DNA from: Microbacterium sp. zg-Y625 | GTDB lineage: Bacteria; Actinomycetota; Actinomycetes; Actinomycetales; Microbacteriaceae | Assembly: GCF_030246925.1 (NCBI RefSeq) | Contig: NZ_CP126740.1 | Span: 2,604,001-2,668,000 of the forward strand | DNA length: 64,000 nt | Direction of reading: 5' to 3' | Part shown: one piece after another, positions 1 to 64,000 of the stretch | How the letters are laid out: the number at the start of each line of letters is the position of its first letter | Numbering within the stretch: the stretch's first letter is position 1 | The notes under the pieces: model-generated | Told to the model about the DNA's origin: nothing | The model's database searches: none | Seen by the model: the letters and a program-made list of their open reading frames with translations, nothing else | Made by a program: the position numbers and the translations under genes

Positions 1-1
1 G

Positions 2-265
2 ACGATCGTGGCGCTGTCGACCATCACCATCGCGCAGATCACGAAGGCACCCGTCGAGATGGTGCTCTTCGACGTCATCTCGGGGTTCGCCACCGTGGGT
101 CTGTCGACCGGGCTCACCGCGGAGCTTCCCGACTCCGCGTCCTACGTTCTGGCGGCCACGATGTTCATGGGCCGCATTGGTACAGTGACTCTCGCCGCGG
201 CGGTCGCCGCGACGGCGCGTTCGCAGCTGTACTCGATGCCGGTGGAAAGGCCGATCGTTGGTTGA
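2..265 (+). CDS. TrkH/KtrB-type potassium uptake channel subunit, C-terminal fragment
   Basis: The gene is cut by the left edge of the window, so only about the last 87 residues are seen. They include a hydrophobic segment with the sequence FATVGLSTGL, which resembles the selectivity-filter repeat (TVGxSTG) of TrkH/KtrB potassium translocation subunits, and a second membrane segment beginning near AATMFMGRIG. In this family the membrane subunit works with a cytosolic TrkA/KtrA regulator. That partner follows here and overlaps this gene by 8 bp, which implies translational coupling. The true start lies outside the window. Confidence 0.85.
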   Translation, partial: TIVALSTITIAQITKAPVEMVLFDVISGFATVGLSTGLTAELPDSASYVLAATMFMGRIGTVTLAAAVAATARSQLYSMPVERPIVG

Positions 266-929
266 GCAGATCCGGGGCGACGCCCCCGTCCTCGTCATCG
301 GCCTCGGCCGGTTCGGTGCCGCATGCGCCGGAGAGCTCGATCGCCTCGACCGCGAGGTCCTCGCGATCGACGCGAACCTCGAGCTCGTGCAGAAGTGGTC
401 CGAGCGGGTCACCCACACCGTGCAGGCCGATGCCCGCAACATCGACGCGCTCAAGCAGGTCGGCGCGCAGGACTTCCAGGTCGCCATCGTGGCGACGGGC
501 TCCTCCATCGAGGCATCCGTGCTGATCACCGCGAACCTCGTCGATCTCAAGGTCCCGCAGATCTGGGCGAAGGCGGTGTCGCAGTCCCACGGCAAGATCC
601 TCGCCCGCGTCGGCGCGAACCACGTGGTCTACCCCGAGCGCGAGGCCGGCGAGCGCACCGCGCACCTCGTCAGCGGCCGCATGCTCGACTTCATCCGCTT
701 CGACGACGACTTCGCGCTGGCCAAGATGTACCCGCCGAAGTTCATCCGCGGCGTGGGTCTGAACGAATCGGGCGTGCGCACGAAGTACCGCGTGACCGTG
801 GTCGGCGTGAAGAGCCCCGGAAAGCCGTTCCGCTACGCCGAGGCCAACACGGTCGTCACCAACCACGACCTCATCATCGTGTCGGGGACGAACTCCGACA
901 TCGAGCGCTTCGCCGCCCTCGCCCGCTGA
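258..929 (+). CDS. TrkA/KtrA-family potassium uptake regulatory protein (RCK)
   Basis: Cytosolic gating subunit of a Trk/Ktr potassium transporter, 223 aa, the usual length for the one-RCK KtrA type. The N-terminus has a Rossmann nucleotide-binding motif (VLVIGLGRFG at about residues 12-21), followed by an acidic strand end (AIDAN) typical of RCK domains that bind NAD(H) or ATP/ADP. The last 75 residues or so match a TrkA-C ligand-binding domain. The start is a TTG inside the end of the upstream channel gene (8-bp overlap), so the two are probably expressed as a coupled pair. The start codon choice follows from this overlap and is otherwise uncertain. Confidence 0.9.
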   Translation: MVEQIRGDAPVLVIGLGRFGAACAGELDRLDREVLAIDANLELVQKWSERVTHTVQADARNIDALKQVGAQDFQVAIVATGSSIEASVLITANLVDLKVPQIWAKAVSQSHGKILARVGANHVVYPEREAGERTAHLVSGRMLDFIRFDDDFALAKMYPPKFIRGVGLNESGVRTKYRVTVVGVKSPGKPFRYAEANTVVTNHDLIIVSGTNSDIERFAALAR

Positions 930-947
930 GCGGGCCGTCGTCGGCGA

Positions 948-1781
948 TCACGACCCGGCGGCGAGCTCTCGGGCCCGGACGAGCGCGGCATCGGTCGCCT
1001 CCGCGAAGAGCTCCGCAAGCCCGGCGCCCTGCAGCACGGTGACGGCGCGCTCGGTCGTGCCCTTCGGGCTGGTGACCTGGCGCCGCAACTCCGCCGGGTC
1101 CTCGCCCGACGCCTCGAGCAGCGCGGTGGCGCCGACGAACGTCTGCTCGACCATAAGGCGCGCGGAGGCCTCGTCGAACCCCTTGCCCCGCGCCGCGCGG
1201 GTGAGCTCTTCGATGAGCAGGAAGACGTACGCGGGCCCCGAGCCCGAGATCGTCGAGAGCGCGTCGATCTGATCCTCGGGCACCTCGATGACGACGCCGA
1301 CGGTTTCGAAGAGCCGGCGCACCACCGCGACCTCGGCGGGGCCGGCGCTCGTGCCCGCAGCCAGCCCGGTGACGGCCTTGCCGACGAGAGCAGGCGTGTT
1401 GGGCATGGAGCGCAGCACCGGCATCCCCTCCCCCAGGATCGACGCGAAGGTCGCGAGGGTCACCCCGGCGGCGAGGCTCACCACGAGGGTGCCAGGACGC
1501 AGGTGGGGGGCGATCTCGCGCAGCAGGTCGGGGACCATGGCGGGCTTCACACCGACGAGCACGATGTCGGCGGATGCCGCAGCGTCCACGTTGCCATGCG
1601 GGGCGTGCTCGAGCGCGACGCTCGTGACACCGGGAAGGCCCTCGAGGGCCGTCGCCTTGGCCGCCGTGCGGTTGGTCGCCGTGACGTGGGGGGCAAGGCC
1701 CGAACGCACGAGGCCGTGCAGCACGGCACCTCCCATCGAACCGGCACCGAGGATCGCGATCGGGGGCAGCGCAGTGGTCAT
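948..1781 (-). CDS. proC: Pyrroline-5-carboxylate reductase
   Basis: Last step of proline synthesis: NAD(P)H-dependent reduction of 1-pyrroline-5-carboxylate to proline in the cytosol. The 277-aa protein begins with the dinucleotide-binding motif ILGAGSMGGA (about residues 9-18). It contains the family signature around SGSGPAYVFLLIEEL (about residues 178-192) and the LR-x-VTSPKGTTERA stretch near residue 230-240, which is diagnostic of P5CR. Its length matches the family. The ATG is preceded by AGGATGACGTC, giving a plausible ribosome-binding site. It converges on the TrkA gene with an 18-bp gap and no obvious hairpin. Confidence 0.96.
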   Translation of the reverse strand: MTTALPPIAILGAGSMGGAVLHGLVRSGLAPHVTATNRTAAKATALEGLPGVTSVALEHAPHGNVDAAASADIVLVGVKPAMVPDLLREIAPHLRPGTLVVSLAAGVTLATFASILGEGMPVLRSMPNTPALVGKAVTGLAAGTSAGPAEVAVVRRLFETVGVVIEVPEDQIDALSTISGSGPAYVFLLIEELTRAARGKGFDEASARLMVEQTFVGATALLEASGEDPAELRRQVTSPKGTTERAVTVLQGAGLAELFAEATDAALVRARELAAGS

Positions 1782-1927
1782 GACGTCATCCTCCCAGACC
1801 CCGTGCCGGCCGCGCCGGACGGCGCGGTGGCCATCGGCTGACGACTGCGGCGCGGCTATAGTGACGAAGACGGGCGCGGCCCCGCCGGCCGCTTGCCACC
1901 GAGCAGACGAAGGACGCAGGACGCACC

Positions 1928-3043
1928 ATGCAGACCCTCCTCGACGGCATCTCGGCGCGGCTCATCGAGACCGCGCGGCTTTCCGTCAACATCCTGGAAC
2001 GCACCGGCGACAGCCCCGACACACCGGCCGACCGCACCGTCGTGTTCGTGCACGGCAACGTGGCATCCAGCCTGTTCTGGCAGGAGATCATGCAGGACCT
2101 CCCGCGCGAGCTGCGGGCCATCGCCGTCGACCTGCGCGGCTTCGGCGGCACCGACCACGCCCCGGTGGACGCGACGCGCGGCGTGAGGGACTTCAGCGAC
2201 GACCTTCACGCGACGCTCGAGGCCCTGGGGCTGGGACCGACCCACCTGGTCGGCTGGTCGCTCGGCGCGGGAGTGGTCATGCAGTACGCCCTCGACCACT
2301 CCGCCCTCTCACTCACGCTGCAGGCGCCGATCTCGCCCTACGGCTTCGGCGGGACGCGCCGCGACGGAACCCGCCTGACCGATGACGACGCGGGGTGCGG
2401 CGCCGGCGCCGCCAACCCCGACTTCGTGCAGCGCCTGAACGACCGCGACAGCAGCGATGAGGCATCCACCTCGCCCCGCAGCGTTTTCCGCGCGTCCTAC
2501 GTCGCTCCCGACTACCGGACCGACCACGAGGACCTGTGGGTCGCGTCCATGCTGACGACGTCCACCGCGTCGGGGAACTACCCGGGCGACAGCGTGCACA
2601 CCGACAACTGGCCGGGGTTCGCCCCCGGCACGACGGGCGTGCTCAACGCCCTCGCCCCGCGATACTTCGACGTCTCCGGCATCGTCGACCTCGACCGCAA
2701 GCCGCCGATCCTGTGGGTGCACGGCACCGCCGATGCGATCGTGTCGGATGCCTCGTTCGCGGACTACAACAACCTCGGGCAGCTGGGCATCGTTCCGGGC
2801 TGGCCGGGAGCGGATGTCGCCCCGGCGCAGTCGATGGTGTCCCAGACCCGTGACGTGCTGGGCGCCTACGCCGCCGCGGGAGGCGACGTCGTCGAGGTCG
2901 CCCTCGAGGGCGTGGGGCACAGCCCTCACCTGGAGCGCCCGGCGGAGTTCCGTCAGGCGCTGCTCGCCGCGATCGGATACATCGGCCGGCGCGCCGACCC
3001 GGCCCCGCCCACGGAGGCGATCGTCATCGCCTCGTCGGACTGA
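1928..3043 (+). CDS. Alpha/beta hydrolase
   Basis: A 371-aa alpha/beta-hydrolase-fold enzyme. Visible features are the oxyanion-hole strand VFVHGN (about 39-44), the nucleophile elbow GWSLGAG with Ser near residue 111, an acid-bearing segment HGTADAIVSD (about 260-270) and the catalytic His region GVGHSPHLE (about 330). A long insertion with a lid-like character lies between the elbow and the acid strand, making the protein longer than typical 280-aa hydrolases. The substrate cannot be read from the sequence. A TATAGT hexamer at 1857-1862 could be its -10 box, which would give a leader of roughly 60 nt. It is flanked by a tandem-repeat gap downstream. Confidence 0.88.
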   Translation: MQTLLDGISARLIETARLSVNILERTGDSPDTPADRTVVFVHGNVASSLFWQEIMQDLPRELRAIAVDLRGFGGTDHAPVDATRGVRDFSDDLHATLEALGLGPTHLVGWSLGAGVVMQYALDHSALSLTLQAPISPYGFGGTRRDGTRLTDDDAGCGAGAANPDFVQRLNDRDSSDEASTSPRSVFRASYVAPDYRTDHEDLWVASMLTTSTASGNYPGDSVHTDNWPGFAPGTTGVLNALAPRYFDVSGIVDLDRKPPILWVHGTADAIVSDASFADYNNLGQLGIVPGWPGADVAPAQSMVSQTRDVLGAYAAAGGDVVEVALEGVGHSPHLERPAEFRQALLAAIGYIGRRADPAPPTEAIVIASSD

Positions 3044-3120
3044 CTCCCCCAGGCAGATGAGCGCATCCGGCGAAGCGATCATCGCCGCGTTCCCTGCCGA
3101 CATGGGCATCGCGGCGCCGA

Positions 3121-3190
3121 GTGAGTATTCGCGTCGTCGAGTGAGTATTCGCGGCGCCGAGTGAGTATTCGCGTCGCCGAGTGAGTGTTC
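3121..3190. repeat. 20-bp tandem repeat, 3.5 units
   Basis: Units GTGAGTATTCGCGTCGTCGA, GTGAGTATTCGCGGCGCCGA and GTGAGTATTCGCGTCGCCGA start at 3121, 3141 and 3161. A half unit follows at 3181 (GTGAGTGTTC). The array fills the 168-bp gap between the hydrolase and tadA, both of which end here, so it lies in a convergent 3' region. Units differ at one to three positions. No protein or hairpin function is evident. Confidence 0.9.
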
Positions 3191-3211
3191 AGCCCGACCT
3201 GGACACCGGGA

Positions 3212-3685
3212 TCAGGGCTCGCGGCGGGCGCCGAAGAAGGCGCGCAGCAGCGCGGATGCCTCGTGCTCGCGCACGCCGGCGACCACCTCGGCCCGGTGGG
3301 GAAGTCGCCGGTCGCGGACGACGTCGTACATCGACCCGGCCGCTCCGGCCTTCTCGTCCCACGCACCGAACACCAGCCGATCCAGATGCGACTGGATGAT
3401 CGCGCCCGCGCACATCAGGCACGGCTCCAGCGTCACCACGAGCGTGCAGCGCGACAGGTTCCAGGAGCCGAGCGACGCCGCGGCGGCCCGCAGGGCGACG
3501 ACCTCGGCATGTGCGAGCGGGTCGTGTGTGGCCTCGCGCAGGTTGCGTCCCTCGCCGATGGTGTTGCCGGCGGCATCCGTCACCACAGCTCCGACCGGGA
3601 TGTCACCGTGCTCTGCGGCCTCGGCGGCAAGAGCGAGGGCGCGATCCATGGCCGCCAGGTCGGTCGCGCGGGCAGGCAGGTTCAC
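3212..3685 (-). CDS. tadA: tRNA-specific adenosine deaminase
   Basis: Deaminates adenosine 34 to inosine in the anticodon of tRNA-Arg. The zinc-dependent cytidine/deoxycytidylate deaminase signature is complete: HAE with His59 and the proton-shuttle Glu61, then PCLMC with Cys89 and Cys92. I chose the GTG at 3685 (157 aa). A TAGCCT hexamer lies 7 nt upstream of it, while an alternative in-frame start nine codons further out would place the promoter inside the gene. The gene is divergent from upp, and the two share a 101-bp promoter region. Housekeeping and probably essential in this phylum. Confidence 0.93.
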   Translation of the reverse strand: MNLPARATDLAAMDRALALAAEAAEHGDIPVGAVVTDAAGNTIGEGRNLREATHDPLAHAEVVALRAAAASLGSWNLSRCTLVVTLEPCLMCAGAIIQSHLDRLVFGAWDEKAGAAGSMYDVVRDRRLPHRAEVVAGVREHEASALLRAFFGARREP

Positions 3686-3692
3686 ATGCCCC

Positions 3693-3698
3693 AGGCTA
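3693..3698 (-). promoter_or_regulatory. -10 element of tadA (leaderless)
   Basis: TAGCCT on the minus strand, 7 nt before the GTG start of tadA. It fits the TANNNT -10 consensus, with transcription starting at or next to the start codon. Confidence 0.6.
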
Positions 3699-3774
3699 TT
3701 GCCCGGCCGCACCCGACTGGGCTTCGAGCATTGGCGGCGCAGGATGTGGCATCCATGCGGCGCAACCCAGGAAG

Positions 3775-3780
3775 TAGGCT
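3775..3780 (+). promoter_or_regulatory. -10 element of upp (leaderless)
   Basis: TAGGCT followed by 6 nt and the ATG of upp. The spacing leaves no room for a ribosome-binding site in the transcript, so a leaderless mRNA is expected. Confidence 0.65.
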
Positions 3781-3786
3781 GGACCC

Positions 3787-4419
3787 ATGCGTGTGCACGT
3801 GGCCAACCACCCCCTCATCACTCACAAGCTCACGGTGCTGCGCGATGAGCGCACACCGTCGCCGATGTTCCGGCAGCTGGTGGAGGAACTCGTCACCCTG
3901 CTGGCCTATGAGGCGACGCGCCAGGTGCGCGTGGATCCCGTCTCGATCCGCACCCCCGTCACCGAGACGACGGGCGTCAAGCTCAGCGAGCCGCGCCCGC
4001 TCGTCGTGCCGATCCTGCGCGCCGGGCTGGGAATGCTCGAGGGCATGGTCAAGCTCATGCCGACCGCCGAGGTGGGCTTCCTCGGCATGCTGCGCGACGA
4101 GGTGACCCTGCAGCCGGCGACGTACGCGGAGCGTCTCCCCGACGACCTCAGCGACCGGCAGTGCTTCGTGCTGGACCCGATGCTCGCCACCGGCGGCTCG
4201 CTGGGCGCGGCGATCGACTTCCTCTTCGCCCGCGGCGCGCAGGATGTGACCGCCATCTGCATCCTCGGCGCCCCCGAGGGTGTCGCCGCCATCGAGCGGC
4301 AGGTCGGCGAGCGCGACGTGACGCTGGTGCTGGGTGCTCTCGATGAGCGGCTCGACGAGAAGGGGTACATCGTGCCGGGACTCGGGGACGCCGGCGACCG
4401 CCTCTACGGCACCGTCTGA
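3787..4419 (+). CDS. upp: Uracil phosphoribosyltransferase
   Basis: Pyrimidine salvage enzyme making UMP from uracil and PRPP in the cytosol; 210 aa, the normal length. The sequence carries the PRPP-binding loop [11 protein letters not shown] (about residues 128-138). The N-terminal block [13 protein letters not shown], the central PILRAGLGM and the C-terminal [13 protein letters not shown] uracil-binding region are all typical of UPRTase. The start ATG is fixed by the family N-terminus and a -10 box 6 nt upstream. It is divergent from tadA and convergent with the nuclease-helicase gene. Confidence 0.97.
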
Positions 4420-4533
4420 CCCGCCGCGCGCGGGCTCCGGGCGCGGCCTACGCCAGCGCGGCCACGCGCGGCGCGGCCCGGGGCGCGGCGCGGGGAATCG
4501 GCCGGACAGCGACGCCGCGAGCCGGGCGCGATA

Positions 4534-4559
4534 GTGCGCGCGGCCGCGGCAGCGCGCAC
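4534..4559. terminator. GC-rich hairpin between converging upp and nuclease-helicase genes
   Basis: GTGCGCGC and GCGCGCAC form an 8-bp stem around a 10-nt loop that itself contains the palindrome CGGCCGCGG. The loop motif is repeated again at about 4564-4573. There is no U-tract, so this is at best an atypical bidirectional terminator in the 161-bp gap. Confidence 0.4.
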
Positions 4560-4580
4560 TGCGCGGCCGCGGCGGGCGGG

Positions 4581-7500
4581 TCAGGCGCCGACGAGCCGAG
4601 CGAACGCGCTCAACCGCGCCACGCCCTCGGGGGTGCGGGGCAGGTCATCGAGCACACCCGGCGCATAGACGACGTAGGCTGCGTACTTCGCGCGCGAGAT
4701 CGCGACGTTCAGCCGGTTCTGCAACAGCAGGAACTCGAGCCCGCGGGGCGCGTCCCGCCCACTGGATGCCGCAAGCGAGACGATCGCGATCGCCGCCTCC
4801 TGTCCCTGGAACCGGTCCACGGTGCCCACGGGCACGTCGGCGAAGCCGGCCGCGGCGAGCGCCTCCTCCACCAGCACCTGCTGGGCGTTGTACGGCGTCA
4901 CCACGATGATGTCGCGGGCGGTGAGCGCGCGCGGCGGCGCGCCGGCGCCGTCGGTCCACGCCCGCCCGACCACGTCGCGGACGATCCTCACGACCTCGGC
5001 CGCCTCCTCGGGTGACTGCGTGGCGTTGCCGTGGTGGCGTATCGGCACGGGATGCACCCCGGGAGCGATCCCCGTGACCAGACGCTGCGCCGCGGACGGA
5101 TGCGACGCGAGCTCGCCGGCATACGCCAGCTGCGACACCGGCTCCGCCACTGCGGGGTGCATGCGCCACGTCTGCGCGAGGAAGTACCCGTGCGTCTCGT
5201 CGATCACCTCGGCGCCGTCCATCACCCAGCCGAGCGCGGAGGTGTCCACCGGCTCCGGATGGGTCCCCTGGCTCACCTGGGGCAGCTGCTGCGGGTCACC
5301 CAGCAGCAGCATGCGTGTGGCGCAGACGGAGACGGCGATCGTGGATGCCAGCGAGAACTGCCCCGCCTCGTCGATGACCAGCAGGTCGAGGCTGTGCCGC
5401 GGGACGCGGGTCGGGTGGCAGAAGTCCCATGCCGTCCCGCCGATGACATAGCCCGCCGGCTGGTCGCCGGTGAAAGCGGCGACGCCGTTCTTCGCGATGA
5501 CCGTGAAGGATTCCTCACCGGTGGGCGCGTCCTTCAGCGCCTTCGCGACCTGCGCCCGCGGCACGCCTGCCGCCACCACCCTGTCGAGCATGTTCTCGAC
5601 GACCGCGTGGGATTGGGCGACGACGCCGACCCGGAAGCCGCGCTCGGCGACCAGACGGGCGATGACGTGGGAGCCGACGTAGGTCTTCCCCGTTCCGGGA
5701 GGGCCCTGCACGGCGAGGTAGCTGTGGTCGAGATCGGCGATCGTCGCGGTGATGTCAGAGACGATGTCGCCCGTCCCCCGCGCGAGAGCACCCGAGCGGG
5801 TGCGCGGCGGGAGCCGGCGAAGCAGATCCGTGGCGGCGTCCGGCGGCAGTGCGGGGGCGGCGGCGAGGACGGCATCCGCCCACTCGTCGATGGCGCCCTG
5901 CTGGCTGCCGGCAGCGGGCGGCCCCTCGGGGGTGAGGGCGACGGGCAGTTCGGACCAGGTGAAGCCGTCGACCGGCGTCTCGCTCAGGATGACCCCGTCG
6001 TCGAGGACCTCGACGATTTCTGCCGAGCGCGCCGCGTGCAGGGCGCGCGGGCCCGCATCGACGGGGAAGGGGGCCGGCCGCTCGTACACGACGAAGGGCC
6101 GCCCACGCTCCTTGAGGCGGGTGCCGGGGGCGAGCTCTCCGCGCAGCTCGACGAGACGCCGGTCGACCCGGCCGCCCTCTGGCCGATGCCAGTCCTGCAC
6201 GACCCGGGAGCGCTCGGCGTCGAAGACCACGACGTCGCGGCTGTCGGCCCACACCGAAACCGGCTCGCGCAGCCGCAGGAAGTGCGTGGCCCAGAACGTC
6301 TTGCGCTCGCGCGGGTAGTAGTCGATGGCCGCGGCGGCCAGCCGCAGCGCCTGCGCGTCGACCTCGGACTCCCCCTCGGCGAGCCGGCCGAGGGCTTCGG
6401 CGCGCGGGGAGGGCTCGTAGCCGCCGTCGACCGGGTCCGGGTCGACGGACGGGCGCATGCCGGCATCCTTCGCCCGCTCGACCAGCCAGTCGCGCAGGCG
6501 CCGGGTGGAGACGCAGTCGTAGCGGTTGTAGTCGGCGAGGTCGGCGAAGATGACCTCGGATGCCGCCCCGTCGCCGTCGGCGGCGTGGGCACGGGCCTGC
6601 ACGTACTTCACGATGGAGTCGTCACCGCGCTGCACGTCGCTGGTGCGCACCTCGCCGCCCATGTACAGCGGCTCCAGCTTCTTGATGGAGTAGGAGCGCG
6701 AGCCCACGCGCAGCGCGCGCCGAACGATCGGGTAGAGGTCGACGAAGACGCCGTCGCGCAGCAGCCGGTCGACATCACCCTCCCGCACGCCGTAGCGCGC
6801 CGCCATCTGCAGCAGGTGCGTCGGCTCATAGGGGGCGTAGTGGTAGATGTGCATGCCGGGACGCTCCCGCCGGCGGAGCGCGATGAAATCGAGGAACCGC
6901 TCGAACGCGACGCGTTCCTCGGCGAAGCTGTGCGCCCACAGCGCGCTGTACTGCTCGCGCACGTCGACCCAGCCGAACAGGTAATCGATGCCCCAGGTCG
7001 TCGCCGGGCCCTCGGTGTACAGCGGGTCGCCTTCGAAATCGAAGAACAGGTCGCCGGCGTCGGGCAGCGGCAGGGCGCCGAGAGCCTGCGGGAACACCAC
7101 CTCGTATGTGGGCACCGGCACGGTCACCTCGGCCGTATCGGCCGTGTCGGCCGCTTCGTCGCGCATCCCCTCCGCCACGGCGGCGGATTCCGCCGCCTCG
7201 ACGACGGCGTCGGGCGCGGGAACGCCGGCCGGGCTGTCGAGCTGGAGTCGCGCCTGCGTGCGGAGCCCTGCGAAGGTGTCCCACGACATGCGCGGCGGAG
7301 CCTCGTGGGCGGCCGCGAGGTCGTCGATCGTCAGGATGCCGGCGGTGCGCAGCCGGTCCCGCTGCACCGGGCGCATGCCCGCGACGAGCAGCAGGTCCCG
7401 CTGGGCGACGACCTCGAGGTCGCAGGTGGCGCACCGGCCGCAGGCGATGACGCCGAGCTCGCCCCGCGGGTCTCCCCACCCGATCGGTGCGCCGGCTGCT

Positions 7501-8129
7501 CCGGATGCGACGTCACGATCGGCGATCAGCGCCAGCAGCCGCGCTCGGCGCAGGCGGAAGGTCGGCAGGAGGTCCCGCACCGCGTGCGTCGAAGTGGTCC
7601 CGTCGCCGAGGAGCAGCTCGACGTGATCGGCGCGCGCGACGCCGAGCGCGTCGAGCTGCACGACGTATGCGGCCAGCTGCATAAGCGCGGTGACCCTGGC
7701 GTGCCGGGCGAGCTTGGTGTCCTGCACGACCCAGCTGCCGGTGGCGTGGTCGCGCACCAGGAAGTCGGCGAAGCCGACGAAGTCGGACGTGGCGAAGGCG
7801 GCCTGGTAGATGACGGCGGCGTCCGAGCGCAGCGCCGCCTGCGTCTGTGCGACGGCTTCGGCGAGGGCTGCGGCATCCGTCGACCGCGCCTCGGGGATCT
7901 CCACGACACGGCCGGGGTGGGCCGCGCGGTACTCGTCGAGGACGCGATGCTCGTGGGCCATGCCCAGGCGCCCCGCACGTTCGAGCGTGGGGTCGTCGGG
8001 GTCTTCCACCGCCGGCACGCGGCCCAGCTTGGCGTCGATGGCGCGCAGCCAGGCGAACTCACACTCCGCGGCCGCTTTCAGGTCGCTCGCGCTCCAGACG
8101 ATTCGGGCTTCGTCCTCGATGTATCGCAT
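4581..8129 (-). CDS. TM0106-family RecB-like nuclease fused to a superfamily 1 helicase
   Basis: A 1182-aa fusion. The N-terminal third has a RecB-type PD-(D/E)XK nuclease core (GFADFLV near 119-125, then DTK near 137-139) and a Cys cluster CGRCATCD (about 230-237), possibly metal- or FeS-binding. An RNase H-like block with FDFEGDP follows (about 363-369). The C-terminal half is a DNA2/UPF1-type helicase: Walker A GPPGTGKT (about 807-815), Walker B DEAG (about 918), RFQGQEA (about 1107) and NVAISRAK (about 1143). Such proteins are assigned to DNA repair or nucleic-acid processing without a firm role. A purine-rich GGAAGGGAAAC precedes the ATG. It stands alone, convergent with upp. Confidence 0.9.
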   Translation of the reverse strand: MRYIEDEARIVWSASDLKAAAECEFAWLRAIDAKLGRVPAVEDPDDPTLERAGRLGMAHEHRVLDEYRAAHPGRVVEIPEARSTDAAALAEAVAQTQAALRSDAAVIYQAAFATSDFVGFADFLVRDHATGSWVVQDTKLARHARVTALMQLAAYVVQLDALGVARADHVELLLGDGTTSTHAVRDLLPTFRLRRARLLALIADRDVASGAAGAPIGWGDPRGELGVIACGRCATCDLEVVAQRDLLLVAGMRPVQRDRLRTAGILTIDDLAAAHEAPPRMSWDTFAGLRTQARLQLDSPAGVPAPDAVVEAAESAAVAEGMRDEAADTADTAEVTVPVPTYEVVFPQALGALPLPDAGDLFFDFEGDPLYTEGPATTWGIDYLFGWVDVREQYSALWAHSFAEERVAFERFLDFIALRRRERPGMHIYHYAPYEPTHLLQMAARYGVREGDVDRLLRDGVFVDLYPIVRRALRVGSRSYSIKKLEPLYMGGEVRTSDVQRGDDSIVKYVQARAHAADGDGAASEVIFADLADYNRYDCVSTRRLRDWLVERAKDAGMRPSVDPDPVDGGYEPSPRAEALGRLAEGESEVDAQALRLAAAAIDYYPRERKTFWATHFLRLREPVSVWADSRDVVVFDAERSRVVQDWHRPEGGRVDRRLVELRGELAPGTRLKERGRPFVVYERPAPFPVDAGPRALHAARSAEIVEVLDDGVILSETPVDGFTWSELPVALTPEGPPAAGSQQGAIDEWADAVLAAAPALPPDAATDLLRRLPPRTRSGALARGTGDIVSDITATIADLDHSYLAVQGPPGTGKTYVGSHVIARLVAERGFRVGVVAQSHAVVENMLDRVVAAGVPRAQVAKALKDAPTGEESFTVIAKNGVAAFTGDQPAGYVIGGTAWDFCHPTRVPRHSLDLLVIDEAGQFSLASTIAVSVCATRMLLLGDPQQLPQVSQGTHPEPVDTSALGWVMDGAEVIDETHGYFLAQTWRMHPAVAEPVSQLAYAGELASHPSAAQRLVTGIAPGVHPVPIRHHGNATQSPEEAAEVVRIVRDVVGRAWTDGAGAPPRALTARDIIVVTPYNAQQVLVEEALAAAGFADVPVGTVDRFQGQEAAIAIVSLAASSGRDAPRGLEFLLLQNRLNVAISRAKYAAYVVYAPGVLDDLPRTPEGVARLSAFARLVGA

Positions 8130-8197
8130 GTTTCCCTTCCGCCTTCGACCCTAGCCGCGGGGTCTGACAGCGGCCGCCGAGGGGTCGGGAACACCCG

Positions 8198-8500
8198 TCA
8201 GGAACCGGAGTAGCCCCGCCCGATCTCCGCCAGCGCCGCCAGGTGCCGCTCCAGCGCCTTCCGCCCGCGCAGCGTCGCGGTGATCCAGGTGCGAGGACGG
8301 CTGCCGAGGTGTCCCTTGCGCACCGTGACGTACCCGGAATGCTCCAGCGCGCCGATCGCCTTGCTCAGCTGCGAGTCCGAGGTCTCCAGCGCGTCCCGCA
8401 GCGCACCGAAGTCGAGCTCCTCGCGACCGAGGGCCGCCATGAGCGACAGTCGGAGCGGTGTCTGGAAGGCGGCATCCAGTCCGTGACGGGGGTGCGGCAT
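8198..8500 (-). CDS. Winged-helix transcriptional regulator, HTH_34 type
   Basis: A 100-aa, single-domain DNA-binding protein. It starts with a helix (TPLRLSLMAAL), then the recognition region LETSDSQLSKAIGALEHSGYVTVRKG and a wing leading to TATLRGRKALERHLAAL. This pattern belongs to the HTH_34 (winged-helix) family, relatives of MarR/PadR. The ATG at 8500 shares one base with the stop codon of the upstream membrane-protein gene (TGATG), so the two are translationally coupled. In such pairs the regulator usually controls the membrane partner; the ligand is unknown. Confidence 0.85.
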   Translation of the reverse strand: MPHPRHGLDAAFQTPLRLSLMAALGREELDFGALRDALETSDSQLSKAIGALEHSGYVTVRKGHLGSRPRTWITATLRGRKALERHLAALAEIGRGYSGS

Positions 8501-9342
8501 CAGCGGACGGACCGTCCCGCGGCGCCGGGGCGCCAAGCGGCGACCGTCATGACGATGGCCGCCGCGACTCCCATCGGCAGAGACGCGGCGACGCCGAACC
8601 ACACCGTGTGGACTGTCAGCAGCAACGTCACCGACTGAAGGGCGGCGACGACGGCGAAGGCGCCCCACTGCCACGCACCCCACTGGGCGCCGGTGGGCGC
8701 AAGGCCCCAGGGCAGGCCTTCAGCCCACGAGGCGACCAGCAGCAGCAGAAACGCGACCAGCGCCGCGATCCCAGAGACGACGGGCCACGGCGACGCGATG
8801 ATCGTCGCTGCTGCGAGCAGCGCAATCGCCGTGGTCGTCACGCGCGCTCCCGCGGTCAGCGGCGCGCGGGGCTCCGCGGCGGTCGCGGACGCGGTGCGCC
8901 GCAGTACAGCGAGGGCCGGCGCCCCCTGCACGACCAGGACCAGCAGCGGAAGACCGATCCGCGCGTAGAGCGGAAGATCGATGAGCAGACCCAGCGCCAT
9001 CGAGGGGAAGACGATCGTGATGGCAGCGGCCATGATCAGCCATTCGGTGCGGCCGGGGCGGAACCGGGCTCCGCGCCCCGCAACGGCGCCCTGCGCGAGG
9101 GCGGTGAACAGCAACAGGGGCATGAGAGCGAGCCCGGGAGAGAAGAACCCGTCGGACGGCGGCCACGCCAGAAGGAAAACCAGCAGGAAGGCCGCGAAGG
9201 CCACGGAGCTCCAGGCCGCGTACAGCGCCAGCGCACGGCGGCTCGGGTCGGCCTGCATCCGCCGCCGGGTATCGGCGACGCGCGCGAGCTGGTCCGCCGC
9301 CTGGTCAGGAGTCGGCGGGTGGAGGGCTCCTTCGGTTTCCAT
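8500..9342 (-). CDS. Multi-pass membrane protein co-transcribed with an HTH_34 regulator
   Basis: A 280-aa integral membrane protein with a soluble N-terminus of about 40 residues, then seven or eight hydrophobic segments (for example LYAAWSSVAFAAFLLVFLLAW and WLIMAAAITIVFPSMALGLLI). I recognise no enzymatic or transport motif. The start at 9342 is supported by a CATACT -10-like hexamer 6 nt upstream and divides the region cleanly from the divergent nadE. Coupling to the downstream winged-helix gene suggests a small regulatory module of the kind common in Actinobacteria. Confidence 0.8.
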   Translation of the reverse strand: METEGALHPPTPDQAADQLARVADTRRRMQADPSRRALALYAAWSSVAFAAFLLVFLLAWPPSDGFFSPGLALMPLLLFTALAQGAVAGRGARFRPGRTEWLIMAAAITIVFPSMALGLLIDLPLYARIGLPLLVLVVQGAPALAVLRRTASATAAEPRAPLTAGARVTTTAIALLAAATIIASPWPVVSGIAALVAFLLLLVASWAEGLPWGLAPTGAQWGAWQWGAFAVVAALQSVTLLLTVHTVWFGVAASLPMGVAAAIVMTVAAWRPGAAGRSVR

Positions 9343-9419
9343 CTGGAAAGTATGTGCGCCTCGGAAAGCGGATGCAACCCCTCCCTCCGCCGCCCCGGTC
9401 CCCTGCCAGACTGGGAGCC

Positions 9420-11498
9420 ATGAGCCTCCCCTTCGAGAGCATCTACCGCCACGGCTTCGCGCGCATCGCCGCGTGCACGGTCCCGCTGGCGGTCGCAGAC
9501 CCGGCCACCAACGCCGAGGCGGTGCTCCAGTCATGGCGCGAGTGTCACGACGAGGCGGTGGCCGTCGCGATCTTCCCCGAGCTGTGCCTCACCGGGTACT
9601 CGATCGAGGACCTGGTGATGCAGGACGCCGTGCTGGATGCCGTCGAGCAGGCGATCGAGCGCCTGGTCGTGGCATCCGTCGACCTCTTCCCCGTGCTCGT
9701 CGTGGGGGCGCCGCTGCGCCACCGCAACCGCCTCTACAACTGCGCGGTCGTGATTCACCGCGGCGAACTGGTGGGCGTCGCGCCCAAGTCCTACCTGCCG
9801 ACCTATCGGGAGTTCTACGAGCGGCGTTGGTACGCGCCGGGTGAGCCGTGGGCGGGAGATTCCATCCGGGTCGGCGGGCTCGAGACCGTGTTCGGCAACA
9901 ACCTGCTGTTCGACGTGCGCGACGTGCCGGGCCTCGTGCTGCACGCCGAGGTCTGCGAGGACGTCTGGGTCCCCATCCCGCCGTCGTCGCGGGCGGCCCT
10001 GGCCGGCGCCACGGTGCTGGCGAACCTCTCGGGAAGCCCGATCACGATCGGGCGTGCGGATGACCGCAAGATCCTCTGCCAGTCGCAGTCGCTGCGCTGC
10101 CTGGCGGCCTACGCCTATGCCGCCGCGGGCATGGGCGAGTCCACCAACGACGTCTCGTGGGATGGGCAGACCATGATCTACGAGGCCGGCGCCCTGCTGG
10201 ACGAGACCGAGCGCTTCCCCGAGGGGCCGCGCCGCACCGTCGTCGACGTCGACCTCGACCGTCTGCGGCAGGAGCGTCTGCGGCAGGGCACCTTCGATGA
10301 CAATCGCGTCGCCGATGGTGGCGAGTTCCTCACCGTCGAGCTCTTCCTCGACCCGCCGGCGACCGACGTCGGGCTGCGCAGGGCGCTCGACCGCTTCCCC
10401 TTCGTGCCGGATGACCCGGCCCGCCTCGACCAGGACTGCTACGAGGCCTTCAACATCCAGGTCTCCGGCCTTGAGCAGCGTATGCGCGCGATCGGGGGCC
10501 CGCGGCCGGTGATCGGCGTGAGCGGCGGTCTCGACTCGACCCACGCGCTGCTCGTCGTCGCGCGGGCCATGGACCGCATGGGTCGCCCGCGCAGCGACAT
10601 CCTCGCGTACACGATGCCCGGCTTCGCCACGAGCGAGCACACGAAGTCCAACGCGATCGCGCTGGCCGAGGCGATCGGCGCCAGCATCCAGACGATCGAC
10701 ATCCGCCCGGCGGCCAACGAGCTGCTGAAGGGCATCGGGCACCCCTACGCCTCGGGCGAGCCGGTCTACGACGTGACCTTCGAGAACGTGCAGGCAGGAG
10801 TGCGCACCGACTTCCTCTTCCGTATCGCGAACCGCGAGAACGGCATCGTGATCGGGACGTCCGACCTGTCGGAGCTGGCCTTGGGCTGGGCGACCTACGG
10901 AGTCGGCGACCACATGAGCCACTACGCGGTGAACGTCGGAGTGCCGAAGACCCTGATCCAGCACATCATCCGCTGGGTGATCGCCCACCGGCCCGGCAGT
11001 GGCGGGGCCGCCGACGATGCCGCGACCCGCCTGTCCGACGAAGCGGTGTCGGTGCTGCGCTCGGTGCTCGACACCGAGATCAGCCCGGAGCTCGTGCCCG
11101 CGGACGAAGACGGCAAGGTGCAGTCCACGCAGGACACCATCGGGCCCTACGCCCTGCACGACTTCACGCTGGCGTACGTGCTGCGCTACGGGTTCCGGCC
11201 GTCGAAGATCGCGTTCCTCGCCGAACACGCGTGGGCGGATCCGGATGCCGGCACATGGCCGGCCGGGTTCCCCGACGCCGAACGGTACGGCTACGACCGG
11301 GAGACGATCGTCCGGTGGCTGCGGGTGTTCCTGCAGCGGTACTTCGGGTTCGCGCAGTTCAAGCGATCGGCGATCCCGAACGGCCCCAAGGTCGCCGCGG
11401 CCGGGTCGCTGTCACCGCGCGGCGACTGGCGAGCACCCAGCGACGGCAACGCGCGCGCGTGGCTCGCCGAGCTGGACGCGGCGCTCTCGGACGCATAG
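9420..11498 (+). CDS. nadE: NAD(+) synthase, glutamine-hydrolysing
   Basis: Final step of NAD synthesis: amidation of deamido-NAD using glutamine and ATP. The 692-aa protein has both domains. The N-terminal nitrilase-like glutaminase shows Glu in FPELCLTGY (about 46-54), Lys in APKSYLPTYREFYE and the nucleophile Cys in AEVCEDVWVPIPP (about 176). The synthetase domain has the PP-loop GVSGGLDST (about 366-374) and the NAD-synthase block GTSDLSELALGW. It ends with the PNGPKVAAAGSLSPRGDWR region typical of long actinobacterial enzymes. The ATG at 9420 follows GGGAGCC. Longer upstream frames are not homologous. Confidence 0.97.
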   Translation: MSLPFESIYRHGFARIAACTVPLAVADPATNAEAVLQSWRECHDEAVAVAIFPELCLTGYSIEDLVMQDAVLDAVEQAIERLVVASVDLFPVLVVGAPLRHRNRLYNCAVVIHRGELVGVAPKSYLPTYREFYERRWYAPGEPWAGDSIRVGGLETVFGNNLLFDVRDVPGLVLHAEVCEDVWVPIPPSSRAALAGATVLANLSGSPITIGRADDRKILCQSQSLRCLAAYAYAAAGMGESTNDVSWDGQTMIYEAGALLDETERFPEGPRRTVVDVDLDRLRQERLRQGTFDDNRVADGGEFLTVELFLDPPATDVGLRRALDRFPFVPDDPARLDQDCYEAFNIQVSGLEQRMRAIGGPRPVIGVSGGLDSTHALLVVARAMDRMGRPRSDILAYTMPGFATSEHTKSNAIALAEAIGASIQTIDIRPAANELLKGIGHPYASGEPVYDVTFENVQAGVRTDFLFRIANRENGIVIGTSDLSELALGWATYGVGDHMSHYAVNVGVPKTLIQHIIRWVIAHRPGSGGAADDAATRLSDEAVSVLRSVLDTEISPELVPADEDGKVQSTQDTIGPYALHDFTLAYVLRYGFRPSKIAFLAEHAWADPDAGTWPAGFPDAERYGYDRETIVRWLRVFLQRYFGFAQFKRSAIPNGPKVAAAGSLSPRGDWRAPSDGNARAWLAELDAALSDA

Positions 11499-11551
11499 GT
11501 CCCAGCGGTGCGCCGGCTGATCCGCTGGCGCGTCGCTGCCGCGCGGCATCC

Positions 11552-11890
11552 GCTCCCCTGTCGCGGCTTGCCGCTTCACGGGGCGGGAAACCGGCACCGC
11601 ACTCCGTCCTGATCGCCGCCGCGCACTCACCTGTCGCGAATCGTCGCTTCACGGGGCGGGAAACCGTCATCCGCGACAGGCGAGCACTCGGGTCGGGATG
11701 GCGGGGCGGGGCGGACGCGCGTCCACAGGGCGGGACCACAGGGCGGGACCCCAGGGCAGGCCCCCGGGCGTGCCCAAAGGGCAGGTCCACAGGGCGTGCG
11801 CGCCACACGGCCCCGACCGCCCGGCCTCCGCTCACCTGTCGCGAATCGTCGCTTCACGGGGCGGGAAACCGTCATCCGCGACGGGCGAGC
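11552..11890. repeat. Cluster of three 61-bp inverted-end elements (locus 1)
   Basis: In the 461-bp gap between nadE and the PPTase-like gene there are two intact elements, at 11625-11685 and 11830-11890. Each has ends of the form (G)CTCACCTGTCGC and GCGACRGGCGAGC around a shared interior. A third copy at 11552-11612 keeps the left end and interior but has lost the right end. Between the intact copies (about 11720-11815) are short direct repeats of the type CCACAGGGCGGGA. The rest of the gap shows no coding sequence. Two further clusters of the same element occur at 21988 and 37309. Confidence 0.9.
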
Positions 11891-11959
11891 GTTCAGGCAC
11901 GCGAGCTCACCCGCCGAGCGAGCACCGCCGACCCCGCCCGCCACGGACGTCGACGACGC

Positions 11960-12538
11960 TCAGACGCGCGGCGACCCGTAGGCGATGGTGATGATCCAGC
12001 CGTCGCGTGAGAGGTCGACCAGGTGATAGCCCGTCCTGCGATCGGGCAGCCAACCCTTCTTGCGGGTCGCGTCGAGCCGCACGCGCTCGGCCGCCACGCG
12101 CACCCCGCGCCCGTCGGCTTCGAGCACGGCCTGCACGCGGGTCCAGTGGTCGAGGAGGTCGGGGATGTTGCTCTCGTCGAGCAGGTGCGAGTGCTTCTGC
12201 ATCATGTGGATGTCGGTGGCATCCGGGTGCATGTCGCGCACGTCGAGCCCCAGCGGCATGGCGGGGTCCGTCACCGCGACGACCGTCGCCGAGCGGTAAC
12301 TCGCCGTCTTCACGGCATACGGCAGGTTCTCTCCGTCACGTGAGGCGATGAGCCGCGTGTGATACCCGTAGCCACGCGGCGGCTCGCGCTCGACGCGGAT
12401 CTCATACGGCTCGCATCGCTCGAGGCCGGCGACGATCTCGCGGGTGAGGATGCGTCGGCGGTCGTGGACGCTCACGCTCGGGTCCCACCCGAGTCGAGCG
12501 GTGATGCCCTCAGGCGTGTCGAGTGGGACGGATTCCAT
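11960..12538 (-). CDS. 4'-phosphopantetheinyl transferase-like protein with altered catalytic motif
   Basis: A 192-aa protein whose layout follows Sfp-type phosphopantetheinyl transferases: a basic substrate loop, a SYRSATVVAV strand, the block LGLDVRDMHP (the usual GxDxE), and WTRVQAVLEADGRG (about 136-149) at the position of the family's W-x-x-K-E-A-x-x-K-A-D-G helix. In this reading the key Lys, Glu and second Lys are Val, Gln and Glu, so transfer of phosphopantetheine to carrier proteins is doubtful. The start ATG at 12538 follows GGGGAGAGG. No polyketide or peptide synthase is nearby. It could be a pseudoenzyme; the family assignment itself is moderately sure. Confidence 0.5.
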   Translation of the reverse strand: MESVPLDTPEGITARLGWDPSVSVHDRRRILTREIVAGLERCEPYEIRVEREPPRGYGYHTRLIASRDGENLPYAVKTASYRSATVVAVTDPAMPLGLDVRDMHPDATDIHMMQKHSHLLDESNIPDLLDHWTRVQAVLEADGRGVRVAAERVRLDATRKKGWLPDRRTGYHLVDLSRDGWIITIAYGSPRV

Positions 12539-12645
12539 GTCACACCTCTCCCCGGCAGAAGCCGGTCTTCCCATCTTCGCCCACGCGCTGCATCGCGGCC
12601 ACGGCCTCAGCCGTGAATACCCCGCGTCTGCGCGGCCGGGTCGGC

Positions 12646-12777
12646 TCAGCCGCCCGCCGAGACGATGCCGATGATTCCGGATGCCAGCATGTACAGGCCG
12701 ACGGCGCTGACGACGAGCCAGATGCCGACGCGCGCCGGCGACGGCCGGTTCTTGCCGGGGTCCACGGGGCCTGTCAT
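12646..12777 (-). CDS. Small single-pass membrane protein (43 aa)
   Basis: Short gene with a charged, Pro-rich N-terminus (MTGPVDPGKNRPSPAR) and one hydrophobic helix (about residues 17-40) ending in Gly-Gly. It lies 7 bp downstream of another small membrane-protein gene on the same strand, suggesting an operon. The N-in, helix-out architecture recalls small actinobacterial membrane proteins annotated only as hypothetical. No function can be assigned. Confidence 0.7.
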   Translation of the reverse strand: MTGPVDPGKNRPSPARVGIWLVVSAVGLYMLASGIIGIVSAGG

Positions 12778-12784
12778 CGGGGCC

Positions 12785-12970
12785 TCAGTCTCGGCGCGAG
12801 CGGGCGAACATCGCCCGCATGGCGAAGAAGACGATGATCGCGACCACGGCGACGATCGCCAGCTTGACGGCGAACATCAGCACGCTGCCCAGCACGCTCA
12901 CCAGCACCCAGGCGATCACCACCGCGACGATGATGCCGATGACGGTCCAGATCGTGCTGCTCTTGTCCAT
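12785..12970 (-). CDS. Small membrane protein (61 aa)
   Basis: Two hydrophobic stretches rich in Val, Ile and Ala (about residues 8-28 and 31-52) followed by a basic tail (RAMFARSRRD), so the C-terminus is probably cytoplasmic. A TAAGCT hexamer lies 6 nt before the ATG, which predicts a leaderless transcript that could continue into the 43-aa gene downstream. The sbcC stop is only 9 bp upstream of the start codon, so read-through from sbcDC is also possible. Function unknown. Confidence 0.75.
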   Translation of the reverse strand: MDKSSTIWTVIGIIVAVVIAWVLVSVLGSVLMFAVKLAIVAVVAIIVFFAMRAMFARSRRD

Positions 12971-12976
12971 GAGGCC

Positions 12977-12982
12977 AGCTTA
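12977..12982 (-). promoter_or_regulatory. -10 element of the small membrane-protein pair
   Basis: TAAGCT on the minus strand, 6 nt before the ATG at 12970. It overlaps the very end of sbcC. Confidence 0.5.
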
Positions 12983-15973
12983 CGAGGCCTGGGGGACCAT
13001 TTCCTGCCGGATGATGCTGGGCCCCCGGGGCGTCGCCTCGACGAGCAGCTGCGCAGGCAGCTGCTCCTTCATCGCCTCGACGTGGCTGATGACGCCCACG
13101 GTGCGGCCGCCGGCGCGCAGTTCGTCGAGGGTGCGCATCGCCAGGTCGAGTGTGTCTGCGTCGAGGGAACCGAACCCCTCGTCGATGAACAGGGTGTCCA
13201 GGCGCATGCCGCCCGCGCGCGAGGTGACGACCTCGGCCAGGCCCAGCGCGAGCGCGAGGGAGGCGAGGAAGGTCTCGCCCCCCGACAGGGACTGCGGCGG
13301 CCGCGACTGCCCGGTGTGGGCGTCGAGCACGTCGATGCCCAGGCCCGAGGCGGCACCGCGGGCCGCGCGCGCGTCGGAGTGGTGCAACGTGTACCGGCCG
13401 GCCGACATCTCGGCCAGGCGCACGTTCGCCGCCGCGACGATCTCTTCGAGCTCCGCCGCGAGGACGAACGTCTCGAGGTCCATCTTCATCGTGTTCGGCG
13501 CCCGGCCCGCGACGGTGTCCGCGAGTCTGCGCACGGCTTCGGCCTCCTGAGCGTGGGCCGCGACCGCCGCGTAGGCCTCGTCCGTCTGCACGACCAGCTC
13601 GCGCAGGCGATCGGCGACGTTCTGCGCGTCGCGTTCCGCGGCGATCGCCGCCGCGCGGGCGGTGTCTGCTGCGGCGACGGCGGACGCCGACGCATCGAGG
13701 TCGACGGCGTCGTCGGACGTTCCGGCGAGTTCGAGCTCGAGCTCGAGGGTGCGCTGGCGCGTGGCGGCGAGGTCGGCGTCGTGAGCGGCCACCCGGTCGG
13801 CGAGGGCGCTGACCGTGCGCTGGTCGCGGAGGGCTGCCGCGGCCTCGGCCGCGTCGGCGAAGGCGGATGCCGCAAGCCGCGCGTCTCGCTCCCGGACTGC
13901 CGCGACGCGGTCCTGCTCGGCGCGCTCCGACGCGGCTCGCGCGGAGTGACAGGCGCGCGCGGCGTCGCGCTGCAGCCGGGCGGCGGCCGCCCGCTCGGCC
14001 ACGGTGGCAGAGGTGCCGCGCGCATCGGCCACCGCCGCGCGGAGGTCGGCCAGGCTCGATTCGAGGGCGGCGACCGTCTCGCGCGCGGCGTTCAGGTCGG
14101 CGGCGAGCAGGTCGCGTGCCGCCTGCGACGCGACCTCGAGTTCCACGAGCTCCCGACGCTGGGCCTCGAGCTGCTGCGCGCGCTGCTCTGCGGCGGTCGC
14201 TGCGTGGAGCGCTTCTTCTGCGGCACTCAGCCGGGCCTGCAGCTCTTCTCTCCGTTCGCCCCCGGCGCGGGCAGCGGCATCGGCGTGGGCGGCACGTGCG
14301 GTGGCGGCGGCTTCTGCGGCCGCGCGCTCGGCGGCGAGGGCGGCGTCGCGATCGCTCTCGGCAGCCGCGACCAGCTCGTCGGTGACCGGCTGCGCGCCGC
14401 GCTCGGCGCGGTGGGGATGCGACGTCGAGCCGCAGACCGCGCAGGCCTCCCCATCGACCAGGGCAGCCGCCAGCTCGCCGGCGTATCCGTCGAGCCGGCG
14501 CTGCAGCAGCTCTGCCACCGTCGCGCCGGCCTGTGCGGACGCTTTGGCGGCCTCGGCATGAGCGGTCTCCCGCTCGCGCAGAGCGTCGGCGAGCGTCTCA
14601 GCCTCGCCGGCGGCGGCGGCGCGGGCGGCGAGGTCGTGGCGCTGGCGGCGTGCCCCGTCGGCGACGGCCGCAGCGGCGCGGGCGTCGGCGAGGAGTCCCT
14701 CGAGCCTCGTGCGCTCCTCGGGGATCTGTGCCCGCTGCGCGTCGAGCGTGGCGAGCTCCTGAACCAGCTCCGTCACCCGCTCCCCTGCAGCGGCGAGTTC
14801 GGCCTCGCGCAGCGGCAGCTGCGCTTCCTGCTGGGCGGCGACGGCCCACACGGCGAGGTCGCCGGTGAGTCGCTCGTCGAGCGCCGCGAGGTCGGTGTCG
14901 GCCTCGGCGTCGGGCGCCGCGTCCCGCCAGGCGCTCTCCGCCACAGCCACGGCAGCGGCAGCATCGGTCGCGGCCTTCTCCGCCCGATCGGCGGCCTCGA
15001 GCGTCGAGCGCACCGCCTCTGCGGCACGCGCGCGGTCGAGCGTGGCCCGGTCGGCCGCGACGTCGGCCGTCTCGGCCTCGAGAGCCGTCAGCCGCTGCCT
15101 CGCCTGGGCGAGGTCGGCGTGGGCGCGCGCGAGCGCGACGGCGGCGGCGTGGGCGGTCGTGGCATCGGCGAATGCCCGGTCGGCATCGGCGCGCGCGCGG
15201 GTGAGGGTGTCGAGTCGGTACTCGGCGCGCTGCACGGCGAGCACCGCCGCATCGCGACGCCCCGCCAGGTCGGCCGGGGTGTCGCCCTCTCCCCCCAGCC
15301 CCTGCTCGTCGATGAGGCGTTCGGCCAGATCGAGCAAGGTGCGGGCGTGCTCGCCGAGGGTATCGAGCGCGGCCTGTGCCGTCTTGCTGCGCTCACCGAG
15401 CGCGCGGACGTAGTCCTCGTAGCGGCGCGTACCGAACAGGGTGCGCAGCAGCGGCTGGCGCTCGCTGCCGGAAGCGAGGAGGAAGCGGGAGAACTTGTTC
15501 TGCGCCAGCAGGATGACCTGCTGGAACTGCTGGGCGTTGAGACCGAGGATCTCGTCGAGGGCCAGCCCCACATCTCGCGGCTTGGCAGCCCGGCCGATCC
15601 AGACCCCATCGACCTGCTCTTCGAGCTCGGCGCTGGTGGGCTCAGTCGTCAGGCCCCCGCCGCGTCGTGCCGGCCGCTGGTACTCCGGCGCGCGCGTCAC
15701 CCGCCACCGGCGGTCGCCGACGGTGAACTCCAGGCGAACCCGGGTGGGGTCCTCTGGTGCGCAGTGGTCGCTGCGCAGCCGCTTGTCGCCGGATTCGTAA
15801 CGCGGCACGCTGCCGTACAGCGCGAAGCTGACCCCGTCGAGGATGCTCGACTTGCCCGCCCCGGTGCGGCCCGAGATCAGGAAGATCCCGTCGCGCTCGA
15901 AGGCATCGAAATCCACCGTCTGCGTCGTGAGGAAAGGGCCGAACCCGGTGAGGTCGAGGCGGTGCAGCTTCAC
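12980..15973 (-). CDS. sbcC: Nuclease SbcCD subunit C (SMC-like ATPase)
   Basis: ATPase subunit of the SbcCD (bacterial Mre11-Rad50) complex, which opens and trims DNA hairpins and protein-blocked ends. The 997-aa protein has Walker A GRTGAGKSS (about 36-44) and long Ala/Glu/Arg-rich coiled coils. The zinc-hook motif CAVCG sits at mid-protein (about 514). The C-terminal lobe has the signature LSGGETF and Walker B LFIDEGFGSLD (about 934). All parts of a Rad50-type protein are present and in order. Its start overlaps the stop of sbcD by 4 bp (ATGA), the normal sbcD-sbcC order. Confidence 0.97.
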   Translation of the reverse strand: MKLHRLDLTGFGPFLTTQTVDFDAFERDGIFLISGRTGAGKSSILDGVSFALYGSVPRYESGDKRLRSDHCAPEDPTRVRLEFTVGDRRWRVTRAPEYQRPARRGGGLTTEPTSAELEEQVDGVWIGRAAKPRDVGLALDEILGLNAQQFQQVILLAQNKFSRFLLASGSERQPLLRTLFGTRRYEDYVRALGERSKTAQAALDTLGEHARTLLDLAERLIDEQGLGGEGDTPADLAGRRDAAVLAVQRAEYRLDTLTRARADADRAFADATTAHAAAVALARAHADLAQARQRLTALEAETADVAADRATLDRARAAEAVRSTLEAADRAEKAATDAAAAVAVAESAWRDAAPDAEADTDLAALDERLTGDLAVWAVAAQQEAQLPLREAELAAAGERVTELVQELATLDAQRAQIPEERTRLEGLLADARAAAAVADGARRQRHDLAARAAAAGEAETLADALRERETAHAEAAKASAQAGATVAELLQRRLDGYAGELAAALVDGEACAVCGSTSHPHRAERGAQPVTDELVAAAESDRDAALAAERAAAEAAATARAAHADAAARAGGERREELQARLSAAEEALHAATAAEQRAQQLEAQRRELVELEVASQAARDLLAADLNAARETVAALESSLADLRAAVADARGTSATVAERAAAARLQRDAARACHSARAASERAEQDRVAAVRERDARLAASAFADAAEAAAALRDQRTVSALADRVAAHDADLAATRQRTLELELELAGTSDDAVDLDASASAVAAADTARAAAIAAERDAQNVADRLRELVVQTDEAYAAVAAHAQEAEAVRRLADTVAGRAPNTMKMDLETFVLAAELEEIVAAANVRLAEMSAGRYTLHHSDARAARGAASGLGIDVLDAHTGQSRPPQSLSGGETFLASLALALGLAEVVTSRAGGMRLDTLFIDEGFGSLDADTLDLAMRTLDELRAGGRTVGVISHVEAMKEQLPAQLLVEATPRGPSIIRQEMVPQAS

Positions 15974-17121
15974 GTCGCGGCCTCGGCGAGCGTGCGGTCG
16001 TCGAGCATCTCGTCGATGAGCGCCGTCTCGCGGTCGCTGGCACCGTCGCCCTCGCGCACGTGGCGGAGGAAGGCGTCGAGCAGCTCACGGTCGCTGCGGG
16101 CCGACCGCACCCGCTGGGCGTAGCTGCGGCCATCGTCAGCCGCAGCGTTCGCGGGCCGGTGCGCGACGCAGGCGCAGTGCGAGAACCGCTCCTGCAGCCG
16201 GCGCATCGGATCGCGCTGCGGCAAGGTGTCGGTGTACTCCACGGACACCCAGTCGCCCTCGTACTCGGCGAAGCGCTCGTCGCTCAGCAGCTCGTCGAGC
16301 GGCCCTACCAGCGTGGTCAGGCGTCGGGGCACGGGAAGCTCGAGCCATGTCACGGCGGCGAGGCCGCCGGCATCCAGGTCGACCAGCCACGACCCGCGTG
16401 GCTTGTTGCCCTCGCCGAAGCTGTAGTGCAGCGGGGCGCCCGCGTACCGCACGCGCTCGGAGAGCCGCTGCCGGCCGTGGATGTGCCCCAGCGCCATGTA
16501 GTCGACGCCGTCGAAGGTCGACAGCGGCACGACGTCGAGTCCGCCCTGCTGGATGTCCCGCTCGAGGTGCGGCGTCGGCTCCACGCCCGCGGCGAAGCAG
16601 TGGGCCACGGCGACCGACCGCTCGCCTTCACGGTGGGCCAGGTCGGCGCGGACGAGGTCCATCGCGTGGGCGACCACGTCGGCCTGGCACCGCACGCCCG
16701 GCCAGGTGTGACGCAGCAGCGCGGGCTCGAGGAACGGGATGCCGTAGATGTGCACCGGCCCGTCCTCGTCGGTCGCCGTGATCGGCGTTCCCACCGTCTG
16801 CGGGTCGGTGACGACGTGCACGCCGGGCCGCAGCAGGGCGGACTGGAAGCCGAGGCGGGCGGCGGAATCGTGGTTGCCGCTCGTGACGACCACCTGCGCT
16901 CCGGTGTCGGCGAGCGCGGCGAGGGTGTCGCTGAGCAGGGCATAGCAGCCGGCCGCGGGCGTTGCCGAGTCGAACACGTCGCCCGCCACGATCACGACGT
17001 CGACGTCGTTCTCGCGCACCTGCGACACCAGCGCGTCGAGCACGCCACGGAGCGCATCGAGCGTGGAGTGACCGTGGAAGGTCCGCCCGATGTGCCAGTC
17101 GGAGGTGTGCAGGATTCGCAT
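15970..17121 (-). CDS. sbcD: Nuclease SbcCD subunit D (exonuclease)
   Basis: Metallophosphoesterase nuclease subunit partnering SbcC; 383 aa, the usual length. The metal-binding motifs are intact: SDWHIGRTF (about 7-15), VAGDVFDS (about 45-52), SGNHDSAARL (about 80-90) and GHIHGRQ (about 210-216). The downstream sbcC gene overlaps by 4 bp. A TAGCGT -10 box lies 6 nt before the ATG, so the sbcDC transcript is predicted to be leaderless. It is divergent from an MFS gene, and the two starts are 64 bp apart. Confidence 0.97.
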   Translation of the reverse strand: MRILHTSDWHIGRTFHGHSTLDALRGVLDALVSQVRENDVDVVIVAGDVFDSATPAAGCYALLSDTLAALADTGAQVVVTSGNHDSAARLGFQSALLRPGVHVVTDPQTVGTPITATDEDGPVHIYGIPFLEPALLRHTWPGVRCQADVVAHAMDLVRADLAHREGERSVAVAHCFAAGVEPTPHLERDIQQGGLDVVPLSTFDGVDYMALGHIHGRQRLSERVRYAGAPLHYSFGEGNKPRGSWLVDLDAGGLAAVTWLELPVPRRLTTLVGPLDELLSDERFAEYEGDWVSVEYTDTLPQRDPMRRLQERFSHCACVAHRPANAAADDGRSYAQRVRSARSDRELLDAFLRHVREGDGASDRETALIDEMLDDRTLAEAAT

Positions 17122-17127
17122 GTCTTC

Positions 17128-17133
17128 ACGCTA
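17128..17133 (-). promoter_or_regulatory. -10 element of sbcDC (leaderless)
   Basis: TAGCGT on the minus strand, 6 nt before the sbcD ATG. Confidence 0.6.
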
Positions 17134-17171
17134 ACCGGACCCTCCGACATCGCCCTGGAGGATCGCCCGCG

Positions 17172-17177
17172 TAGGCT
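17172..17177 (+). promoter_or_regulatory. -10 element of the MFS gene at 17186
   Basis: TAGGCT, 8 nt before the GTG start. It lies about 40 bp from the opposing sbcD -10 box, so the two promoters must overlap in their upstream parts. Confidence 0.55.
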
Positions 17178-17185
17178 GTTCCGCC

Positions 17186-18529
17186 GTGACCACCGTCTTC
17201 CCCTCCGCCTCGCCCACCTGGCGCGGCTGGACGATCTGGGGGGTCGGCGTCGCCGCCTACATCCTCTCGGTGGTCAACCGCACCTCGCTGTCGGCGGTGG
17301 GGGTGGACACCGCGCATCGCTTCGACATCGATGCTTCGACGCTGTCGATGTTCGCCGTCATCCAGCTCGGCGTGTACGGGGCCATGCAGATCCCGGTGGG
17401 GCTCATGCTCGACCGGTACGGCGCGCGCCCTCTCATCACGGCGGGCATGCTGCTCATGGCCGTCGGCCAGCTCGTGATGGCACTGTCGCCGAATGTCGGC
17501 ATCGCGATCGCCGCCCGCATGCTGCTCGGCGCCGGCGACGCGGCCGTCTTCCCCAGCGTGCTGCGCCTCATCGCGACGTGGTTCCCGTCCCAGCGCGGTC
17601 CCGTCATGGTGCAGGTGACGGGCATCGTCGGCCAGCTCGGGCAGATCGTGGCCGTCGTGCCGCTCGCGGCGCTGCTGCACGCGACGACCTGGTCCATCGC
17701 CTTCGGCAGCGTTGCGGGGCTCGGCGTGCTGTTCGCGGTGCTCGTGTTCGCCGTCATCCGCAACCACCCGCCCGACCGCGACCGCGATGTCACCGTCGAC
17801 ACCGACACCGGCGCGATCCGGGTCGTCACGTCGGCCGTCGACAACCGCGTCGGCATCCGCGCCGCCTGGTCGCACCCGGGCACGCGCCTCGCCTTCTGGT
17901 CGCACTTCACGACGCCCTTCGCCGGGTCGGCGTTCGTCATGCTGTGGGGCTTCCCCTTCCTCACCGCGGGGGAAGGCCTGTCACAGGGGCAGGCGGCGCT
18001 CGTGACGACCGTGTACGTCCTGGCCGGCATCCTGATCGGGCCGATCGTGGGGTCGCTGTCGACCCGGGTGCCGACGCTCCGCTCCCGGGCGCTGGTACTG
18101 CCCGCCATCGCGGTGCAGGCCGTGGCCTGGCTGATCGTGATCGCCCAGCCCGGACCCGCTCCGCTGTGGATGCTGCTCGGCCTCGCCGTCGCGCTGGCGA
18201 TGGGCGGCCCGGCATCGATGGTGGCCTTCGACCACGCCCGCACGCACAACCCTTCGCACCGGCTCAGCACGGCGACGGGCATCACCAACTCCGGCGGGTT
18301 TCTCGCCGGCCTCATCGCGGTGTTCCTGATCGGGGTGGCCCTGGACCTGCAGGGGGCGGGCACCCCGGAGACCTACACGCTGGACGCCTTCCGCCTCGCC
18401 TTCCTCACCCAGGTGCCGCTGTGGGTCGTCGGGTCGGTCTTCATCGTCGTGGAGCGCAAGCGCACCCGCATCCACATCGGACTGGACCAGCCGCGCCGGC
18501 GGCGGCGTCAGGCCACGCGCGGCGCGTAG
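17186..18529 (+). CDS. MFS transporter
   Basis: A 447-aa major facilitator superfamily permease with about 12 hydrophobic segments. The loop after TM2 has GLMLDRYGARP, the MFS signature (D-R-x-G-R/A-R). The TM4-5 region GAGDAAVFPSVLRL(I)ATWFP resembles the sialate/nitrate-nitrite-like and NarK-type subfamilies that have GxGxA motifs. The C-terminus is basic and cytosolic (RRRRQATRGA). The substrate cannot be deduced. The 3' end overlaps the converging DUF2277 gene by 22 bp. The start GTG is set by the -10 box and by the first residues before TM1. Confidence 0.88.
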   Translation: MTTVFPSASPTWRGWTIWGVGVAAYILSVVNRTSLSAVGVDTAHRFDIDASTLSMFAVIQLGVYGAMQIPVGLMLDRYGARPLITAGMLLMAVGQLVMALSPNVGIAIAARMLLGAGDAAVFPSVLRLIATWFPSQRGPVMVQVTGIVGQLGQIVAVVPLAALLHATTWSIAFGSVAGLGVLFAVLVFAVIRNHPPDRDRDVTVDTDTGAIRVVTSAVDNRVGIRAAWSHPGTRLAFWSHFTTPFAGSAFVMLWGFPFLTAGEGLSQGQAALVTTVYVLAGILIGPIVGSLSTRVPTLRSRALVLPAIAVQAVAWLIVIAQPGPAPLWMLLGLAVALAMGGPASMVAFDHARTHNPSHRLSTATGITNSGGFLAGLIAVFLIGVALDLQGAGTPETYTLDAFRLAFLTQVPLWVVGSVFIVVERKRTRIHIGLDQPRRRRRQATRGA

Positions 18530-18792
18530 CGTCCTGCCTTCTCCGCCCGGGCGCGCGCCTTGGCCGCTTCGTCCTCGCGATTCTTCGGCGGCGCCACGGC
18601 GACGAGATCGGCCAGCAGATGCCGCGTCGCATGCTCCACGTCGGCGACGGCGCGGTCGAAGGCCTGTTGATTGGCCTTGGAGGGCTTCGCCGTGCCGGCG
18701 ATCTTGCGCACATACTGCAGCGCGGCGGCGTGCACCTCGTCATCGGTGGCGGCGGGTTCGAAGTTGTGCAGAGTGTGGATGTTGCGGCACAT
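18508..18792 (-). CDS. DUF2277 domain-containing protein
   Basis: A 94-aa protein beginning MCRNIHTLHNFEPAATDDEV, the characteristic start of DUF2277, followed by AAALQYVRKIAG and a basic tail. It is widespread in Actinobacteria with no known function; the conserved Cys and His near the N-terminus suggest metal or nucleic-acid contact, which is speculation. TACGGT lies 6 nt before the ATG, so the mRNA is probably leaderless. It is divergent from a hydrolase gene and converges on the MFS gene with a 22-bp overlap. Confidence 0.93.
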   Translation of the reverse strand: MCRNIHTLHNFEPAATDDEVHAAALQYVRKIAGTAKPSKANQQAFDRAVADVEHATRHLLADLVAVAPPKNREDEAAKARARAEKAGRYAPRVA

Positions 18793-18798
18793 GCGGTC

Positions 18799-18804
18799 AC
18801 CGTA
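18799..18804 (-). promoter_or_regulatory. -10 element of the DUF2277 gene
   Basis: TACGGT on the minus strand, 6 nt before the ATG at 18792. Confidence 0.55.
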
Positions 18805-18832
18805 CGCTCAGGATGGGGGCGCTTCCAGCCCC

Positions 18833-18838
18833 TACTGT
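18833..18838 (+). promoter_or_regulatory. -10 element of the hydrolase gene at 18845
   Basis: TACTGT, 6 nt before the GTG start. It supports this start over upstream in-frame codons. Confidence 0.6.
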
Positions 18839-18844
18839 CGGAGC

Positions 18845-19621
18845 GTGGCAGAACCGGCACCGAACGACCCCGACGGCAAGGTGACCGTGTTCACCCACGA
18901 CGCAGCGCAGCTGGTCGTCGAGGCGAGCGGCACGGGGGCGCGCACATTCCTGCTCGTGCACGGCATCGGCATGGGCCGCGGCGTCTTCGGCGACCTCATC
19001 GAGCACCTCGAGCCGCACGGACGGGTGCTGGCGGTGGACCTGCCGGGGTTCGGCGCGGCCGAGGAGCCGCCGCGCGTGCCGTCGATCGAAAGGCTCGCCG
19101 ATCTGGTCGGCGCCTACCTGCGTCAGCACGAGCCGGCCGACCGCGAGCTCGTCGCCATCGGCCACTCGATGGGCACGCAGGTCGTCACGGAGCTGGCGGC
19201 GCGGCATCCCTCACTCGTCGATCGCGTCGTGCTTGTCGCTCCGACGGTGGATGCCGCAGCCCGAGGCGCCCTGCCGCAGCTGGGCCGCCTGGCGCTGGAC
19301 CTGCTCGTGGAGAGTCCGAAGGTGCTGATCCTCGGAGCCCGCGAGTACCTGCGCGCGGGACCGCACCTGCGGCGCAAGACCCGGGCGATGCTCGCGCACC
19401 GCCCGGAGCGCTCCTACCCGAAGGTCGCGGCCCCCGCGCTGGTCATCCGCGGCGAGAACGACGTCGTGTGCCCCCGGGCGTGGTGCGCCAGGGTGGCAAC
19501 GGCGCTGCGCACCAGGGTCGTCGAGATTCCCGGCCACGGCCACGAGACGATGATCCGCGACGCGGCCCCCGCCGCCCGCGCGATTCTCGCCGAGCTCGGC
19601 GTTCAGCCCGTAGAGACCTGA
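18845..19621 (+). CDS. Alpha/beta hydrolase
   Basis: A 258-aa hydrolase with the strand LLVHGIGMG (about 37-45), nucleophile elbow GHSMG with Ser near 108, an acid segment RGENDVVCP (about 204-212) and the His region PGHGHETMI near the C-terminus (about 230). The compact size and the AVDLPGFG turn after strand 4 suggest a monoglyceride-lipase or haloperoxidase-like enzyme. The substrate is not predictable. The GTG at 18845 is preferred because a -10 hexamer precedes it by 6 nt. The last 19 bp overlap the converging gene at 19603. Confidence 0.88.
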   Translation: MAEPAPNDPDGKVTVFTHDAAQLVVEASGTGARTFLLVHGIGMGRGVFGDLIEHLEPHGRVLAVDLPGFGAAEEPPRVPSIERLADLVGAYLRQHEPADRELVAIGHSMGTQVVTELAARHPSLVDRVVLVAPTVDAAARGALPQLGRLALDLLVESPKVLILGAREYLRAGPHLRRKTRAMLAHRPERSYPKVAAPALVIRGENDVVCPRAWCARVATALRTRVVEIPGHGHETMIRDAAPAARAILAELGVQPVET

Positions 19622-20118
19622 CGCGCCAGTTCGGCGATCTCGTCGTCGGGCAGGCGGATGCCGGACTGCTCGAGACGCTGGTGCAGCACCTCGACGATGC
19701 GCTCGTGCGGCTCTGTGGCGACGTCCGAGCGCGTCTGAGCGACGATTCCCGCGACCTTGTCCACCTCGGACGCGTTGTTCTGCGCCATCGCCGGAAGGCG
19801 CTGCTCCTGCTCGCCGGAGAGATCGGCCCGCTGCGTCTCGCTGACGGTGAGCGTGCCACGGTTCTCGTCCTGGCCGTAGTGCTCGCCGCCGTCGTCGGTC
19901 ACGCCGATGCCGACGGCCTCGTGGCTCGGTGCGGGCGCCGGCGCCGCGGAGCCGTCCACCGGAGCGGGCACGCCGTCCGGCCCGTCGCTGCTCTGCTCGG
20001 CCGGATCGACCGCGTCGGGGCTGTCCGCCGCCGTCTCGCGGAGGGCTGCCTCGTCGACGCCGCCCTTGTCGGGCTGATTGCCGCCGGTGTTGTCGAACTC
20101 GTTCTCGCGCTCTGTCAT
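19603..20118 (-). CDS. Acidic, probably disordered protein (171 aa)
   Basis: No family recognised. The first two thirds are Asp-, Glu-, Gly- and Pro-rich and look disordered (for example a VPAPVDGSAAPAPAP linker). The last 60 residues (DKVAGIVAQTRSDVATEPHERIVEVLHQRLEQSGIRLPDDEIAELARQVSTG) form a predicted helical module, with an LP-D-D-E-I-A-E-L-A motif at the end. The ATG overlaps the stop of the upstream 71-aa gene (ATGA), so the pair is co-translated. The composition resembles small stress-associated proteins of Microbacteriaceae, which is inference. Confidence 0.75.
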   Translation of the reverse strand: MTERENEFDNTGGNQPDKGGVDEAALRETAADSPDAVDPAEQSSDGPDGVPAPVDGSAAPAPAPSHEAVGIGVTDDGGEHYGQDENRGTLTVSETQRADLSGEQEQRLPAMAQNNASEVDKVAGIVAQTRSDVATEPHERIVEVLHQRLEQSGIRLPDDEIAELARQVSTG

Positions 20119-20330
20119 GATTCCTCCACTCCCAGATCGGGATCGGCGCCTCGGGACGGTGCGGGCGACTCCACGTCGCCGACGTCCACGGGCGCATCGG
20201 TCAGATTCGGCGACCCGACGGAGTCGGCGTTCCGCTCTCGCGCCTCGATGTCGTCGATGCCTTCCCAGCCTCCCGGCGGGTCCGCGTTGATCACTCCCTC
20301 GGGCAGCTCGTGGTCCGCGTGGTCAGTCAT
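20115..20330 (-). CDS. Small acidic hypothetical protein (71 aa)
   Basis: Starts MTDHADHELPEGVINADPPGG and stays acidic and hydrophilic throughout, ending DPDLGVEES; no membrane segment. A strong ribosome-binding site (GAGAGGAG) lies 6 nt upstream of the ATG, which sets the start. It is the first gene of a two-gene operon with the overlapping 171-aa gene. Likely intrinsically disordered; function unknown. Confidence 0.75.
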   Translation of the reverse strand: MTDHADHELPEGVINADPPGGWEGIDDIEARERNADSVGSPNLTDAPVDVGDVESPAPSRGADPDLGVEES

Positions 20331-20428
20331 GGTGCGCTCCTCTCGTCGCTCTTCCACTCTGACCCTCCCCCGATCCGCCCGCACGGGGTTGACGAACGCC
20401 CACGCCGCGCGTAGGGCGACCGGCGGGC

Positions 20429-20728
20429 TCAGGCGGTGCGGGCGGTGCGCAGGATGCCGCGGTGCTCGGGGTGCCCCTCGAACCAGTCGGCGACGTACCA
20501 GCAGGTGGGGATCACGGTGCGGTCGCCGCGGGCCTCGATCTCGGCGACGGCGCGTGACACCACGTCGCCGGCATAGCCGTGGCCGCGGTGCGTGGGCACC
20601 GTGTAGGCGCGGGTCATGGCGATGGTGCGGCCGTCGTCGCGGTAGTCCAGCACGCTCAGCAGCTCGTCGCCGCGCAGCAGGGCCCATCGGGACGCATCGG
20701 CCTGATTCTCGAAGCGCAGGTCCTTCAT
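20429..20728 (-). CDS. Small GNAT-type N-acetyltransferase (YjdJ-like)
   Basis: A 99-aa minimal GNAT protein. The acetyl-CoA-binding motif is YTVPTHRGHGYAGDVVSRAV (R-G-x-G-x-A), followed by IPTCWYVADWFEGHPEH, which matches the C-terminal half of YjdJ/COG2388 enzymes. The substrate is unknown; relatives may act on small molecules or proteins. TAGCCT lies 6 nt before the ATG, so the transcript is expected to be leaderless. Confidence 0.88.
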   Translation of the reverse strand: MKDLRFENQADASRWALLRGDELLSVLDYRDDGRTIAMTRAYTVPTHRGHGYAGDVVSRAVAEIEARGDRTVIPTCWYVADWFEGHPEHRGILRTARTA

Positions 20729-20734
20729 GCGGCC

Positions 20735-20740
20735 AGGCTA
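20735..20740 (-). promoter_or_regulatory. -10 element of the GNAT gene
   Basis: TAGCCT on the minus strand, 6 nt before the ATG at 20728. Confidence 0.55.
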
Positions 20741-20861
20741 CGCCTTGCCCGCGGGCGTGGGGCCGCGGACGCGCACGGCTGTGAGCGGCCGCAAAGCACT
20801 CCCCCGACGACTGAGCACTCTGTCATATTTCGTCATCCGGCAGCCGGGATCGCTGAGCGGT

Positions 20862-20891
20862 TTGACGCATTCCGACCCAGTGGGTCATAAT
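20862..20891 (+). promoter_or_regulatory. Promoter with internal operator-like palindrome, ahead of the Cys leader peptide
   Basis: TTGACG (20862-20867), an 18-bp spacer and CATAAT (20886-20891) form one of the best promoters in the window. The -10 box ends 7 nt before the leader ATG, so the mRNA should be leaderless. The spacer and the first base of the -10 box hold a perfect 13-bp palindrome, GACCCAGTGGGTC (20874-20886). It is well placed to be bound by a repressor. Confidence 0.75.
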
Positions 20892-20898
20892 CGGCCAC

Positions 20899-21000
20899 AT
20901 GACTGACAACGCACGCTCTCTGTCCGCCTGGGAGGCGAACGGGACTGCCGGCATGATGATGCCCGGCCGCGCTGTCATGTGTTGCCGAATGTGTCGCTGA
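20899..21000 (+). CDS. Cys/Met-rich leader peptide (33 aa), candidate cysteine attenuator
   Basis: A 33-codon ORF starting at the predicted transcription start. After an ordinary N-terminus (MTDNARSLSAWEANGTAG) come MMMPGRAVM and CCRMCR, then TGA, so the last six codons include three Cys. Short leaderless ORFs ending in clustered cysteine codons are known in mycobacteria as cysteine-responsive attenuators of downstream operons. Here the downstream gene, 192 bp away, is an orphan winged-helix regulator. Coding character rests on the promoter, the position and the Cys cluster. Regulation by cysteine is inference. Confidence 0.7.
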   Translation: MTDNARSLSAWEANGTAGMMMPGRAVMCCRMCR

Positions 21001-21192
21001 CACGATGACCCCCGCCGGGTTCCTGTCGCACCTCTGATCTGAGCGACGCGACCGAGCCCCCGAGCACCGCGCTGAGCGCCCACCCCCGCGCCACTCGCTG
21101 CTTCGACACACGGCCCCACCGGGCTCCGCAACGCACACCCGAACCCGTTCCAGGCGCACCGCCCGGGTTCCACTCGCTAGGACCGAACTCCC
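21001..21192 (+). promoter_or_regulatory. C-rich, G-poor leader between the Cys peptide and the wHTH gene
   Basis: The 192-bp leader is unusually C-rich and G-poor from about 21080 to 21170 (runs such as CACCCCCGCGCCACTCGC). That is the composition of Rho utilisation sites. No intrinsic terminator with a U-tract is visible. If the peptide acts as an attenuator, Rho-dependent termination here is the simplest mechanism. Only the weak AGGA at about 21179-21182 precedes the downstream ATG. Confidence 0.4.
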
Positions 21193-21948
21193 ATGTCGAA
21201 CATCGCCCTTCTGGACCGCCCGACCACCGCCCGTCACCTTCGCGCCGTCGAAGACGTCGCCCCGGCTGCCGCTCGCCCGTCCGCCGCGACCGCTCGCCCG
21301 TCCGCGGAGCCTGCCGCACCGCCGGCGGCCCGGCCCGTCCCCGCCGGCACCGCGCCGCGCGGCTTCGCCCTGTACGTCGGCATCAACGAGCTCAAGGCCG
21401 CGCAGGACGGCGTGTCGTTGTCCGCGCTCGTTGCCGCCCTGCGCCGCACGCTCGGCGAGCTGGCGCCCCACGCCGAGACCTACGCCACCGTCGCCCTCGC
21501 CCCCGCCGGGGCGGGTGGCCGCGACGTCGACGTCGTGCGGCTGGCGCTGCACGAGCCGAGCGCCGTCGCGCGCACCCAGCAGGACGAGCCCGACGAGGAT
21601 GCCGCGCCGGGCGGTGTGACCGTCGACATCTCCCGCAAGCGGGTACTCATCGACGGCGCGTCCGCCGCGTTCACCTTCAAGGAGTTCGAGCTGCTGCAGT
21701 ACCTGGTGCTGCGAGAGGGCCGCACGATCGAGCGCGCCGAGCTCGTCTCGTCGCTCTGGCAGGGCACGGGCGACGACGAGACCCCCGGCGAGCGCACGAT
21801 CGACGTGCACGTGCGGCGCCTGCGCGCGAAGCTCGGCCGCTACGAGGACATCGTCCGCACGGTGCGGGGTGTCGGCTACCGGTTCGACCGGCACGCCGAC
21901 GTCGTGATCCGCTACGGCCACGGCAGCCCCTCCCCCGACCGCTTCTGA
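21193..21948 (+). CDS. Receiver-less OmpR/PhoB-type winged-helix regulator
   Basis: A 251-aa protein. Residues 1-55 or so are an Ala/Pro/Arg-rich linker. Residues 56-135 form a small alpha/beta domain (LYVGINELKAAQDGVSL...) with no phospho-acceptor pocket. The C-terminal 100 residues are a full trans_reg_C domain: a beta-platform, FTFKEFELLQYLVLREGR, the recognition helix ERTIDVHVRRLRAKLG and the wing TVRGVGYRF. It lacks a receiver, so it is not a classical response regulator. It lies downstream of a Cys-rich leader peptide and probably shares its promoter, which suggests control by sulfur or methionine/cysteine status. Confidence 0.82.
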   Translation: MSNIALLDRPTTARHLRAVEDVAPAAARPSAATARPSAEPAAPPAARPVPAGTAPRGFALYVGINELKAAQDGVSLSALVAALRRTLGELAPHAETYATVALAPAGAGGRDVDVVRLALHEPSAVARTQQDEPDEDAAPGGVTVDISRKRVLIDGASAAFTFKEFELLQYLVLREGRTIERAELVSSLWQGTGDDETPGERTIDVHVRRLRAKLGRYEDIVRTVRGVGYRFDRHADVVIRYGHGSPSPDRF

Positions 21949-21987
21949 CGCCGGCCGCCTCACCCGTCCCCGGGGCCTCTGGCCCCC

Positions 21988-22154
21988 GCTCGCCCGTCGC
22001 AAACGGTCGCTCGCGGGCCGGCCAGACCGCGATTCGCGACAGGCGAGCACGCCGGCCGCGACCACCGGCGAGCCCTCGGCGAGTGCCGCCCTCGCTCGCC
22101 CGTCGCAAACGGTCGCCTACCGGCCCGCCAGACCGCGATTCGCGACAGGCGAGC
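21988..22154. repeat. Pair of 61-bp inverted-end elements (locus 2)
   Basis: Two copies at 21988-22048 and 22094-22154 have ends GCTCGCCCGTCGC and GCGACAGGCGAGC and nearly the same interior. A 45-bp spacer separates them. The 40 bp following each copy are also similar (ACGCCGGCCGCGACCACCGG), so the pair arose by duplication of a unit of about 106 bp. They fill most of the 304-bp gap between the wHTH gene and the glycosylase gene. Nothing else is seen there apart from the latter's promoter. Confidence 0.9.
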
Positions 22155-22240
22155 ACGCCGGCCGCGACCACCGGCGACGAACCGGCGGGGAGTGCCGCCC
22201 GCGCGCCCGCCCACTCAGCGGGATGTCGGCGGGGTGCGCG

Positions 22241-22246
22241 TAGGGT
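22241..22246 (+). promoter_or_regulatory. -10 element of the AlkA-like gene
   Basis: TAGGGT, 6 nt before the ATG at 22253. Confidence 0.55.
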
Positions 22247-22252
22247 GACGGC

Positions 22253-23242
22253 ATGACCACGGTGCAGGCGCGAGGGATGCCGCGAGCGGCAGCGACCCCG
22301 GCTCCGGCCCCGGCTGCTCTCCCCGACGCGCGACCCATCGAGACCGAGTACCGGCCGCGCGTGCCCATCGATGCGGCGCGGGCGATCCGCTACCAGCGCC
22401 ACGGCGCCGGTGATCCGACCTTCGCCGTTGACGGGTCGGTACTGTGGCGGGCCAGCCGCACGCCGGAGGGCGTCGCCACCCTCGCGATCCGCACCGGCCG
22501 CGACCGCATCCGGGCAGCGGCGTGGGGGCCTGGAGCCGAGTGGGCGCTGCACCAGCTGCCGGCGCTGTGCGGCGGGCTCGACGACCCCACCGGCTTCGAC
22601 GCCGGGCGGCATCCCCTCATCGCCGAGGTGCACCGGCGCCACCCCGACCTGCGCATCGGCCGAACCGACCTGGTCTTCGACGCGCTCGCGAGCGCGATCG
22701 TCGAGCAGAAGGTCACGGTCATGCAGGCGTTCGGCGCGTGGCGCTCGCTGGTCACCTGGTTCGGGGAGCGGGCGCCCGGCCCCACCCCGAAACCCATGTT
22801 CGCGCCGCCGACGATCGAGGGCTGGCGGCGCATCCCGAGCTGGGCTTGGCACCGCGCCGGCGTCGAGCCGCCGCAGGCCCGCACGGTGGTTGAGGCCGCC
22901 CGGCGCGGCGATTCCCTGATCGCGGCGGTCATGGCGGCCGGCGGTGGCGAGGCCGTCGACCGCATCCTCATGAGCCTGCGGGGCATCGGCGTCTGGACCT
23001 CCGCGGAGACCCGTATCCGCGCCCTCGGCGACCCCGACGCCGTCAGCGTCGCCGACTATCACCTCGCCCACGAGGTGGGCAACGCCCTGACCGGCCATCG
23101 CGTCGACGACGACGGGATGCTGGAGCTTCTCGAACCCTGGGCCGGCCACCGCCAGCGCGTGATCCGGCTCATCTACGCCAGCGGCGTGCGCGAGCAGCGC
23201 CGCGGCCCGCGTCTGCACCCCGAGGACCACCGCGACCGCTGA
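22253..23242 (+). CDS. DNA-3-methyladenine glycosylase II-type (AlkA-like, HhH-GPD) protein
   Basis: Base-excision repair glycosylase removing alkylated purines. The 329-aa protein has an N-terminal beta domain. The helical HhH-GPD domain has LVFDALASAIVEQKVTV (about 140-157), the hairpin LRGIGVWTSAE (about 240-250) and the catalytic Asp in DPDAVSVADYHL (about 260-271). The C-terminal PWAGHRQRVIRLI is typical of AlkA relatives. No Cys cluster for FeS binding is present, unlike Nth/MutY. It stands alone; a leaderless transcript is predicted. Confidence 0.88.
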   Translation: MTTVQARGMPRAAATPAPAPAALPDARPIETEYRPRVPIDAARAIRYQRHGAGDPTFAVDGSVLWRASRTPEGVATLAIRTGRDRIRAAAWGPGAEWALHQLPALCGGLDDPTGFDAGRHPLIAEVHRRHPDLRIGRTDLVFDALASAIVEQKVTVMQAFGAWRSLVTWFGERAPGPTPKPMFAPPTIEGWRRIPSWAWHRAGVEPPQARTVVEAARRGDSLIAAVMAAGGGEAVDRILMSLRGIGVWTSAETRIRALGDPDAVSVADYHLAHEVGNALTGHRVDDDGMLELLEPWAGHRQRVIRLIYASGVREQRRGPRLHPEDHRDR

Positions 23243-23330
23243 CGGTCGCCCTTGCGAGGCGCCCTGGCGCGGCTCACACTGGACCCATCGCGCGCCCGGC
23301 GCGGCATCCACCTCCAGGAGAGGGAGCGAC

Positions 23331-23744
23331 ATGGCCGCCCTCAACCCCTACCTGTCGTTCCGCGACCAGGCCCGTACCGCCATGACGTTCTACCAGGGCG
23401 TCTTCGGCGGCGACCTGCAGATCTCGACGTTCGGCGAGTTCGAGGGCATGGCGCAGGACCCCGCCGAGCGGGACCTCGTCATGCACGCCCAGCTCACCAC
23501 GCCCGACGGCTTCGTGCTCATGGGCTCGGACACGCCCCGCATGCTCCCCTACGCCGCACCGGCGGGCATGGCCGTATCGGTCAGCGGCGACGACGAGGGG
23601 CGGCTGCAGGGCTTCTGGGACGCCCTGGCCGACGGCGGCACCGTGACCCTGCCTTTCGAACCGCCGCCCTGGGGTGGCCGCTTCGGCATGCTGAGCGATC
23701 GATTCGGCGTCCCCTGGATGGTGGCGGTGAACGCACCGTCGTGA
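23331..23744 (+). CDS. VOC-family protein (PhnB/glyoxalase-like)
   Basis: A 137-aa vicinal-oxygen-chelate fold protein of the PhnB/YdcR type. It starts with LNPYLSFRDQARTAMTFYQGVFGG and has the G-E-F-x-x-M and HAQLTTPDGFVLMGSD segments. It ends GRFGMLSDRFGVPWMVAVN, where a metal ligand often sits. Function is unknown; relatives include 3-demethylubiquinone methyltransferase-like and antibiotic-binding proteins. The ATG at 23331 has the ribosome-binding site GGAGAGGGAGCGAC just upstream. Confidence 0.9.
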   Translation: MAALNPYLSFRDQARTAMTFYQGVFGGDLQISTFGEFEGMAQDPAERDLVMHAQLTTPDGFVLMGSDTPRMLPYAAPAGMAVSVSGDDEGRLQGFWDALADGGTVTLPFEPPPWGGRFGMLSDRFGVPWMVAVNAPS

Positions 23745-23816
23745 TGCGGGCTCCGCACAGCGCCGCGCAAGCGGTGGAGGATGCCGCACCGGCGCGACCG
23801 CAGCCGGCACCACGCG

Positions 23817-23822
23817 TAGGCT
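23817..23822 (+). promoter_or_regulatory. -10 element of the small membrane-protein gene at 23829
   Basis: TAGGCT, 6 nt before the ATG. Confidence 0.6.
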
Positions 23823-23828
23823 GGCGGC

Positions 23829-24059
23829 ATGACCGACCCCCGCAGCGGCTCCGGCTGGCCACGCGGCCGCACCGGATGGATCGCAGGCAGCGCGCTGCTG
23901 CTCGTGCTCGGGGTGCTGTTCGGCATGCTGATGGGCAACGTCTGGCTCGGCGTGCTGCTGGCCGGCGTGGTCTCGATCGGCTGGCTCATCGCCTACGAGT
24001 CGTGGCGCGGGCGCAGCACGGGCATCTACGACCGCGATGACGACGGCGCGCAGCTGTGA
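23829..24059 (+). CDS. Small membrane protein (76 aa)
   Basis: Basic N-terminus (PRSGSGWPRGRTGW), then two closely spaced hydrophobic helices (about 17-34 and 37-54), and an acidic C-terminal tail (YDRDDDGAQL). It resembles no family I know. It converges on the siderophore ABC ATPase gene with a 34-bp gap. Confidence 0.75.
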   Translation: MTDPRSGSGWPRGRTGWIAGSALLLVLGVLFGMLMGNVWLGVLLAGVVSIGWLIAYESWRGRSTGIYDRDDDGAQL

Positions 24060-24093
24060 TCTGCGGCGACCGCACGTCTCGGCGCCCGCGCGT

Positions 24094-24852
24094 CTAGGAG
24101 TAGTACAGCGCGACCGGGCGGCCGTCGATCTCCCGCACGTCCACCGGCGTCTCGTACACCTCGCCGAGCACCTCGGGCCGCATGATCTCGGCGACCGGGG
24201 CGTCGGCGACGACACGGCCGTCGCGCATCGCCACGATGCGGTCGGAGTAGGTCGCCGCGAAGTTGATGTCGTGCAGCACGACCACCACGACCTTGCCGAG
24301 CTCGTCGGCCATGCGCCGCACGAGCTTCATGATCTCGGTCATGTGCCGTACGTCGAGGTTGTTGAGGGGTTCGTCCAGCAGCACGTACTTGGTGTCCTGG
24401 GCGAGCACCATCGCGATGAACGCGCGCTGACGCTGACCGCCGGAGAGCTCGTCGAGGAACCGGCTGCGGAAGGCCTCGAGATCGAGGTAGGCGATGGCTC
24501 GGTCGATCTGCTCGCGGTCCTCCACCGTCAGGCGCCCCTTCGAGTGGGGGAAGCGCCCGAACTCCACGAGGTCCTGCACCGTCAGGCGCGCGGCGATGTG
24601 GTTGTCCTGCCGCAGCACCGCGAGGGTCTTGGCGAGCTCCGCCGACGAGGCGGTGCGCACATCCATGCCGTCGACGGTGACGGTGCCGGCATCCGCCGCG
24701 ATGAGCCGGCCGACCAGCGCGAACAGCGTCGACTTGCCGGCGCCGTTGGGTCCGATGAGCGCCGTCACGCCCTCCGCACCGAGGGTGATCGACACGTCGT
24801 CGAGCACGGTCTGCCGGTTGTAGCGCTTGGTGACGCCGTCGAGCACGATCAT
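24094..24852 (-). CDS. Iron-siderophore ABC transporter, ATP-binding protein
   Basis: A 252-aa FepC/FecE-type ATPase. Walker A is GPNGAGKST (about 34-42), the Q-loop is near LRQDNH, the signature LSGGQRQR is near 140, Walker B is YVLLDEP near 160, and the H-loop is VLHDINF. It energises import of ferric siderophore by the two permeases upstream, whose last gene overlaps it by 4 bp (ATGA). It is the last gene of the four-gene operon 27938-24094. Confidence 0.95.
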   Translation of the reverse strand: MIVLDGVTKRYNRQTVLDDVSITLGAEGVTALIGPNGAGKSTLFALVGRLIAADAGTVTVDGMDVRTASSAELAKTLAVLRQDNHIAARLTVQDLVEFGRFPHSKGRLTVEDREQIDRAIAYLDLEAFRSRFLDELSGGQRQRAFIAMVLAQDTKYVLLDEPLNNLDVRHMTEIMKLVRRMADELGKVVVVVLHDINFAATYSDRIVAMRDGRVVADAPVAEIMRPEVLGEVYETPVDVREIDGRPVALYYS

Positions 24853-25883
24853 CGTGCCCCCTTTCGCAGCACGAGGTAGAGGAAGAACAGGCCCCCGGCG
24901 AACTCGATCACGATCGACAGGCTCGCACCGAACGCGAAGACGCGCTCGAGCAGCAGCTGCCCGCCGACCAGGCACAGCACGCCGAGAAGGGCGGCGGTCG
25001 GGAGGGCCCATCGGTGACGGAACGTTCCGGCGTACGAGTACGCGAGGTTGGCGACGATGAGTCCGAAGAAGAGGATCGGTCCGACGAGTGCGGTGGATGC
25101 CGCGACCATCACCGACACGATCGCGAAGAGGGCCATGATGACCCGCTTGTGGTTGACGCCCAGTCCCACCGCGGCGGGCTCCCCCAGGGTGAGGACGTCG
25201 AGGGTGTTCAGCAGCGGCACGACGGCCAGGCAGCCGAGGAGGACCAGGATTCCGGTGAGCAGCAGCAGCGTCTCGTCCGGCCGGGTGAGCGAGGCGAAGG
25301 CGGTGTCGGTGAGCACCTGGAAGTCCAGCGGGTCCAGCATCCGCTGCATCCACTCCGTGAAGCTGCGGAAGAAGGTGCCCAGCACGATCCCCACGAGCAG
25401 CATGAGGTGGATCGAGCGTCGCTTGCCCCCGAAAAGCCAGGTGAAGAGGAAGACGCTGAAGGCGACCATGACGGCCACCTGCACCAGCCACAGCACGACG
25501 GGATCGGTGCGCAGGAACGCTGTGGATCCGAGGGTGAAGACGATGACCGTGGAGATCAGCAGGTAGAACGCGTCGAAGCCCATGATCGAGGGCGTCAGGA
25601 TGCGGTTCTGCGTGATGGTGTGGAAGACGACCGTCGACACACCCACGGCCACCGCGACGACGACCATCGCCACGACGCTGGCGCTGCGGATCTTCAGGGC
25701 GAAGGCGAGGGACCCCGGGACCGCGGTGAAGAGGTACAGGGCGATGAGCACGACGACGACCACGGCGAGCGCGGCCAGCCGCAGGCCGGGGCGGGCCCAC
25801 GCCGAGGCTGCGCGCGCGCGGATGCCGCGACCGCCCTCGGCCGGGGTGGCATCGCTGTGCCGCGGAGCGAGATCAGTGCGCAC
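24849..25883 (-). CDS. Iron-siderophore ABC transporter, permease (FecCD type) 2
   Basis: A 344-aa FecCD-family permease with about nine or ten hydrophobic helices. The cytoplasmic coupling region is LGEPAAVGLGVNHKRVI, equivalent to the family's L-G-x-x-x-A-x-x-L-G loop that contacts the ATPase. The GTG at 25883 overlaps the upstream permease gene by 11 bp, which sets the start. Together with the neighbouring permease it forms the heterodimeric channel. Confidence 0.92.
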   Translation of the reverse strand: MRTDLAPRHSDATPAEGGRGIRARAASAWARPGLRLAALAVVVVVLIALYLFTAVPGSLAFALKIRSASVVAMVVVAVAVGVSTVVFHTITQNRILTPSIMGFDAFYLLISTVIVFTLGSTAFLRTDPVVLWLVQVAVMVAFSVFLFTWLFGGKRRSIHLMLLVGIVLGTFFRSFTEWMQRMLDPLDFQVLTDTAFASLTRPDETLLLLTGILVLLGCLAVVPLLNTLDVLTLGEPAAVGLGVNHKRVIMALFAIVSVMVAASTALVGPILFFGLIVANLAYSYAGTFRHRWALPTAALLGVLCLVGGQLLLERVFAFGASLSIVIEFAGGLFFLYLVLRKGAR

Positions 25884-26892
25884 GGCTGCCCTTCCGCAGG
25901 AGGAGCCAGAGGAACAGGCCCGCCCCGATGACCCCCACGATGACCGACAGCGGGATCTCATAGGGGAAGCGGATGACCCGGGCGAGGATGTCGCACGCGA
26001 TCACGAACAGCGCGCCGAGGCCGGCTACCCACGGGATCGAGCGGCGGACGTTGTCGCCGATGATGAGGCTCACGATGTTGGGGACCACGAGCCCGAGGAA
26101 CGGGATCATGCCCGCCGTCACGAGCACCGCCGCCGTGATGACGGCGACGACGACCATGCCGATCCCGACGACGCGGCGGTAGTCGAGCCCCAGGTTCGTG
26201 GCGAAGTCCTCGCCCAGGCCGATGACGCTGAACCGGTCGGCGGCGATCCATGCCACGACGACCATGACACCGGCGACCCAGACGTACTCGTAGCGGCCCG
26301 CCATGATGGTGGCGAAGCTCCCCTGCGCCCACTGCGACAGCGACTGCAGGAGGTCCAGCCGGTAGGCGAAGAAGGTCGTCACGGCGCCGACGATGCCGCC
26401 GAGCATGATGCCCACCAGCGGCACCAGCACCAGCTGACGAACCGGGACGGCGCGGATGACCCGCATGAACACCCACGTGCCGATGAGCCCGAAGAGGGCG
26501 GCGATGCCCATCTTGCCCATCATCGCCATGCCCGGCCACAAGAGGATCGCCACGAGCATCCCGAGCGTCGCGAACTCGGTCACGCCGGTCGTCCCCGGCT
26601 CGACGAACTTGTTGCGCACCAGCATCTGCAGGATGAGTCCGGCGATGCCGAGCGATGCGCCGACGAGGAGCACCGCGACCGTGCGGGGGATGCGGCTGGC
26701 CACCAGCAGGAACGCGGCGTCGCTGTCGGCGCCGCCCTCCACAAGCGCCGTCGGAGACACGTCCGAGACGCCGATGAACAGGCTCGCGGCGGCGAGCACG
26801 ACGAGGGCGACGCCGATGAGCGCCCCCACCCACGTCCGCCGGGGGCGGGTGCGGGTGGGAGCGCTCGTCGGCGCAGACAATGTTGCGGTCAC
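25873..26892 (-). CDS. Iron-siderophore ABC transporter, permease (FecCD type) 1
   Basis: A 339-aa FecCD-family permease. After a basic N-terminus (TRTRPRRTWVG) it has about ten helices, with the conserved coupling loop GLGEDFATNLGLDYRRV and GMIPFLGLVVPNIV, a strong family marker. It follows the binding-protein gene by 26 bp and overlaps the second permease by 11 bp. Confidence 0.93.
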   Translation of the reverse strand: MTATLSAPTSAPTRTRPRRTWVGALIGVALVVLAAASLFIGVSDVSPTALVEGGADSDAAFLLVASRIPRTVAVLLVGASLGIAGLILQMLVRNKFVEPGTTGVTEFATLGMLVAILLWPGMAMMGKMGIAALFGLIGTWVFMRVIRAVPVRQLVLVPLVGIMLGGIVGAVTTFFAYRLDLLQSLSQWAQGSFATIMAGRYEYVWVAGVMVVVAWIAADRFSVIGLGEDFATNLGLDYRRVVGIGMVVVAVITAAVLVTAGMIPFLGLVVPNIVSLIIGDNVRRSIPWVAGLGALFVIACDILARVIRFPYEIPLSVIVGVIGAGLFLWLLLRKGSRAH

Positions 26893-26918
26893 CGCGGGGG
26901 ATCCTTCGGGTCAGATCC

Positions 26919-27938
26919 TCACTCGGCGATCTGCAGCACGTCGTCGATCATGATCTGAGTCGTCTGGATGCCACCGAAGACGATGTACCAGGCGGTGGGG
27001 TCGAGGTAGACGATCTGGTCGTTCTGGAAGGCCGTGGTCTGGTTGACGATGTCATTGTCGAGCACGGTCGCGGCGGCCTGAGCGCCCTCGGCGGCGGTCG
27101 CGGCGTCGCGGTCGACGACCCAGAGGTAGTCGGGGTTGTGCTCGAGCAGGAACTCGAACGACACCGGCTCGCCGTGCGTGGCGCCCTTGACGTCCTCGAC
27201 GACCGGCTCGACGCCGAAGACGTCGTAGATGAGTCCGCCGCGGGCGTTGCGTCCGGTGGCGTCGCCCTCGGACGGCGCCATCGCGTTGAGCCGGCCGCCG
27301 GAGACCATCAGTCCCAGGCCAGTGCCGGCGTCGACCGTGACGGCCCGGGCCTCGGCGATGCCGTCTTCGAGCTGGGCGAGGGCCTCGGCGGCCTCGTCCT
27401 CGGCGCCCAGCACCTCGCCGAGGAAGGTCGTGTTGCGCTCGAGAGTCTCCTCGAAGGACCCCGCGATGCTGAGGTCGACCGTCGGAGCGATCTCGTTGAG
27501 GTCCTCGAAGAGGCCCGCCGAGCGGCCGCCGATGACGATCAGGTCGGGCTGCTGCGCCTCGATCGCGACGAGGTCTGCCTCGAAGAGCGTGCCGGCGTTG
27601 AACGCGTCGTCGGCGAGGTGCTCCTGCAGGTAGTCGGGCACGGAGTCCAGCGGTGCGCCCGCGACCTCAGCGCCGAGCGCACCGATGGTGTCGAGGCTCG
27701 CCATGTCGAACACGACGATGGTCTCGGGGTTCTTGGGAACCTCGACGGTCGTCTCCTCGTACGCGGGCTCCTCGTCCTCACCGGCGGTGTTGCGGTCCCA
27801 CGAGAAGGTCACCGTGCCGGCGTCGGAGGCGGCAGGCGCATCGGCCGCGACCTCTTCCGTTCCGGTGGCGCAGCCGGTGAGGGCCGCGGCGGTGACGAGG
27901 GCGAGGGATGCCGCGATCAGCGGGCGGGTCGTGCTCAT
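26919..27938 (-). CDS. Iron-siderophore ABC transporter, substrate-binding lipoprotein
   Basis: A 339-aa periplasmic-binding-protein-like lipoprotein. A signal peptide is followed by the lipobox ALTGC with the lipidated Cys at residue 23. The mature part has the class III binding fold: VVFDMASLDTIGALG, the long helix linking two lobes, and LIVIGGRSAGLFEDLNEIAPTVDL, typical of FepB/FhuD-like (FatB/CeuE-type) proteins. It is the first gene of the import operon and divergent from the siderophore-interacting protein. AGGAG lies about 11 nt before the ATG. The ligand is probably a catecholate or mixed siderophore; this is not proven. Confidence 0.93.
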   Translation of the reverse strand: MSTTRPLIAASLALVTAAALTGCATGTEEVAADAPAASDAGTVTFSWDRNTAGEDEEPAYEETTVEVPKNPETIVVFDMASLDTIGALGAEVAGAPLDSVPDYLQEHLADDAFNAGTLFEADLVAIEAQQPDLIVIGGRSAGLFEDLNEIAPTVDLSIAGSFEETLERNTTFLGEVLGAEDEAAEALAQLEDGIAEARAVTVDAGTGLGLMVSGGRLNAMAPSEGDATGRNARGGLIYDVFGVEPVVEDVKGATHGEPVSFEFLLEHNPDYLWVVDRDAATAAEGAQAAATVLDNDIVNQTTAFQNDQIVYLDPTAWYIVFGGIQTTQIMIDDVLQIAE

Positions 27939-28058
27939 GCGTGTGTCATCTCCTGGAGGCGACGGGCACCGGGCGCGACGCAGCAGACGGCGGCACTCCC
28001 CACGCCCACGTCGATGTGGTTCGGATCGTGTCCGGCAGCGTTCTCTCGCCACGGACCT

Positions 28059-28077
28059 TGGATAGGCTAGCCTAACC
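28059..28077. promoter_or_regulatory. DtxR/IdeR-type iron box over the SIP promoter
   Basis: The core TAGGCTAGCCTA (28063-28074) is a perfect 12-bp palindrome followed by ACC. It closely matches the actinobacterial iron-box consensus TTAGGTTAGGCTAACCTAA. It also contains the -10 hexamer TAGCCT (28068-28073), 7 nt before the SIP start. Iron-loaded regulator bound here would block the leaderless SIP transcript. Since the importer operon starts 143 bp away on the other strand, it may be regulated from the same site or another one not found. Confidence 0.85.
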
Positions 28078-28080
28078 TTC

Positions 28081-28866
28081 ATGACGACGTCGACTCCGGT
28101 GAGCTCTTTCCGCCTAGGACGCCAGCGCCTCGACCTGCGGTTCCGCACGGCGCGACTGGCCGCGCGGACGTGGATCACGCCCACCTACGTGCGGATTCGG
28201 CTGGAGGGCGCCGATCTGATCGGATTCGACTCGCCGGGTTCGGACGACCACATCCGGGTGTTCTTCCCCGACGTCGCTCCCACCTCGGCGGAGGAGCTGC
28301 GCGCGGCCCCGAATCGCGAGTTGACGCCGCTGGCGTGGGAGCCCGACGGCGGCTGGCTGGAGCTGGAGTTCGCCGTTCACGACGGCGGTGTCGCGGCGCA
28401 GTGGGCGGCACACGCTCCCATCGGCGCCGTCGCCGGCGTGGGCGGCCCGCGCGGCTCGATGATGATCGAGGGCAGGCCCGATGCCTGGTTCCTCGCCGGA
28501 GACGAGACGGCGGTGCCGGCGATGCGCCGGTTCGCGCGCACCATGGACGCCGCCGCCGCCGGCCGCATCATGGTGGAGGTCGTCGACGCCGAGCACGAGC
28601 TGCCGATCGACGCTCCCCCGGGAGTGGTGGTGGAGCAGCTGCACCGGGGAACGACCCCCGCCGGCAGCGCGCTGACCGAACGCCTGGAGGCCCTCGGCAC
28701 CGACGACCGCCCGCTCGGCGACGTCTTCGCGTTCGTCGCGGCGGAACAGGCGATCGTCAGACCTGCCCGCGCCCTGCTGCAGGAGCGGTGGGCGCTGCCC
28801 TCCGACACCTTCGTGGCGAAGGGGTACTGGAAGCGCGGCGAGAGCGAGTACCACGCGCCGCACTGA
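28081..28866 (+). CDS. Siderophore-interacting protein (ferric-siderophore reductase, SIP type)
   Basis: A 261-aa FAD-binding-9/SIP family protein that releases iron from imported siderophores in the cytosol. It has the N-terminal barrel (TPTYVRIRLEGADLIGFDSPGSDDHIRVFFP), FAVHDGGVAAQWAAHAPIGAVAGVGGPRGSM (FAD/pyrophosphate binding) and FLAGDETAVPAMRR (about 138-151). It ends with the W-K-R-G-x-x-E-Y tail. One oddity: the usual R-x-Y-T-x-R FAD motif reads RELTPLAW. The family call is strong because of the rest of the fold and the neighbourhood. Confidence 0.92.
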   Translation: MTTSTPVSSFRLGRQRLDLRFRTARLAARTWITPTYVRIRLEGADLIGFDSPGSDDHIRVFFPDVAPTSAEELRAAPNRELTPLAWEPDGGWLELEFAVHDGGVAAQWAAHAPIGAVAGVGGPRGSMMIEGRPDAWFLAGDETAVPAMRRFARTMDAAAAGRIMVEVVDAEHELPIDAPPGVVVEQLHRGTTPAGSALTERLEALGTDDRPLGDVFAFVAAEQAIVRPARALLQERWALPSDTFVAKGYWKRGESEYHAPH

Positions 28867-28872
28867 GCGCGC

Positions 28873-29733
28873 TCAGTACCAGTCGGTCGCCTGCGAGTGC
28901 GCCCACGCCGTGCAGGGCGTGCCGTACGCACGGGCGATGTAGTCCAGCCCCCACCGGATCTGCGTGGTGGCGTTCGTCTGCCAATCCGGGCCGGCCGCGG
29001 CCATCTTGTCCCCGGGCAGGGACTGCGGAATGCCGGTGGCGCCACTGGAGGGATTGACGGCCTGGTAGTTCCAGTCCGACTCCTTCTGCCAGAGCGAGTT
29101 CAGGCACTGGAACTGGTCGCTTCCCCAGCCATACTGCGTCGCTGCGAGGTGCGCGGCGGTCGCCCGGGCGCCGTCGGGCGTGTTGGCCGCGGCGAGCGCG
29201 GCCGCAGCCTCCGCCTCGGCCTGTGCCGCCGCTGCTGCCGCCTCGGCCTCGGCCTTCTGCTGCCGGGCGAGGTCGAACCGGGCACGCAGGTCGGCGGTCT
29301 CGGTGGTCACGTCATCGACGTGGTCGTCGATGACCTCCACCGCCTCCATCTCCCGCAGCAGCTGCACGCCCTCAGCGTCGTCGAGTTCCTCGAGCGCCGT
29401 GTGCAGTTCGTCCGTGTCGACCTCGACGACACCCTCGACCTCCAGCCCCGACTGCGCCACCTCTGCGGTGAGCGCGTCGGCGGCGGCCAGCGCCGCGTGC
29501 GCGGCATCCACCGTCGCCTGCGCGTCGTCGGCCACCTCCTGCAGGGTGGGGGCGACCGCGGCGTCGACGATCGGCAGCTCTGCGGCGACGGCGGCCGCGC
29601 CGGAGGTCAGCACACCCCCGAGGGCGATGCCGGAGGCCACCGCCAGGGTCGCGGTGATGCGGGCGCGGACGCGACGGCGGCGCGCGACGCGCAGGGCGCG
29701 GCGCGACAGGGCTGATGTGGGGGCTGAAGGCAT
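28873..29733 (-). CDS. Secreted lytic transglycosylase-like protein with N-terminal coiled coil
   Basis: A 286-aa exported protein. A very basic N-terminus is followed by a signal helix (ATLAVASGIALGGVLTSGAAAVAA). A long Ala/Glu/Asp-rich coiled coil covers about residues 60-195. The C-terminal 85 residues are a lysozyme-like domain with LWQKESDWNYQAVNPSSGATGIPQSLPG, where the Glu of KES is the likely acid, and IRWGLDYIARAYGTPCTAW. Two Cys could form a disulfide. This C-terminal domain is common in actinobacterial peptidoglycan-cleaving and resuscitation-type proteins. It converges on the SIP gene with a 6-bp gap. Confidence 0.88.
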   Translation of the reverse strand: MPSAPTSALSRRALRVARRRRVRARITATLAVASGIALGGVLTSGAAAVAAELPIVDAAVAPTLQEVADDAQATVDAAHAALAAADALTAEVAQSGLEVEGVVEVDTDELHTALEELDDAEGVQLLREMEAVEVIDDHVDDVTTETADLRARFDLARQQKAEAEAAAAAAQAEAEAAAALAAANTPDGARATAAHLAATQYGWGSDQFQCLNSLWQKESDWNYQAVNPSSGATGIPQSLPGDKMAAAGPDWQTNATTQIRWGLDYIARAYGTPCTAWAHSQATDWY

Positions 29734-29985
29734 GGCGAAGCGTACGTTTCGTTCGGGACGTGCGCCGGCAGGGCGGCGCCGCGCCCTCGGGCCGGGCGCG
29801 GTGTACCACTGTGCAGGGTGTTTCTGGACGGGCCCCCTGTCCGCGCTGAGCGATCCGTGGGAGCGGGATGACGGTGTGATCAGGGCTTCGCATCCACGCG
29901 ACGCTTGCCTCGCCGCTTCCCGCTGCTGAATACTGAGGATCGCCGGAGACCGCCGGCACCCCGAGCCGGCGCGGGAGTGATCGTC

Positions 29986-30048
29986 ATGCTGACCCTGAAC
30001 CCGTCCCTCGACGTCCTGGTGGCGAGCATCGCGGAAGCCGCGTCGTGA
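29986..30048 (+). CDS. Possible 20-codon upstream ORF coupled to the NAD(P)-binding gene
   Basis: ATG at 29986 with GGGAG 11 nt before it opens a 20-codon frame (MLTLNPSLDVLVASIAEAAS). Its TGA overlaps the GTG of the next gene in GTGA, a normal translational-coupling arrangement. It may be a true leader, or it may simply deliver ribosomes to the next start. It resembles nothing known. The preceding 250 bp back to 29734 hold no other gene that I can support. Confidence 0.35.
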   Translation: MLTLNPSLDVLVASIAEAAS

Positions 30049-30785
30049 GGATCGCCGTCGCGGGCGGCACGGGCACCGCCGGCCGCCGCGTGGTGGAGGT
30101 GGCCCGCTCCCGTGGCCACGACGTCGCGATCGCGACGCGCGGCGCCGGAGCCGACGCGACGACCGGCGATGGGCTGCGCGAGGCGCTCCAGGGCGTCGAC
30201 GTCGTCATCGACACCCTCAACGTCACCACCCTCGATGCGCGGACGAGCGAGGAGTTCTTCCGCGCCAGCACCGGCCGCCTGCTCGCCGCGGAGGGCGCGG
30301 TCGGGGTCGGCCACCACGTGGCGCTGTCCATCGTCAACTGCGATCGGGCGCCGCACGGCTACTACGCCGGCAAGGTCGCGCAGGAGGCGCTCATCACCGC
30401 CGGCGCGGTGCCGTGGACGATCCTGCGGACGACGCAGTTCCACGACTTCGCCGCGCAGATGTTCGCGTCGGCGCGCATCGGTCCCCTGCACCTGGCACCC
30501 CGGATGCGCACCCAGCCGGTCTCGCTCGACGACGTCGCCGCGCGGCTGGTCGACCTCGCCGAGGCACCGCCCGCAGGGTGGGCGCGGGACCTCGCCGGAC
30601 CGCAGGAGGAGTCACTGGTGGCGATGGTCCGCGGCTACGCGCGGGCGACGGGCCACCACGGCCCGCTCCCTGCCTTTCCGCTCCCGGGGCCGCTCGGCCG
30701 CGCGCAGCGCGACGGCACGCTGCTGCCGGGGCCCGACGCCGACCGCGGCACCGTCACCTTCGCGCAGTGGCTCGCGACGCAGTGA
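30045..30785 (+). CDS. NmrA/SDR-type NAD(P)-binding protein
   Basis: A 246-aa atypical short-chain dehydrogenase. It starts MRIAVAGGTGTAGRRVVE with the G-x-x-G-x-x-G nucleotide loop and has VALSIVNCDRAPHGYYAGKVAQE, where Tyr and Lys are spaced Y-x-x-x-K. It also has WTILRTTQFHDF, a hallmark of NmrA-like and YtfG-like proteins. Substrate unknown; relatives act as redox sensors or quinone reductases. The GTG start is fixed by the overlap with a small upstream ORF. It converges on the aldo/keto reductase gene. Confidence 0.85.
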   Translation: MRIAVAGGTGTAGRRVVEVARSRGHDVAIATRGAGADATTGDGLREALQGVDVVIDTLNVTTLDARTSEEFFRASTGRLLAAEGAVGVGHHVALSIVNCDRAPHGYYAGKVAQEALITAGAVPWTILRTTQFHDFAAQMFASARIGPLHLAPRMRTQPVSLDDVAARLVDLAEAPPAGWARDLAGPQEESLVAMVRGYARATGHHGPLPAFPLPGPLGRAQRDGTLLPGPDADRGTVTFAQWLATQ

Positions 30786-30786
30786 C

Positions 30787-30811
30787 CGGATGCCGGAGGC
30801 ATCGGCATCCG
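30787..30811. terminator. Hairpin between converging genes
   Basis: CGGATGCC and GGCATCCG form a perfect 8-bp stem around a 9-nt loop, starting 2 bp after the stop codon at 30785. It has no T-tract, and the stem consists of the heptamer that is over-represented across this window. It may therefore be either a weak bidirectional terminator or a chance pairing. Confidence 0.4.
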
Positions 30812-30815
30812 CGCG

Positions 30816-31646
30816 TCACATCTCCTCGTGGGTCTCGGGGTCACCGTCCCAGAGACGTCCCCGCTCCAACGCGCTCAGGGCCGCGATCTCGTCGTCGGTC
30901 AGCGCGAAGCCGAAGACATCGGCGTTCTCGCGCTGGCGCTCGGCGCTCGCGGACTTCGGGATGGGGGTGGACCCGATCTGCGTGTGCCACCGCAGCACCG
31001 CCTGCGTCGGGGTGACCCCGTGCGCGGCGGCGATGTCGGCGAGCACCGGCTCCGCCAGCAGCTCGCTGCGCCGGGCGAGCGGGCTCCAGCTCTCGGTGCG
31101 GATGCCCTGCGCTTCGTGGAACGCCCGCAGCTCGGCCTGGGGGAAGTAGGGGTGAAGCTCCACCTGGTTCACCGCCGGCACGACGCCGGTCTCGTCGACC
31201 AGTCGTTCGAGCATCTGCTGCGTGAAGTTCGAGACGCCGATGCTCTGCACCGTGCCGCGCTCGCGCAGCTCGATCATCGCCCGCCAGCTGTCGACGTACT
31301 GATCCACCGAGGGGTTCGGCCAGTGGATGAGGTAGAGGTCGATGCGGTCCAGCCCCAGACGCTCGAGCGAGCCGGCGGCGCTGGCGAGGGTCTTGTCGTA
31401 GCCGTGGTCCCGTCCGGGGAGCTTCGTGGTGACGATGAGCTCGTCGCGGATGCCGCTGCGGCGCACCGCCTCGCCCACCTCGGTCTCGTTCTGGTAGTTC
31501 ACCGCCGAGTCCAGCAGCCGGTAGCCGCTGTCGATCGCCGCGACCATGGCCTCGACGCCGTCGTCGCCGCGCAGGTTGTAGGTGCCGAGTCCGAGCTCGG
31601 GGAAGGCCGTGTCGTCGTTGAGGGTGACCGTGGGAATCGTGAGCAT
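30816..31646 (-). CDS. Aldo/keto reductase
   Basis: A 276-aa NADPH-dependent AKR. The catalytic tetrad is intact: Asp46, Tyr51, Lys75 (TTKLPG) and His108 (LIHWPNP). The GVSNFTQQ and EVELHPYFPQ-like motifs are present (here QVELHPYFPQ). The C-terminal KSASAERQRENADVFGF is the NADPH 2'-phosphate-binding region. It resembles AKR5 2,5-diketo-D-gluconate or methylglyoxal reductases; the substrate is not established. A TAGCGT box 6 nt before the ATG predicts a leaderless mRNA. Confidence 0.94.
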   Translation of the reverse strand: MLTIPTVTLNDDTAFPELGLGTYNLRGDDGVEAMVAAIDSGYRLLDSAVNYQNETEVGEAVRRSGIRDELIVTTKLPGRDHGYDKTLASAAGSLERLGLDRIDLYLIHWPNPSVDQYVDSWRAMIELRERGTVQSIGVSNFTQQMLERLVDETGVVPAVNQVELHPYFPQAELRAFHEAQGIRTESWSPLARRSELLAEPVLADIAAAHGVTPTQAVLRWHTQIGSTPIPKSASAERQRENADVFGFALTDDEIAALSALERGRLWDGDPETHEEM

Positions 31647-31652
31647 GCGCCC

Positions 31653-31658
31653 ACGCTA
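31653..31658 (-). promoter_or_regulatory. -10 element of the aldo/keto reductase gene
   Basis: TAGCGT on the minus strand, 6 nt before the ATG at 31646. Confidence 0.6.
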
Positions 31659-31672
31659 CGCCCCGGCATCCG

Positions 31673-32500
31673 TCACGCGGGTCGGCCAGGGAACTCCAGC
31701 AGTGTCTCGATCGTCGTGATCACGCCGAACTCGGCGTTGGACGGCGCGCGATGGCGGGCGATCGCCGCCACGTCGGGGTGCGCGTCCGCCATCGCATACG
31801 ACCAGTCCGCCGCCTGCAGCAGCTCGAGGTCGTTGAGGTAGTCGCCGAACGCGACGGTCTGGGCGGGAGTGATCCCGAGAGCGCGTTGCAGATTCCGCAG
31901 CGCGACGCCCTTGTTCACTCCGGCGTTCATGATGTCGATCCAGTGCGCGCCTGAGACGACCACCTGGTGGGTCCGGCGCAGGTCGTCGAGCGCGGGCGCG
32001 GTGTGCGTCTCGCCGCCGTCGTGGTCGTAGATCGCGAGCTTCAGCACCTGGTCCTGCTGGGCGAGCACGTCGTCGACGACGCTCAGCCGCGCGTAGTACT
32101 TCTCCACCTCGGCGAGGAACCGTGGATCGGTGTCTTCGATGTACGCCGACTCCTTGCCGCACACCACGACGCCGGCGTGCAGCGCACCATCGGCGACGAG
32201 ACGACGCATCCGCAGGATCAGGTCCCGCACGAACGCGGGGTCGAGGGCGTCGGAGCTCACCTCGACGCCCTCCCGCACGACGTAGGCGCCGTTCTCGGCG
32301 ATGTAGTCGAGGTCACGGCCCGCTTCGCCGAAGGAGCGCTGCAGGGTCGCCAGCTGCCGACCGCTGGCCGGCGCGAACGCGATGCCGCGCTCGCGCAGCC
32401 TGTCCAGCAGCGGCCAGAGCCCGTCGGGGATGCGTCCGGCGGGATCGAGCAGCGTGCCGTCCATGTCGACGGCGATGAGGCGGATGTCGGGAGTCGTCAC
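31673..32500 (-). CDS. HAD-superfamily phosphatase (Cof type)
   Basis: A 275-aa class IIB HAD hydrolase: nucleophile motif DMDGT (Asp12 and Asp14), ASGRQ (motif II), NKGVALRNL and FGDYLNDLELL (motif III/IV). Such enzymes dephosphorylate sugar phosphates, flavin or pyridoxal precursors. The start is a GTG preceded by GGAGGG. It lies 26 bp upstream of the AKR start and may be co-transcribed with it, though the AKR also has its own promoter. Confidence 0.93.
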   Translation of the reverse strand: MTTPDIRLIAVDMDGTLLDPAGRIPDGLWPLLDRLRERGIAFAPASGRQLATLQRSFGEAGRDLDYIAENGAYVVREGVEVSSDALDPAFVRDLILRMRRLVADGALHAGVVVCGKESAYIEDTDPRFLAEVEKYYARLSVVDDVLAQQDQVLKLAIYDHDGGETHTAPALDDLRRTHQVVVSGAHWIDIMNAGVNKGVALRNLQRALGITPAQTVAFGDYLNDLELLQAADWSYAMADAHPDVAAIARHRAPSNAEFGVITTIETLLEFPGRPA

Positions 32501-32602
32501 CCCTCCATGCTCTCAGGCGCCGCCAGCGCCGCCCCCGGCCTTCCGGTTATCCCGAAGGAAAGACTCCGGATGCCGGGGCGGCGGCGGGCCGTGCCCCACC
32601 CC

Positions 32603-32608
32603 TACCGT
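32603..32608 (+). promoter_or_regulatory. -10 element of the kinase/regulator/DUF4097 operon
   Basis: TACCGT, 6 nt before the ATG at 32615. Confidence 0.55.
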
Positions 32609-32614
32609 GGAGCC

Positions 32615-33889
32615 ATGACCTCAACCCCCGCACCCGCCGCCACGGCCCCGACCGCGCCGCGCCCGTCCGCGCGGCGCCTCCTCGGCGCCCTGGCGCAGCT
32701 GGCGGCCATGGCCGTCGCCGGGACCGTCCTGTTCACGATGCTCAGCGTGCTGCTGAGCATCGGGCTGAGCCTGCTGCTCGTCATCGGCATCGGCATCCTC
32801 TTCCTCATCGCCTTCGTCTACGTGCTCTATGCCACCGCGTGGCTGGAGTACGCCCGCGCCGAGGGGCTCTACGGCTACGGACTGCCGGCGCTGCGGACGC
32901 GTCGGATGACGCGCCCCGGCTTCGGCGGCTGGCTGCGCATGGTGTGGCAGCAGTTCACCGATGGCCCGATGTGGCGTGGCGTCGCCGGTGCGGCCCTCGC
33001 GACCCTGCTCGGGTCGATGGTCATCGTGCTGGCCTCGACCATCGCCACCGGTGTGGGGCTGCTGGTCTCCCCCCTCTTCGGCGCCGAGGTGATCCCCTCC
33101 CCCTGGTTCGGCCTCATGCTCGAGCCGGGCTGGGCGGCGCTCGTCGGCGGCATCGCCGTGCTGGTCAGCGCTGCACTGCTGTTCGGCATCGCGGTGCTCG
33201 ACGGCGTGCTCACCCGCGCCATCCTCGTGCCGTCGCGCGAAGCGGTGCTCGCCCAGCAAGCCGCCACGTCCGACGTGCAGCGCGCCGGCGCCGTGCGTGC
33301 CAGCGAGGTGGAGCGCACCCGCATCGAACGCGACCTCCACGACGGCGTGCAGCCGCGGCTCGTCTCGGTCGGCATGACACTGGGACTCGCGCAGCAGAAG
33401 ATCGACAGCGATCCGGATGCCGCGCGCGACCTCATCGCCGAGGCGCACACCTCCACGAAGGCCGCGATCACAGAGTTGCGCCAGCTGGCGCGCGGCATCC
33501 ACGCCTCGGTGCTCGACGACCGCGGGCTCGACGCCGCACTTTCGGCCCTCGCCGCCCGATCGCACGTTCCCGTGCACCTGGACGTGCGGGTCGAGGGTCG
33601 CTGCACCCGCGAGGCGGAAGCCGCCGTGTACTTCGCCATCGCGGAGTCGCTCACCAACGCCGCCAAGCACTCCCGGGCGGCCGAATGCCGCGTGATCGTG
33701 CGACGCCGCGACGACGGCACCCTCTGGGCGCGCGTCGAGGACAACGGCACCGGCGGCGCCCGCGTGATCCCCGGCGGAGGTCTCGACGGCATCCACAACC
33801 GCATCATCGCCGCCCGCGGCACCGTGCGTCTCGACAGCCCCGTCGGGGGACCGACCTCTCTGGAAGTGAGCGTGCCGTGCGCATCCTGA
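32615..33889 (+). CDS. Sensor histidine kinase (NarL/LiaS-type, HisKA_3)
   Basis: A 424-aa membrane kinase. After a Pro/Ala-rich start there are about four hydrophobic helices in two pairs (about 25-65 and 130-200), interrupted by the YARAEGLYGYGLPALRTRRMTRPGFGGWLRMVWQQF loop typical of the actinobacterial putative sensor domain. The HisKA_3 box is ERTRIERDLHDGVQPRL with the phospho-His near 242. The ATPase N-box is AIAESLTNAAKHS, and the G-box is DNGTGGARVIPGGGLDGI. The stimulus is unknown, perhaps membrane or envelope state. It overlaps the response-regulator gene by 13 bp. Confidence 0.93.
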   Translation: MTSTPAPAATAPTAPRPSARRLLGALAQLAAMAVAGTVLFTMLSVLLSIGLSLLLVIGIGILFLIAFVYVLYATAWLEYARAEGLYGYGLPALRTRRMTRPGFGGWLRMVWQQFTDGPMWRGVAGAALATLLGSMVIVLASTIATGVGLLVSPLFGAEVIPSPWFGLMLEPGWAALVGGIAVLVSAALLFGIAVLDGVLTRAILVPSREAVLAQQAATSDVQRAGAVRASEVERTRIERDLHDGVQPRLVSVGMTLGLAQQKIDSDPDAARDLIAEAHTSTKAAITELRQLARGIHASVLDDRGLDAALSALAARSHVPVHLDVRVEGRCTREAEAAVYFAIAESLTNAAKHSRAAECRVIVRRRDDGTLWARVEDNGTGGARVIPGGGLDGIHNRIIAARGTVRLDSPVGGPTSLEVSVPCAS

Positions 33890-34554
33890 TCTGCGAAGAC
33901 TCCGCGCTGCTGCGCGAAGGGCTCGTGCGCCTGCTCGAAGACGCCGGTCACAGCGTGGTCGCCGCCCTGCCGGACGCGCAGGACCTGCAGGCGGTGGTCG
34001 CCGAGACCGCCCCCGACCTCTGCATCCTGGACGTGCGACTGCCGCCCACCTACACCGACGAAGGCATCCGGGCGGCGCTCGCGCTGCGGGCGGAGCACCC
34101 GCACCTGCCCGTGCTGGTGCTCAGCCAGTACGTCGAGGAGCGGTACGCGTCGGAACTGATCGCCGGCCGCGGCGGCGCCCTGGGGTACCTCCTCAAGGAC
34201 CGCGTCGCGGATGTCGCCGACTTCGTCGAGACCGTCGCCCAGATCGGCGCGGGCGGCACGGTGTTCGACCCCGAAGTCGTCTCACAGCTGCTCGCCCGGC
34301 GCACCCGCGACGACCGCATGGCCCGGCTGACCGACCGCGAGCGCACCGTGCTCGCCCTGATCGCCGAAGGCAAGTCGAACCAGGCGATCGCCCGCGCACT
34401 GCACGTCAGCGAGGCGAGCGTGGAGAAGTACATCACCTCCCTCTTCCAGAAACTCAACCTCGAGCAGGACGAGTCGGGCAACCGGCGCGTGCTGGCAGCG
34501 CTCGCACATCTCGAGCACGGCGGCGACCTGCCGCAGACAGGAGCATCACGATGA
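33877..34554 (+). CDS. LuxR/NarL-family response regulator
   Basis: A 225-aa regulator pairing with the kinase just upstream. The receiver has acidic residues at 7-8 (CEDS), the phospho-acceptor Asp52 (CILDVRLPP), the switch Ser near 80 (VLSQY) and Lys near 104 (LLKDR). The C-terminal HTH is LTDRERTVLALIAEGKSNQAIARALHVSEASVEKYITSLFQKL. The GTG start sits inside the kinase gene, and the stop overlaps the DUF4097 start (ATGA), so three genes are coupled. Confidence 0.95.
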   Translation: MRILICEDSALLREGLVRLLEDAGHSVVAALPDAQDLQAVVAETAPDLCILDVRLPPTYTDEGIRAALALRAEHPHLPVLVLSQYVEERYASELIAGRGGALGYLLKDRVADVADFVETVAQIGAGGTVFDPEVVSQLLARRTRDDRMARLTDRERTVLALIAEGKSNQAIARALHVSEASVEKYITSLFQKLNLEQDESGNRRVLAALAHLEHGGDLPQTGASR

Positions 34555-35414
34555 GCACGACACTCACGCCCCCGCCGGGGCCCCAGCCCTCCCCCGTCAC
34601 CCCGCCGCCCGCGCCATCGCGCAACGGGGCGGGCCGCGTGGTGGCGATCATCGCCATCGTCGTGGGCGCGGTGGTCCTCATCGGCGCCGTCGCCACCGGC
34701 GTCATCGGCTCCATCGTGCGCGCGTCGGGGTCGTCGGACGAGCGCATCGTCGTCGACGCGACGGGTGTCGACGCCCTCGACGTCGAGGTCTCCGCCGGTG
34801 ACGTGCGGGTGGTGTTCACCGACACCGACGAGGCGGTGCTGGATGTGACCGCCGATGCCGGGGCGGGACGGTGGACCCTCGCCCGCGAGGGCGATGAGCT
34901 CGTCGTGCGCTCCCCGCAGCGCTGGTTCGGCGGCTGGTGGTTCTACGACGGCCCCACGCGGGTCGTGCTCGAGCTGCCCGAGAGCCTGCAGGACGCCGCG
35001 CTCGACGCGAAGCTCACCCTGTCGGCCGGCTCCCTCGACGTCGACGGCGATTTCGGCACGCTCGACCTCGAGGTGAACGCCGGCGAGCTGACCCTGGCGG
35101 GCGCTGCGGCCGAGGTCGCCGCGAGTGTCAACGCCGGCCGCGCCGACCTGGAGATCGCCGATGTGGCCACCGCCGACCTCGACGTCAGTGCCGGTGGGCT
35201 GAAGGCGGTGTTCACCGGCGATGCGCCCGACGACGTCGCGATCGACGTCAGCGCCGGGTCGCTCGACCTCGCGGTGCCGAGCGGCGCGTACCGCGTCGCC
35301 TCCGATGTGTCGGCGGGGGGCCTCGACAACCGTCTCGAGACGTCCACGCAGGCCTCACGGCTCATCACGGTCAGCCTGTCGGCCGGCGACGTCACCCTGC
35401 GGTCGGGGCGCTGA
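34551..35414 (+). CDS. Membrane-anchored DUF4097-type beta-repeat protein
   Basis: A 287-aa protein with a Pro-rich cytosolic start, one transmembrane helix (VVAIIAIVVGAVVLIGAVATG, about 31-51) and an extracytoplasmic part. That part is built from at least eight short repeats with (V/L)(S/N)AG at the turn, such as VSAGDV, LSAGSL, VNAGEL and VSAGGL. This is the right-handed beta-helix or adhesin-like DUF4097 fold. It is the third gene of the kinase/regulator operon, so it is probably the output or the envelope sensor of the system. It ends before a strong terminator. Confidence 0.88.
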   Translation: MSTTLTPPPGPQPSPVTPPPAPSRNGAGRVVAIIAIVVGAVVLIGAVATGVIGSIVRASGSSDERIVVDATGVDALDVEVSAGDVRVVFTDTDEAVLDVTADAGAGRWTLAREGDELVVRSPQRWFGGWWFYDGPTRVVLELPESLQDAALDAKLTLSAGSLDVDGDFGTLDLEVNAGELTLAGAAAEVAASVNAGRADLEIADVATADLDVSAGGLKAVFTGDAPDDVAIDVSAGSLDLAVPSGAYRVASDVSAGGLDNRLETSTQASRLITVSLSAGDVTLRSGR

Positions 35415-35446
35415 CCCCACGACCGCCTCAGCGCCCTCGCCCCCCG

Positions 35447-35479
35447 AAGGGCCGGTCGGACACCCTCCGACCGGCCCTT
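35447..35479 (+). terminator. Rho-independent terminator
   Basis: AAGGGCCGGTCGGA and TCCGACCGGCCCTT form a 14-bp perfect stem with a 5-nt loop, just after the DUF4097 gene. The same stem recurs at 61606-61639. Confidence 0.9.
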
Positions 35480-35526
35480 CGCGCTGCCCGCCGGCCTCCG
35501 CGTGGACGGGCGCCCGCGCGCGGGTC

Positions 35527-35532
35527 TAGCGT
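35527..35532 (+). promoter_or_regulatory. -10 element of pgi
   Basis: TAGCGT, 6 nt before the GTG start of pgi. Confidence 0.6.
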
Positions 35533-35538
35533 TGACGT

Positions 35539-37221
35539 GTGACTGCGCCGATCGATGCCACCTCCACCTCTGCCTGGAACGAACTCGTCGCCCTCCGCGA
35601 CGGCTTCTCCCCCGACCTGCGGGGCTGGTTCGCCGACGACCCCCGCCGCGCCGAGCGGCTCAGCCTGCCGGTGGGCGACCTGCACGTCGACCTGTCGAAG
35701 AACCTCGTCACCGACGAGATCCTCGCCGCCCTCGTGCGACTGGCCGAGCAGACCGGCGTCGCCGAGCGCTACGCGGCGATGCTGGCCGGCGAGCACATCA
35801 ACACCACCGAGGACCGCGCGGTGCTGCACACCGCTCTCCGCCGCCCCGCCGGCGCCTCGCCCGCGCTCGTCGTCGACGGCCAGGACGTCGACCACGACGT
35901 GCACGAGGTGCTCGACGCCGTGAGCGCGTTCGCCGAGCGGGTGCGTTCGGGCGAATGGGTGGGCGTCACCGGCAAGAAGGTGCAGACCATCGTCAACATC
36001 GGCATCGGCGGGTCGGACCTCGGCCCGGTGATGGTGTCCGAGGCGCTGCAGCCGTACGCGGATGCCGGCATCCACGCCCGGTTCGTGTCGAACATCGACC
36101 CCACCGACATCGCGCAGAAGACCGCCGACCTCGACCCCGAGACGACGCTGTTCATCGTGGCATCCAAGACGTTCACGACGCTCGAGACGCTGACGAACGC
36201 CCGCCTCGCGCGCGACTGGCTGTGGCGGGGCCTCGCGCAGACGGGCGCGATCGACGACTCGGATGCCGCCCGCACCGACGCCGTCGCCCACCACTTCGTG
36301 GCCGTCTCGACGGCGCTCGACAAGGTGGCCGCCTTCGGCATCGACCCCGCCAACGCCTTCGGGTTCTGGGACTGGGTGGGCGGCCGGTACTCCGTCGACT
36401 CCGCGATCGGACTGTCGCTGGCGATCGAGCTCGGGGCCGACGTCTTCCGGCAGATGCTCGCGGGCTTCCACGATGTCGACGAGCACGTGCGCTCCACGCC
36501 GCTCGAGCGGAACGTCCCCGTGCTGATGGGGCTGCTGAACGTCTGGTACTCGAACTTCCTCGGCTCGCAGTCCCACGCGGTGCTGCCCTACGCGCAGCAG
36601 CTGCACCGGTTCGCGGCGTACCTGCAGCAGCTGACGATGGAATCCAACGGCAAGTCGGTGCGCTGGGACGGCACGCCCGTCACCACCGACACCGGCGAGG
36701 TGTTCTGGGGCGAGCCCGGCACCAACGGACAGCACGCTTTCTACCAGCTGATCCACCAGGGGACCCGGCTGATCCCGGCGGACTTCATCGCCTTCGCGAA
36801 CCCCGCCTACCCGCTCACCGACGACGGTCGCGATGTGCACGGGCTGTTCCTGGCGAACTTCCTCGCGCAGACCAAGGCTCTGGCGTTCGGCAAGACGGCC
36901 GCCGAGGTCGAGGCCGAGGGGACCACGGGGCCGCTCGTCGCAGCGCGCACCTTCCCCGGCAACCGGCCGACCACGTCGATCTTCGCGCCGGCGCTCACCC
37001 CGCGGGTGCTGGGTCAGCTGATCGCCCTGTACGAGCACATCACCTTCACGCAGGGCGTGATCTGGGGCATCAACTCCTTCGACCAGTGGGGTGTGGAGCT
37101 CGGCAAGCAGCTGGCCACCCAGATCGCACCGGCGATCGAGGGCGACGCCGACGCGCTCGCGGCGCAGGATGCCTCGACCCGCGCGCTGCTGGAGTACTAC
37201 CGGGCCCACCGCGAGTACTGA
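35539..37221 (+). CDS. pgi: Glucose-6-phosphate isomerase
   Basis: Interconverts glucose-6-phosphate and fructose-6-phosphate in glycolysis and gluconeogenesis. At 560 aa it is the usual bacterial/eukaryotic long form. Visible hallmarks are [18 protein letters not shown] (about 155-172), [17 protein letters not shown] (about 211-227), [28 protein letters not shown] (the isomerase signature with the active-site His near 395) and [13 protein letters not shown] (active-site Lys, about 514-526). The GTG start is supported by a -10 box 6 nt upstream. It stands alone and ends before the 61-bp repeats of locus 3. Confidence 0.98.
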
Positions 37222-37308
37222 CGCGGGCGACGGGGGAGGTCGGTCGCCCGACCGGGACCGGTCGGCGTGGCCATCGCCGCGGGCGGGGTCCTGCCGTGCC
37301 CAGCATCC

Positions 37309-37474
37309 GCTCGCCTGTCGCGAAACGCGGCTCGGCGGCGCCGCAGGGGACAGAATGCGACAGGCGAGCCCGCGCGCGGGCGGGCAGCGCGGCGCCGCCG
37401 ACCACCGGCATCCGCTCGCCTGTCGCGAAACGCGGCTCGGCGGCGCCGCAGGGGACAGAATGCGACAGGCGAGC
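37309..37474. repeat. Pair of 61-bp inverted-end elements (locus 3)
   Basis: Two identical copies at 37309-37369 and 37414-37474 have perfect 13-bp inverted ends GCTCGCCTGTCGC and GCGACAGGCGAGC, a 44-bp spacer and an interior rich in GGCGGCGCC. Both are preceded by GCATCC. They lie in the 282-bp gap where pgi and the S9 peptidase gene converge. Nothing else is seen in the gap. Confidence 0.92.
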
Positions 37475-37503
37475 ATCGGCTCGCCCGCGCGGGCCAGGGC
37501 CGG

Positions 37504-39615
37504 TCAGCCGAGACCGGCGGGCCGGGTCGGCTCCTCCCCGAGCAGGTGCTCGCCGAGGAACGCGAAGACGGTGTCGTACCAGACCACCGCGTGCTGGGGC
37601 TTGAGCACCCAGTGGTTCTCGTCGGGGAAGTAAAGGAACCGGTGCACGGTGCTGCCGTCCGAGCCGCCGTGGTGCTCCATGAGCTCGGCCCACAGCCGCA
37701 GGCTCTCGCCGATCGGCACGCGGTAATCGCGGTCGCCGTGGATGACCAGCAGCGGCGTGCGGATGTCGGCGACGGCGCGATGCGGTGAGTTCTCGGCCAT
37801 CGCCTCGGTCGTGAAGATGCTCTTCCAGTAGCCGGCGTGGTCGGTGGTGCCGGCGAACTGGTCCAGGGCCCACAGGCTCGCGTGCGTCACGATCGCCCGG
37901 AACCGGTCGGTGTGTCCGGCGACCCAGTTGGCCATGTACCCGCCGAACGATCCGCCCATGGCCGCCGTGCGGGTCTCGTCGATGTCGGGTCGCGCCTCGA
38001 CGGCATCCGTGATCGCCATGAGGTCGGTGTAGGGCGCCGCGCCCCAGCTGTTCCAGCCGCGCGCGATGAAGTCCAGCCCGTAGCCGGTCGACAGGGCCGG
38101 GTCGGGCAGCAGCACGGCGTAGCCGCGAGCGACGGCGAGGTTGGGGTTCCAGCGCCAGCTCCACGCGTTCCAGCTGTTCAGCGGTCCGCCGTGGATCCAC
38201 AGCAGCAGGGGCGCCGGCTTCGCGGCCGAGGCACCCTCGGGCAGCAGCAGCCAGCCGCGCACGCGCGCACCGTCCGCGGCGGTGGTGTCGACCTCGGTCA
38301 TCGTCGCCGGCACCGTCGGCAGCGGCGCGGGCGAGGCGAGGGGCGTGACCGCCCCGTCGCGCGCGATCCGCACCGGATGCGACGGCGCCACCCACGACGA
38401 CCGCAGCGCGACGAGGTCGCCGGTGCGCAGATCGACGCGCACGTGCGTGTAGGTGAAGTCGTCGCGGGTGATCTGCTCCACTCCGCCGCCGTCCAGCGGA
38501 ACCCGGAACACCGGACCACGCCCGTCGGAGTCGGCGGTCACGATGAGCGCCTGGTCGTCGTGATCGAACTGGATGCCACTGGGCCACCGGTCCCACTCCG
38601 CCGCGATGCGGCGCGGCGAGGAGCCGTCGAGGCCGCTCACCCACAGCTCCTGTTCAGTGGGACCCGCCGGCGTGGTCTTCACGGTGCGCACGTACGCCAG
38701 CGTGGCGCCGTCGTGGCTGATCGCGGGCGCTTCGAGATCCACGCCCTCCTCGTCGCGCAGCACCGTGTGCGCGCCGGTGGCGACGTCGATAGAGACCAGC
38801 CGGTAGCGGCCGGTGAGGCCCTCGGCGACATGCATCGCGGCGACCAGGGTGGCACCGTCGGGGGTGAGGGCGGTGCCGGCGGTGTCGGCGGTGCGACCGG
38901 GACGCGGCGTGAGGTCGACGGGGCGGGGCAGCGAGGCGGGGTAGGGCTGCGTCGCCGCGGCATCCGTCGTGCCGGGGTCCGCCGCGTCAGCGCCGACCGC
39001 ATCGGCTTCGTCGGCCACGGCGGCCAGGGTGTCGGCGAGATCGGCGAGATCGAGCGCGAGCAGGTGGGGCTCGGCGGGGCCGAGATCGTGATCCCAGTGC
39101 CGCACCGGGTAGGTGTCGTGGAGGATCGCCGACACCTTGCGCTTGGTGCGCTCGGCCCGCAGGCGCGCATCGTCCTCGAGGGTCTCGGCCGACGGCAGCA
39201 GTGCAGCGGCGAGAACGAGGCGTTCGGCCGCGTCGGCGACGGCGGCGATGTCCGAGACGCCGCCCGTGAGCCGGGTGACGGGGCGCGCCTCGCCGCCGGC
39301 GGCCGGGAGGAGCCACAGCTGGCCGGCGTCCTCTGCGTCCGCGGCCTCGGTGTCGGGTCGCGCCGAGACGAAGAGCAGGTCGCCGCCGGGGAGGAAGACG
39401 GCCCCGGACTCGCCCTTCGCCGACCGGGTGAGGCGGCGCGGTGCGCCGTCGCCGTTCGCGGGGACCTGCCAGAGGGAGCGCTCGTAGCCCGTGGCATCCT
39501 TCGTCAGGGTCGCGACGGTCAGGACCGCCCGGGTGCCGTCCGGAGACAGCGCCAGCGCTTCGATCCGCGGGAGGGCGATGTAGTCGTCAAGGGCGTGGAA
39601 CGGCGTCGTCGGCAT
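37504..39615 (-). CDS. Prolyl oligopeptidase-family (S9) peptidase
   Basis: A 703-aa S9C-like acylaminoacyl/dipeptidyl peptidase. The N-terminal 430 residues form WD40-like beta-propeller repeats (LSPDGTRAVLTV, FDHDDQALIVTADSDG), which gate access. The catalytic domain has the Ser in MGGSFGGYMA (about 551-560), Asp in HGDRDYRVP (about 628) and His in PDENHWVLK (about 667). No signal peptide is visible, so it is cytosolic. A TAGCGT -10 box lies 7 nt before the ATG. It is divergent from the DsbA-like lipoprotein. Confidence 0.94.
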   Translation of the reverse strand: MPTTPFHALDDYIALPRIEALALSPDGTRAVLTVATLTKDATGYERSLWQVPANGDGAPRRLTRSAKGESGAVFLPGGDLLFVSARPDTEAADAEDAGQLWLLPAAGGEARPVTRLTGGVSDIAAVADAAERLVLAAALLPSAETLEDDARLRAERTKRKVSAILHDTYPVRHWDHDLGPAEPHLLALDLADLADTLAAVADEADAVGADAADPGTTDAAATQPYPASLPRPVDLTPRPGRTADTAGTALTPDGATLVAAMHVAEGLTGRYRLVSIDVATGAHTVLRDEEGVDLEAPAISHDGATLAYVRTVKTTPAGPTEQELWVSGLDGSSPRRIAAEWDRWPSGIQFDHDDQALIVTADSDGRGPVFRVPLDGGGVEQITRDDFTYTHVRVDLRTGDLVALRSSWVAPSHPVRIARDGAVTPLASPAPLPTVPATMTEVDTTAADGARVRGWLLLPEGASAAKPAPLLLWIHGGPLNSWNAWSWRWNPNLAVARGYAVLLPDPALSTGYGLDFIARGWNSWGAAPYTDLMAITDAVEARPDIDETRTAAMGGSFGGYMANWVAGHTDRFRAIVTHASLWALDQFAGTTDHAGYWKSIFTTEAMAENSPHRAVADIRTPLLVIHGDRDYRVPIGESLRLWAELMEHHGGSDGSTVHRFLYFPDENHWVLKPQHAVVWYDTVFAFLGEHLLGEEPTRPAGLG

Positions 39616-39622
39616 GCGCTCC

Positions 39623-39628
39623 ACGCTA
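39623..39628 (-). promoter_or_regulatory. -10 element of the S9 peptidase gene
   Basis: TAGCGT on the minus strand, 7 nt before the ATG at 39615. Confidence 0.55.
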
Positions 39629-39717
39629 GCCTGCCCCGCCGCGGGGGCTTCCACCCGCGCTCCCGGGCAGGTGCCGAGCCTCCGTCGTCGCGAACGTCCC
39701 TGTAGGAGTCCTCCATG

Positions 39718-39728
39718 TGGTCAGACCA
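39718..39728. promoter_or_regulatory. GntR/FadR-like operator palindrome
   Basis: TGGTCAGACCA, an 11-bp perfect inverted repeat in the 185-bp divergent gap between the S9 peptidase and DsbA-like genes. The TGGTNNNACCA form is typical of FadR-type GntR regulators. No GntR gene is nearby. Confidence 0.4.
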
Positions 39729-39800
39729 TAGAAGGGATGCCGCTCGTAGCCGAGCCACCACGAACGTGCGCGACCCCTCCGCGCGAGATAGGAACGAAAG

Positions 39801-40493
39801 GTGAACCGGTATCGCTCCCTCACCGTCCTCGCGATCGTCGCGGCATCCGCACTCACCCTCTCCGCGTGCGCGAGCGCCGACAGCGCACCCGCCGAGCCCG
39901 CCGACAGCACCACGCCCGCAGCCGCGACGGCACCCGCCGACGGAATCGTCGTCGGCGACGGCCCGGTGTCCGTGGAGCTGTGGACGGACGTGTCGTGCCC
40001 GTACTGCGCCGCCCTCGACGAGCAGACCGGCGACGACATCGCGGCGTGGGTGGACGACGGCACGATCACCTTCACGCTGCATCCGATGAACTACGTCAGC
40101 GCGAAGCGCGGCGACACCACCGACTACTCCACCCGTGGCGCCAACCTGCTCGCTCTCACCGCACAGGCCGGCGAGCTCGAGGCGGTGCTTCCCCTGTACG
40201 CCCTGCTGCAGGAGCACCAGGTGGATGCCGACGGTGCGCCGACCGACGCCGACCTGCTGGCCTACGCCGCCGAGGCGGGTGTCGCGGCGGACCTCACCGC
40301 CGGCGTGGAGCAGCTCGCCCTGGCCGACTGGGTGGAGGAGAGCAACGATCACTGGGTCGGCGAGGTCGTCGGCTCCGACACCCCCGTCGACCACGTTCCC
40401 CTGCTCGTGATCGATGGCCAGACCTTCGAGATGCGCGGCGACGGCACGGATGCCGCGCGCCTGCGCGACGCCGTCGAGGCAGCCCGCGGCTGA
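39801..40493 (+). CDS. DsbA-like thiol-disulfide lipoprotein
   Basis: A 230-aa exported lipoprotein with lipobox LSAC (Cys23), then an Ala/Pro/Thr-rich linker and a thioredoxin-fold domain of the DsbA/DSBA_5 (BdbD-like) type. The active-site motif is C66-P-Y-C69 in WTDVSCPYCAALDEQTG. The cis-Pro loop is DHVPLLVIDG (about 203-212). Such proteins oxidise or hold disulfides of secreted proteins on the outer face of the membrane. The GTG start follows AACGAAAG. It ends 28 bp before the converging ArsR-type gene. Confidence 0.92.
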   Translation: MNRYRSLTVLAIVAASALTLSACASADSAPAEPADSTTPAAATAPADGIVVGDGPVSVELWTDVSCPYCAALDEQTGDDIAAWVDDGTITFTLHPMNYVSAKRGDTTDYSTRGANLLALTAQAGELEAVLPLYALLQEHQVDADGAPTDADLLAYAAEAGVAADLTAGVEQLALADWVEESNDHWVGEVVGSDTPVDHVPLLVIDGQTFEMRGDGTDAARLRDAVEAARG

Positions 40494-40521
40494 CCGACGC
40501 CGGCCGCCGACACCTGCCGCC

Positions 40522-41103
40522 TCAGATGATGTCGTCGGCGGCGAGGACGTCGAGTTCCCACACGCGGGAATCGGCGCTCGCGACGTCGTGCGCCTCGCGG
40601 GCCTCGTCGATCACGCGGTTGATCCGCTCGGACAGGGCGAGGAACTCCGCCTCGGTCAGATGCACCATGTAGCGAGCGAAGGTCCCGTGCACGCCGGAAC
40701 TGCGCCCCGCGGTGTACTCCGGTGCCCAGGCGACCACGCGCCGCAGCATGGCGGCGTGCTCCTGCGCGAGCGCGGCCAGGAGCGTTCCGCCGAGCGCCTC
40801 ATCCTCGACCGGATGCTCCGGGCTGCCGAGGTCGAAACCGCCCTTCACCGCTGTCCACACCCGGTCGCGGCGATCACGCGCCTGCTCGGGCGCCTCGACG
40901 ACGAGCCCCGCGTCGGCCAGCGACCGCAGGTGGAAGCTGACGCTGTTCGCGGGCACGTCGAGGTCGGCGGCGATGTCGGCCGCCCGTGCGTAGTCGCGCG
41001 CCGCCAGCACCTTCATGATGCGACGCCGCAGGGGGTGTGACATCGCCTTGAGCATGGCGGAGGTCATCACCGCACCGCGCCCCGCCCCGCCGTCGTCGAC
41101 CAT
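40522..41103 (-). CDS. ArsR-type winged-helix transcriptional regulator
   Basis: A 193-aa protein. The N-terminal 80 residues are a winged HTH with MSHPLRRRIMKVLAARDYARAADIAADLDVPANSVSFHLRSLADAGLVVEAP, an HTH_20/ArsR pattern. The C-terminal part is a helical dimerisation or ligand domain (RYMVHLTEAEFLALSERINRVIDEA). No metal-binding Cys motif is present, so it probably senses an organic ligand. It is divergent from an MFS exporter; palindromes lie between the two starts, suggesting it represses both. TACACT lies 6 nt before the ATG at 41103. Confidence 0.9.
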   Translation of the reverse strand: MVDDGGAGRGAVMTSAMLKAMSHPLRRRIMKVLAARDYARAADIAADLDVPANSVSFHLRSLADAGLVVEAPEQARDRRDRVWTAVKGGFDLGSPEHPVEDEALGGTLLAALAQEHAAMLRRVVAWAPEYTAGRSSGVHGTFARYMVHLTEAEFLALSERINRVIDEAREAHDVASADSRVWELDVLAADDII

Positions 41104-41109
41104 GGTCCG

Positions 41110-41115
41110 AGTGTA
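41110..41115 (-). promoter_or_regulatory. -10 element of the ArsR-type regulator gene
   Basis: TACACT on the minus strand, 6 nt before the ATG at 41103. Confidence 0.55.
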
Positions 41116-41124
41116 TCCGCGCCA

Positions 41125-41176
41125 GTTACGCAAGCAATATTGCGCACGATTCGTTGCGCAAGACTTCTTGTGTAAC
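41125..41176. promoter_or_regulatory. Operator region of the divergent regulator/MFS pair
   Basis: Three inverted elements fill this AT-richer stretch: GTTACGCAAG (41125-41134) with its near-complement CTTGTGTAAC (41167-41176), the perfect palindrome GCAATATTGC (41134-41143), and TTGCGCAA (41154-41161). The shared half site is TTGCG. They lie between two -10 boxes and are probably bound by the ArsR-type protein. Confidence 0.65.
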
Positions 41177-41182
41177 TAATCT
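41177..41182 (+). promoter_or_regulatory. -10 element of the MFS gene at 41189
   Basis: TAATCT, 6 nt before the ATG. Confidence 0.55.
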
Positions 41183-41188
41183 GGCGGC

Positions 41189-42508
41189 ATGACGACGACC
41201 ACGACCGCATCCTCCGAGAGCCTCTGGCGCAACCGCCGCTACCTCACCTGGCTCGCCAGCGACACGAGCAAGGGGTTGGCCGACGCGCTGTTCGCCTTCG
41301 CGCTGCCGCTGCTCACCCTGATCGTCACCGACGATCCCGCCCAGGCCGGGATCGTCGGCGCGGTCGGCGGCGCGGTGCTCGCGGTCACGACGCTGTACGG
41401 CGGGGTGCTCGCCGACCGGCATCCGCGCATCGGACTGATGATCCTCGGTTCCACCATCGGCGTGGTGCTGTCGCTGGCGTTCACCGTGCTCGCGTCCGGC
41501 GGGTCGCTCACGTTCGCCACCCTGCTGGTGCTCACGCTTCTGCTCGGCGCCCGCGGGGGCCTCTTCGACATGGCCGGCGAGAGCGCGATCAAGCAGATCG
41601 TCCCCGACGCCGCCATGGGGCGCGCACAGGCGGCGAATCAGGCGCGGGATGCCGCACTGCAACTGGCCGGCGGGCCGCTCGGCGGGGCGCTGCTGGCCGT
41701 CGGCGGCTGGCTGATCGGCGCCGTCATGATGCTCGCCCACCTGATCGCCGCGATCACGGCATGGATGCTGCGCCACACGCGGCCCGTCGCGCACCCCTCC
41801 CCCGCGGCGGCCACCGACGCCGTTGTGGAGGCCGTGCCCGCCACCACGGCGCAGAAGAAGACGAGCGCTGTCGCCGAGATACGCACCGCCTTCGCGTGGC
41901 TCTTCGCCCGCGAGGATCTGCGCGCGGTCCTCTTCATCTCCACGATCATCAACCTCGGATTCAACGCGGGCCTCACGACCGTGCTGTATGCGATGCAGCA
42001 GGCTGGACACTCCCCTGCCGTCATCGGCTGGCTGTCCGCCGGGGCCGGCGTGGCGATGCTGGTGGGGGCGGTGGCCGCGCCCACCCTCGTCCCGCGCGTG
42101 CGAGCCGGCGTGCTCGCGATCGCCGGGCTCGCCGTCGCGACCGCCGGCGTGGCGGTGCTGTCTCAGCTGGAATCGGTGTGGTCGATCGTCGGCGTCCTCG
42201 CCGCGTCGGTGCTGTTGCTGCCGGCGCTCAACGCGGCGCTGATGGGCTACTCCATGGTCGCGGTTCCGAGCGAGCTGCTGGGCCGGGTGAACAGCGCGAG
42301 CACGGTGCTGGCGATCGGCGCGATGCCGCTGGCACCCCTGATCGCGGGATTCGGTCTCACCTGGGCCGGCCGCGAGGGCACGTTGCTCTGCTGCGCCGCG
42401 CTGTGCGCGGTAGCGACGGCCATGGCGGTCGCCAGCCGCGGCCTGCGCTCGATCCCCACCGAGTCGGGCTGGGCTGCGCACGCCGCCCTGTTCGAAACAG
42501 GCGCCTAG
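41189..42508 (+). CDS. MFS transporter (drug-efflux-like)
   Basis: A 439-aa permease with about 12 helices. It begins LWRNRRYLTWLASDTSKGLADALF, which matches MFS_3/EntS-like exporters, and has GGVLADRHPRIGLM (the MFS D-R-x-x-R motif) and AGESAIKQIVPDAAMGRAQAANQARDAALQLAGGPLGG. The partner of this class is usually efflux of hydrophobic drugs. It is controlled by a divergent ArsR-type regulator. Its stop (TAG) and the stop of the converging PTS gene share the 4-bp palindrome CTAG. Confidence 0.9.
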   Translation: MTTTTTASSESLWRNRRYLTWLASDTSKGLADALFAFALPLLTLIVTDDPAQAGIVGAVGGAVLAVTTLYGGVLADRHPRIGLMILGSTIGVVLSLAFTVLASGGSLTFATLLVLTLLLGARGGLFDMAGESAIKQIVPDAAMGRAQAANQARDAALQLAGGPLGGALLAVGGWLIGAVMMLAHLIAAITAWMLRHTRPVAHPSPAAATDAVVEAVPATTAQKKTSAVAEIRTAFAWLFAREDLRAVLFISTIINLGFNAGLTTVLYAMQQAGHSPAVIGWLSAGAGVAMLVGAVAAPTLVPRVRAGVLAIAGLAVATAGVAVLSQLESVWSIVGVLAASVLLLPALNAALMGYSMVAVPSELLGRVNSASTVLAIGAMPLAPLIAGFGLTWAGREGTLLCCAALCAVATAMAVASRGLRSIPTESGWAAHAALFETGA

Positions 42509-44523
42509 GTCGTGGCGTTCGCCTTTATCTCGACGACGAGCAGCGGCGCGCCCGCCGTCGTCGGACCGAGCGCCAGGGGATCGACGGTTTCGAACTGATC
42601 TGCGTTGAGAACGATCACCGGGGTGATGAGCGGGTAGCCGGCCTTCTCGATCACGGAGCGGTCGAACGTCACCAGCGGTGTGCCGATCTCGATGCGCTGC
42701 CCGTTCGACACCTTCACGTCGAACCCCTCGCCCTTGAGGTTCACGGTGTCGATGCCGACGTGGATGAGCAATTCGATGCCGCCGTCGAGCACCAGCCCGA
42801 AGGCATGCCCGGTGGTCTGCGCCACGGCGACCACGCCCTCGGCGGGCGCGTACACGGTGTCGCCGGTGGGTTCGATCGCGACACCGGGGCCCATGGTCCC
42901 GCCTGCGAAGACCGGATCGGGCACCTGCGACAGCGCCACCACCGTCCCATCCATCGGCGACATGACCTCCAGCGCCTTCGCCACCTCGGGCGCGTTCCCG
43001 GGGTCGATCAGCACCGGACCGACCGGCGCAGCGCCGGCGGGAGCGGCCGCCGCCTGCGCCGCCTGCGCCTCGGGCGGCTCCTTCGGCTTGTAGCCGGAGA
43101 TCATCACGAGGGTCATCGACGTGATGAACGCCGCCGCCACCGCGATGCCGTACAGCGCCAGCGGCTGGAAGGCGGGGATGGTGAGCAGCGATGTGAAGAC
43201 GAACGCCTCGGTGCGCACTCCGCCGCCGATGCCGATGATGAGCCCACCCACGAAGCAGCCCACCAGCATGCGCGGATAGATCCGCTTGAAACGCAGATGG
43301 ATGCCGTAGAGCGAGGGTTCCGAGATGCCGCCGAGCAGGCCCGCCGCCAGCGCGCCGGTCGCGGTCTGCTTCATCACCTGGTCGCGCTCCCGCCAGGCCA
43401 GCACCAGCACGGCCGCCGTCGCCCCGAAGCAGGCAAAGTTCCAGGCGCCCATCGGGCCCTGGATGAAGTCGTACCCGAGCGTCTGGATGTTCAGCAGCAT
43501 GATCGCGTTGACCGGCCAGTGAAGTCCCAGCGGCACCATGAACGGGTAGGCCAGCGGGATGACGATGGCGAAGATCAACGGGGAGAACGTGTTGATCGAG
43601 CTGAGCAGGTTCGCCAGCCCCGCGCCGGCGTAGACGCCGATGGGTCCGATGAGGAAGGCCGTCAGCGGGATCATCACCAGCATCGCCAGGAACGGCACGA
43701 AGATCAGGTGCAGGTTGTCGGGGATGATCTTCTTCAGGCCCTTCCACAGCGGCCCGAGGACGGCAGCCATGAGCAACGGCGGGAACACCTGCGAGTTGTA
43801 GTCGAAGATGGTCAGCGGAATGCCGAAGACGGGCACCGTCGTGATCTCCGAGCCGAGGAAGACGATCTGCTGCGCGGTGGCATCCTGACCGAGCGCCAGG
43901 AATCCCGGCAGCATCACCACCGCCATGATGGCGAAGCCGACCCAGGGGTCGGCGCCGATCTTCTGCGAGGCGTTGTAGGCGACCATCAGCGGCAGGAAGA
44001 CGAACACGCACTGCCACATCAGGTTGATGAACGCCCACGAGGGCTCCAGCACGACGCCCGGCGCGTTCCACGACGGGATCACTCCGAGGGTGGCCATCAG
44101 CGCCATGAAGGTGATGAACAGCGAGGCGCCGAGCAGGGCGCCGAGGATCGGTCGGAACGAGTCCGACAGGAATTCGAACAGCGAGTCGAGCCAGGCGACC
44201 TTGCCGCGCGGACCCTTCGCGCGCTCCCGCGCCTTGATGGCGGCGGTGTCGTCGACGTCGCCTTCGGCGTCGCCCTTCATGGTGGGCAGCGCCATGATGT
44301 CGTTGTAGACCGTCTGCACGCCGCCGCCGATGACGACCTGGAACCGGTCGCCCGCCTGCGGCACGGCACCCATGACGCCGGGTACCGCCTCGACCGCCGA
44401 CTTGTCGACGAGGTCACCGTCGCGCAATTGGAACCGGAGGCGCGTCGCACAGTGCGTGAGGCTCTCGATGTTTCCGGGGCCGCCGACCAACTCGACGATC
44501 TCGGCTGCGGGGCTGTCGGACAT
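42505..44523 (-). CDS. PTS beta-glucoside-type transporter, EIIBCA
   Basis: A 672-aa three-domain sugar permease that imports and phosphorylates a beta-glucoside, trehalose or sucrose-like sugar. EIIB (1-85) has the phospho-Cys25 in THCATRLRF. EIIC (about 100-460) is a ten-helix membrane part with GISEPSLYGIHLR. EIIA (about 520-672) has GDTVYAPAEG and the His in LIHVGIDTVNLKGEGF (about 588). The domain order B-C-A is the BglF type. No bglG-type antiterminator, regulator or glucosidase is next to it, so the substrate stays open. RBS AAGGGAG lies upstream of the ATG. Confidence 0.95.
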   Translation of the reverse strand: MSDSPAAEIVELVGGPGNIESLTHCATRLRFQLRDGDLVDKSAVEAVPGVMGAVPQAGDRFQVVIGGGVQTVYNDIMALPTMKGDAEGDVDDTAAIKARERAKGPRGKVAWLDSLFEFLSDSFRPILGALLGASLFITFMALMATLGVIPSWNAPGVVLEPSWAFINLMWQCVFVFLPLMVAYNASQKIGADPWVGFAIMAVVMLPGFLALGQDATAQQIVFLGSEITTVPVFGIPLTIFDYNSQVFPPLLMAAVLGPLWKGLKKIIPDNLHLIFVPFLAMLVMIPLTAFLIGPIGVYAGAGLANLLSSINTFSPLIFAIVIPLAYPFMVPLGLHWPVNAIMLLNIQTLGYDFIQGPMGAWNFACFGATAAVLVLAWRERDQVMKQTATGALAAGLLGGISEPSLYGIHLRFKRIYPRMLVGCFVGGLIIGIGGGVRTEAFVFTSLLTIPAFQPLALYGIAVAAAFITSMTLVMISGYKPKEPPEAQAAQAAAAPAGAAPVGPVLIDPGNAPEVAKALEVMSPMDGTVVALSQVPDPVFAGGTMGPGVAIEPTGDTVYAPAEGVVAVAQTTGHAFGLVLDGGIELLIHVGIDTVNLKGEGFDVKVSNGQRIEIGTPLVTFDRSVIEKAGYPLITPVIVLNADQFETVDPLALGPTTAGAPLLVVEIKANATT

Positions 44524-44714
44524 GGGAACCGCTCCCTTCTCGCCGGATGTCCGCGCTGATCCGGCACGGTTTGCGCGGCACCCGGGGCCGTCGCGGGCGA
44601 CTCTACGCCTGCCCTTCGGAGCGGTCGAGGGGGTCTGCGGATCATCCCTGCGGGCGACGACGCATACCTCGCAGGGCCGACGACGGGGCGCCTGCCGCCG
44701 CGAAGACTGGCATC

Positions 44715-45458
44715 GTGAACAACACTTCCCACGACTTTGCCCTGACCGCCACGGGTCTCATCAAGCGCTACGGCGACCTCACCGCGCTCGCCGGCGTCGA
44801 CGTCGCCATCGGACTCGGCGAGTCCATCGCCGTGATGGGGGCCTCCGGTTCCGGCAAGACCACCCTGCTGCACTGCCTGGCCGCGATCCTCTCCCCCGAC
44901 GCCGGATCGGTGCGGATCAGCACCGCCGACGGGACGCCGCTGGAACTGTTCGGGATGACCGAGGACCAGCGCTCGCAGGTGCGGCGTACCCGGGTGGGCT
45001 TCGTGTTCCAGGAACACCTGCTGCTCCCGGAGCTCACCGCGCTCGAGAACGCGGCCCTGCCGCTGCTGGTCACGGGCGTCGGGCGCCGGGCGGCCGAGGC
45101 CCACGCCGCCGGGTGGCTGGCGTCGCTCGGGCTCGCCGGCATGGAGGACCGCCGCATCGGCCAGCTTTCCGGCGGCCAGGCCCAGCGCGTCGCGATCGCG
45201 CGCGCCCAGGTGACCGGCGCTCCCATCGTCTTCGCCGATGAGCCCACCGGCGCACTGGACTCGTCGACCTCCACCGAGGTGATGAGCGCGCTCCTGCATG
45301 CCACCACCGGGCAGGGCCGCAGCCTCGTGGTGGTCACCCACGATGCCGACGTCGCGGCGCGCTGCGACCGCGTGCTGCACATGCGCGACGGCCGGATCGT
45401 CGGCGAGACGACGAACGCCCGGCCGGATGCCACGACGGTCGCGGGAGCCGGTCGATGA
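44715..45458 (+). CDS. ABC transporter, ATP-binding protein (LolD/MacB type)
   Basis: A 247-aa ATPase with Walker A GASGSGKTT (about 42-50), signature LSGGQAQR near 150, Walker B IVFADEPTGALDS and H-loop VVVTHDADVAARC. The ADEPTGALD form and its FtsX-like partner place it with LolD/MacB/BceA systems (antimicrobial-peptide detoxification or lipoprotein/cell-wall roles). The GTG start at 44715 gives the usual N-terminus. It overlaps the permease by 4 bp (ATGA). No linked two-component system is seen. Confidence 0.93.
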   Translation: MNNTSHDFALTATGLIKRYGDLTALAGVDVAIGLGESIAVMGASGSGKTTLLHCLAAILSPDAGSVRISTADGTPLELFGMTEDQRSQVRRTRVGFVFQEHLLLPELTALENAALPLLVTGVGRRAAEAHAAGWLASLGLAGMEDRRIGQLSGGQAQRVAIARAQVTGAPIVFADEPTGALDSSTSTEVMSALLHATTGQGRSLVVVTHDADVAARCDRVLHMRDGRIVGETTNARPDATTVAGAGR

Positions 45459-46843
45459 CCGGCGTGATCGCGGCCCCGGCCACCCCGCCGCGGCTGCCGC
45501 GGGGCTCCGCCTCGCTGGGGTCGGTCCGCCGCATCGCGACGATCACCGTCCTGATGGCGCGACCTTCTCGTCAAGGACGGGCGGCCCTACTTCTTCCCGT
45601 CGTCGCTTTCGCCGTGACGACGGCGCTGCTCTTGGTCGTCGTGGGCGGCACCGTCATGTTCCACACCGACCCCCGGGTGGCCGGCGACCCGGTCTACCCC
45701 ATGCTGAGCATGCTGGCCCTGGTCCTGCTGGCTGTGCCGGTGTTCACCCTCGGCGCCGCCGCGGCGCGCCTGTCGAGCAGGCGACGCAACGACCGCCTGG
45801 CCACCCTGCGCCTGCTGGGGGCGACCAGCGGCGAGGTCTCGGCGATGACGGTCGCCGAAGCGGCCCTGACCGCACTCGCCGGTGCGCTCGGCGGCGTGGC
45901 GCTGTACCTCGTTCTGCTGCCGCTCGTGGGGCTCCTGCCGTTCTTCGGCGGTCCTGTCGGCATCGCTGCGGTATGGGCGGGTCTGCCCGCGATCCTGTGG
46001 GCCGTCGTCGGCGTGACCGCGCTGGCGACGACGAGCGCGGCGCTGAGCCTGCGCGCCGTGCGCCTCGGCCCGCTCGGCGTGCGCCGTCGCACGAACGCCG
46101 CGCCTCGCCGCACCCTGCTGCTCGTGGCGGGACTGGTGATGCTCGTGGCGCTCATCGCGGTCGCGGGGAGCATGGGCTCGCTCGCCGACACGCTCGGGAT
46201 CATGGTCCTCATCGGAATGTTCGCCGGCGCCATGGGCCTGGTGAACCTCATCGGGGCGCCGCTGGTCGCGCTGAGCGGACGCATCATGGCACGACGCGCC
46301 ACCTCAGCCGCAAGCCTCATCGCCGGTCGCGAGCTCGCCGCCCACGCACCACAGGCGTGGCGCCGGGTTTCGGGCATCGCGATGATCGCGTTCATCGCCG
46401 TCGTCGCCGGCGGCGGGATGGGGCTGCTCGAGACGGTCGGCGAGAACGAGCAGGGCACGCTGCTGTCCGATATCCGCGTCGGCGTGCTGGTGACGCTGGG
46501 CGCCGCATTCGTGCTGCTGGCCTGCTCGGTGGGGGTCACCCAGGCGGCATCCGTGCTCGAGGACCGCGAGCTCATCGTGGGACTCGACCGGCTGGGCATG
46601 CCCGAAAAGCAGCTGCGGCGCTCGCGCACCCTCACCGTCACCGTGCCGTTGCGCTGGGCGGCGCTGGGCGGCGCGGCCGTGGGGACGGCGCTCTGCCTGC
46701 CGATCGTGGGAATGACCGGCATCATCGCTCCGGTTCCGATCCTGGTGGTGGTGCTCACCTTCGTCGCGGGCTTCGCCGCGGTGAGCCTCGCGATGGCCGC
46801 CACCGAGCCACTCTCGCGCGCGGTGCGCCGCAGCGCGGCGTGA
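45455..46843 (+). CDS. FtsX-like ABC transporter permease
   Basis: A 462-aa membrane protein with about eight to ten helices. It belongs to the FtsX family with two repeats of the RRRNDRLATLRLLGATSGEVSAM type loop, seen again near LEDRELIVGLDRLGMPEKQLRRSR. These loops contact the ATPase. It lacks the large extracellular MacB domain. It partners with the preceding ATPase, probably in antibiotic resistance or envelope stress; this is inference. Confidence 0.88.
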   Translation: MTGVIAAPATPPRLPRGSASLGSVRRIATITVLMARPSRQGRAALLLPVVAFAVTTALLLVVVGGTVMFHTDPRVAGDPVYPMLSMLALVLLAVPVFTLGAAAARLSSRRRNDRLATLRLLGATSGEVSAMTVAEAALTALAGALGGVALYLVLLPLVGLLPFFGGPVGIAAVWAGLPAILWAVVGVTALATTSAALSLRAVRLGPLGVRRRTNAAPRRTLLLVAGLVMLVALIAVAGSMGSLADTLGIMVLIGMFAGAMGLVNLIGAPLVALSGRIMARRATSAASLIAGRELAAHAPQAWRRVSGIAMIAFIAVVAGGGMGLLETVGENEQGTLLSDIRVGVLVTLGAAFVLLACSVGVTQAASVLEDRELIVGLDRLGMPEKQLRRSRTLTVTVPLRWAALGGAAVGTALCLPIVGMTGIIAPVPILVVVLTFVAGFAAVSLAMAATEPLSRAVRRSAA

Positions 46844-46873
46844 GGCGTGCGGCCGACGTGGTTCGATGAGAGC

Positions 46874-47185
46874 ATGACCGATTCCCCCGTGTCGATCTCG
46901 CTCACGCTCGACGGCGTCACCGAGCTGTCCCCGCAGACGCTGCAGGCCCTGTACCGCATCAACGGCCGTTCCACCGTGGAGATGCGGCGGGCGGCGGCAT
47001 CCGGAGAACCCCTGTACACCTGCAGCCTGTTCGGCACGGATCACATCCACGTCGCACCGCGACTGGAGAAGACGGCCGCGTTCCTCCTCGAGCACGGCAT
47101 CCCCTTCCGCGTGCACGAGCTGGCCGACGGCGAGCGCAGCGAGGTCTCGCTCGAGGTGATGCAGAGCATCCTCGGCGAAGCCTGA
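46874..47185 (+). CDS. Conserved small hypothetical protein (103 aa)
   Basis: No family recognised. The protein begins MTDSPVSISLTLDGVTELSPQ. It has a helix LYRINGRSTVEMRRAAASGEPLYTCSLFGTDHIHVAPRLEKTAAFLLEHGIPFRVHELADGE, then a short helix. The single Cys and two His near the middle may be structural. The start at 46874 (ATG) is preferred over an earlier GTG. It is 30 bp downstream of the ABC permease, so it may be co-transcribed. It ends before a strong terminator. Confidence 0.75.
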   Translation: MTDSPVSISLTLDGVTELSPQTLQALYRINGRSTVEMRRAAASGEPLYTCSLFGTDHIHVAPRLEKTAAFLLEHGIPFRVHELADGERSEVSLEVMQSILGEA

Positions 47186-47202
47186 CCGAAGAGCGCACGA
47201 CG

Positions 47203-47238
47203 ACGGCGCCGGTCCCTTCTGGGAACCGGCGCCGTTTT
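47203..47238. terminator. Bidirectional Rho-independent terminator
   Basis: ACGGCGCCGGT and ACCGGCGCCGT pair over 11 bp, extended by CCC/GGG around a TTCT loop, with TTTT after the stem on the plus strand. It serves the gene at 46874 and probably the opposing gene at 47254. Confidence 0.88.
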
Positions 47239-47253
47239 CGTCGCGTGGGGGCT

Positions 47254-47601
47254 CTAGACGTCCCCGGGTGCGAGGTCGCCTTCGCCGTCCTCGCCGAGCT
47301 CGGCGATGACGGGGTCCTCACCCTGCGTCTCGGGCTGCAGGCCGCTGGCCGAGCCCATCTGACCACCGCCCGCGGCTGCCGCCCCCGGGCCCGGGTCGCC
47401 GAAGCGCTCGTCAGCCTCGGCCGCCGTGCCCTCGCCGTCGCCCACGCCGCCGTCGAAGCGGTCGTCGGGCTCCGAGACCACCTCGTCGGCGGACTGCGTC
47501 GCGCCGTCGAGTTGCTGCGAGTACTCGCCGCCGGAGAGCGTGTCGGTCTCTTCGGTGCTCGTGCTGCCGCCCTGCACCTTCTCCTCGTCACGGTTGTCCA
47601 T
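47254..47601 (-). CDS. Acidic disordered hypothetical protein (115 aa)
   Basis: Begins MDNRDEEKVQGGSTSTEETD and is rich in Asp, Glu, Gly, Ser and Thr with no membrane helix. It has an AAAAGGGQMGSASG low-complexity centre and ends GEDGEGDLAPGDV. The ribosome-binding site GAGAGGAGCC just upstream of the ATG is strong, so the gene is probably expressed. The composition resembles the acidic proteins at 19603 and 20115. Function unknown. Confidence 0.7.
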   Translation of the reverse strand: MDNRDEEKVQGGSTSTEETDTLSGGEYSQQLDGATQSADEVVSEPDDRFDGGVGDGEGTAAEADERFGDPGPGAAAAGGGQMGSASGLQPETQGEDPVIAELGEDGEGDLAPGDV

Positions 47602-47769
47602 GGTGGCTCCTCTCGTCGTGCGGGTGCGGGATGCCGCTGCGTCCCGCCCTGCGATGGTGCCGTATGCGCCGCGCCGGTTTCCTGCGGTTCCCTCTTCGGC
47701 GACGGCGCGCTATCCTCACGCGGTCCCACCCGCCCCCGCAAGCCCTTTCGAGCGCGAACCGCCCGGCCG

Positions 47770-47775
47770 TAGCGT
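47770..47775 (+). promoter_or_regulatory. -10 element of the LMF-like gene
   Basis: TAGCGT, 6 nt before the ATG at 47782. Confidence 0.55.
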
Positions 47776-47781
47776 CGGGTC

Positions 47782-49266
47782 ATGCAGGGTTTCGCGGCGG
47801 TCGACTTCGAGTTCGCCCGGCAGGTGCTGCAGCGGGGCATCGCCGCCCTGTACTTCGTGGCCTTCCTGTCGTCGCTCAATCAGTTCCGCGCGCTGCTCGG
47901 CGAGCGGGGGCTGCTGCCGGCGCCGGACCTGCTGCGCTGGGTGGCAGCCTCTCCCCGGCGCGCCCGCATGGTGGGACCGACGCTCTTCCGCCGCGTGCGC
48001 TACACCGACCGCCGCCTGGCCGGTCTGTGCGTCGCGGGCCTGATCGTGAGCGCGGCCCTGGTGGCCGGCATCCCCCAGCTCGCCCCGCCGTGGGTGCCGA
48101 TGCTGTGCTTCCTGCTGCTGTGGCTGGGTTACATGTCGGTGGTGAGCATCGGCCAGACCTTCTACGGGTTCGGGTGGGAGATGCTGCTGCTCGAGGCCGG
48201 GTTCCTCGCGGCGTTCCTCGGTTCGAACGACCAGCCCCCGTCGACCGTCGTGATCGTGCTCTTCTGGTGGCTGCTGTTCCGGCTGGAGTTCGGCGCCGGC
48301 ATGATCAAGATCCGGGGCGGGCGGGAGTGGCGGGACCTCACGGCCCTCACCTACCACCACGAGACCCAGCCGATGCCGGGGCCGCTCAGCCGGCAGGCGC
48401 ACCTGCTCCCCCGGTGGTTCCACAAGCTGGAGGTGCTGGGCAACCACTTCTCGCAGCTGGTGGTGCCCTGGTTCCTCTTCGCTCCGCTTCTAGGACTGTG
48501 GATTCCGGGTCCGGTGCCGGCCGTCGTCGGCACGGTCGCCGGCGCCGTCGTCATCGCGACGCAGCTGTGGCTCGTCCTCACCGGAAACTTCGCGTGGCTC
48601 AACTGGGCGACGATCGTGCTGGGGTTCTCGGCGGTGTCCTGGCCGGGGTGGGGTGCGAGTGCGGCATCCGACCCGCCCTGGATCATCGACGGGCTGCCCC
48701 TGTACTGGCTGGTGGTCACCTGCGCGGTGGGCCTGCTCTACGTCGTGATCAGCTGGCCGGCGCTGCGCAACCTCTTCGCCCACCGGCAGCTGATGAACGC
48801 GAGCTTCAACCGCTGGCAGCTCGCCAATGCGTACGGGGCATTCGGCACCGTGACGAAGACGCGTGTCGAGTACGTGATCGAGGCGACGATGGATGCCGAC
48901 CCGGGCGAGGCCACCTGGAGCGAGTACGCGTTCAAGGGCAAGCCGGGCGACGTGCGGCGGATCCCCCGGCAGTACGCGCCCTATCACCTGCGGCTGGACT
49001 GGCTCATGTGGTTCCTCCCTCTCGGGCGGTCGCTCGAGGACTGGTTCACGGTGCTGCTCGTGCGGCTGCTCGAAGCGGATGCGGCGACCCTCAAGCTGCT
49101 GCGCCGCGCGCCGTTCGGCGGCGACCGCCCGACGTGGGTGCGCGTCGTGTCGTACCGCTACCGGTTCGCCACGCACGCCGAATACCGACGCGATCGGGTG
49201 CGCTGGGTGCGGGACCAGCGCCGGGTGCTCGTGCGGCCGGTGTCGCTGTCGGCGCTGTCCCGCTGA
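47782..49266 (+). CDS. Lipase maturation factor family membrane protein
   Basis: A 494-aa protein with about eight hydrophobic helices and the LMF1-like pattern: GWEMLLLEAGFLAAFLG, LEFGAGMIKIRGGREWRDLTALTYHHETQPMPGPLSRQAHLLPRWFHKLEVLGNHFSQLVVPW, and a C-terminal soluble part with YAFKGKPGDVRRIPRQYAPYHLRLDWLMW. In animals LMF1 matures lipases in the ER. Bacterial homologues are uncharacterised. The conserved HHETQP and the WFHKLE regions are the family core. It stands alone; the substrate is unknown. Confidence 0.9.
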   Translation: MQGFAAVDFEFARQVLQRGIAALYFVAFLSSLNQFRALLGERGLLPAPDLLRWVAASPRRARMVGPTLFRRVRYTDRRLAGLCVAGLIVSAALVAGIPQLAPPWVPMLCFLLLWLGYMSVVSIGQTFYGFGWEMLLLEAGFLAAFLGSNDQPPSTVVIVLFWWLLFRLEFGAGMIKIRGGREWRDLTALTYHHETQPMPGPLSRQAHLLPRWFHKLEVLGNHFSQLVVPWFLFAPLLGLWIPGPVPAVVGTVAGAVVIATQLWLVLTGNFAWLNWATIVLGFSAVSWPGWGASAASDPPWIIDGLPLYWLVVTCAVGLLYVVISWPALRNLFAHRQLMNASFNRWQLANAYGAFGTVTKTRVEYVIEATMDADPGEATWSEYAFKGKPGDVRRIPRQYAPYHLRLDWLMWFLPLGRSLEDWFTVLLVRLLEADAATLKLLRRAPFGGDRPTWVRVVSYRYRFATHAEYRRDRVRWVRDQRRVLVRPVSLSALSR

Positions 49267-49348
49267 GGCGGGCGGCTGCCGGGATCTTCCGGGGTCGTTC
49301 GTTGCGGGGCCCTACGTTGCGGCGACAGGAGGGCGGATGCCGGGGGTG

Positions 49349-50203
49349 CTACCGGCCCGCCGGCGCGTCGCCGACCCGGCGCGCCAGGCCGACCGCGTCG
49401 TGCGGGGCGTGGCCGCGGGCGTCGTTGTCGAAGTAGACGTGCACGTCCCGGGGTTCACCGTCGGGGGTGGCCTCGCCGCTCGTCCAACCGGCGATGCGAG
49501 CGGCCCAGCCGTCGAGCTGCGGGTCGGTGTAGCCGCTCGTATACAGATCCTCCGCGCCGTGCAGGCGCACGTACACGAACGATCCCGTGACCTCGCCGAA
49601 GTCCGGGAACCTGCCTGCGGTGTCGGCCACGACCAGCGCGACGTCGTGGTCACGCAGGATGGGGGCGACCGCGGCATCCTCGAAGCTGGGTGACCGGGGC
49701 TCGAACGCGTACCGGATCGGGGTGTCGTTCTCGATCTGGAGCCAGTCGCGTCCGTCGAGCCGCTCGTCGTGCCGCCGCGCGAGCTCCAGTGCCGCGCCCG
49801 TCGTGCGCGGCAGCGCAGTGAGGAACTGCTCGAGCGTCTCGGGATCGAACTGCTCCCGCTCCGGCAGCTGCCAGAGGATGGGACCGAGCTGCTCCCCCAG
49901 CGCCAGCACGCCCGAGGCGAAGAAGTTCGCCAGCGCCACGTCGATGCCCCGCAGCCGCAGCATGTGGGTGATGTAGCGGGAACCCTTCACCGCGAAGACG
50001 AAGTCGTCGGGCACGGCCTGACGCCACCGCTGATAGCTCGTCGGGCGCTGCAGCGAGTAGAAGGACCCATTGAGCTCGAGCGTCGACATCTGCTCGCCGA
50101 CGTACTGCAGCTCACGGGCCTGGGCCAGCCCCTTCGGGTAGAAATCCCCCCGCCAGCTCGGGTAGCGCCACCCCGAGATTCCCACGCGGACGCGTCCCGC
50201 CAT
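49349..50203 (-). CDS. DUF72 domain-containing protein (YecE-like)
   Basis: A 284-aa TIM-barrel-like protein of the DUF72/YecE family. It starts VGISGWRYPSWRGDFYP, contains LELNGSFYSLQRPTSYQRWRQAVPDDFVFAVKGSRYITHM, and later has FLTALPRTTGAALELARRHD, YAFEPRSPSF and VYVRLHGAEDLYTSGYTDPQL. Function is unknown; an amidase or nuclease fold has been proposed for the family. The ATG at 50203 has a strong ribosome-binding site (GGAGGGAGGG) upstream and is preferred over a start ten codons earlier. Confidence 0.93.
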   Translation of the reverse strand: MAGRVRVGISGWRYPSWRGDFYPKGLAQARELQYVGEQMSTLELNGSFYSLQRPTSYQRWRQAVPDDFVFAVKGSRYITHMLRLRGIDVALANFFASGVLALGEQLGPILWQLPEREQFDPETLEQFLTALPRTTGAALELARRHDERLDGRDWLQIENDTPIRYAFEPRSPSFEDAAVAPILRDHDVALVVADTAGRFPDFGEVTGSFVYVRLHGAEDLYTSGYTDPQLDGWAARIAGWTSGEATPDGEPRDVHVYFDNDARGHAPHDAVGLARRVGDAPAGR

Positions 50204-50304
50204 GCCGCCCTCCCTCCGTCGCCGCACGATCATCCTAGGAACGACGGCGGTCTTCCTCCCGGGATGCTGGTCGGACAGCGTCCCTCAGAGAGGGGGAAGG
50301 GCAG

Positions 50305-50979
50305 CTAGAGCGGCCATCCGGTCGCGTCGGGTCGGACGGCCGCGTCGGAGCAGTAGTCCGCGTAGAGCGAGAAGGGAGCGAATCCGCCGCGGATCCTCGC
50401 CACACGGGAGTCAGGGCCGAGCTCGTAAGCCAGGTGCATACTGCCTTCTGTTGCTCCGCTGTCATCGACCACCGCGACGACCATTCCACCGGACGGCGTG
50501 AGGGGCTGCTCGTAAGCCTCGAGTGCTTCTTCGCCGTGGGCCTCGATCACGGCGTCGAGCGGATCGCCGATGCGGATGCCGGCGGATGAGACGACGTCGC
50601 TGCGGTCCGTCACGAAGGCCATGATGCCGCTGCTCCCCGCGTCCACGGCCGCAGCGATACCCTCGCTCTCCCAGATGGCGAGAGAGCAATGCTCCGTCTG
50701 AGGCGCGAGGAACGACGTCCCGAGGACCTCCTCCACCTCGGTGACGGAGAGGTCGAGCACGTCCCGATGGAAAGCGAACTGCGCCAGACCGTCTTGACTG
50801 ATCACGAGAGCGTCGTCCGGCGTGGGCGGGTCGGGCAGCGGCTCGGGCGACTCGGTGGACTCGGTGGACTCGGTGGGGTCTGGTGGGGCGGGTGGCGTCA
50901 CCGGGTCGCCATTGCATCCGGTCGTCAGCAGCAGCAATCCCATTGCGGCGGCAACCGTCGCCTGTCGCCCTGCACGCAT
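50305..50979 (-). CDS. Putative secreted lipoprotein (224 aa)
   Basis: Signal peptide with lipobox LTTGC (Cys22), then a Thr/Glu/Ser/Pro-rich linker with three repeats of TES (encoded by 9-bp direct repeats at about 50851-50877) and a globular domain of about 160 residues. I do not recognise the domain; two Cys near SDVV... and YADYC may form a disulfide. The ATG at 50979 has GAAAGG 8 nt upstream and is preferred over a GTG three codons earlier. It is divergent from a LuxR-type regulator. Confidence 0.75.
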   Translation of the reverse strand: MRAGRQATVAAAMGLLLLTTGCNGDPVTPPAPPDPTESTESTESPEPLPDPPTPDDALVISQDGLAQFAFHRDVLDLSVTEVEEVLGTSFLAPQTEHCSLAIWESEGIAAAVDAGSSGIMAFVTDRSDVVSSAGIRIGDPLDAVIEAHGEEALEAYEQPLTPSGGMVVAVVDDSGATEGSMHLAYELGPDSRVARIRGGFAPFSLYADYCSDAAVRPDATGWPL

Positions 50980-51085
50980 GCGCTTCACCTTTCACCCCTG
51001 TACCCGTACGAGTAGTGTTCTGCGGCAGCGGGGGCGGCACCATGCGCAATTCTGCGTAGTGCCGATGGGCGTACCGGGAGTCCGT

Positions 51086-51886
51086 ATGGAAACGACCGCG
51101 GTGGGTGATCTGCGCGGGGCGTTGAACGTGGCGCAGACAGCGGCCGAATGCACGCGCATGACCGAGGTGCAAGAGCAGCTGTTGCCGGCCCTCGTCCGCC
51201 TCATCGGTGCTCAGCTCGCGATCTACCACGAGGCACGGCTCACGGCTTTGAACGGCGAGTACACGCAGGTGGACGTCGTGTGGCCCGACCCGCGCGCCGT
51301 ATCCACCGCAATGGTGGACTTCGGCGCCGTGGCAGCCGATTCGCCGGTCATCGCCCACGTCGCCAAGCGACCGGATTCTCACACTGTGGTGCTTCGGCAG
51401 CTCGTCTCCCGACGCGAGTGGCATGCGAGTCCGGCTTATGACACATGCCTTCGTCACCTGGGAATCGAGGACCAGGTCGCGCAGGTGCTGTACAGCAAGG
51501 ACGACGCGACCCACGGTCTCACCCTCAGCAGATCGTCAGCGGACTTCGGTCCGCGGGAGTCGCAACTGGTGCGTCTCCTGGCTCCACACGTGTCGTCAGC
51601 CATCCGTCGGGCACGGGGTTCCGGCGTGGGCTACGAAGCGGTCGTCATCACCCCGCAGCCTCGGATCCAGTGGGTGCACCCAGCCATCCCGTCGGCGGGG
51701 TCGCTGACGCGGCGCGAGCGGGAGGTGATCGTCTTGGCGGCGCGTGGGCTCACCAACAGGGAGGTCGCGGGAATGCTCAACATCGCGCCGCGCACGGTCG
51801 ACAAACATCTCGAGAACGCCTACCGGCGGCTCGGCGTGAGCAACCGAGTCGAGGCTGCGCTCGAGACCGAAGCCCTGCGGCCCTAG
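51086..51886 (+). CDS. LuxR-family regulator with N-terminal GAF-like sensor
   Basis: A 266-aa single-polypeptide regulator. Residues 1-175 resemble a GAF-like sensor (IGAQLAIYHEARLTALNGEYTQVDVVWP..., then QVLYSKDDATHGLTLSRSSADFGPRESQLVRLLAPHVSSAIRRA). Residues 200-262 are a LuxR HTH (LTRREREVIVLAARGLTNREVAGMLNIAPRTVDKHLENAYRRLGV). No receiver Asp is present, so it senses a small molecule rather than phosphorylation. ATG 51086 follows GGGAG by 5 nt. It may control the divergent lipoprotein gene. Confidence 0.85.
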   Translation: METTAVGDLRGALNVAQTAAECTRMTEVQEQLLPALVRLIGAQLAIYHEARLTALNGEYTQVDVVWPDPRAVSTAMVDFGAVAADSPVIAHVAKRPDSHTVVLRQLVSRREWHASPAYDTCLRHLGIEDQVAQVLYSKDDATHGLTLSRSSADFGPRESQLVRLLAPHVSSAIRRARGSGVGYEAVVITPQPRIQWVHPAIPSAGSLTRREREVIVLAARGLTNREVAGMLNIAPRTVDKHLENAYRRLGVSNRVEAALETEALRP

Positions 51887-51891
51887 ACGCC

Positions 51892-51926
51892 AAGCGCCCC
51901 GCGTCCTGCACGGACGCGGGGCGCTT
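51892..51926. terminator. Bidirectional Rho-independent terminator
   Basis: AAGCGCCCCGCGTCC and GGACGCGGGGCGCTT form a perfect 15-bp stem with a 5-nt loop. It separates the LuxR-type gene from the converging GlsB gene. Confidence 0.9.
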
Positions 51927-51966
51927 CTTCACGATTGCAGCGCGGCTTTTCGCGCTGACCGTCAGA

Positions 51967-52251
51967 TCAGGAGCGGCGCGAAGAGCGGCTGCGGCCCTTG
52001 ACCATCCCGTAGACGAGCAGCGCGATGATCGCACCGATGATCGAGCCGATGATGCCGGCGGGCTGGAAGAAGCCGTCGGTTGCGTCCTGTCCGAAGAGCA
52101 GGAAGCCGAGGAACCCGCCGACGAACGAGCCGACGATCCCGAGGACGATGGTCATGAGCAGGCTCATGTCCTGCTTGCCCGGGACGACGGCGCGGGCGAT
52201 GAATCCGGCGATCAGGCCGATGACGATGATGCTGATGATGAGACCGAGCAT
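51967..52251 (-). CDS. GlsB/YeaQ/YmgE-family stress-response membrane protein
   Basis: A 94-aa transglycosylase-associated membrane protein with three hydrophobic helices and Gly-rich packing (GIVGSFVGGFLGFLLFG, GIIGSIIGAIIALLVYG). It starts MLGLIISIIVIGLIAGFIARAVVPGKQDMSLL, the classic family N-terminus, and ends in a basic tail. Homologues are linked to envelope and acid stress. RBS GAGGAG lies upstream of the ATG. It is divergent from a LuxR-type response regulator. Confidence 0.93.
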   Translation of the reverse strand: MLGLIISIIVIGLIAGFIARAVVPGKQDMSLLMTIVLGIVGSFVGGFLGFLLFGQDATDGFFQPAGIIGSIIGAIIALLVYGMVKGRSRSSRRS

Positions 52252-52344
52252 GATTGCTCCTCTTCTTGAACGCCCAGGGACGTATAGGGTCGGGCACCGT
52301 TCGGTGCTCGGGATGCCGCAGTCCGCGACAACACCTCATTTGAC

Positions 52345-52380
52345 CACCCCTCGGGGTGTGGCGTCACACCCCTGGGGGTG
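52345..52380. promoter_or_regulatory. Two tandem palindromes upstream of the LuxR-type regulator
   Basis: CACCCCTCGGGGTG (52345-52358) and CACCCCTGGGGGTG (52367-52380) are near-identical imperfect palindromes centred 22 bp apart, i.e. two helical turns. The second ends 12 bp before the ATG at 52393. They form a good dimer-pair operator, probably for autoregulation of this gene and perhaps of the divergent glsB-type gene. Confidence 0.7.
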
Positions 52381-52392
52381 AAAAGCTGAGGC

Positions 52393-53064
52393 ATGGTATT
52401 GTCCCGGGACTCGCGGCCCATCACCGTCGCCCTCGTCGACGACTATGACGTGGTGCTGAAAGGGCTGGCGCATCTGTTCGACGACTACCGCGACCGCGTT
52501 GTGATCGCGGAGATCGACGCGAACCAGGGGGTGAGTGATCCGGTCGATGTCGTCCTGTACGACTCCTTCGCACAGCCGGAGTCCGACCACCAGGAGATCT
52601 CCGAGCTCATCAAGAACCCGCGCGCCCGACGCGTCGTGGTGTACACCTGGAATTTCCACGCCGAACTCATCGAGTCGGCTCGTCGGCAAGGGGTGCACGG
52701 GTACCTCTCGAAGACCTTGACCGCGGCCCAGCTGGTCGCCGCGATCGAGGCGGTACACTCCGGTGAGGTCGTCATCAGCGACCAGAGCCGCCGGGCGCCA
52801 AGCGCCCCGGGTCTCGAGTGGCCGGGACGCCTCGAGGGCATCACCGATCGCGAGTCCGAGATCCTCGCGCTCATCACCCAGGGCAAGAGCAACGCCGACG
52901 TCGCCCGCCTCACCTACCTCAGCCCGAACACCGTCAAGTCCTACATCCGGTCCGTCTACCGCAAGATCGGCGCGACGAGCCGCACCCAAGCCGTGCTCTA
53001 CGGCGTCCGCCACGGATTCACGCCCGACACCCACCGCATCGAGCACTGGATGGGCGGGCCGTGA
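52393..53064 (+). CDS. LuxR/NarL-family response regulator with atypical receiver
   Basis: A 223-aa regulator with an N-terminal receiver-like domain and C-terminal LuxR HTH (ITDRESEILALITQGKSNADVARLTYLSPNTVKSYIRSVYRKIGATS). The receiver keeps DD (16-17), Asp57 (VLYDSF), Thr85 (VVYTW) and Lys107 (LSKT). It looks shortened around alpha-2/alpha-3 (QGVSDPVDVVLYDSF directly follows IDAN). No histidine kinase is adjacent. It sits under tandem palindromes and ahead of a membrane protein. Confidence 0.88.
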   Translation: MVLSRDSRPITVALVDDYDVVLKGLAHLFDDYRDRVVIAEIDANQGVSDPVDVVLYDSFAQPESDHQEISELIKNPRARRVVVYTWNFHAELIESARRQGVHGYLSKTLTAAQLVAAIEAVHSGEVVISDQSRRAPSAPGLEWPGRLEGITDRESEILALITQGKSNADVARLTYLSPNTVKSYIRSVYRKIGATSRTQAVLYGVRHGFTPDTHRIEHWMGGP

Positions 53065-53159
53065 CGGCGGCGGCGCAGCCGATGCGCGCGTAAGCACCCC
53101 CGTTTCCTGCCGCTCCTCTCTGGGTCGCGGCTCCTTCGCCAGAAATGTATGGAGAGAAC

Positions 53160-54041
53160 GTGTCGAAGACACAGACAGACCCCCGCCCGAAACAGCCGCA
53201 CCGCCCGTCGGCGCGACGCTCATCGAGCCCGCCACGATGGACGAGCGTGGTGACCACCATCGGCGTCGTCCTCGCCGCGATCGGAGCGCTCGGCGTAGGC
53301 GCGCTTCTGCTCTTCTTCTCACGCGTCACAACGATCGAGACCTGGCAGACGGACGTCGTCGTTCCGGGCGGATTCCTCGGACTCTCCCCCTCCGAGATCG
53401 AAGCGGCAGTGCTCCTCATCGCCCTCCCCGGTGGCCTCTTCCTCCTGGCCTTGTGCTTCATCGGCACCGGACGAGTCATGCGCGGTGCTGTGGGCGTGCG
53501 CGATACGACGGGGTCGGCCAGCGGCAGTGTCGTGTCGTACAACACAGTGATGGAGCCGCGACTGCATCTTCTCTGGCTCGGCGTCGCCCTGGCGTTCTGG
53601 ATCCTCTTGATCCTCGTCCCCGCCGTCAGCGCCCTCCTCGGCGGATGGCCGATCACCGTCGACGACATGCCGCAGGGATACGTGTGGGCGCTGCTCGGGC
53701 TCTATGGCGGGTTGGCAGCGGCAATTGCCGGCGTGCTGCTCACCTCGTTTCTCAAGAAGCGTCGATACGCCGCGATGCATGCCGCGGAGGATGAGCGGCT
53801 GCTGCAGCCGCCCAGCGGTTTCTGGCGCTGGATGACCTTCCGGTGGCGGTTCGACCTGTGGCTCGCCGCAGCCGGTGGGGCGTTGGCGGGGCTGTCCGCC
53901 GTCATCCTGCCCTTCGGCGAGGTGACCACCTTCGTCGCCCTCCTGGCCGGCGGCATCCTGCTGCTCGCGCTCGGCGTGTGGTGCGCGGCGCAGTACTGGC
54001 GCGCCGGGGTCCCGCTCGGTTTCGCCGAGTCGTACGCGTAG
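53160..54041 (+). CDS. Four-helix membrane protein of unknown function (293 aa)
   Basis: A basic, hydrophilic start (VSKTQTDPRPKQPHRPSARR), then four to six hydrophobic helices (for example TIGVVLAAIGALGVGALLLFF and LLIALPGGLFLLALCFIG). A cytosolic linker (KKRRYAAMHAAEDERLLQPP) and two more helices follow. I recognise no family. The GTG at 53160 is preferred because GGAGAG lies just upstream; a more distal ATG at 53145 has none. It follows the LuxR-type gene and may belong to the same regulon. Confidence 0.75.
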   Translation: MSKTQTDPRPKQPHRPSARRSSSPPRWTSVVTTIGVVLAAIGALGVGALLLFFSRVTTIETWQTDVVVPGGFLGLSPSEIEAAVLLIALPGGLFLLALCFIGTGRVMRGAVGVRDTTGSASGSVVSYNTVMEPRLHLLWLGVALAFWILLILVPAVSALLGGWPITVDDMPQGYVWALLGLYGGLAAAIAGVLLTSFLKKRRYAAMHAAEDERLLQPPSGFWRWMTFRWRFDLWLAAAGGALAGLSAVILPFGEVTTFVALLAGGILLLALGVWCAAQYWRAGVPLGFAESYA

Positions 54042-54171
54042 ACCACAGCGGAGCCGCGGGGGAACCGAGGACCGCGGTGACGCTTCCCGAGCGCATCCCG
54101 CCCCGCGATACTGAAACCCAGTGCCGCGTAGACTGAACCCCAGTTTCATCTCTCGAGCACTGGAGTCCGTC

Positions 54172-55899
54172 ATGGCTGACGCGTCCGCATACACGCCGCC
54201 CGTCGAGGACTACGCGTTCCTCTTCGCCGACGCCTTCGGTCAGGACCTCGTCGCGCGCGCCACCGGCGGAGAGCTCACCGCCGAGGACGCGACGGACATC
54301 ATCGCGGGAGCGGGCGAGTTCGCCGCCTCGGTCATCGCGCCGCTCGACGTCGCCGGCGACCGGATCGGCGCGCGACTGGAAGACGGTCAAGTGCGCCTGC
54401 CCGAGGGGTTCGCCGCGGCATACCGGGCGTTCGTCGAGGCGGGCTGGGTCACCGCCGAGGCTCCCGTCTCCGCCGGGGGCGACGGGCTTCCCGGCGCCGT
54501 GCGTGCGGGACTCGGTGAGATCTGGAACGCCTCGAACGCGGCGTTCGCGCTCTGCTGGCTGCTCACTTCCGGTCAGATCCACGCGCTGGATGCCGCGGCA
54601 TCCGACCGCATCCGCGAGACGTACCTGTCGAAGCTCGTCTCGGGCGAGTGGACCGGCACGATGAACCTCACCGAGCCGGATGCCGGCACCGACCTCGGCG
54701 CGATCCGCACGACGGCGACGCCGCGGGACGACGGCAGCTGGGCGATCCGCGGCCAGAAGATCTTCATCACGTGGGGCGACCACGACATCGCCGAGAACAT
54801 CGTGCACCTGGTGCTCGCCCGCACCCCCGGTGCGCCCGACGGCGCGAAGGGGCTCTCGCTGTTCGTCGCGCCGAAGGTCCTCGTGAACGACGACGGGTCG
54901 CTCGGCGAGCGCAACGCCATCACCACCGTCGCGATCGAGCACAAGCTCGGCATCCACGGCAGCCCCACCTGCGTGCTCGCCTACGAAGACGCCACCGGCT
55001 ACCTCGTCGGCGAGGTGGGCGGCGGGCTTGCGGGCATGTTCGTCATGATGAATTCCGCGCGCGCGGGCATGGGGTTCCAGGCGACGGGCATCGCTGATCG
55101 CGCCTACCAGCGCGCCGCGGCCTATGCGGCCGACCGCCTGCAGGGCGGCGTGCTCCAGCGCCCCGCCGGCACGCCGATCGCCGAGCACCCCGACGTCCGG
55201 CGCCTGCTGCTGTCGATGTCGAGCAAGATCTTCGCGATGCGCGCCCTCGGCGTGTACGTCGGCGACCTGCTCGATCGAGCCGACACCGACGACTCCGTGG
55301 TGAAGCTGGCCGAGTTCTTCGTGCCCATCCTCAAGGGCTGGACGACGGAGGATGCCATCACCGTCACGAGCGATGCCATCCAGGTGCAGGGCGGTATGGG
55401 CTTCATCGAAGAGACCGGCGCCGCGCAGCACTACCGCGATGTGCGCATCACCCCGATCTACGAGGGCACGACCGCGATCCAGTCGAACGACCTCGTCGGC
55501 CGCAAGGTGCTGCGCGACGGCGGCGCCACCGCGTCGGGGCTGTTCGACCGGATCGATGAGACCGTGGCGGGCCTGCGCACATTCGAGCACCCCGTCGCGG
55601 CGCGCACCGCCGACCGGCTGGAACGGGCCCTCGCGGCATCCCGGCGTGCGACCGCCGACCTGCTCGGCTTCGCCTCGTCGCCGCGCGACGCCTACGCCGT
55701 CAGCGTGCCGTACCTCATGCTGCTCGGCACCCTCGCGGGCGGCTGGATGCACGCGCTCGCCGCCGCCGCCGTTCTCGCGCGCGGCACGGTGTCGGAGACG
55801 GATGCCGCACGCCTGACGTCCGCGGACTTCTACGGTTCACACCACCTCCCCCGCGTGCACGCGCTGGCCGAGACGGTCGCGGGCGGCGAGATCGGGTGA
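54172..55899 (+). CDS. Acyl-CoA dehydrogenase (long form)
   Basis: FAD-dependent dehydrogenase oxidising acyl-CoA in fatty-acid breakdown. The 575-aa protein has the N-terminal and middle domains (NLTEPDAGTDLGAIRTTATP..., then IFITWGDHDIAENIVHLVLARTPGAP). The C-terminal helical domain has the catalytic Glu in IYEGTTAIQSNDLVGRK (about 430), followed by an extra C-terminal helical domain of about 130 residues, as in the DUF (PF12806-type) long ACADs such as FadE5. The ATG at 54172 is preceded by GGAG. It is monocistronic; the exact chain-length specificity is unknown. Confidence 0.93.
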   Translation: MADASAYTPPVEDYAFLFADAFGQDLVARATGGELTAEDATDIIAGAGEFAASVIAPLDVAGDRIGARLEDGQVRLPEGFAAAYRAFVEAGWVTAEAPVSAGGDGLPGAVRAGLGEIWNASNAAFALCWLLTSGQIHALDAAASDRIRETYLSKLVSGEWTGTMNLTEPDAGTDLGAIRTTATPRDDGSWAIRGQKIFITWGDHDIAENIVHLVLARTPGAPDGAKGLSLFVAPKVLVNDDGSLGERNAITTVAIEHKLGIHGSPTCVLAYEDATGYLVGEVGGGLAGMFVMMNSARAGMGFQATGIADRAYQRAAAYAADRLQGGVLQRPAGTPIAEHPDVRRLLLSMSSKIFAMRALGVYVGDLLDRADTDDSVVKLAEFFVPILKGWTTEDAITVTSDAIQVQGGMGFIEETGAAQHYRDVRITPIYEGTTAIQSNDLVGRKVLRDGGATASGLFDRIDETVAGLRTFEHPVAARTADRLERALAASRRATADLLGFASSPRDAYAVSVPYLMLLGTLAGGWMHALAAAAVLARGTVSETDAARLTSADFYGSHHLPRVHALAETVAGGEIG

Positions 55900-55973
55900 C
55901 GGCGGCGGGTCTTCGGGATTAGCCTGACTTCCGTCCGGCGAACCCGCGGCGCTCATCAAGGGAGAGCGACGAG

Positions 55974-56543
55974 ATGAGACCCCTTCGATACTCGATCAAC
56001 ATCACGCTCGACGGTTGCTGCCATCACGAGGCGGGGCTCGCGCCGGACGAGGAGTCGATGCGCTACTGGACCGCTGAGATGCAGCGCGCCGACGCCCTGC
56101 TCTTCGGCCGGGTGACCTACGAAATGATGGAGTCGGCCTGGCGCAAGCCGGCCGCGGGCGCGTGGCCCGACTGGATGACCGAGCGGGACCTCCCCTTCGC
56201 CGAGAGCATCGACCGGGCGAAGAAGTACGTGGTGTCCAGCACGCTGAGCGAGGTCGACTGGAACGCCGAGCTGGTGCGCTCCGACCTGGCGCGAGCGGTC
56301 CAGCAGCTCAAGCACGAGCCGGGCAAGGGCCTCTGGGTGGGCGGCGTGACACTCCCGCGGGCGCTGGCGGATCTTGGGCTGATCGACGAATACGAGTTCC
56401 TCGTGCAGCCGGTGGTTGCCGGACACGGGCCGACGTTGCTCGCCGGTCTGCGCGAGCGCATCCAGCTCGAGCTCATCGGCCGTCATGATTTCCGGTCGGG
56501 GGCTGTCGCCCTGCGGTACCGGCCCACGCGCTCTCGGGCGTGA
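55974..56543 (+). CDS. RibD C-terminal-type (dihydrofolate-reductase-fold) protein
   Basis: A 189-aa protein with the DHFR-like fold: YSINITLDGCCHHE, then ADALLFGRVTYEMMESAWRKP and KKYVVSSTLSEVDWNAELV. The GLWVGGVTLPRALADLGLIDEYEFLVQPVVAGHGPTLL block is the RibD_C signature. Members are annotated as dihydrofolate reductase family proteins with NADPH-binding, but the substrate is unknown. The ATG follows GGGAGAGCGACG. It converges on the P-loop kinase gene with a 19-bp gap. Confidence 0.93.
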   Translation: MRPLRYSINITLDGCCHHEAGLAPDEESMRYWTAEMQRADALLFGRVTYEMMESAWRKPAAGAWPDWMTERDLPFAESIDRAKKYVVSSTLSEVDWNAELVRSDLARAVQQLKHEPGKGLWVGGVTLPRALADLGLIDEYEFLVQPVVAGHGPTLLAGLRERIQLELIGRHDFRSGAVALRYRPTRSRA

Positions 56544-56562
56544 AGCAGCCCACTGCCCTACG

Positions 56563-57147
56563 TCACGTCGGGCGCGCCGATCGACCGACAGCATGAGTGA
56601 GCGGACCCCTCACCCAGCGCTCGACCTCGCGTTGCGAGCCCAACCGCACGACCGCAAGGCCGGGAAAGTCGGCTCCCAGCTGCGGAACGATGTCGCGGTA
56701 CTTGTGTCGCGTCGAGATCGCCCACCGCGCGATGTGCTCGGGGTCGGTCAAGACCTGCCGGAACGGCGGCTCGATGTTGCCGTTCCACAGCTCCTCGCGG
56801 CTCCGTCTGCGGCGGACGGTGCGGCGAACCAATCGCGGGTAAGTCACTGTCCAGAAGGGCAGATCGAGCCACACCAGTAGATCAGCGCGGGCTGCCAGCA
56901 ACGCGCGGACGTTGCGATACTGCCACTCCGTCACCCACGAGTCCTGCGCCACGAGGCCGCGCACATCGGCGAGGAACTCGGGTCGCGGCGTCCAATCCGG
57001 CCCGTGGAAGAGCGCGTCGATCTCGGTATGAGGCACATGGGCGATATCGGCGACCCGGTGCGCGAGGGTCGTCTTGCCGACACCGGCGACCCCCGCGATC
57101 AGGATGCGGCGAGGGCAGCGCGGGAGCGGATCCACGGAGGTCAGCAC
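56563..57147 (-). CDS. P-loop NTPase / adenylate-kinase-like (topology-modulation-type) protein
   Basis: A 194-aa AAA-type kinase-like protein. Walker A is GVAGVGKTTLA (about 19-29), followed by HTEIDALFHGPDWTPRPEFLADVRGLVAQDSWVTEWQYRNVR, LLVWLDLPFWTVTYPRLVRRTVRRR and the lid-like basic segment. This matches the family often called DNA topology modulation protein (FlaR-like), which behaves like a shikimate/adenylate kinase. The GTG start is supported by TAGCAT 6 nt upstream. Confidence 0.88.
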   Translation of the reverse strand: MLTSVDPLPRCPRRILIAGVAGVGKTTLAHRVADIAHVPHTEIDALFHGPDWTPRPEFLADVRGLVAQDSWVTEWQYRNVRALLAARADLLVWLDLPFWTVTYPRLVRRTVRRRRSREELWNGNIEPPFRQVLTDPEHIARWAISTRHKYRDIVPQLGADFPGLAVVRLGSQREVERWVRGPLTHAVGRSARPT

Positions 57148-57153
57148 GCGACG

Positions 57154-57159
57154 ATGCTA
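57154..57159 (-). promoter_or_regulatory. -10 element of the P-loop kinase gene
   Basis: TAGCAT on the minus strand, 6 nt before the GTG start at 57147. Confidence 0.55.
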
Positions 57160-57205
57160 TGGCGCCTCGTGCTGGTGTGCCCACGATCGTGATGCGAGGG
57201 TCGGC

Positions 57206-57628
57206 TCAGTCCTCGACGACCCGCACGATGACCTCGATATTGCCCCGCGTCGCGTTGGAGTACGGGCAGACCAGATGTGCGGCATCCGCCAGCGCCTGAG
57301 CCTGCTCCGCGGGCACGTCGGGAATGACGACCTCGAGCTCGACGGCCAGACCGAAGCCCCCCTCTCCGTTGGAGCCGATGCGCACGCGCGCACCCACACT
57401 CGTGTCGTGCACCGCGACCTTCTCATGGCGAGCGACACTCAACAGGGCGCTGTGGAAGCACGCCGCGTAGCCTGCCGCGAAGAGCAACTCCGGGTTGAGC
57501 GCGCCTCCCGCACCGCCCATCTCCTTCGGCACGCGAACGTCGACGTTGAGCATGCCGTCGGCAGTGGCGACGTGGCCGTTGCGTCCGTCTCCTGTGGCGA
57601 GGGCCTCAGCGGTGTAGATCGTTTCCAT
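57206..57628 (-). CDS. ohr: Organic hydroperoxide resistance protein Ohr
   Basis: Thiol peroxidase that reduces organic hydroperoxides; 140 aa, the standard size. The catalytic Cys57 is in AAGYAACFHSAL and the resolving Cys121 in HLVCPYSNATRGN. The RVPKEMGG loop with the active-site Arg region and the Glu after it are present. Ohr (not OsmC) is indicated by GGALNPELLFAAGYAACF. It lies 51 bp downstream of ohrR on the same strand and probably shares its transcript. Confidence 0.97.
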   Translation of the reverse strand: METIYTAEALATGDGRNGHVATADGMLNVDVRVPKEMGGAGGALNPELLFAAGYAACFHSALLSVARHEKVAVHDTSVGARVRIGSNGEGGFGLAVELEVVIPDVPAEQAQALADAAHLVCPYSNATRGNIEVIVRVVED

Positions 57629-57679
57629 GGGAGTCTTCCTTCGATGGGGGATGGGCGTCGGGAGAATGCGCGACGGAGG

Positions 57680-58144
57680 TCAGCGGGATGCCGCGATGTT
57701 CGACGCCTCCACCGCGTCGGTGTACGCGCGGAGGTTCGCGACCAGGGCCTGCGCGGTGGCGGGCGACACCGACATGCAGCGGAAGACCTCGCCCGGCACG
57801 TGCGCGAGTTCGGTGCGCAGTGCGCGGCCGGATTCGGTGAGGCCGATCGTGACGACTCGGGCATCCTCGCTCGATCGCGTGCGGGCGACGTGCCCCAGCT
57901 TCTCGAGACGAGTGAGCAGGGGCGACAGCGTTCCCGAATCCAACGCCAGGTCGCTGCCCAGGTCGCTCACGGTGAGCGGGCCGCGCTCCCAGAGCTCGAG
58001 CAGCACGAGGTACTGCGGGTACGTGAGACCCCAGGGCTTCAGCAGACGGCGGTACACCTGGGTCGTCGCGCGGCTGGCGGCATAGAGGGAGAAGCACAGC
58101 ATCCCATCGATAGCCCGCTCGCCGGTGTGCTGCGTGTCGGTCAC
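57680..58144 (-). CDS. ohrR: OhrR-type MarR-family peroxide-sensing repressor
   Basis: A 154-aa MarR-family repressor. The sensing Cys17 is in the OhrR hallmark MLCFSLYAASR, followed by YPQYLVLLELWERGPLTVSDLGSDLALDSGTLSPLLTRLEKLGHVARTRSSEDARVVTIGLTESG (winged HTH). Oxidation of the Cys by organic hydroperoxide releases DNA and induces ohr. A GTG at 58144 was chosen because it fits the family N-terminus. It is divergent from an MFS gene, and the operator palindromes between them lie close to its own start. Confidence 0.95.
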   Translation of the reverse strand: MTDTQHTGERAIDGMLCFSLYAASRATTQVYRRLLKPWGLTYPQYLVLLELWERGPLTVSDLGSDLALDSGTLSPLLTRLEKLGHVARTRSSEDARVVTIGLTESGRALRTELAHVPGEVFRCMSVSPATAQALVANLRAYTDAVEASNIAASR

Positions 58145-58160
58145 AGGTAAAGCATGGCAC

Positions 58161-58190
58161 GCAATTGAGTTGTGCACAATGCATTGTTGC
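58161..58190. promoter_or_regulatory. OhrR operator candidate (overlapping palindromes)
   Basis: In the 124-bp gap between ohrR and the MFS gene, two perfect palindromes overlap: TTGTGCACAA (58170-58179) and ACAATGCATTGT (58176-58187). GCAATTG precedes them and GTTGC follows. The half site CAAT/ATTG matches the AT-rich MarR/OhrR operator style. OhrR autoregulation and possible control of the MFS gene are inferred. Confidence 0.7.
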
Positions 58191-58268
58191 AACGGCCGGG
58201 TCAGCGAACTGTCGTGCGCACTCAAGCCGTCGCGTTGCACGGCGCGGCAGGCGCGATACTGGGGGGCG

Positions 58269-59489
58269 ATGTCAGACGAGCGAGGGCGACGAAGCGCGGG
58301 GTTCCGGCGATTCTGGGCCGCCAACACGCTCAGCGCGTTCGGGTCCACTGCCACGGCCGTGGCCTTGCCCGTGCTCGTCGTCCAAGGACTCCACGCCGAC
58401 CCCATCGAGGTCGGCATCGTCAATGCCGCGCAGTTCGTTCCCTATGCGCTCTTCGGACTGATCGCCGGCGTCTACGTCGACAGGTGGCGTCGACGTCGCA
58501 CCTTGGTGGTGGCCAGCATGGGGCGCGCACTCGCCCTGGGCATGATCCCCCTCCTGTGGGCGCTCGGCTGGCTGTCGATCTCGACCCTCGTGGCGCTGCT
58601 GCTCCTCTTCGGCGCCTTCTCCGTGTTCGGCTTCGCGGCGTCGCAATCGCTACCGCCTCGCCTGGTCGCCCGGGACCGCCTGCTGCGCGCCAACGCGCAA
58701 CTCGATCAGGGCGAAGCTGCCGCGCAGACGCTCGGTCCGACGCTCGCCGGCCTGCTCGTGCGGTGGCTCGGAGCGCCGATGGCTCTGCTGATCGACGCCG
58801 TGACCTACGTCGTTGACGCCATCCTCGTCGCAAGCATCCGGATCGAGGAGAAGCCCTCCCGCACAAGGGGACTCGTGTTCCGGGACATGCGCGAGGGGCT
58901 GGATGCCACATATCGGCATCCCGTCTTGCTGCCGCTCTCGCTCTCGACCCACGTCTGGTTCATCGCGAACGCAGCGTCACTGACGATTCTGTCGCTGTTC
59001 GTCCTCCGCACCCTCGAGCTCGGCGCAGCGCTGTTCGGCCTCCTCCTCTCGACCGTCGGCGCCGCGACGCTCATCGGGGCGTCATTCGCCGAACGGCTCG
59101 GCATCCGCCTCGGAGAGGGCGCGGCGATCACGATCGCACGACTGATCTATCCCCTGGCCTGGATCACTGTCGGCGTCGTTCCGTTGATGTCTGGACTGGC
59201 CGGGATCGTTCTCCTGTTCGCCGCTCTGGCAGCCGGCGGCCTTGCGGGCGGTGTCGAGAACGCCAACGAAATGAGCTACCGGCAGCGAGCCGTGCCTGAC
59301 GGGCTGCTTGGCCGCGTCAATGCCACGGGGCGATCGGTCAACCGCACCGCAGGAGCCGTTGGAGCGGTCGCGGGCGGGCTGCTCGCATCCGCCCTCGGGG
59401 TGGCCGAGTCGATCTGGATCGTCGCCGCCGTGTTCGCCGTCGCCGCCCTCATTGCAGTCCTCTCACCGTTGCGCTCCGCCCGCGCCTGA
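58269..59489 (+). CDS. MFS transporter (macrolide-efflux-like)
   Basis: A 406-aa permease with about 12 helices. It begins RRSAGFRRFWAANTLSAFGSTATAVALPVLVVQGLHADPIEVGIVNAAQFVPYALFGLIAGVYVDRWRRRRTLVV, typical of MFS_3/MefA-type exporters. The GVYVDRWRRRR loop is the MFS signature after TM2. The start at 58269 fits the usual N-terminus; GATACT lies 7 nt before it. It is divergent from ohrR and may be co-controlled by it, which is inference. It ends 6 bp before zapE. Confidence 0.9.
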   Translation: MSDERGRRSAGFRRFWAANTLSAFGSTATAVALPVLVVQGLHADPIEVGIVNAAQFVPYALFGLIAGVYVDRWRRRRTLVVASMGRALALGMIPLLWALGWLSISTLVALLLLFGAFSVFGFAASQSLPPRLVARDRLLRANAQLDQGEAAAQTLGPTLAGLLVRWLGAPMALLIDAVTYVVDAILVASIRIEEKPSRTRGLVFRDMREGLDATYRHPVLLPLSLSTHVWFIANAASLTILSLFVLRTLELGAALFGLLLSTVGAATLIGASFAERLGIRLGEGAAITIARLIYPLAWITVGVVPLMSGLAGIVLLFAALAAGGLAGGVENANEMSYRQRAVPDGLLGRVNATGRSVNRTAGAVGAVAGGLLASALGVAESIWIVAAVFAVAALIAVLSPLRSARA

Positions 59490-59495
59490 GGGCCG

Positions 59496-60581
59496 TTGCT
59501 CGGACGACCAGAACCTGTCAGTCCTCGACGCCATGTGGGCGTGTGGCACTCTCAAGGAGTGCGATCGAAGGACAGGCTCGTTGTCGGTGTCGAGAAAGCG
59601 GCAGCCCGCAATGGCTTCGCTCTCGACGCCGGTCAGCAAGCGTTACTCGAGCGGATGGCGACTCTCGGCGCGGATCTCGATCGCAGCTCCCTGCGGCGCT
59701 CGTCGACGCGCAGCCTCTACATTCATGGCGATGCCGGGCGAGGCAAGTCCTGGCTCGCTGACGCCTTCTATGCGGAGCTCCCGTTGGCCCAGAAGACCCG
59801 CGTGCATTTCCATGGCTTCTTCGACGAACTGCACCGCAGCATCCACGATCACCGAATCGAACGAGACGCCGTCGAACGCGCGATCGACGACATCACACAG
59901 AACAGCCGCCTGCTCTTCTTTGACGAGCTCCACGTCCATGACGCCGGCGACGCCCGACTCCTCACCCGCCTTCTCGATCATGTCTTTCAGCGCGGCCTGA
60001 CCGTACTCGCGACCTCCAACTACGCCCCGGACGACCTACTCCCGAATCCGATCTGGCACCACATGTTCGAGCCCGGTATCGCGCTCATCAAGACACACAT
60101 GGACGTGTGGAACCTCGCCGGCCCCGTCGACTATCGCAGCATCAATGAAGAGCACGACCACGGCTTCGCCGCCGGCAGCTGGACGATGGCACCCGCCCGT
60201 TCCGCCGCGCCTGAACAGCAGACCCTCACTGTCGTGAAGGGACGAGCATTCACGGTGACGTCAGCCGACGACGGCGAGTTGGTCGCCACGTTCGACCAGC
60301 TGTGCTCGGCAGCGACCTCGACTGTTGAGTACCTGAACTGGGCACAGTCCTTCTCCCGGTGGGCCATCACCGACATACCCTCATTTGGGACAGTCGACGC
60401 CGAGGCTCAACAGCGCTTCATCAACGTCATCGACGTGCTGGTAGACGCCGACATACCAGTGCGATTCTCCTCGACGGTCGATCTGTCCGGCTTCCTCGCG
60501 GACGTATCCACACGGCCCGATGCCTTCCGCATGGCGAGCCGCCTCCAACTCCTCGAGACCACTACCCGATCGAGTTGCTGA
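59496..60581 (+). CDS. zapE: Cell division protein ZapE / AFG1-like ATPase
   Basis: AFG1/ZapE-family P-loop ATPase, up to 361 aa. Motifs: LYIHGDAGRGKSWLADAFY (Walker A, about 73-91), VHFHGFFDELHRSIHDHRI, LLFFDELHVHDAGDARLLTRLLDHVFQRGLTVLATSNYAPDDLLPNPI (Walker B and sensor 1), and MDVWNLAGPVDYR. It helps constriction in other bacteria; the role here is inferred. The TTG at 59496 is used; a GTG at 59559 is an alternative start. The stop TGA lies inside the first half-repeat of a MITE-like structure. Confidence 0.9.
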   Translation: MLGRPEPVSPRRHVGVWHSQGVRSKDRLVVGVEKAAARNGFALDAGQQALLERMATLGADLDRSSLRRSSTRSLYIHGDAGRGKSWLADAFYAELPLAQKTRVHFHGFFDELHRSIHDHRIERDAVERAIDDITQNSRLLFFDELHVHDAGDARLLTRLLDHVFQRGLTVLATSNYAPDDLLPNPIWHHMFEPGIALIKTHMDVWNLAGPVDYRSINEEHDHGFAAGSWTMAPARSAAPEQQTLTVVKGRAFTVTSADDGELVATFDQLCSAATSTVEYLNWAQSFSRWAITDIPSFGTVDAEAQQRFINVIDVLVDADIPVRFSSTVDLSGFLADVSTRPDAFRMASRLQLLETTTRSSC

Positions 60582-60764
60582 CATCTCATGGCACCCGGGG
60601 CGGCTCGATGGCGCCACTGACAACCTGCATGGCAGCGCTGACAAAGCGCATGGCCGCGGTGTTCGACGCCACGCACTTTGTCAGCGCGGAGCTCCGCAGT
60701 CCCGCGGAAACTCACCTCCGCTCAGTGGCGGCAGCGAATGACTCGTGCCACGCAACTTGTCAGT
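60578..60764. mobile_element. IS21-like MITE or collapsed insertion sequence
   Basis: Short related repeats in inverted order span this segment. Left: CTGACATCTCATGGCA (60578-60593), ACTGACAACCTGCATGGC (60616-60633) and GCGCTGACAAAGCGCATGGC (60635-60654). Right: GCCACGCACTTTGTCAGCGC (60668-60687) and GCCACGCAACTTGTCAGT (60747-60764). The left-hand pair A-B is answered by B'-A'; B and B' match at 18 of 20 positions, A and A' at 15 of 18. Multiple CTGACA-type terminal repeats are a known feature of IS21-family ends. No transposase remains, so it looks like an internally deleted copy. Confidence 0.55.
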
Positions 60765-60982
60765 AGTCGAAGCCGCAGAGATTCGGCGTCCGGTCTCTAA
60801 TCTCGGTTCCGAATCGCCGAGTCAAGCGAGCTCATGAGTTGTGAAACTCGTGAACTGCCAGACGGAGCGAGCGGATACCGACGAAGCACTTCGGGCACTG
60901 GCGGAGTCCGGCGTCTGTTGCAGGGGCGGTCCCCTCCGGAAATGCGGCACGATAAAGGGTGTCTCGCCAGCGTCTCCGCGGC
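60765..60982. other. Non-coding gap after the MITE-like segment
   Basis: No gene, terminator or promoter that I can support lies here. The base composition is less GC-rich than the neighbourhood, consistent with foreign or decayed sequence. An interrupted inverted pair, CATGAGTT and AACTCGTG, starts near 60834 but is too weak to call. Confidence 0.5.
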
Positions 60983-61372
60983 CTACCCGGTCCCGGCGGC
61001 GGGCGTGACGTGGCTGTGCGCGCACAGCCAGCGAGTGTCGTCGCGCACGAATACGTCCGTGGTCCATTCGTCCGCGTGGAAGGAAGCCCCGCCGAAGTGC
61101 GCGGTGTTGACTACCCGGGCAACGACGATCGCGACGTCGTCGTGCAACCGGACGTCCACGGGACCTATCGCGCGCATGACGGAATGGGTGAGCGCACCTG
61201 AGCGCACCAGGTCGAGGAACACCTGCCTCGTGGTGACGCCGTCACCGTCGATCAGCCTCCATTCGGGGTGCAGGCAGGAGGCGATGCGGTCGGCGTCGTT
61301 CGACACGATCGCCTCGGCAAACAGCGCGGCGATCACTCCGATGTCGGCTGCGCCCTCGTCCAGGCTCGTCAC
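60983..61372 (-). CDS. NTF2-like (SnoaL/DUF4440-type) protein
   Basis: A 129-aa cone-fold protein. It begins VTSLDEGAADIGVIAALFAEAIVSNDADRIASCLHPEWRLIDGDG and continues with RQVFLDLVRSGALTHSVMRAIGPVDVRLHDDVAIVVARVVNTAHFGG. The final beta strands are DEWTTDVFVRDDTRWLCAHSHVTPA. This is the DUF4440/SnoaL2 layout. Such proteins act as ligand-binding or steroid-isomerase-like enzymes; the role here is unknown. The start is a GTG at 61372. No neighbour suggests a function. Confidence 0.85.
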   Translation of the reverse strand: MTSLDEGAADIGVIAALFAEAIVSNDADRIASCLHPEWRLIDGDGVTTRQVFLDLVRSGALTHSVMRAIGPVDVRLHDDVAIVVARVVNTAHFGGASFHADEWTTDVFVRDDTRWLCAHSHVTPAAGTG

Positions 61373-61537
61373 CCACTCACGCTAACCCTGTCCGCACTTA
61401 TGTGCTGCAGATCGGCTGCGGAAAACTACAGGGCAGCTGACAACTTCGGTGTCGCTGAACAGGACACGGCCGCCGAAGTGATCACAGAAAGGTAACGACG
61501 CACCCTTGTGCCCCGTTATCTTTCCGTTATAGAGTGC

Positions 61538-61643
61538 TCGCACGGTAGTTGTTTTGCTGTGGCAGCTACCGGCATGTGATTGCAGGACACTCTTGGTGCA
61601 GGGACAAGGGCCGGTCGGAAGCCTCTCCGACCGGCCCTTACTC
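61538..61643 (+). ncRNA. Candidate small RNA with its own promoter and terminator
   Basis: TTGTGC (61507-61512) and TATAGA (about 61529-61534) form a promoter-like pair. About 70 nt of comparatively AT-rich sequence (GTAGTTGTTTTGCTGTGGCA and following) ends in the perfect hairpin at 61606-61639. No open reading frame with a ribosome-binding site fits, although short frames exist. Without an upstream plus-strand gene this terminator has nothing else to serve. RNA identity is inference. Confidence 0.45.
61606..61639 (+). terminator. Rho-independent terminator
   Basis: AAGGGCCGGTCGGA and TCCGACCGGCCCTT form a perfect 14-bp stem with a 6-nt loop, then TACTCTT. The stem is identical to that at 35447-35479. 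Confidence 0.9.
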
Positions 61644-61785
61644 TTGCCCGCTCGATCTCGACCCGCAGGTCGCTCAGCGTCTCCGACTTCTCCACGGGCG
61701 ACCCTCTCCAGGAGTTATCCACAATGCCTCGCAGACCTGGGGTTTAAGCCCGGCCAATGTCGGAGGTTCGCACGAGAATAGGGGC

Positions 61786-63087
61786 ATGAACAGCTCCCCA
61801 GCCACCACCTCGGATGCCGCGCTCGCGACGTCCGACGTCGTGGCGGAGATGATCGACACCGACCGGCAGATCGCGGCGTTGCAGGCCCGGCAGCTGGCGC
61901 TTCTGGGGCGAGCGGGCGCGATCGCGGCAGAACAGACCGCACGCATCCCGATCAGCGCGCAGCGTGAGCGGGAAATGCCGTTGCGATCCATCGCCGCCGA
62001 GATCGGTGCGGCGCTGCGGCGTTCCGACCGGGGCATGCAGAACCGCATCCACGAGGCGACCACCGTGCTCGCGCAGTTCCCGAGCACGGTGCAGTCGTTG
62101 CGGGAGGGCCGGATCGACATCGCCCACCTGCGGGTGATCGGCGAGGCGGGATCCCGGCTCACCGATCCGCAGACACGGGCGATCTTCGAGCAGGCAGCGC
62201 TGGTGGTCGCGGAGCGCGAGACCGCGGGGCGCGCGAAGCCGATCATCACGATGCTCGCCCATCGCATCGACCCCGTTCCGTCGGCAGACCGGCACGCGAC
62301 GGCGGCGGCCGGCCGCCGGGTCTGGGTGCGGGATCTCGACGACGGCATGGCAGAAGTGGTCGCGCTGTTGCCGGCGCCCCTCGCGCACGGCATCCGGGAC
62401 CGCGTCACCCAGTACGCGCGCACGCTCCTCGAGCAGGCGAACAGCGGCGACGACCATGACTCCGCTCCTGCGGACACCCGCACGATGGACCAACGCCGCG
62501 CAGACGTCTTCACCGACCTGCTGCTCACCGGCCATGCCAGCGCCGCGGAGTCCGACGGCACGCTCTGTGAGACCGACGCGATCGTGGCACGCATCCAGGT
62601 GACCGTTCCGGCTGCGGCTCTCGCCGGACGAGAGGTGCCGGCGAGCCTCCAGGGCCACGGCCCGATCGACGCGGGCTCGGCCCGGCATTACGCGTCCGTG
62701 GCCACGGCGTGGGACCGACTGTTCCTCGACACCGCAACCGGGAGCATCCAGGACACCGACCGGTATCGTCCCTCCCGCGCCCAGCGCCGACTGCTGCGCG
62801 GCCGCGACGAGCACTGCCGGTTTCCCGGCTGCCGGGCGGCGGTGTGGGTGTGCGACATCGACCACACGATCGACTTCGCCCGCGGCGGCCCCACCCGGCC
62901 GTGCAACCTCGCCCATCTGTGCAAACGGCATCACACGCTCAAACACCACACCGCGTGGTCGGTCGAACAGCGGCCCGATGGGATGCTGGTGTGGACCAGC
63001 CCCACCGGTCGTGTGTATTCCGACATCCCGCAGCGCGTTCTCGAGTTCAGCGCCGCGACCCGCAGCGGCGCACCGCCACCGTTCTAG
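61786..63087 (+). CDS. DUF222/HNH endonuclease-domain protein (13E12-repeat family)
   Basis: A 433-aa protein. The long helical N-terminal DUF222 domain (residues about 20-300) includes RSIAAEIGAALRRSDRGMQNRIHEATTVLAQFPSTVQSLREGRIDIAHLRVI. The C-terminal HNH nuclease has HCRFPGC, CDIDHTIDFARGGPTRPCNLAHLCKRHHTLKHH (about 343-390), with the H-N-H and paired Cys of a zinc-linked fold. This family is multi-copy in Actinobacteria and is sometimes linked to mobile elements. The ATG at 61786 fits the family N-terminus, with weak AGGGG upstream. Its stop shares CTAG with the next gene. Confidence 0.9.
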   Translation: MNSSPATTSDAALATSDVVAEMIDTDRQIAALQARQLALLGRAGAIAAEQTARIPISAQREREMPLRSIAAEIGAALRRSDRGMQNRIHEATTVLAQFPSTVQSLREGRIDIAHLRVIGEAGSRLTDPQTRAIFEQAALVVAERETAGRAKPIITMLAHRIDPVPSADRHATAAAGRRVWVRDLDDGMAEVVALLPAPLAHGIRDRVTQYARTLLEQANSGDDHDSAPADTRTMDQRRADVFTDLLLTGHASAAESDGTLCETDAIVARIQVTVPAAALAGREVPASLQGHGPIDAGSARHYASVATAWDRLFLDTATGSIQDTDRYRPSRAQRRLLRGRDEHCRFPGCRAAVWVCDIDHTIDFARGGPTRPCNLAHLCKRHHTLKHHTAWSVEQRPDGMLVWTSPTGRVYSDIPQRVLEFSAATRSGAPPPF

Positions 63088-63305
63088 GGAACTGCTTTGC
63101 GCTCAGCCTCGCGCAGCCGTAAGGCGATCGCGGCGTACCCCGACGACCACACCACCATGACAGCGGCGAATCCGCTGCCGGCGCCGACCAGCAGCGCCGA
63201 CTTCCCGTCGAGCAAGCCGGCGACGAAGATCGCGACGAGCAACGCAAGCACGAGGCCGGCTGCGATGCTGATCCGGCGCAGCACTGCGCGACGCCACGGC
63301 CCCAT
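63084..63305 (-). CDS. Small membrane protein (73 aa)
   Basis: A basic N-terminus (MGPWRRAVLRRIS), then two hydrophobic helices (AAGLVLALLVAIFVAGLLDG and SALLVGAGSGFAAVMVVWSSGYAAIAL) and a charged tail. No family recognised. It converges on the DUF222 gene with stops sharing CTAG. The 104 bp between it and the next gene show no feature. Confidence 0.7.
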   Translation of the reverse strand: MGPWRRAVLRRISIAAGLVLALLVAIFVAGLLDGKSALLVGAGSGFAAVMVVWSSGYAAIALRLREAERKAVP

Positions 63306-63409
63306 CGGAACGAGCGTTCTCAGCCATGGGTGACACCTTCACTGTGCGAGGACGACTGCCGCTCAGACGATACCGACAGCCGTTACCCGACGGCATCCCC
63401 GCCGCCCGG

Positions 63410-64000
63410 TCAGACGCCGCCGCCTCCGCCGCCTCCGCCGCCTCCGCCTGCGGAGCCACCGCCGGACGAGCCGCCCGACGTCGACGACGACGACATCGCG
63501 GCGCTCGACAGCGAGGCGATGCTCGACGAGAACGCGGCGGCGTTGAACGCCGCGGAGCCGTAGTACCACGAGGGGGTCACCCCGGCGTCTCCGTAGTGGA
63601 CCATCAGCTCATCAGCCCACTTCTTCTCCTGCCCGAAGACGACGGCATAGGGCAGCAGCGTCTCGTACAGGTGGATCATCTGCCGTGGGTCGCCGACGTC
63701 GACGGGGCGCCGCTCGGCACCCATCGGCGATTGCAGCATGCGGATGCGGTCCGCCTCCGCCCAGTCGATGAAGACCTTCAGGCCCGCCAGGTGGTCACGC
63801 AGCTCCGCACCGGCATCCGTCAACGGCCGGTGGAAGACCAAACCCATTCCGAAGGCCAGCACGATCCCCGCCACCACCATGAGCACCAGCGGCACCAACA
63901 CGTTGACGGATGCCGCGATTGCCAGCATCCCGGAGAGGATCACGAGCACCGTCCCGGCGAACAGCGCCGCCGCGGGCCACGTGCGCACGCGCCCGGGAAC
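63410..64000 (-). CDS. DUF2207-type membrane protein, C-terminal part (5' end outside window)
   Basis: The gene runs off the right edge; about 196 residues are seen. Two hydrophobic helices (LFAGTVLVILSGMLAIAASV and VPLVLMVVAGIVLAFGMGLVF) are followed by a soluble part with GLKVFIDWAEADRIRMLQSPMGAERR and HLYETLLPYAVVFGQEKKWADEL, the DUF2207 C-terminal signature. It ends with a Ser-rich, then Gly-rich tail (a run of 11 Gly before the final Val). Family members are predicted large membrane proteins of unknown role. Confidence 0.85.
   Translation of the reverse strand, partial: VPGRVRTWPAAALFAGTVLVILSGMLAIAASVNVLVPLVLMVVAGIVLAFGMGLVFHRPLTDAGAELRDHLAGLKVFIDWAEADRIRMLQSPMGAERRPVDVGDPRQMIHLYETLLPYAVVFGQEKKWADELMVHYGDAGVTPSWYYGSAAFNAAAFSSSIASLSSAAMSSSSTSGGSSGGGSAGGGGGGGGGGGV

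Follow-up and report, generated by a model that had tools for sequence, protein, structure and literature searches.

The chromosome of Microbacterium sp. zg-Y625 carries a family of dispersed palindromic elements with a fixed length of 61 bp and constrained arms, and a gene for a candidate nuclease with a predicted AbiEi-like fold is bracketed by two of its members. Such a pairing of gene and palindrome is found in many actinomycetes. As the best explanation, we consider it probable that the elements serve this partner protein, which is encoded outside the window, as binding sites in double-stranded DNA. Taken together, the data point to a repeat system that has gone unrecognised, with a nuclease that owns its DNA landing sites.

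Elements in the window and in the complete genome

The window is the whole 64-kb stretch of DNA that was analysed (bases 2604001-2668000 of the 3.26-Mb single-contig genome, which begins at dnaA). It contains seven elements at three loci:

11552..11599, plus strand: degenerate element; left arm and middle present, right arm missing
11625..11685, plus strand: 61-bp element; half-sites 11625-11647 and 11663-11685, 15-bp spacer
11830..11890, plus strand: 61-bp element; half-sites 11830-11852 and 11868-11890
21988..22048, plus strand: 61-bp element; half-sites 21988-22010 and 22026-22048
22094..22154, plus strand: 61-bp element; half-sites 22094-22116 and 22132-22154
37309..37369, plus strand: 61-bp element; half-sites 37309-37331 and 37347-37369
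37414..37474, plus strand: 61-bp element; half-sites 37414-37436 and 37452-37474

The six intact copies had been described in an earlier note on this DNA and were found at the positions given there, each with 61 bp. The degenerate copy reported at 11552 was also found; it extends to about 11599 and its right arm is gone. Equally correct were the gaps between paired copies (45 bp at the second locus, 44 bp at the third) and the neighbouring genes, which Pfam assigns to NAD synthase, a response-regulator wHTH protein and pgi.

The 12-mer CTCGCCTGTCGC occurs, with at most one mismatch, at 106 sites of the genome, compared to 47 for the reversed pattern. In the 100 CTCGCCTGTCGC sites listed there are 18 converging pairs, each made up of a minus-strand site and a plus-strand site no more than 150 bp upstream of it; 17 of these 18 pairs have an identical offset of 47 bp, from which it follows that the elements are 61 bp long. 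A covariance model (R1), trained on 24 aligned copies from this genome, detected 26 places at E <= 4.4e-6, of which 25 are 61 bp and one is 62 bp long. Thus, the genome-wide excess of the end sequence and the constant length show that the family is not a chance artefact, a concern which the earlier note had raised itself.

Two generalisations of that note do not hold for the genome. Copies occur as pairs or triples at the window loci, but a single full copy is present at 14 of the 20 loci of the genome. Similarly, a position 3' of a gene was said to be invariable, but orientations are mixed genome-wide: according to a home-made gene caller, neighbouring genes are convergent at 11 of the 20 loci, co-oriented at 6 and divergent at 3, so that at 17 loci one or more genes point towards the element; in one case a called gene start follows 25 bp after the end of the element. 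At two loci (L034 and L044) the element was seen by eye to lie upstream of a separate, ordinary-looking terminator.

Anatomy of the elements

In its 61-bp form, the element consists of two 23-bp half-sites in inverted order with 15 bp between them. Read inwards, each half-site starts with a strong 13-bp arm (CTCRCCYGTCGC plus one further outer base), followed by a weaker 10-bp part with the consensus RWAT-N-GYSGC, which is the same in both halves. The weaker part is located in the interior, so that the core described as locus-specific in the earlier note is not entirely free. The motif GTCGC/GCGAC is repeated at 10-bp steps, corresponding to one face of the helix.

Compared with shuffled sequence, the six intact copies of the window show better folding (z -2.1 to -4.0), as would be expected if the elements were RNA or cruciform hairpins serving as terminators or mRNA 3' ends. 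Hairpins would also fit the matched changes (see below) in the many near-perfect palindromes among copies adjacent to the partner gene. However, complementarity between the two halves of dispersed copies does not exceed that expected from random re-pairing, neither for 19 non-redundant copies of the zg-Y625 genome (158/323 versus 161 expected) nor for Microbacterium sp. CFH 31415 (genome G017; 218/432 versus 245 expected, a deficit not to be over-read because copies within tandem arrays are related). As covariation is missing in dispersed halves of two species, it is improbable that they are conserved for RNA or cruciform pairing. In addition, a hairpin would not need a fixed length, Rfam yielded no family at threshold within the window, and three of the 20 loci lie between divergent genes. 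We therefore give hairpins a very small chance of being the explanation, and the structured RNA end proposed earlier is not supported, given the lack of covariation, the lack of an Rfam family and the separate terminators at two loci.

Length classes and constraint between species

Other Microbacterium species carry versions of either 61 bp or 51 bp, which are one DNA turn apart, with few elements of 50, 60 or 62 bp; the spacer has 5 bp in the 51-bp form and 15 bp in the 61-bp form. In G017, all 37 elements (19 loci) are 51 bp long in a scan that covered 35-80 bp, the remaining rows of which reuse arms of the same elements or, once, represent a weak 78-bp pairing. All 8 elements of G028 have 51 bp, and all 19 of G031, a close relative of zg-Y625, have 61 bp. 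A scan of named genomes, with 49 to 64 bp permitted, returned 42 stretches. The 33 which fit 51-bp and the 6 which fit 50-bp elements are confined to Microbacterium/Microbacteriaceae, and the remaining three are from unrelated organisms.

A cross-species model detects the element family in 56 of 160 genomes, representing 38 of 85 genera of Microbacteriaceae. The matches listed are mostly 61 bp long, some 60 or 62 bp, and their arms vary between genera. This model is 61 positions long and scores palindromes higher; its matches were therefore kept out of the argument on length and covariation.

Fifteen candidate ortholog pairs were obtained between zg-Y625 and G031, and two of them were excluded (20 and 27 of 61 bases differing). 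In the remaining 13 pairs both members are 61 bp long; differences number 11 in 338 sites of the arms and 44 in 455 of the interiors, so that arm divergence is threefold below interior divergence. Over the adjoining 60-bp flanks (11 loci), 121 of 1132 aligned positions differ, and there are many gaps, some of which are end effects of the alignment. Arms and spacing are thus under constraint, and the interior drifts at about the rate of its surroundings. There are also presence differences, the element being absent from G031 at three loci and from zg-Y625 at one. None of these four loci provides a clean empty site; the gap differs beyond the element and so the insertion boundary is unreadable.

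A candidate partner gene

A search for gene families that recur beside the elements led to a gene at 2681762-2682781 of the genome, which codes for a protein of 339 aa and is bracketed by elements at 2681603-2681663 and 2682840-2682900. This gene is the likely partner of the 61-bp elements. Dispersed loci are crowded around it, with 10 of 18 being located within 250 kb; in this one genome P is 5e-5 for randomly placed elements and 0.03 for a random position of the gene. The loci are concentrated on one side of the chromosome, with dnaA at position 1. A replichore pattern was considered and rejected, as distance to the partner gene fits the crowding better in this one genome.

Pfam detects only a weak C-terminal match of the partner protein, below cut-off, to the nuclease domain MTES_1575, which was named from a long HEPN/helicase fusion (PMC3710099). 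The N-terminal ~227 residues are predicted to adopt the fold of the AbiEi antitoxin, with a winged helix and a second domain. The last ~110 residues are predicted to form a nuclease fold like that of Vsr and the EDxHD homing endonucleases, a type exemplified by I-Bth0305I. The conserved nuclease residues E, H and D are fully retained. In a viral structure library, the main matches (about 80-200 columns) are DUF559- and endonuclease-type proteins, and a PDB sequence search did not reveal a convincing relative. PADLOC assigned no defence family to two of three proteins and a weak mREase_II match (17 bits) to the third. Among the homologues listed, those named by their source are called "hypothetical protein" or "DUF559 domain-containing protein".

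A second set, whose arms differ (CTCCGGTGTCGC), is present in the same genome. Its gene (226997-227947) is followed directly by an element (E 0.009) and preceded by one arm-like site; further members are an exact 61-bp arm pair (660554) and a tandem array (1349213).

Pairing of nuclease-domain genes with palindromes in other genomes

Among the PF18741 hits listed, we analysed 89 loci from 28 genomes, all of which have matches to this domain (30 loci as listed and 59 picked; nearly all long open frames and some others were left out). Model R2 (E up to 0.0075) found elements of 61-62 bp on both sides of the gene in zg-Y625, G031, G182, G120, G105, G174, G086, G104, G191 and G198, and 51-bp elements on both sides in G017 (three plus three) and G028. 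In a model-free test, equal-length inverted repeats with matching arms had to occur 700-1900 bp apart. This test was passed by 29 of the 89 nuclease-domain loci, compared to 5 of 440 cross-locus controls and none of 53 tiles of other DNA; at the other 60 loci the palindrome pair was absent. According to a full-length family profile, 68 of 197 genomes from the class contain relatives, and 19 of the 30 loci listed passed the model-free test, as opposed to 8 of 288 controls, a count inflated by several loci sharing arms. Outside the Microbacteriaceae, 14 of 21 loci passed. When any length from 40 to 80 bp was allowed, and with no separate control, the two copies were of equal length in 37 of 44 loci, off by one in 5, and off by 19 and 29 in two.

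Arms differ among gene lineages, even inside one genome, as in G120, where four genes have four distinct arms. Half-site similarity rises with protein identity, from 0.40-0.43 (below 45%) to 0.53 (45-60%) and 0.73 (above 60%), with a Spearman correlation of 0.16 and a Mantel P of 0.001. Flanked genes are accompanied by dispersed cognate copies in zg-Y625, G017, G174 and G120. The copy number is low in G174 (nine pairs, two of them flanking; reversed control 0) and in G120 (four equally long pairs, half of them flanking and half at other places). G382 has the flanking sites and one further arm, and in G104 and G198 the inspected dispersed elements are unlike the flanking ones.

That a gene is bracketed at both ends, that single elements are dispersed, and that they crowd near the gene would also be compatible with a transposon-like unit, namely an insertion sequence with the flanking elements as its terminal inverted repeats and the dispersed ones as solo ends or MITEs. 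However, the flanking copies are mixed in orientation (18 of 36 pairs inverted, 12 direct, 6 tied), and terminal inverted repeats were rejected for this reason. Furthermore, several species and, as judged by eye, two genera have the same gene order around the partner gene, and plasmids and phages provide few matches (4 records, partial, and 1 record, respectively). Nor was a clear target-site duplication found at 25 elements of zg-Y625: for lengths of 2, 3, 4, 5, 6, 8 and 9 bp there were 2, 2, 0, 0, 0, 0 and 0 cases, while 2.96, 0.58, 0.50, 0.08, 0.17, 0 and 0 are expected from mismatched pairs. A transposon-like unit is thus highly improbable, and the MITE-like family of the earlier note finds no support from target-site duplication.

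In the 36 flanking pairs, which were partly selected for symmetry, 15 of 38 inner changes have a counterpart on the opposite side, with about 4% expected by chance. These matched changes are the main result left over by a purely double-stranded site model. Fresh copies could be written as perfect palindromes and decay afterwards.

Comparison with known systems

REPtrons (TnpA_REP/RAYT with REP, REPIN or BIME) have a gene flanked by cognate repeats (PMC8266576). The system analysed here resembles them in the palindrome-flanked chromosomal gene, the intergenic scatter of cognate elements, the gene-specific repeat sequence and the tandem clusters, all of which would suit a true REP/REPIN family mobilised by RAYT. 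Yet the RAYT domain Y1_Tnp (PF01797) has no match in 35 genomes of the genus, including that of zg-Y625, and GTAG is absent within 6 bp of the boundary at all 50 ends of 25 elements. The partner, an AbiEi-fold/Vsr-like nuclease candidate, has an unrelated predicted fold. In contrast to REPtrons, there are two phased 23-bp half-sites, a fixed total length, and tens rather than hundreds of copies, and neither an HUH Y1 partner enzyme nor a GTAG tag. We regard mobilisation by RAYT as next to impossible. From the idea of a REP-like family served in trans, the dispersed palindromes and a probable trans-acting partner gene are retained, but the RAYT-like transposase has to be replaced by a partner of another kind.

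MITEs and other short inverted-end repeats are equally short and dispersed and have inverted ends. The elements differ from them in lacking a clear target-site duplication and a transposase partner, and in having constrained arms, fixed length and a drifting interior. With Vsr, the EDxHD homing endonucleases, DUF559 and MTES_1575, the partner protein shares the predicted C-terminal nuclease fold and the conserved E, H and D, but it differs in its N-terminal AbiEi-type part and its dispersed palindromic sites.

The closest parallel in geometry is to operators of type IV toxin-antitoxin systems. According to PMC7319586, the two 23-bp inverted repeats bound by AbiEi are separated by 3 bp and the pairs bound by Rv2827c by 13 bp, the extra 10 bp being remarked on by the authors; both autoregulate at such repeats. 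Our system shares the pairs of 23-bp inverted repeats, the site beside the own gene, spacers exactly 10 bp apart (3/13 there, 5/15 here) and the AbiEi-like fold predicted for the partner protein. It differs from the operators as described there by the nuclease fusion and by sites on both sides of the gene and in many other places.

This parallel, the constraint on arms at orthologous loci, the three divergent loci and the element close to a called gene start could all be accommodated by an ordinary regulon, with the AbiEi-like protein as transcription factor and the dispersed elements as immobile operators. We consider this unlikely, as 17 of 20 loci are downstream of at least one gene (11 of them convergent), some loci differ among close relatives, arms vary from genus to genus, and the fully retained nuclease residues would be needless for a pure regulator.

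A proposed nuclease with its own landing sites

We thus favour binding sites of the AbiEi-fold/nuclease partner on duplex DNA. From the 23-bp repeat geometry in PMC7319586, we infer that one monomer would bind per half-site; the division of the half-site (arm of 13 bp, inner part of 10 bp) had been set independently, ahead of this comparison. With a spacer of 5 or 15 bp, both monomers would sit on the same side of the helix; this would account for a length fixed at 51 or 61 bp despite the drift of the interior. The flanking elements probably serve in autoregulation of the partner gene.

The mainly 3' intergenic scatter, the presence differences and the crowding near the gene suggest, but do not prove, that the elements are spread by the nuclease. 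Its action on the sites may amount to a REPtron-like partnership with an unrelated enzyme. More tentatively, and with some doubt, we envisage a new class of repeat systems, in which AbiEi-fold/Vsr-type nucleases have a private palindrome that is copied into intergenic regions without a transposase. Cutting at a site, for example, might be followed by palindrome-templated repair that writes a fresh symmetrical copy, and binding of two monomers to 23-bp halves, exactly one helical setting apart, would keep the copies functional.

In summary, the system would work like a REPtron on an AbiEi-like operator, while each known family that we examined either fails a defining feature or lacks dispersal. 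In the PMC literature, which leaves most subscription journals and preprints outside its scope, we found neither an association of such a nuclease with palindromes nor a paper on DUF559 together with inverted repeats. How a chromosomal enzyme gene keeps a family of short palindromes is the REP/RAYT puzzle, to which the system could be a second and independent answer. For unexplained actinomycete proteins of the DUF559/MTES_1575 type, it provides a concrete pairing of gene and DNA. As many partner genes have their own site adjacent, specificity can be read from the sequence, and binding and cleavage are directly testable for dozens of gene-site pairs.

Further repeats in the genome, and related arms and proteins elsewhere

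In the Microbacterium sp. zg-Y625 genome, half elements were found in tandem, adjoining full elements, at two loci of the single contig, L033 (180900-181800) and L041 (2554100-2554480). As an example, the following lists arm positions within L041:

2554229, 2554281 and 2554333: arm recurring at 52-bp steps

The second element set of this genome (type B), which has other arms, includes the tandem array at 1349212-1349611 (L172), where four type-B arm sites follow each other with a period of about 112 bp. The search with the type-B pattern also brought up tandem repeats of about 21 bp with TTCCGGTGTCGC inside (378828-379013).

A near-perfect 65-bp palindrome (2523-2587 of locus L290, 957300-962000) lies 13 bp past another small PF18741-type gene; at this locus, a matching copy was not seen on the other side of the gene.

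Several species of genus g144, from the same class, have in common an arm resembling GTTGATCATGGAG around related genes (loci L324, L325, L326, L329 and L336), and in the one genome checked there was only one more such arm beyond the flanking ones. The phage record MT837503.1 ('Bacteriophage sp.', 6.7 kb, originating from human faeces) codes at 4956-5966 for a relative of the partner protein, full-length and 32.5% identical to it.
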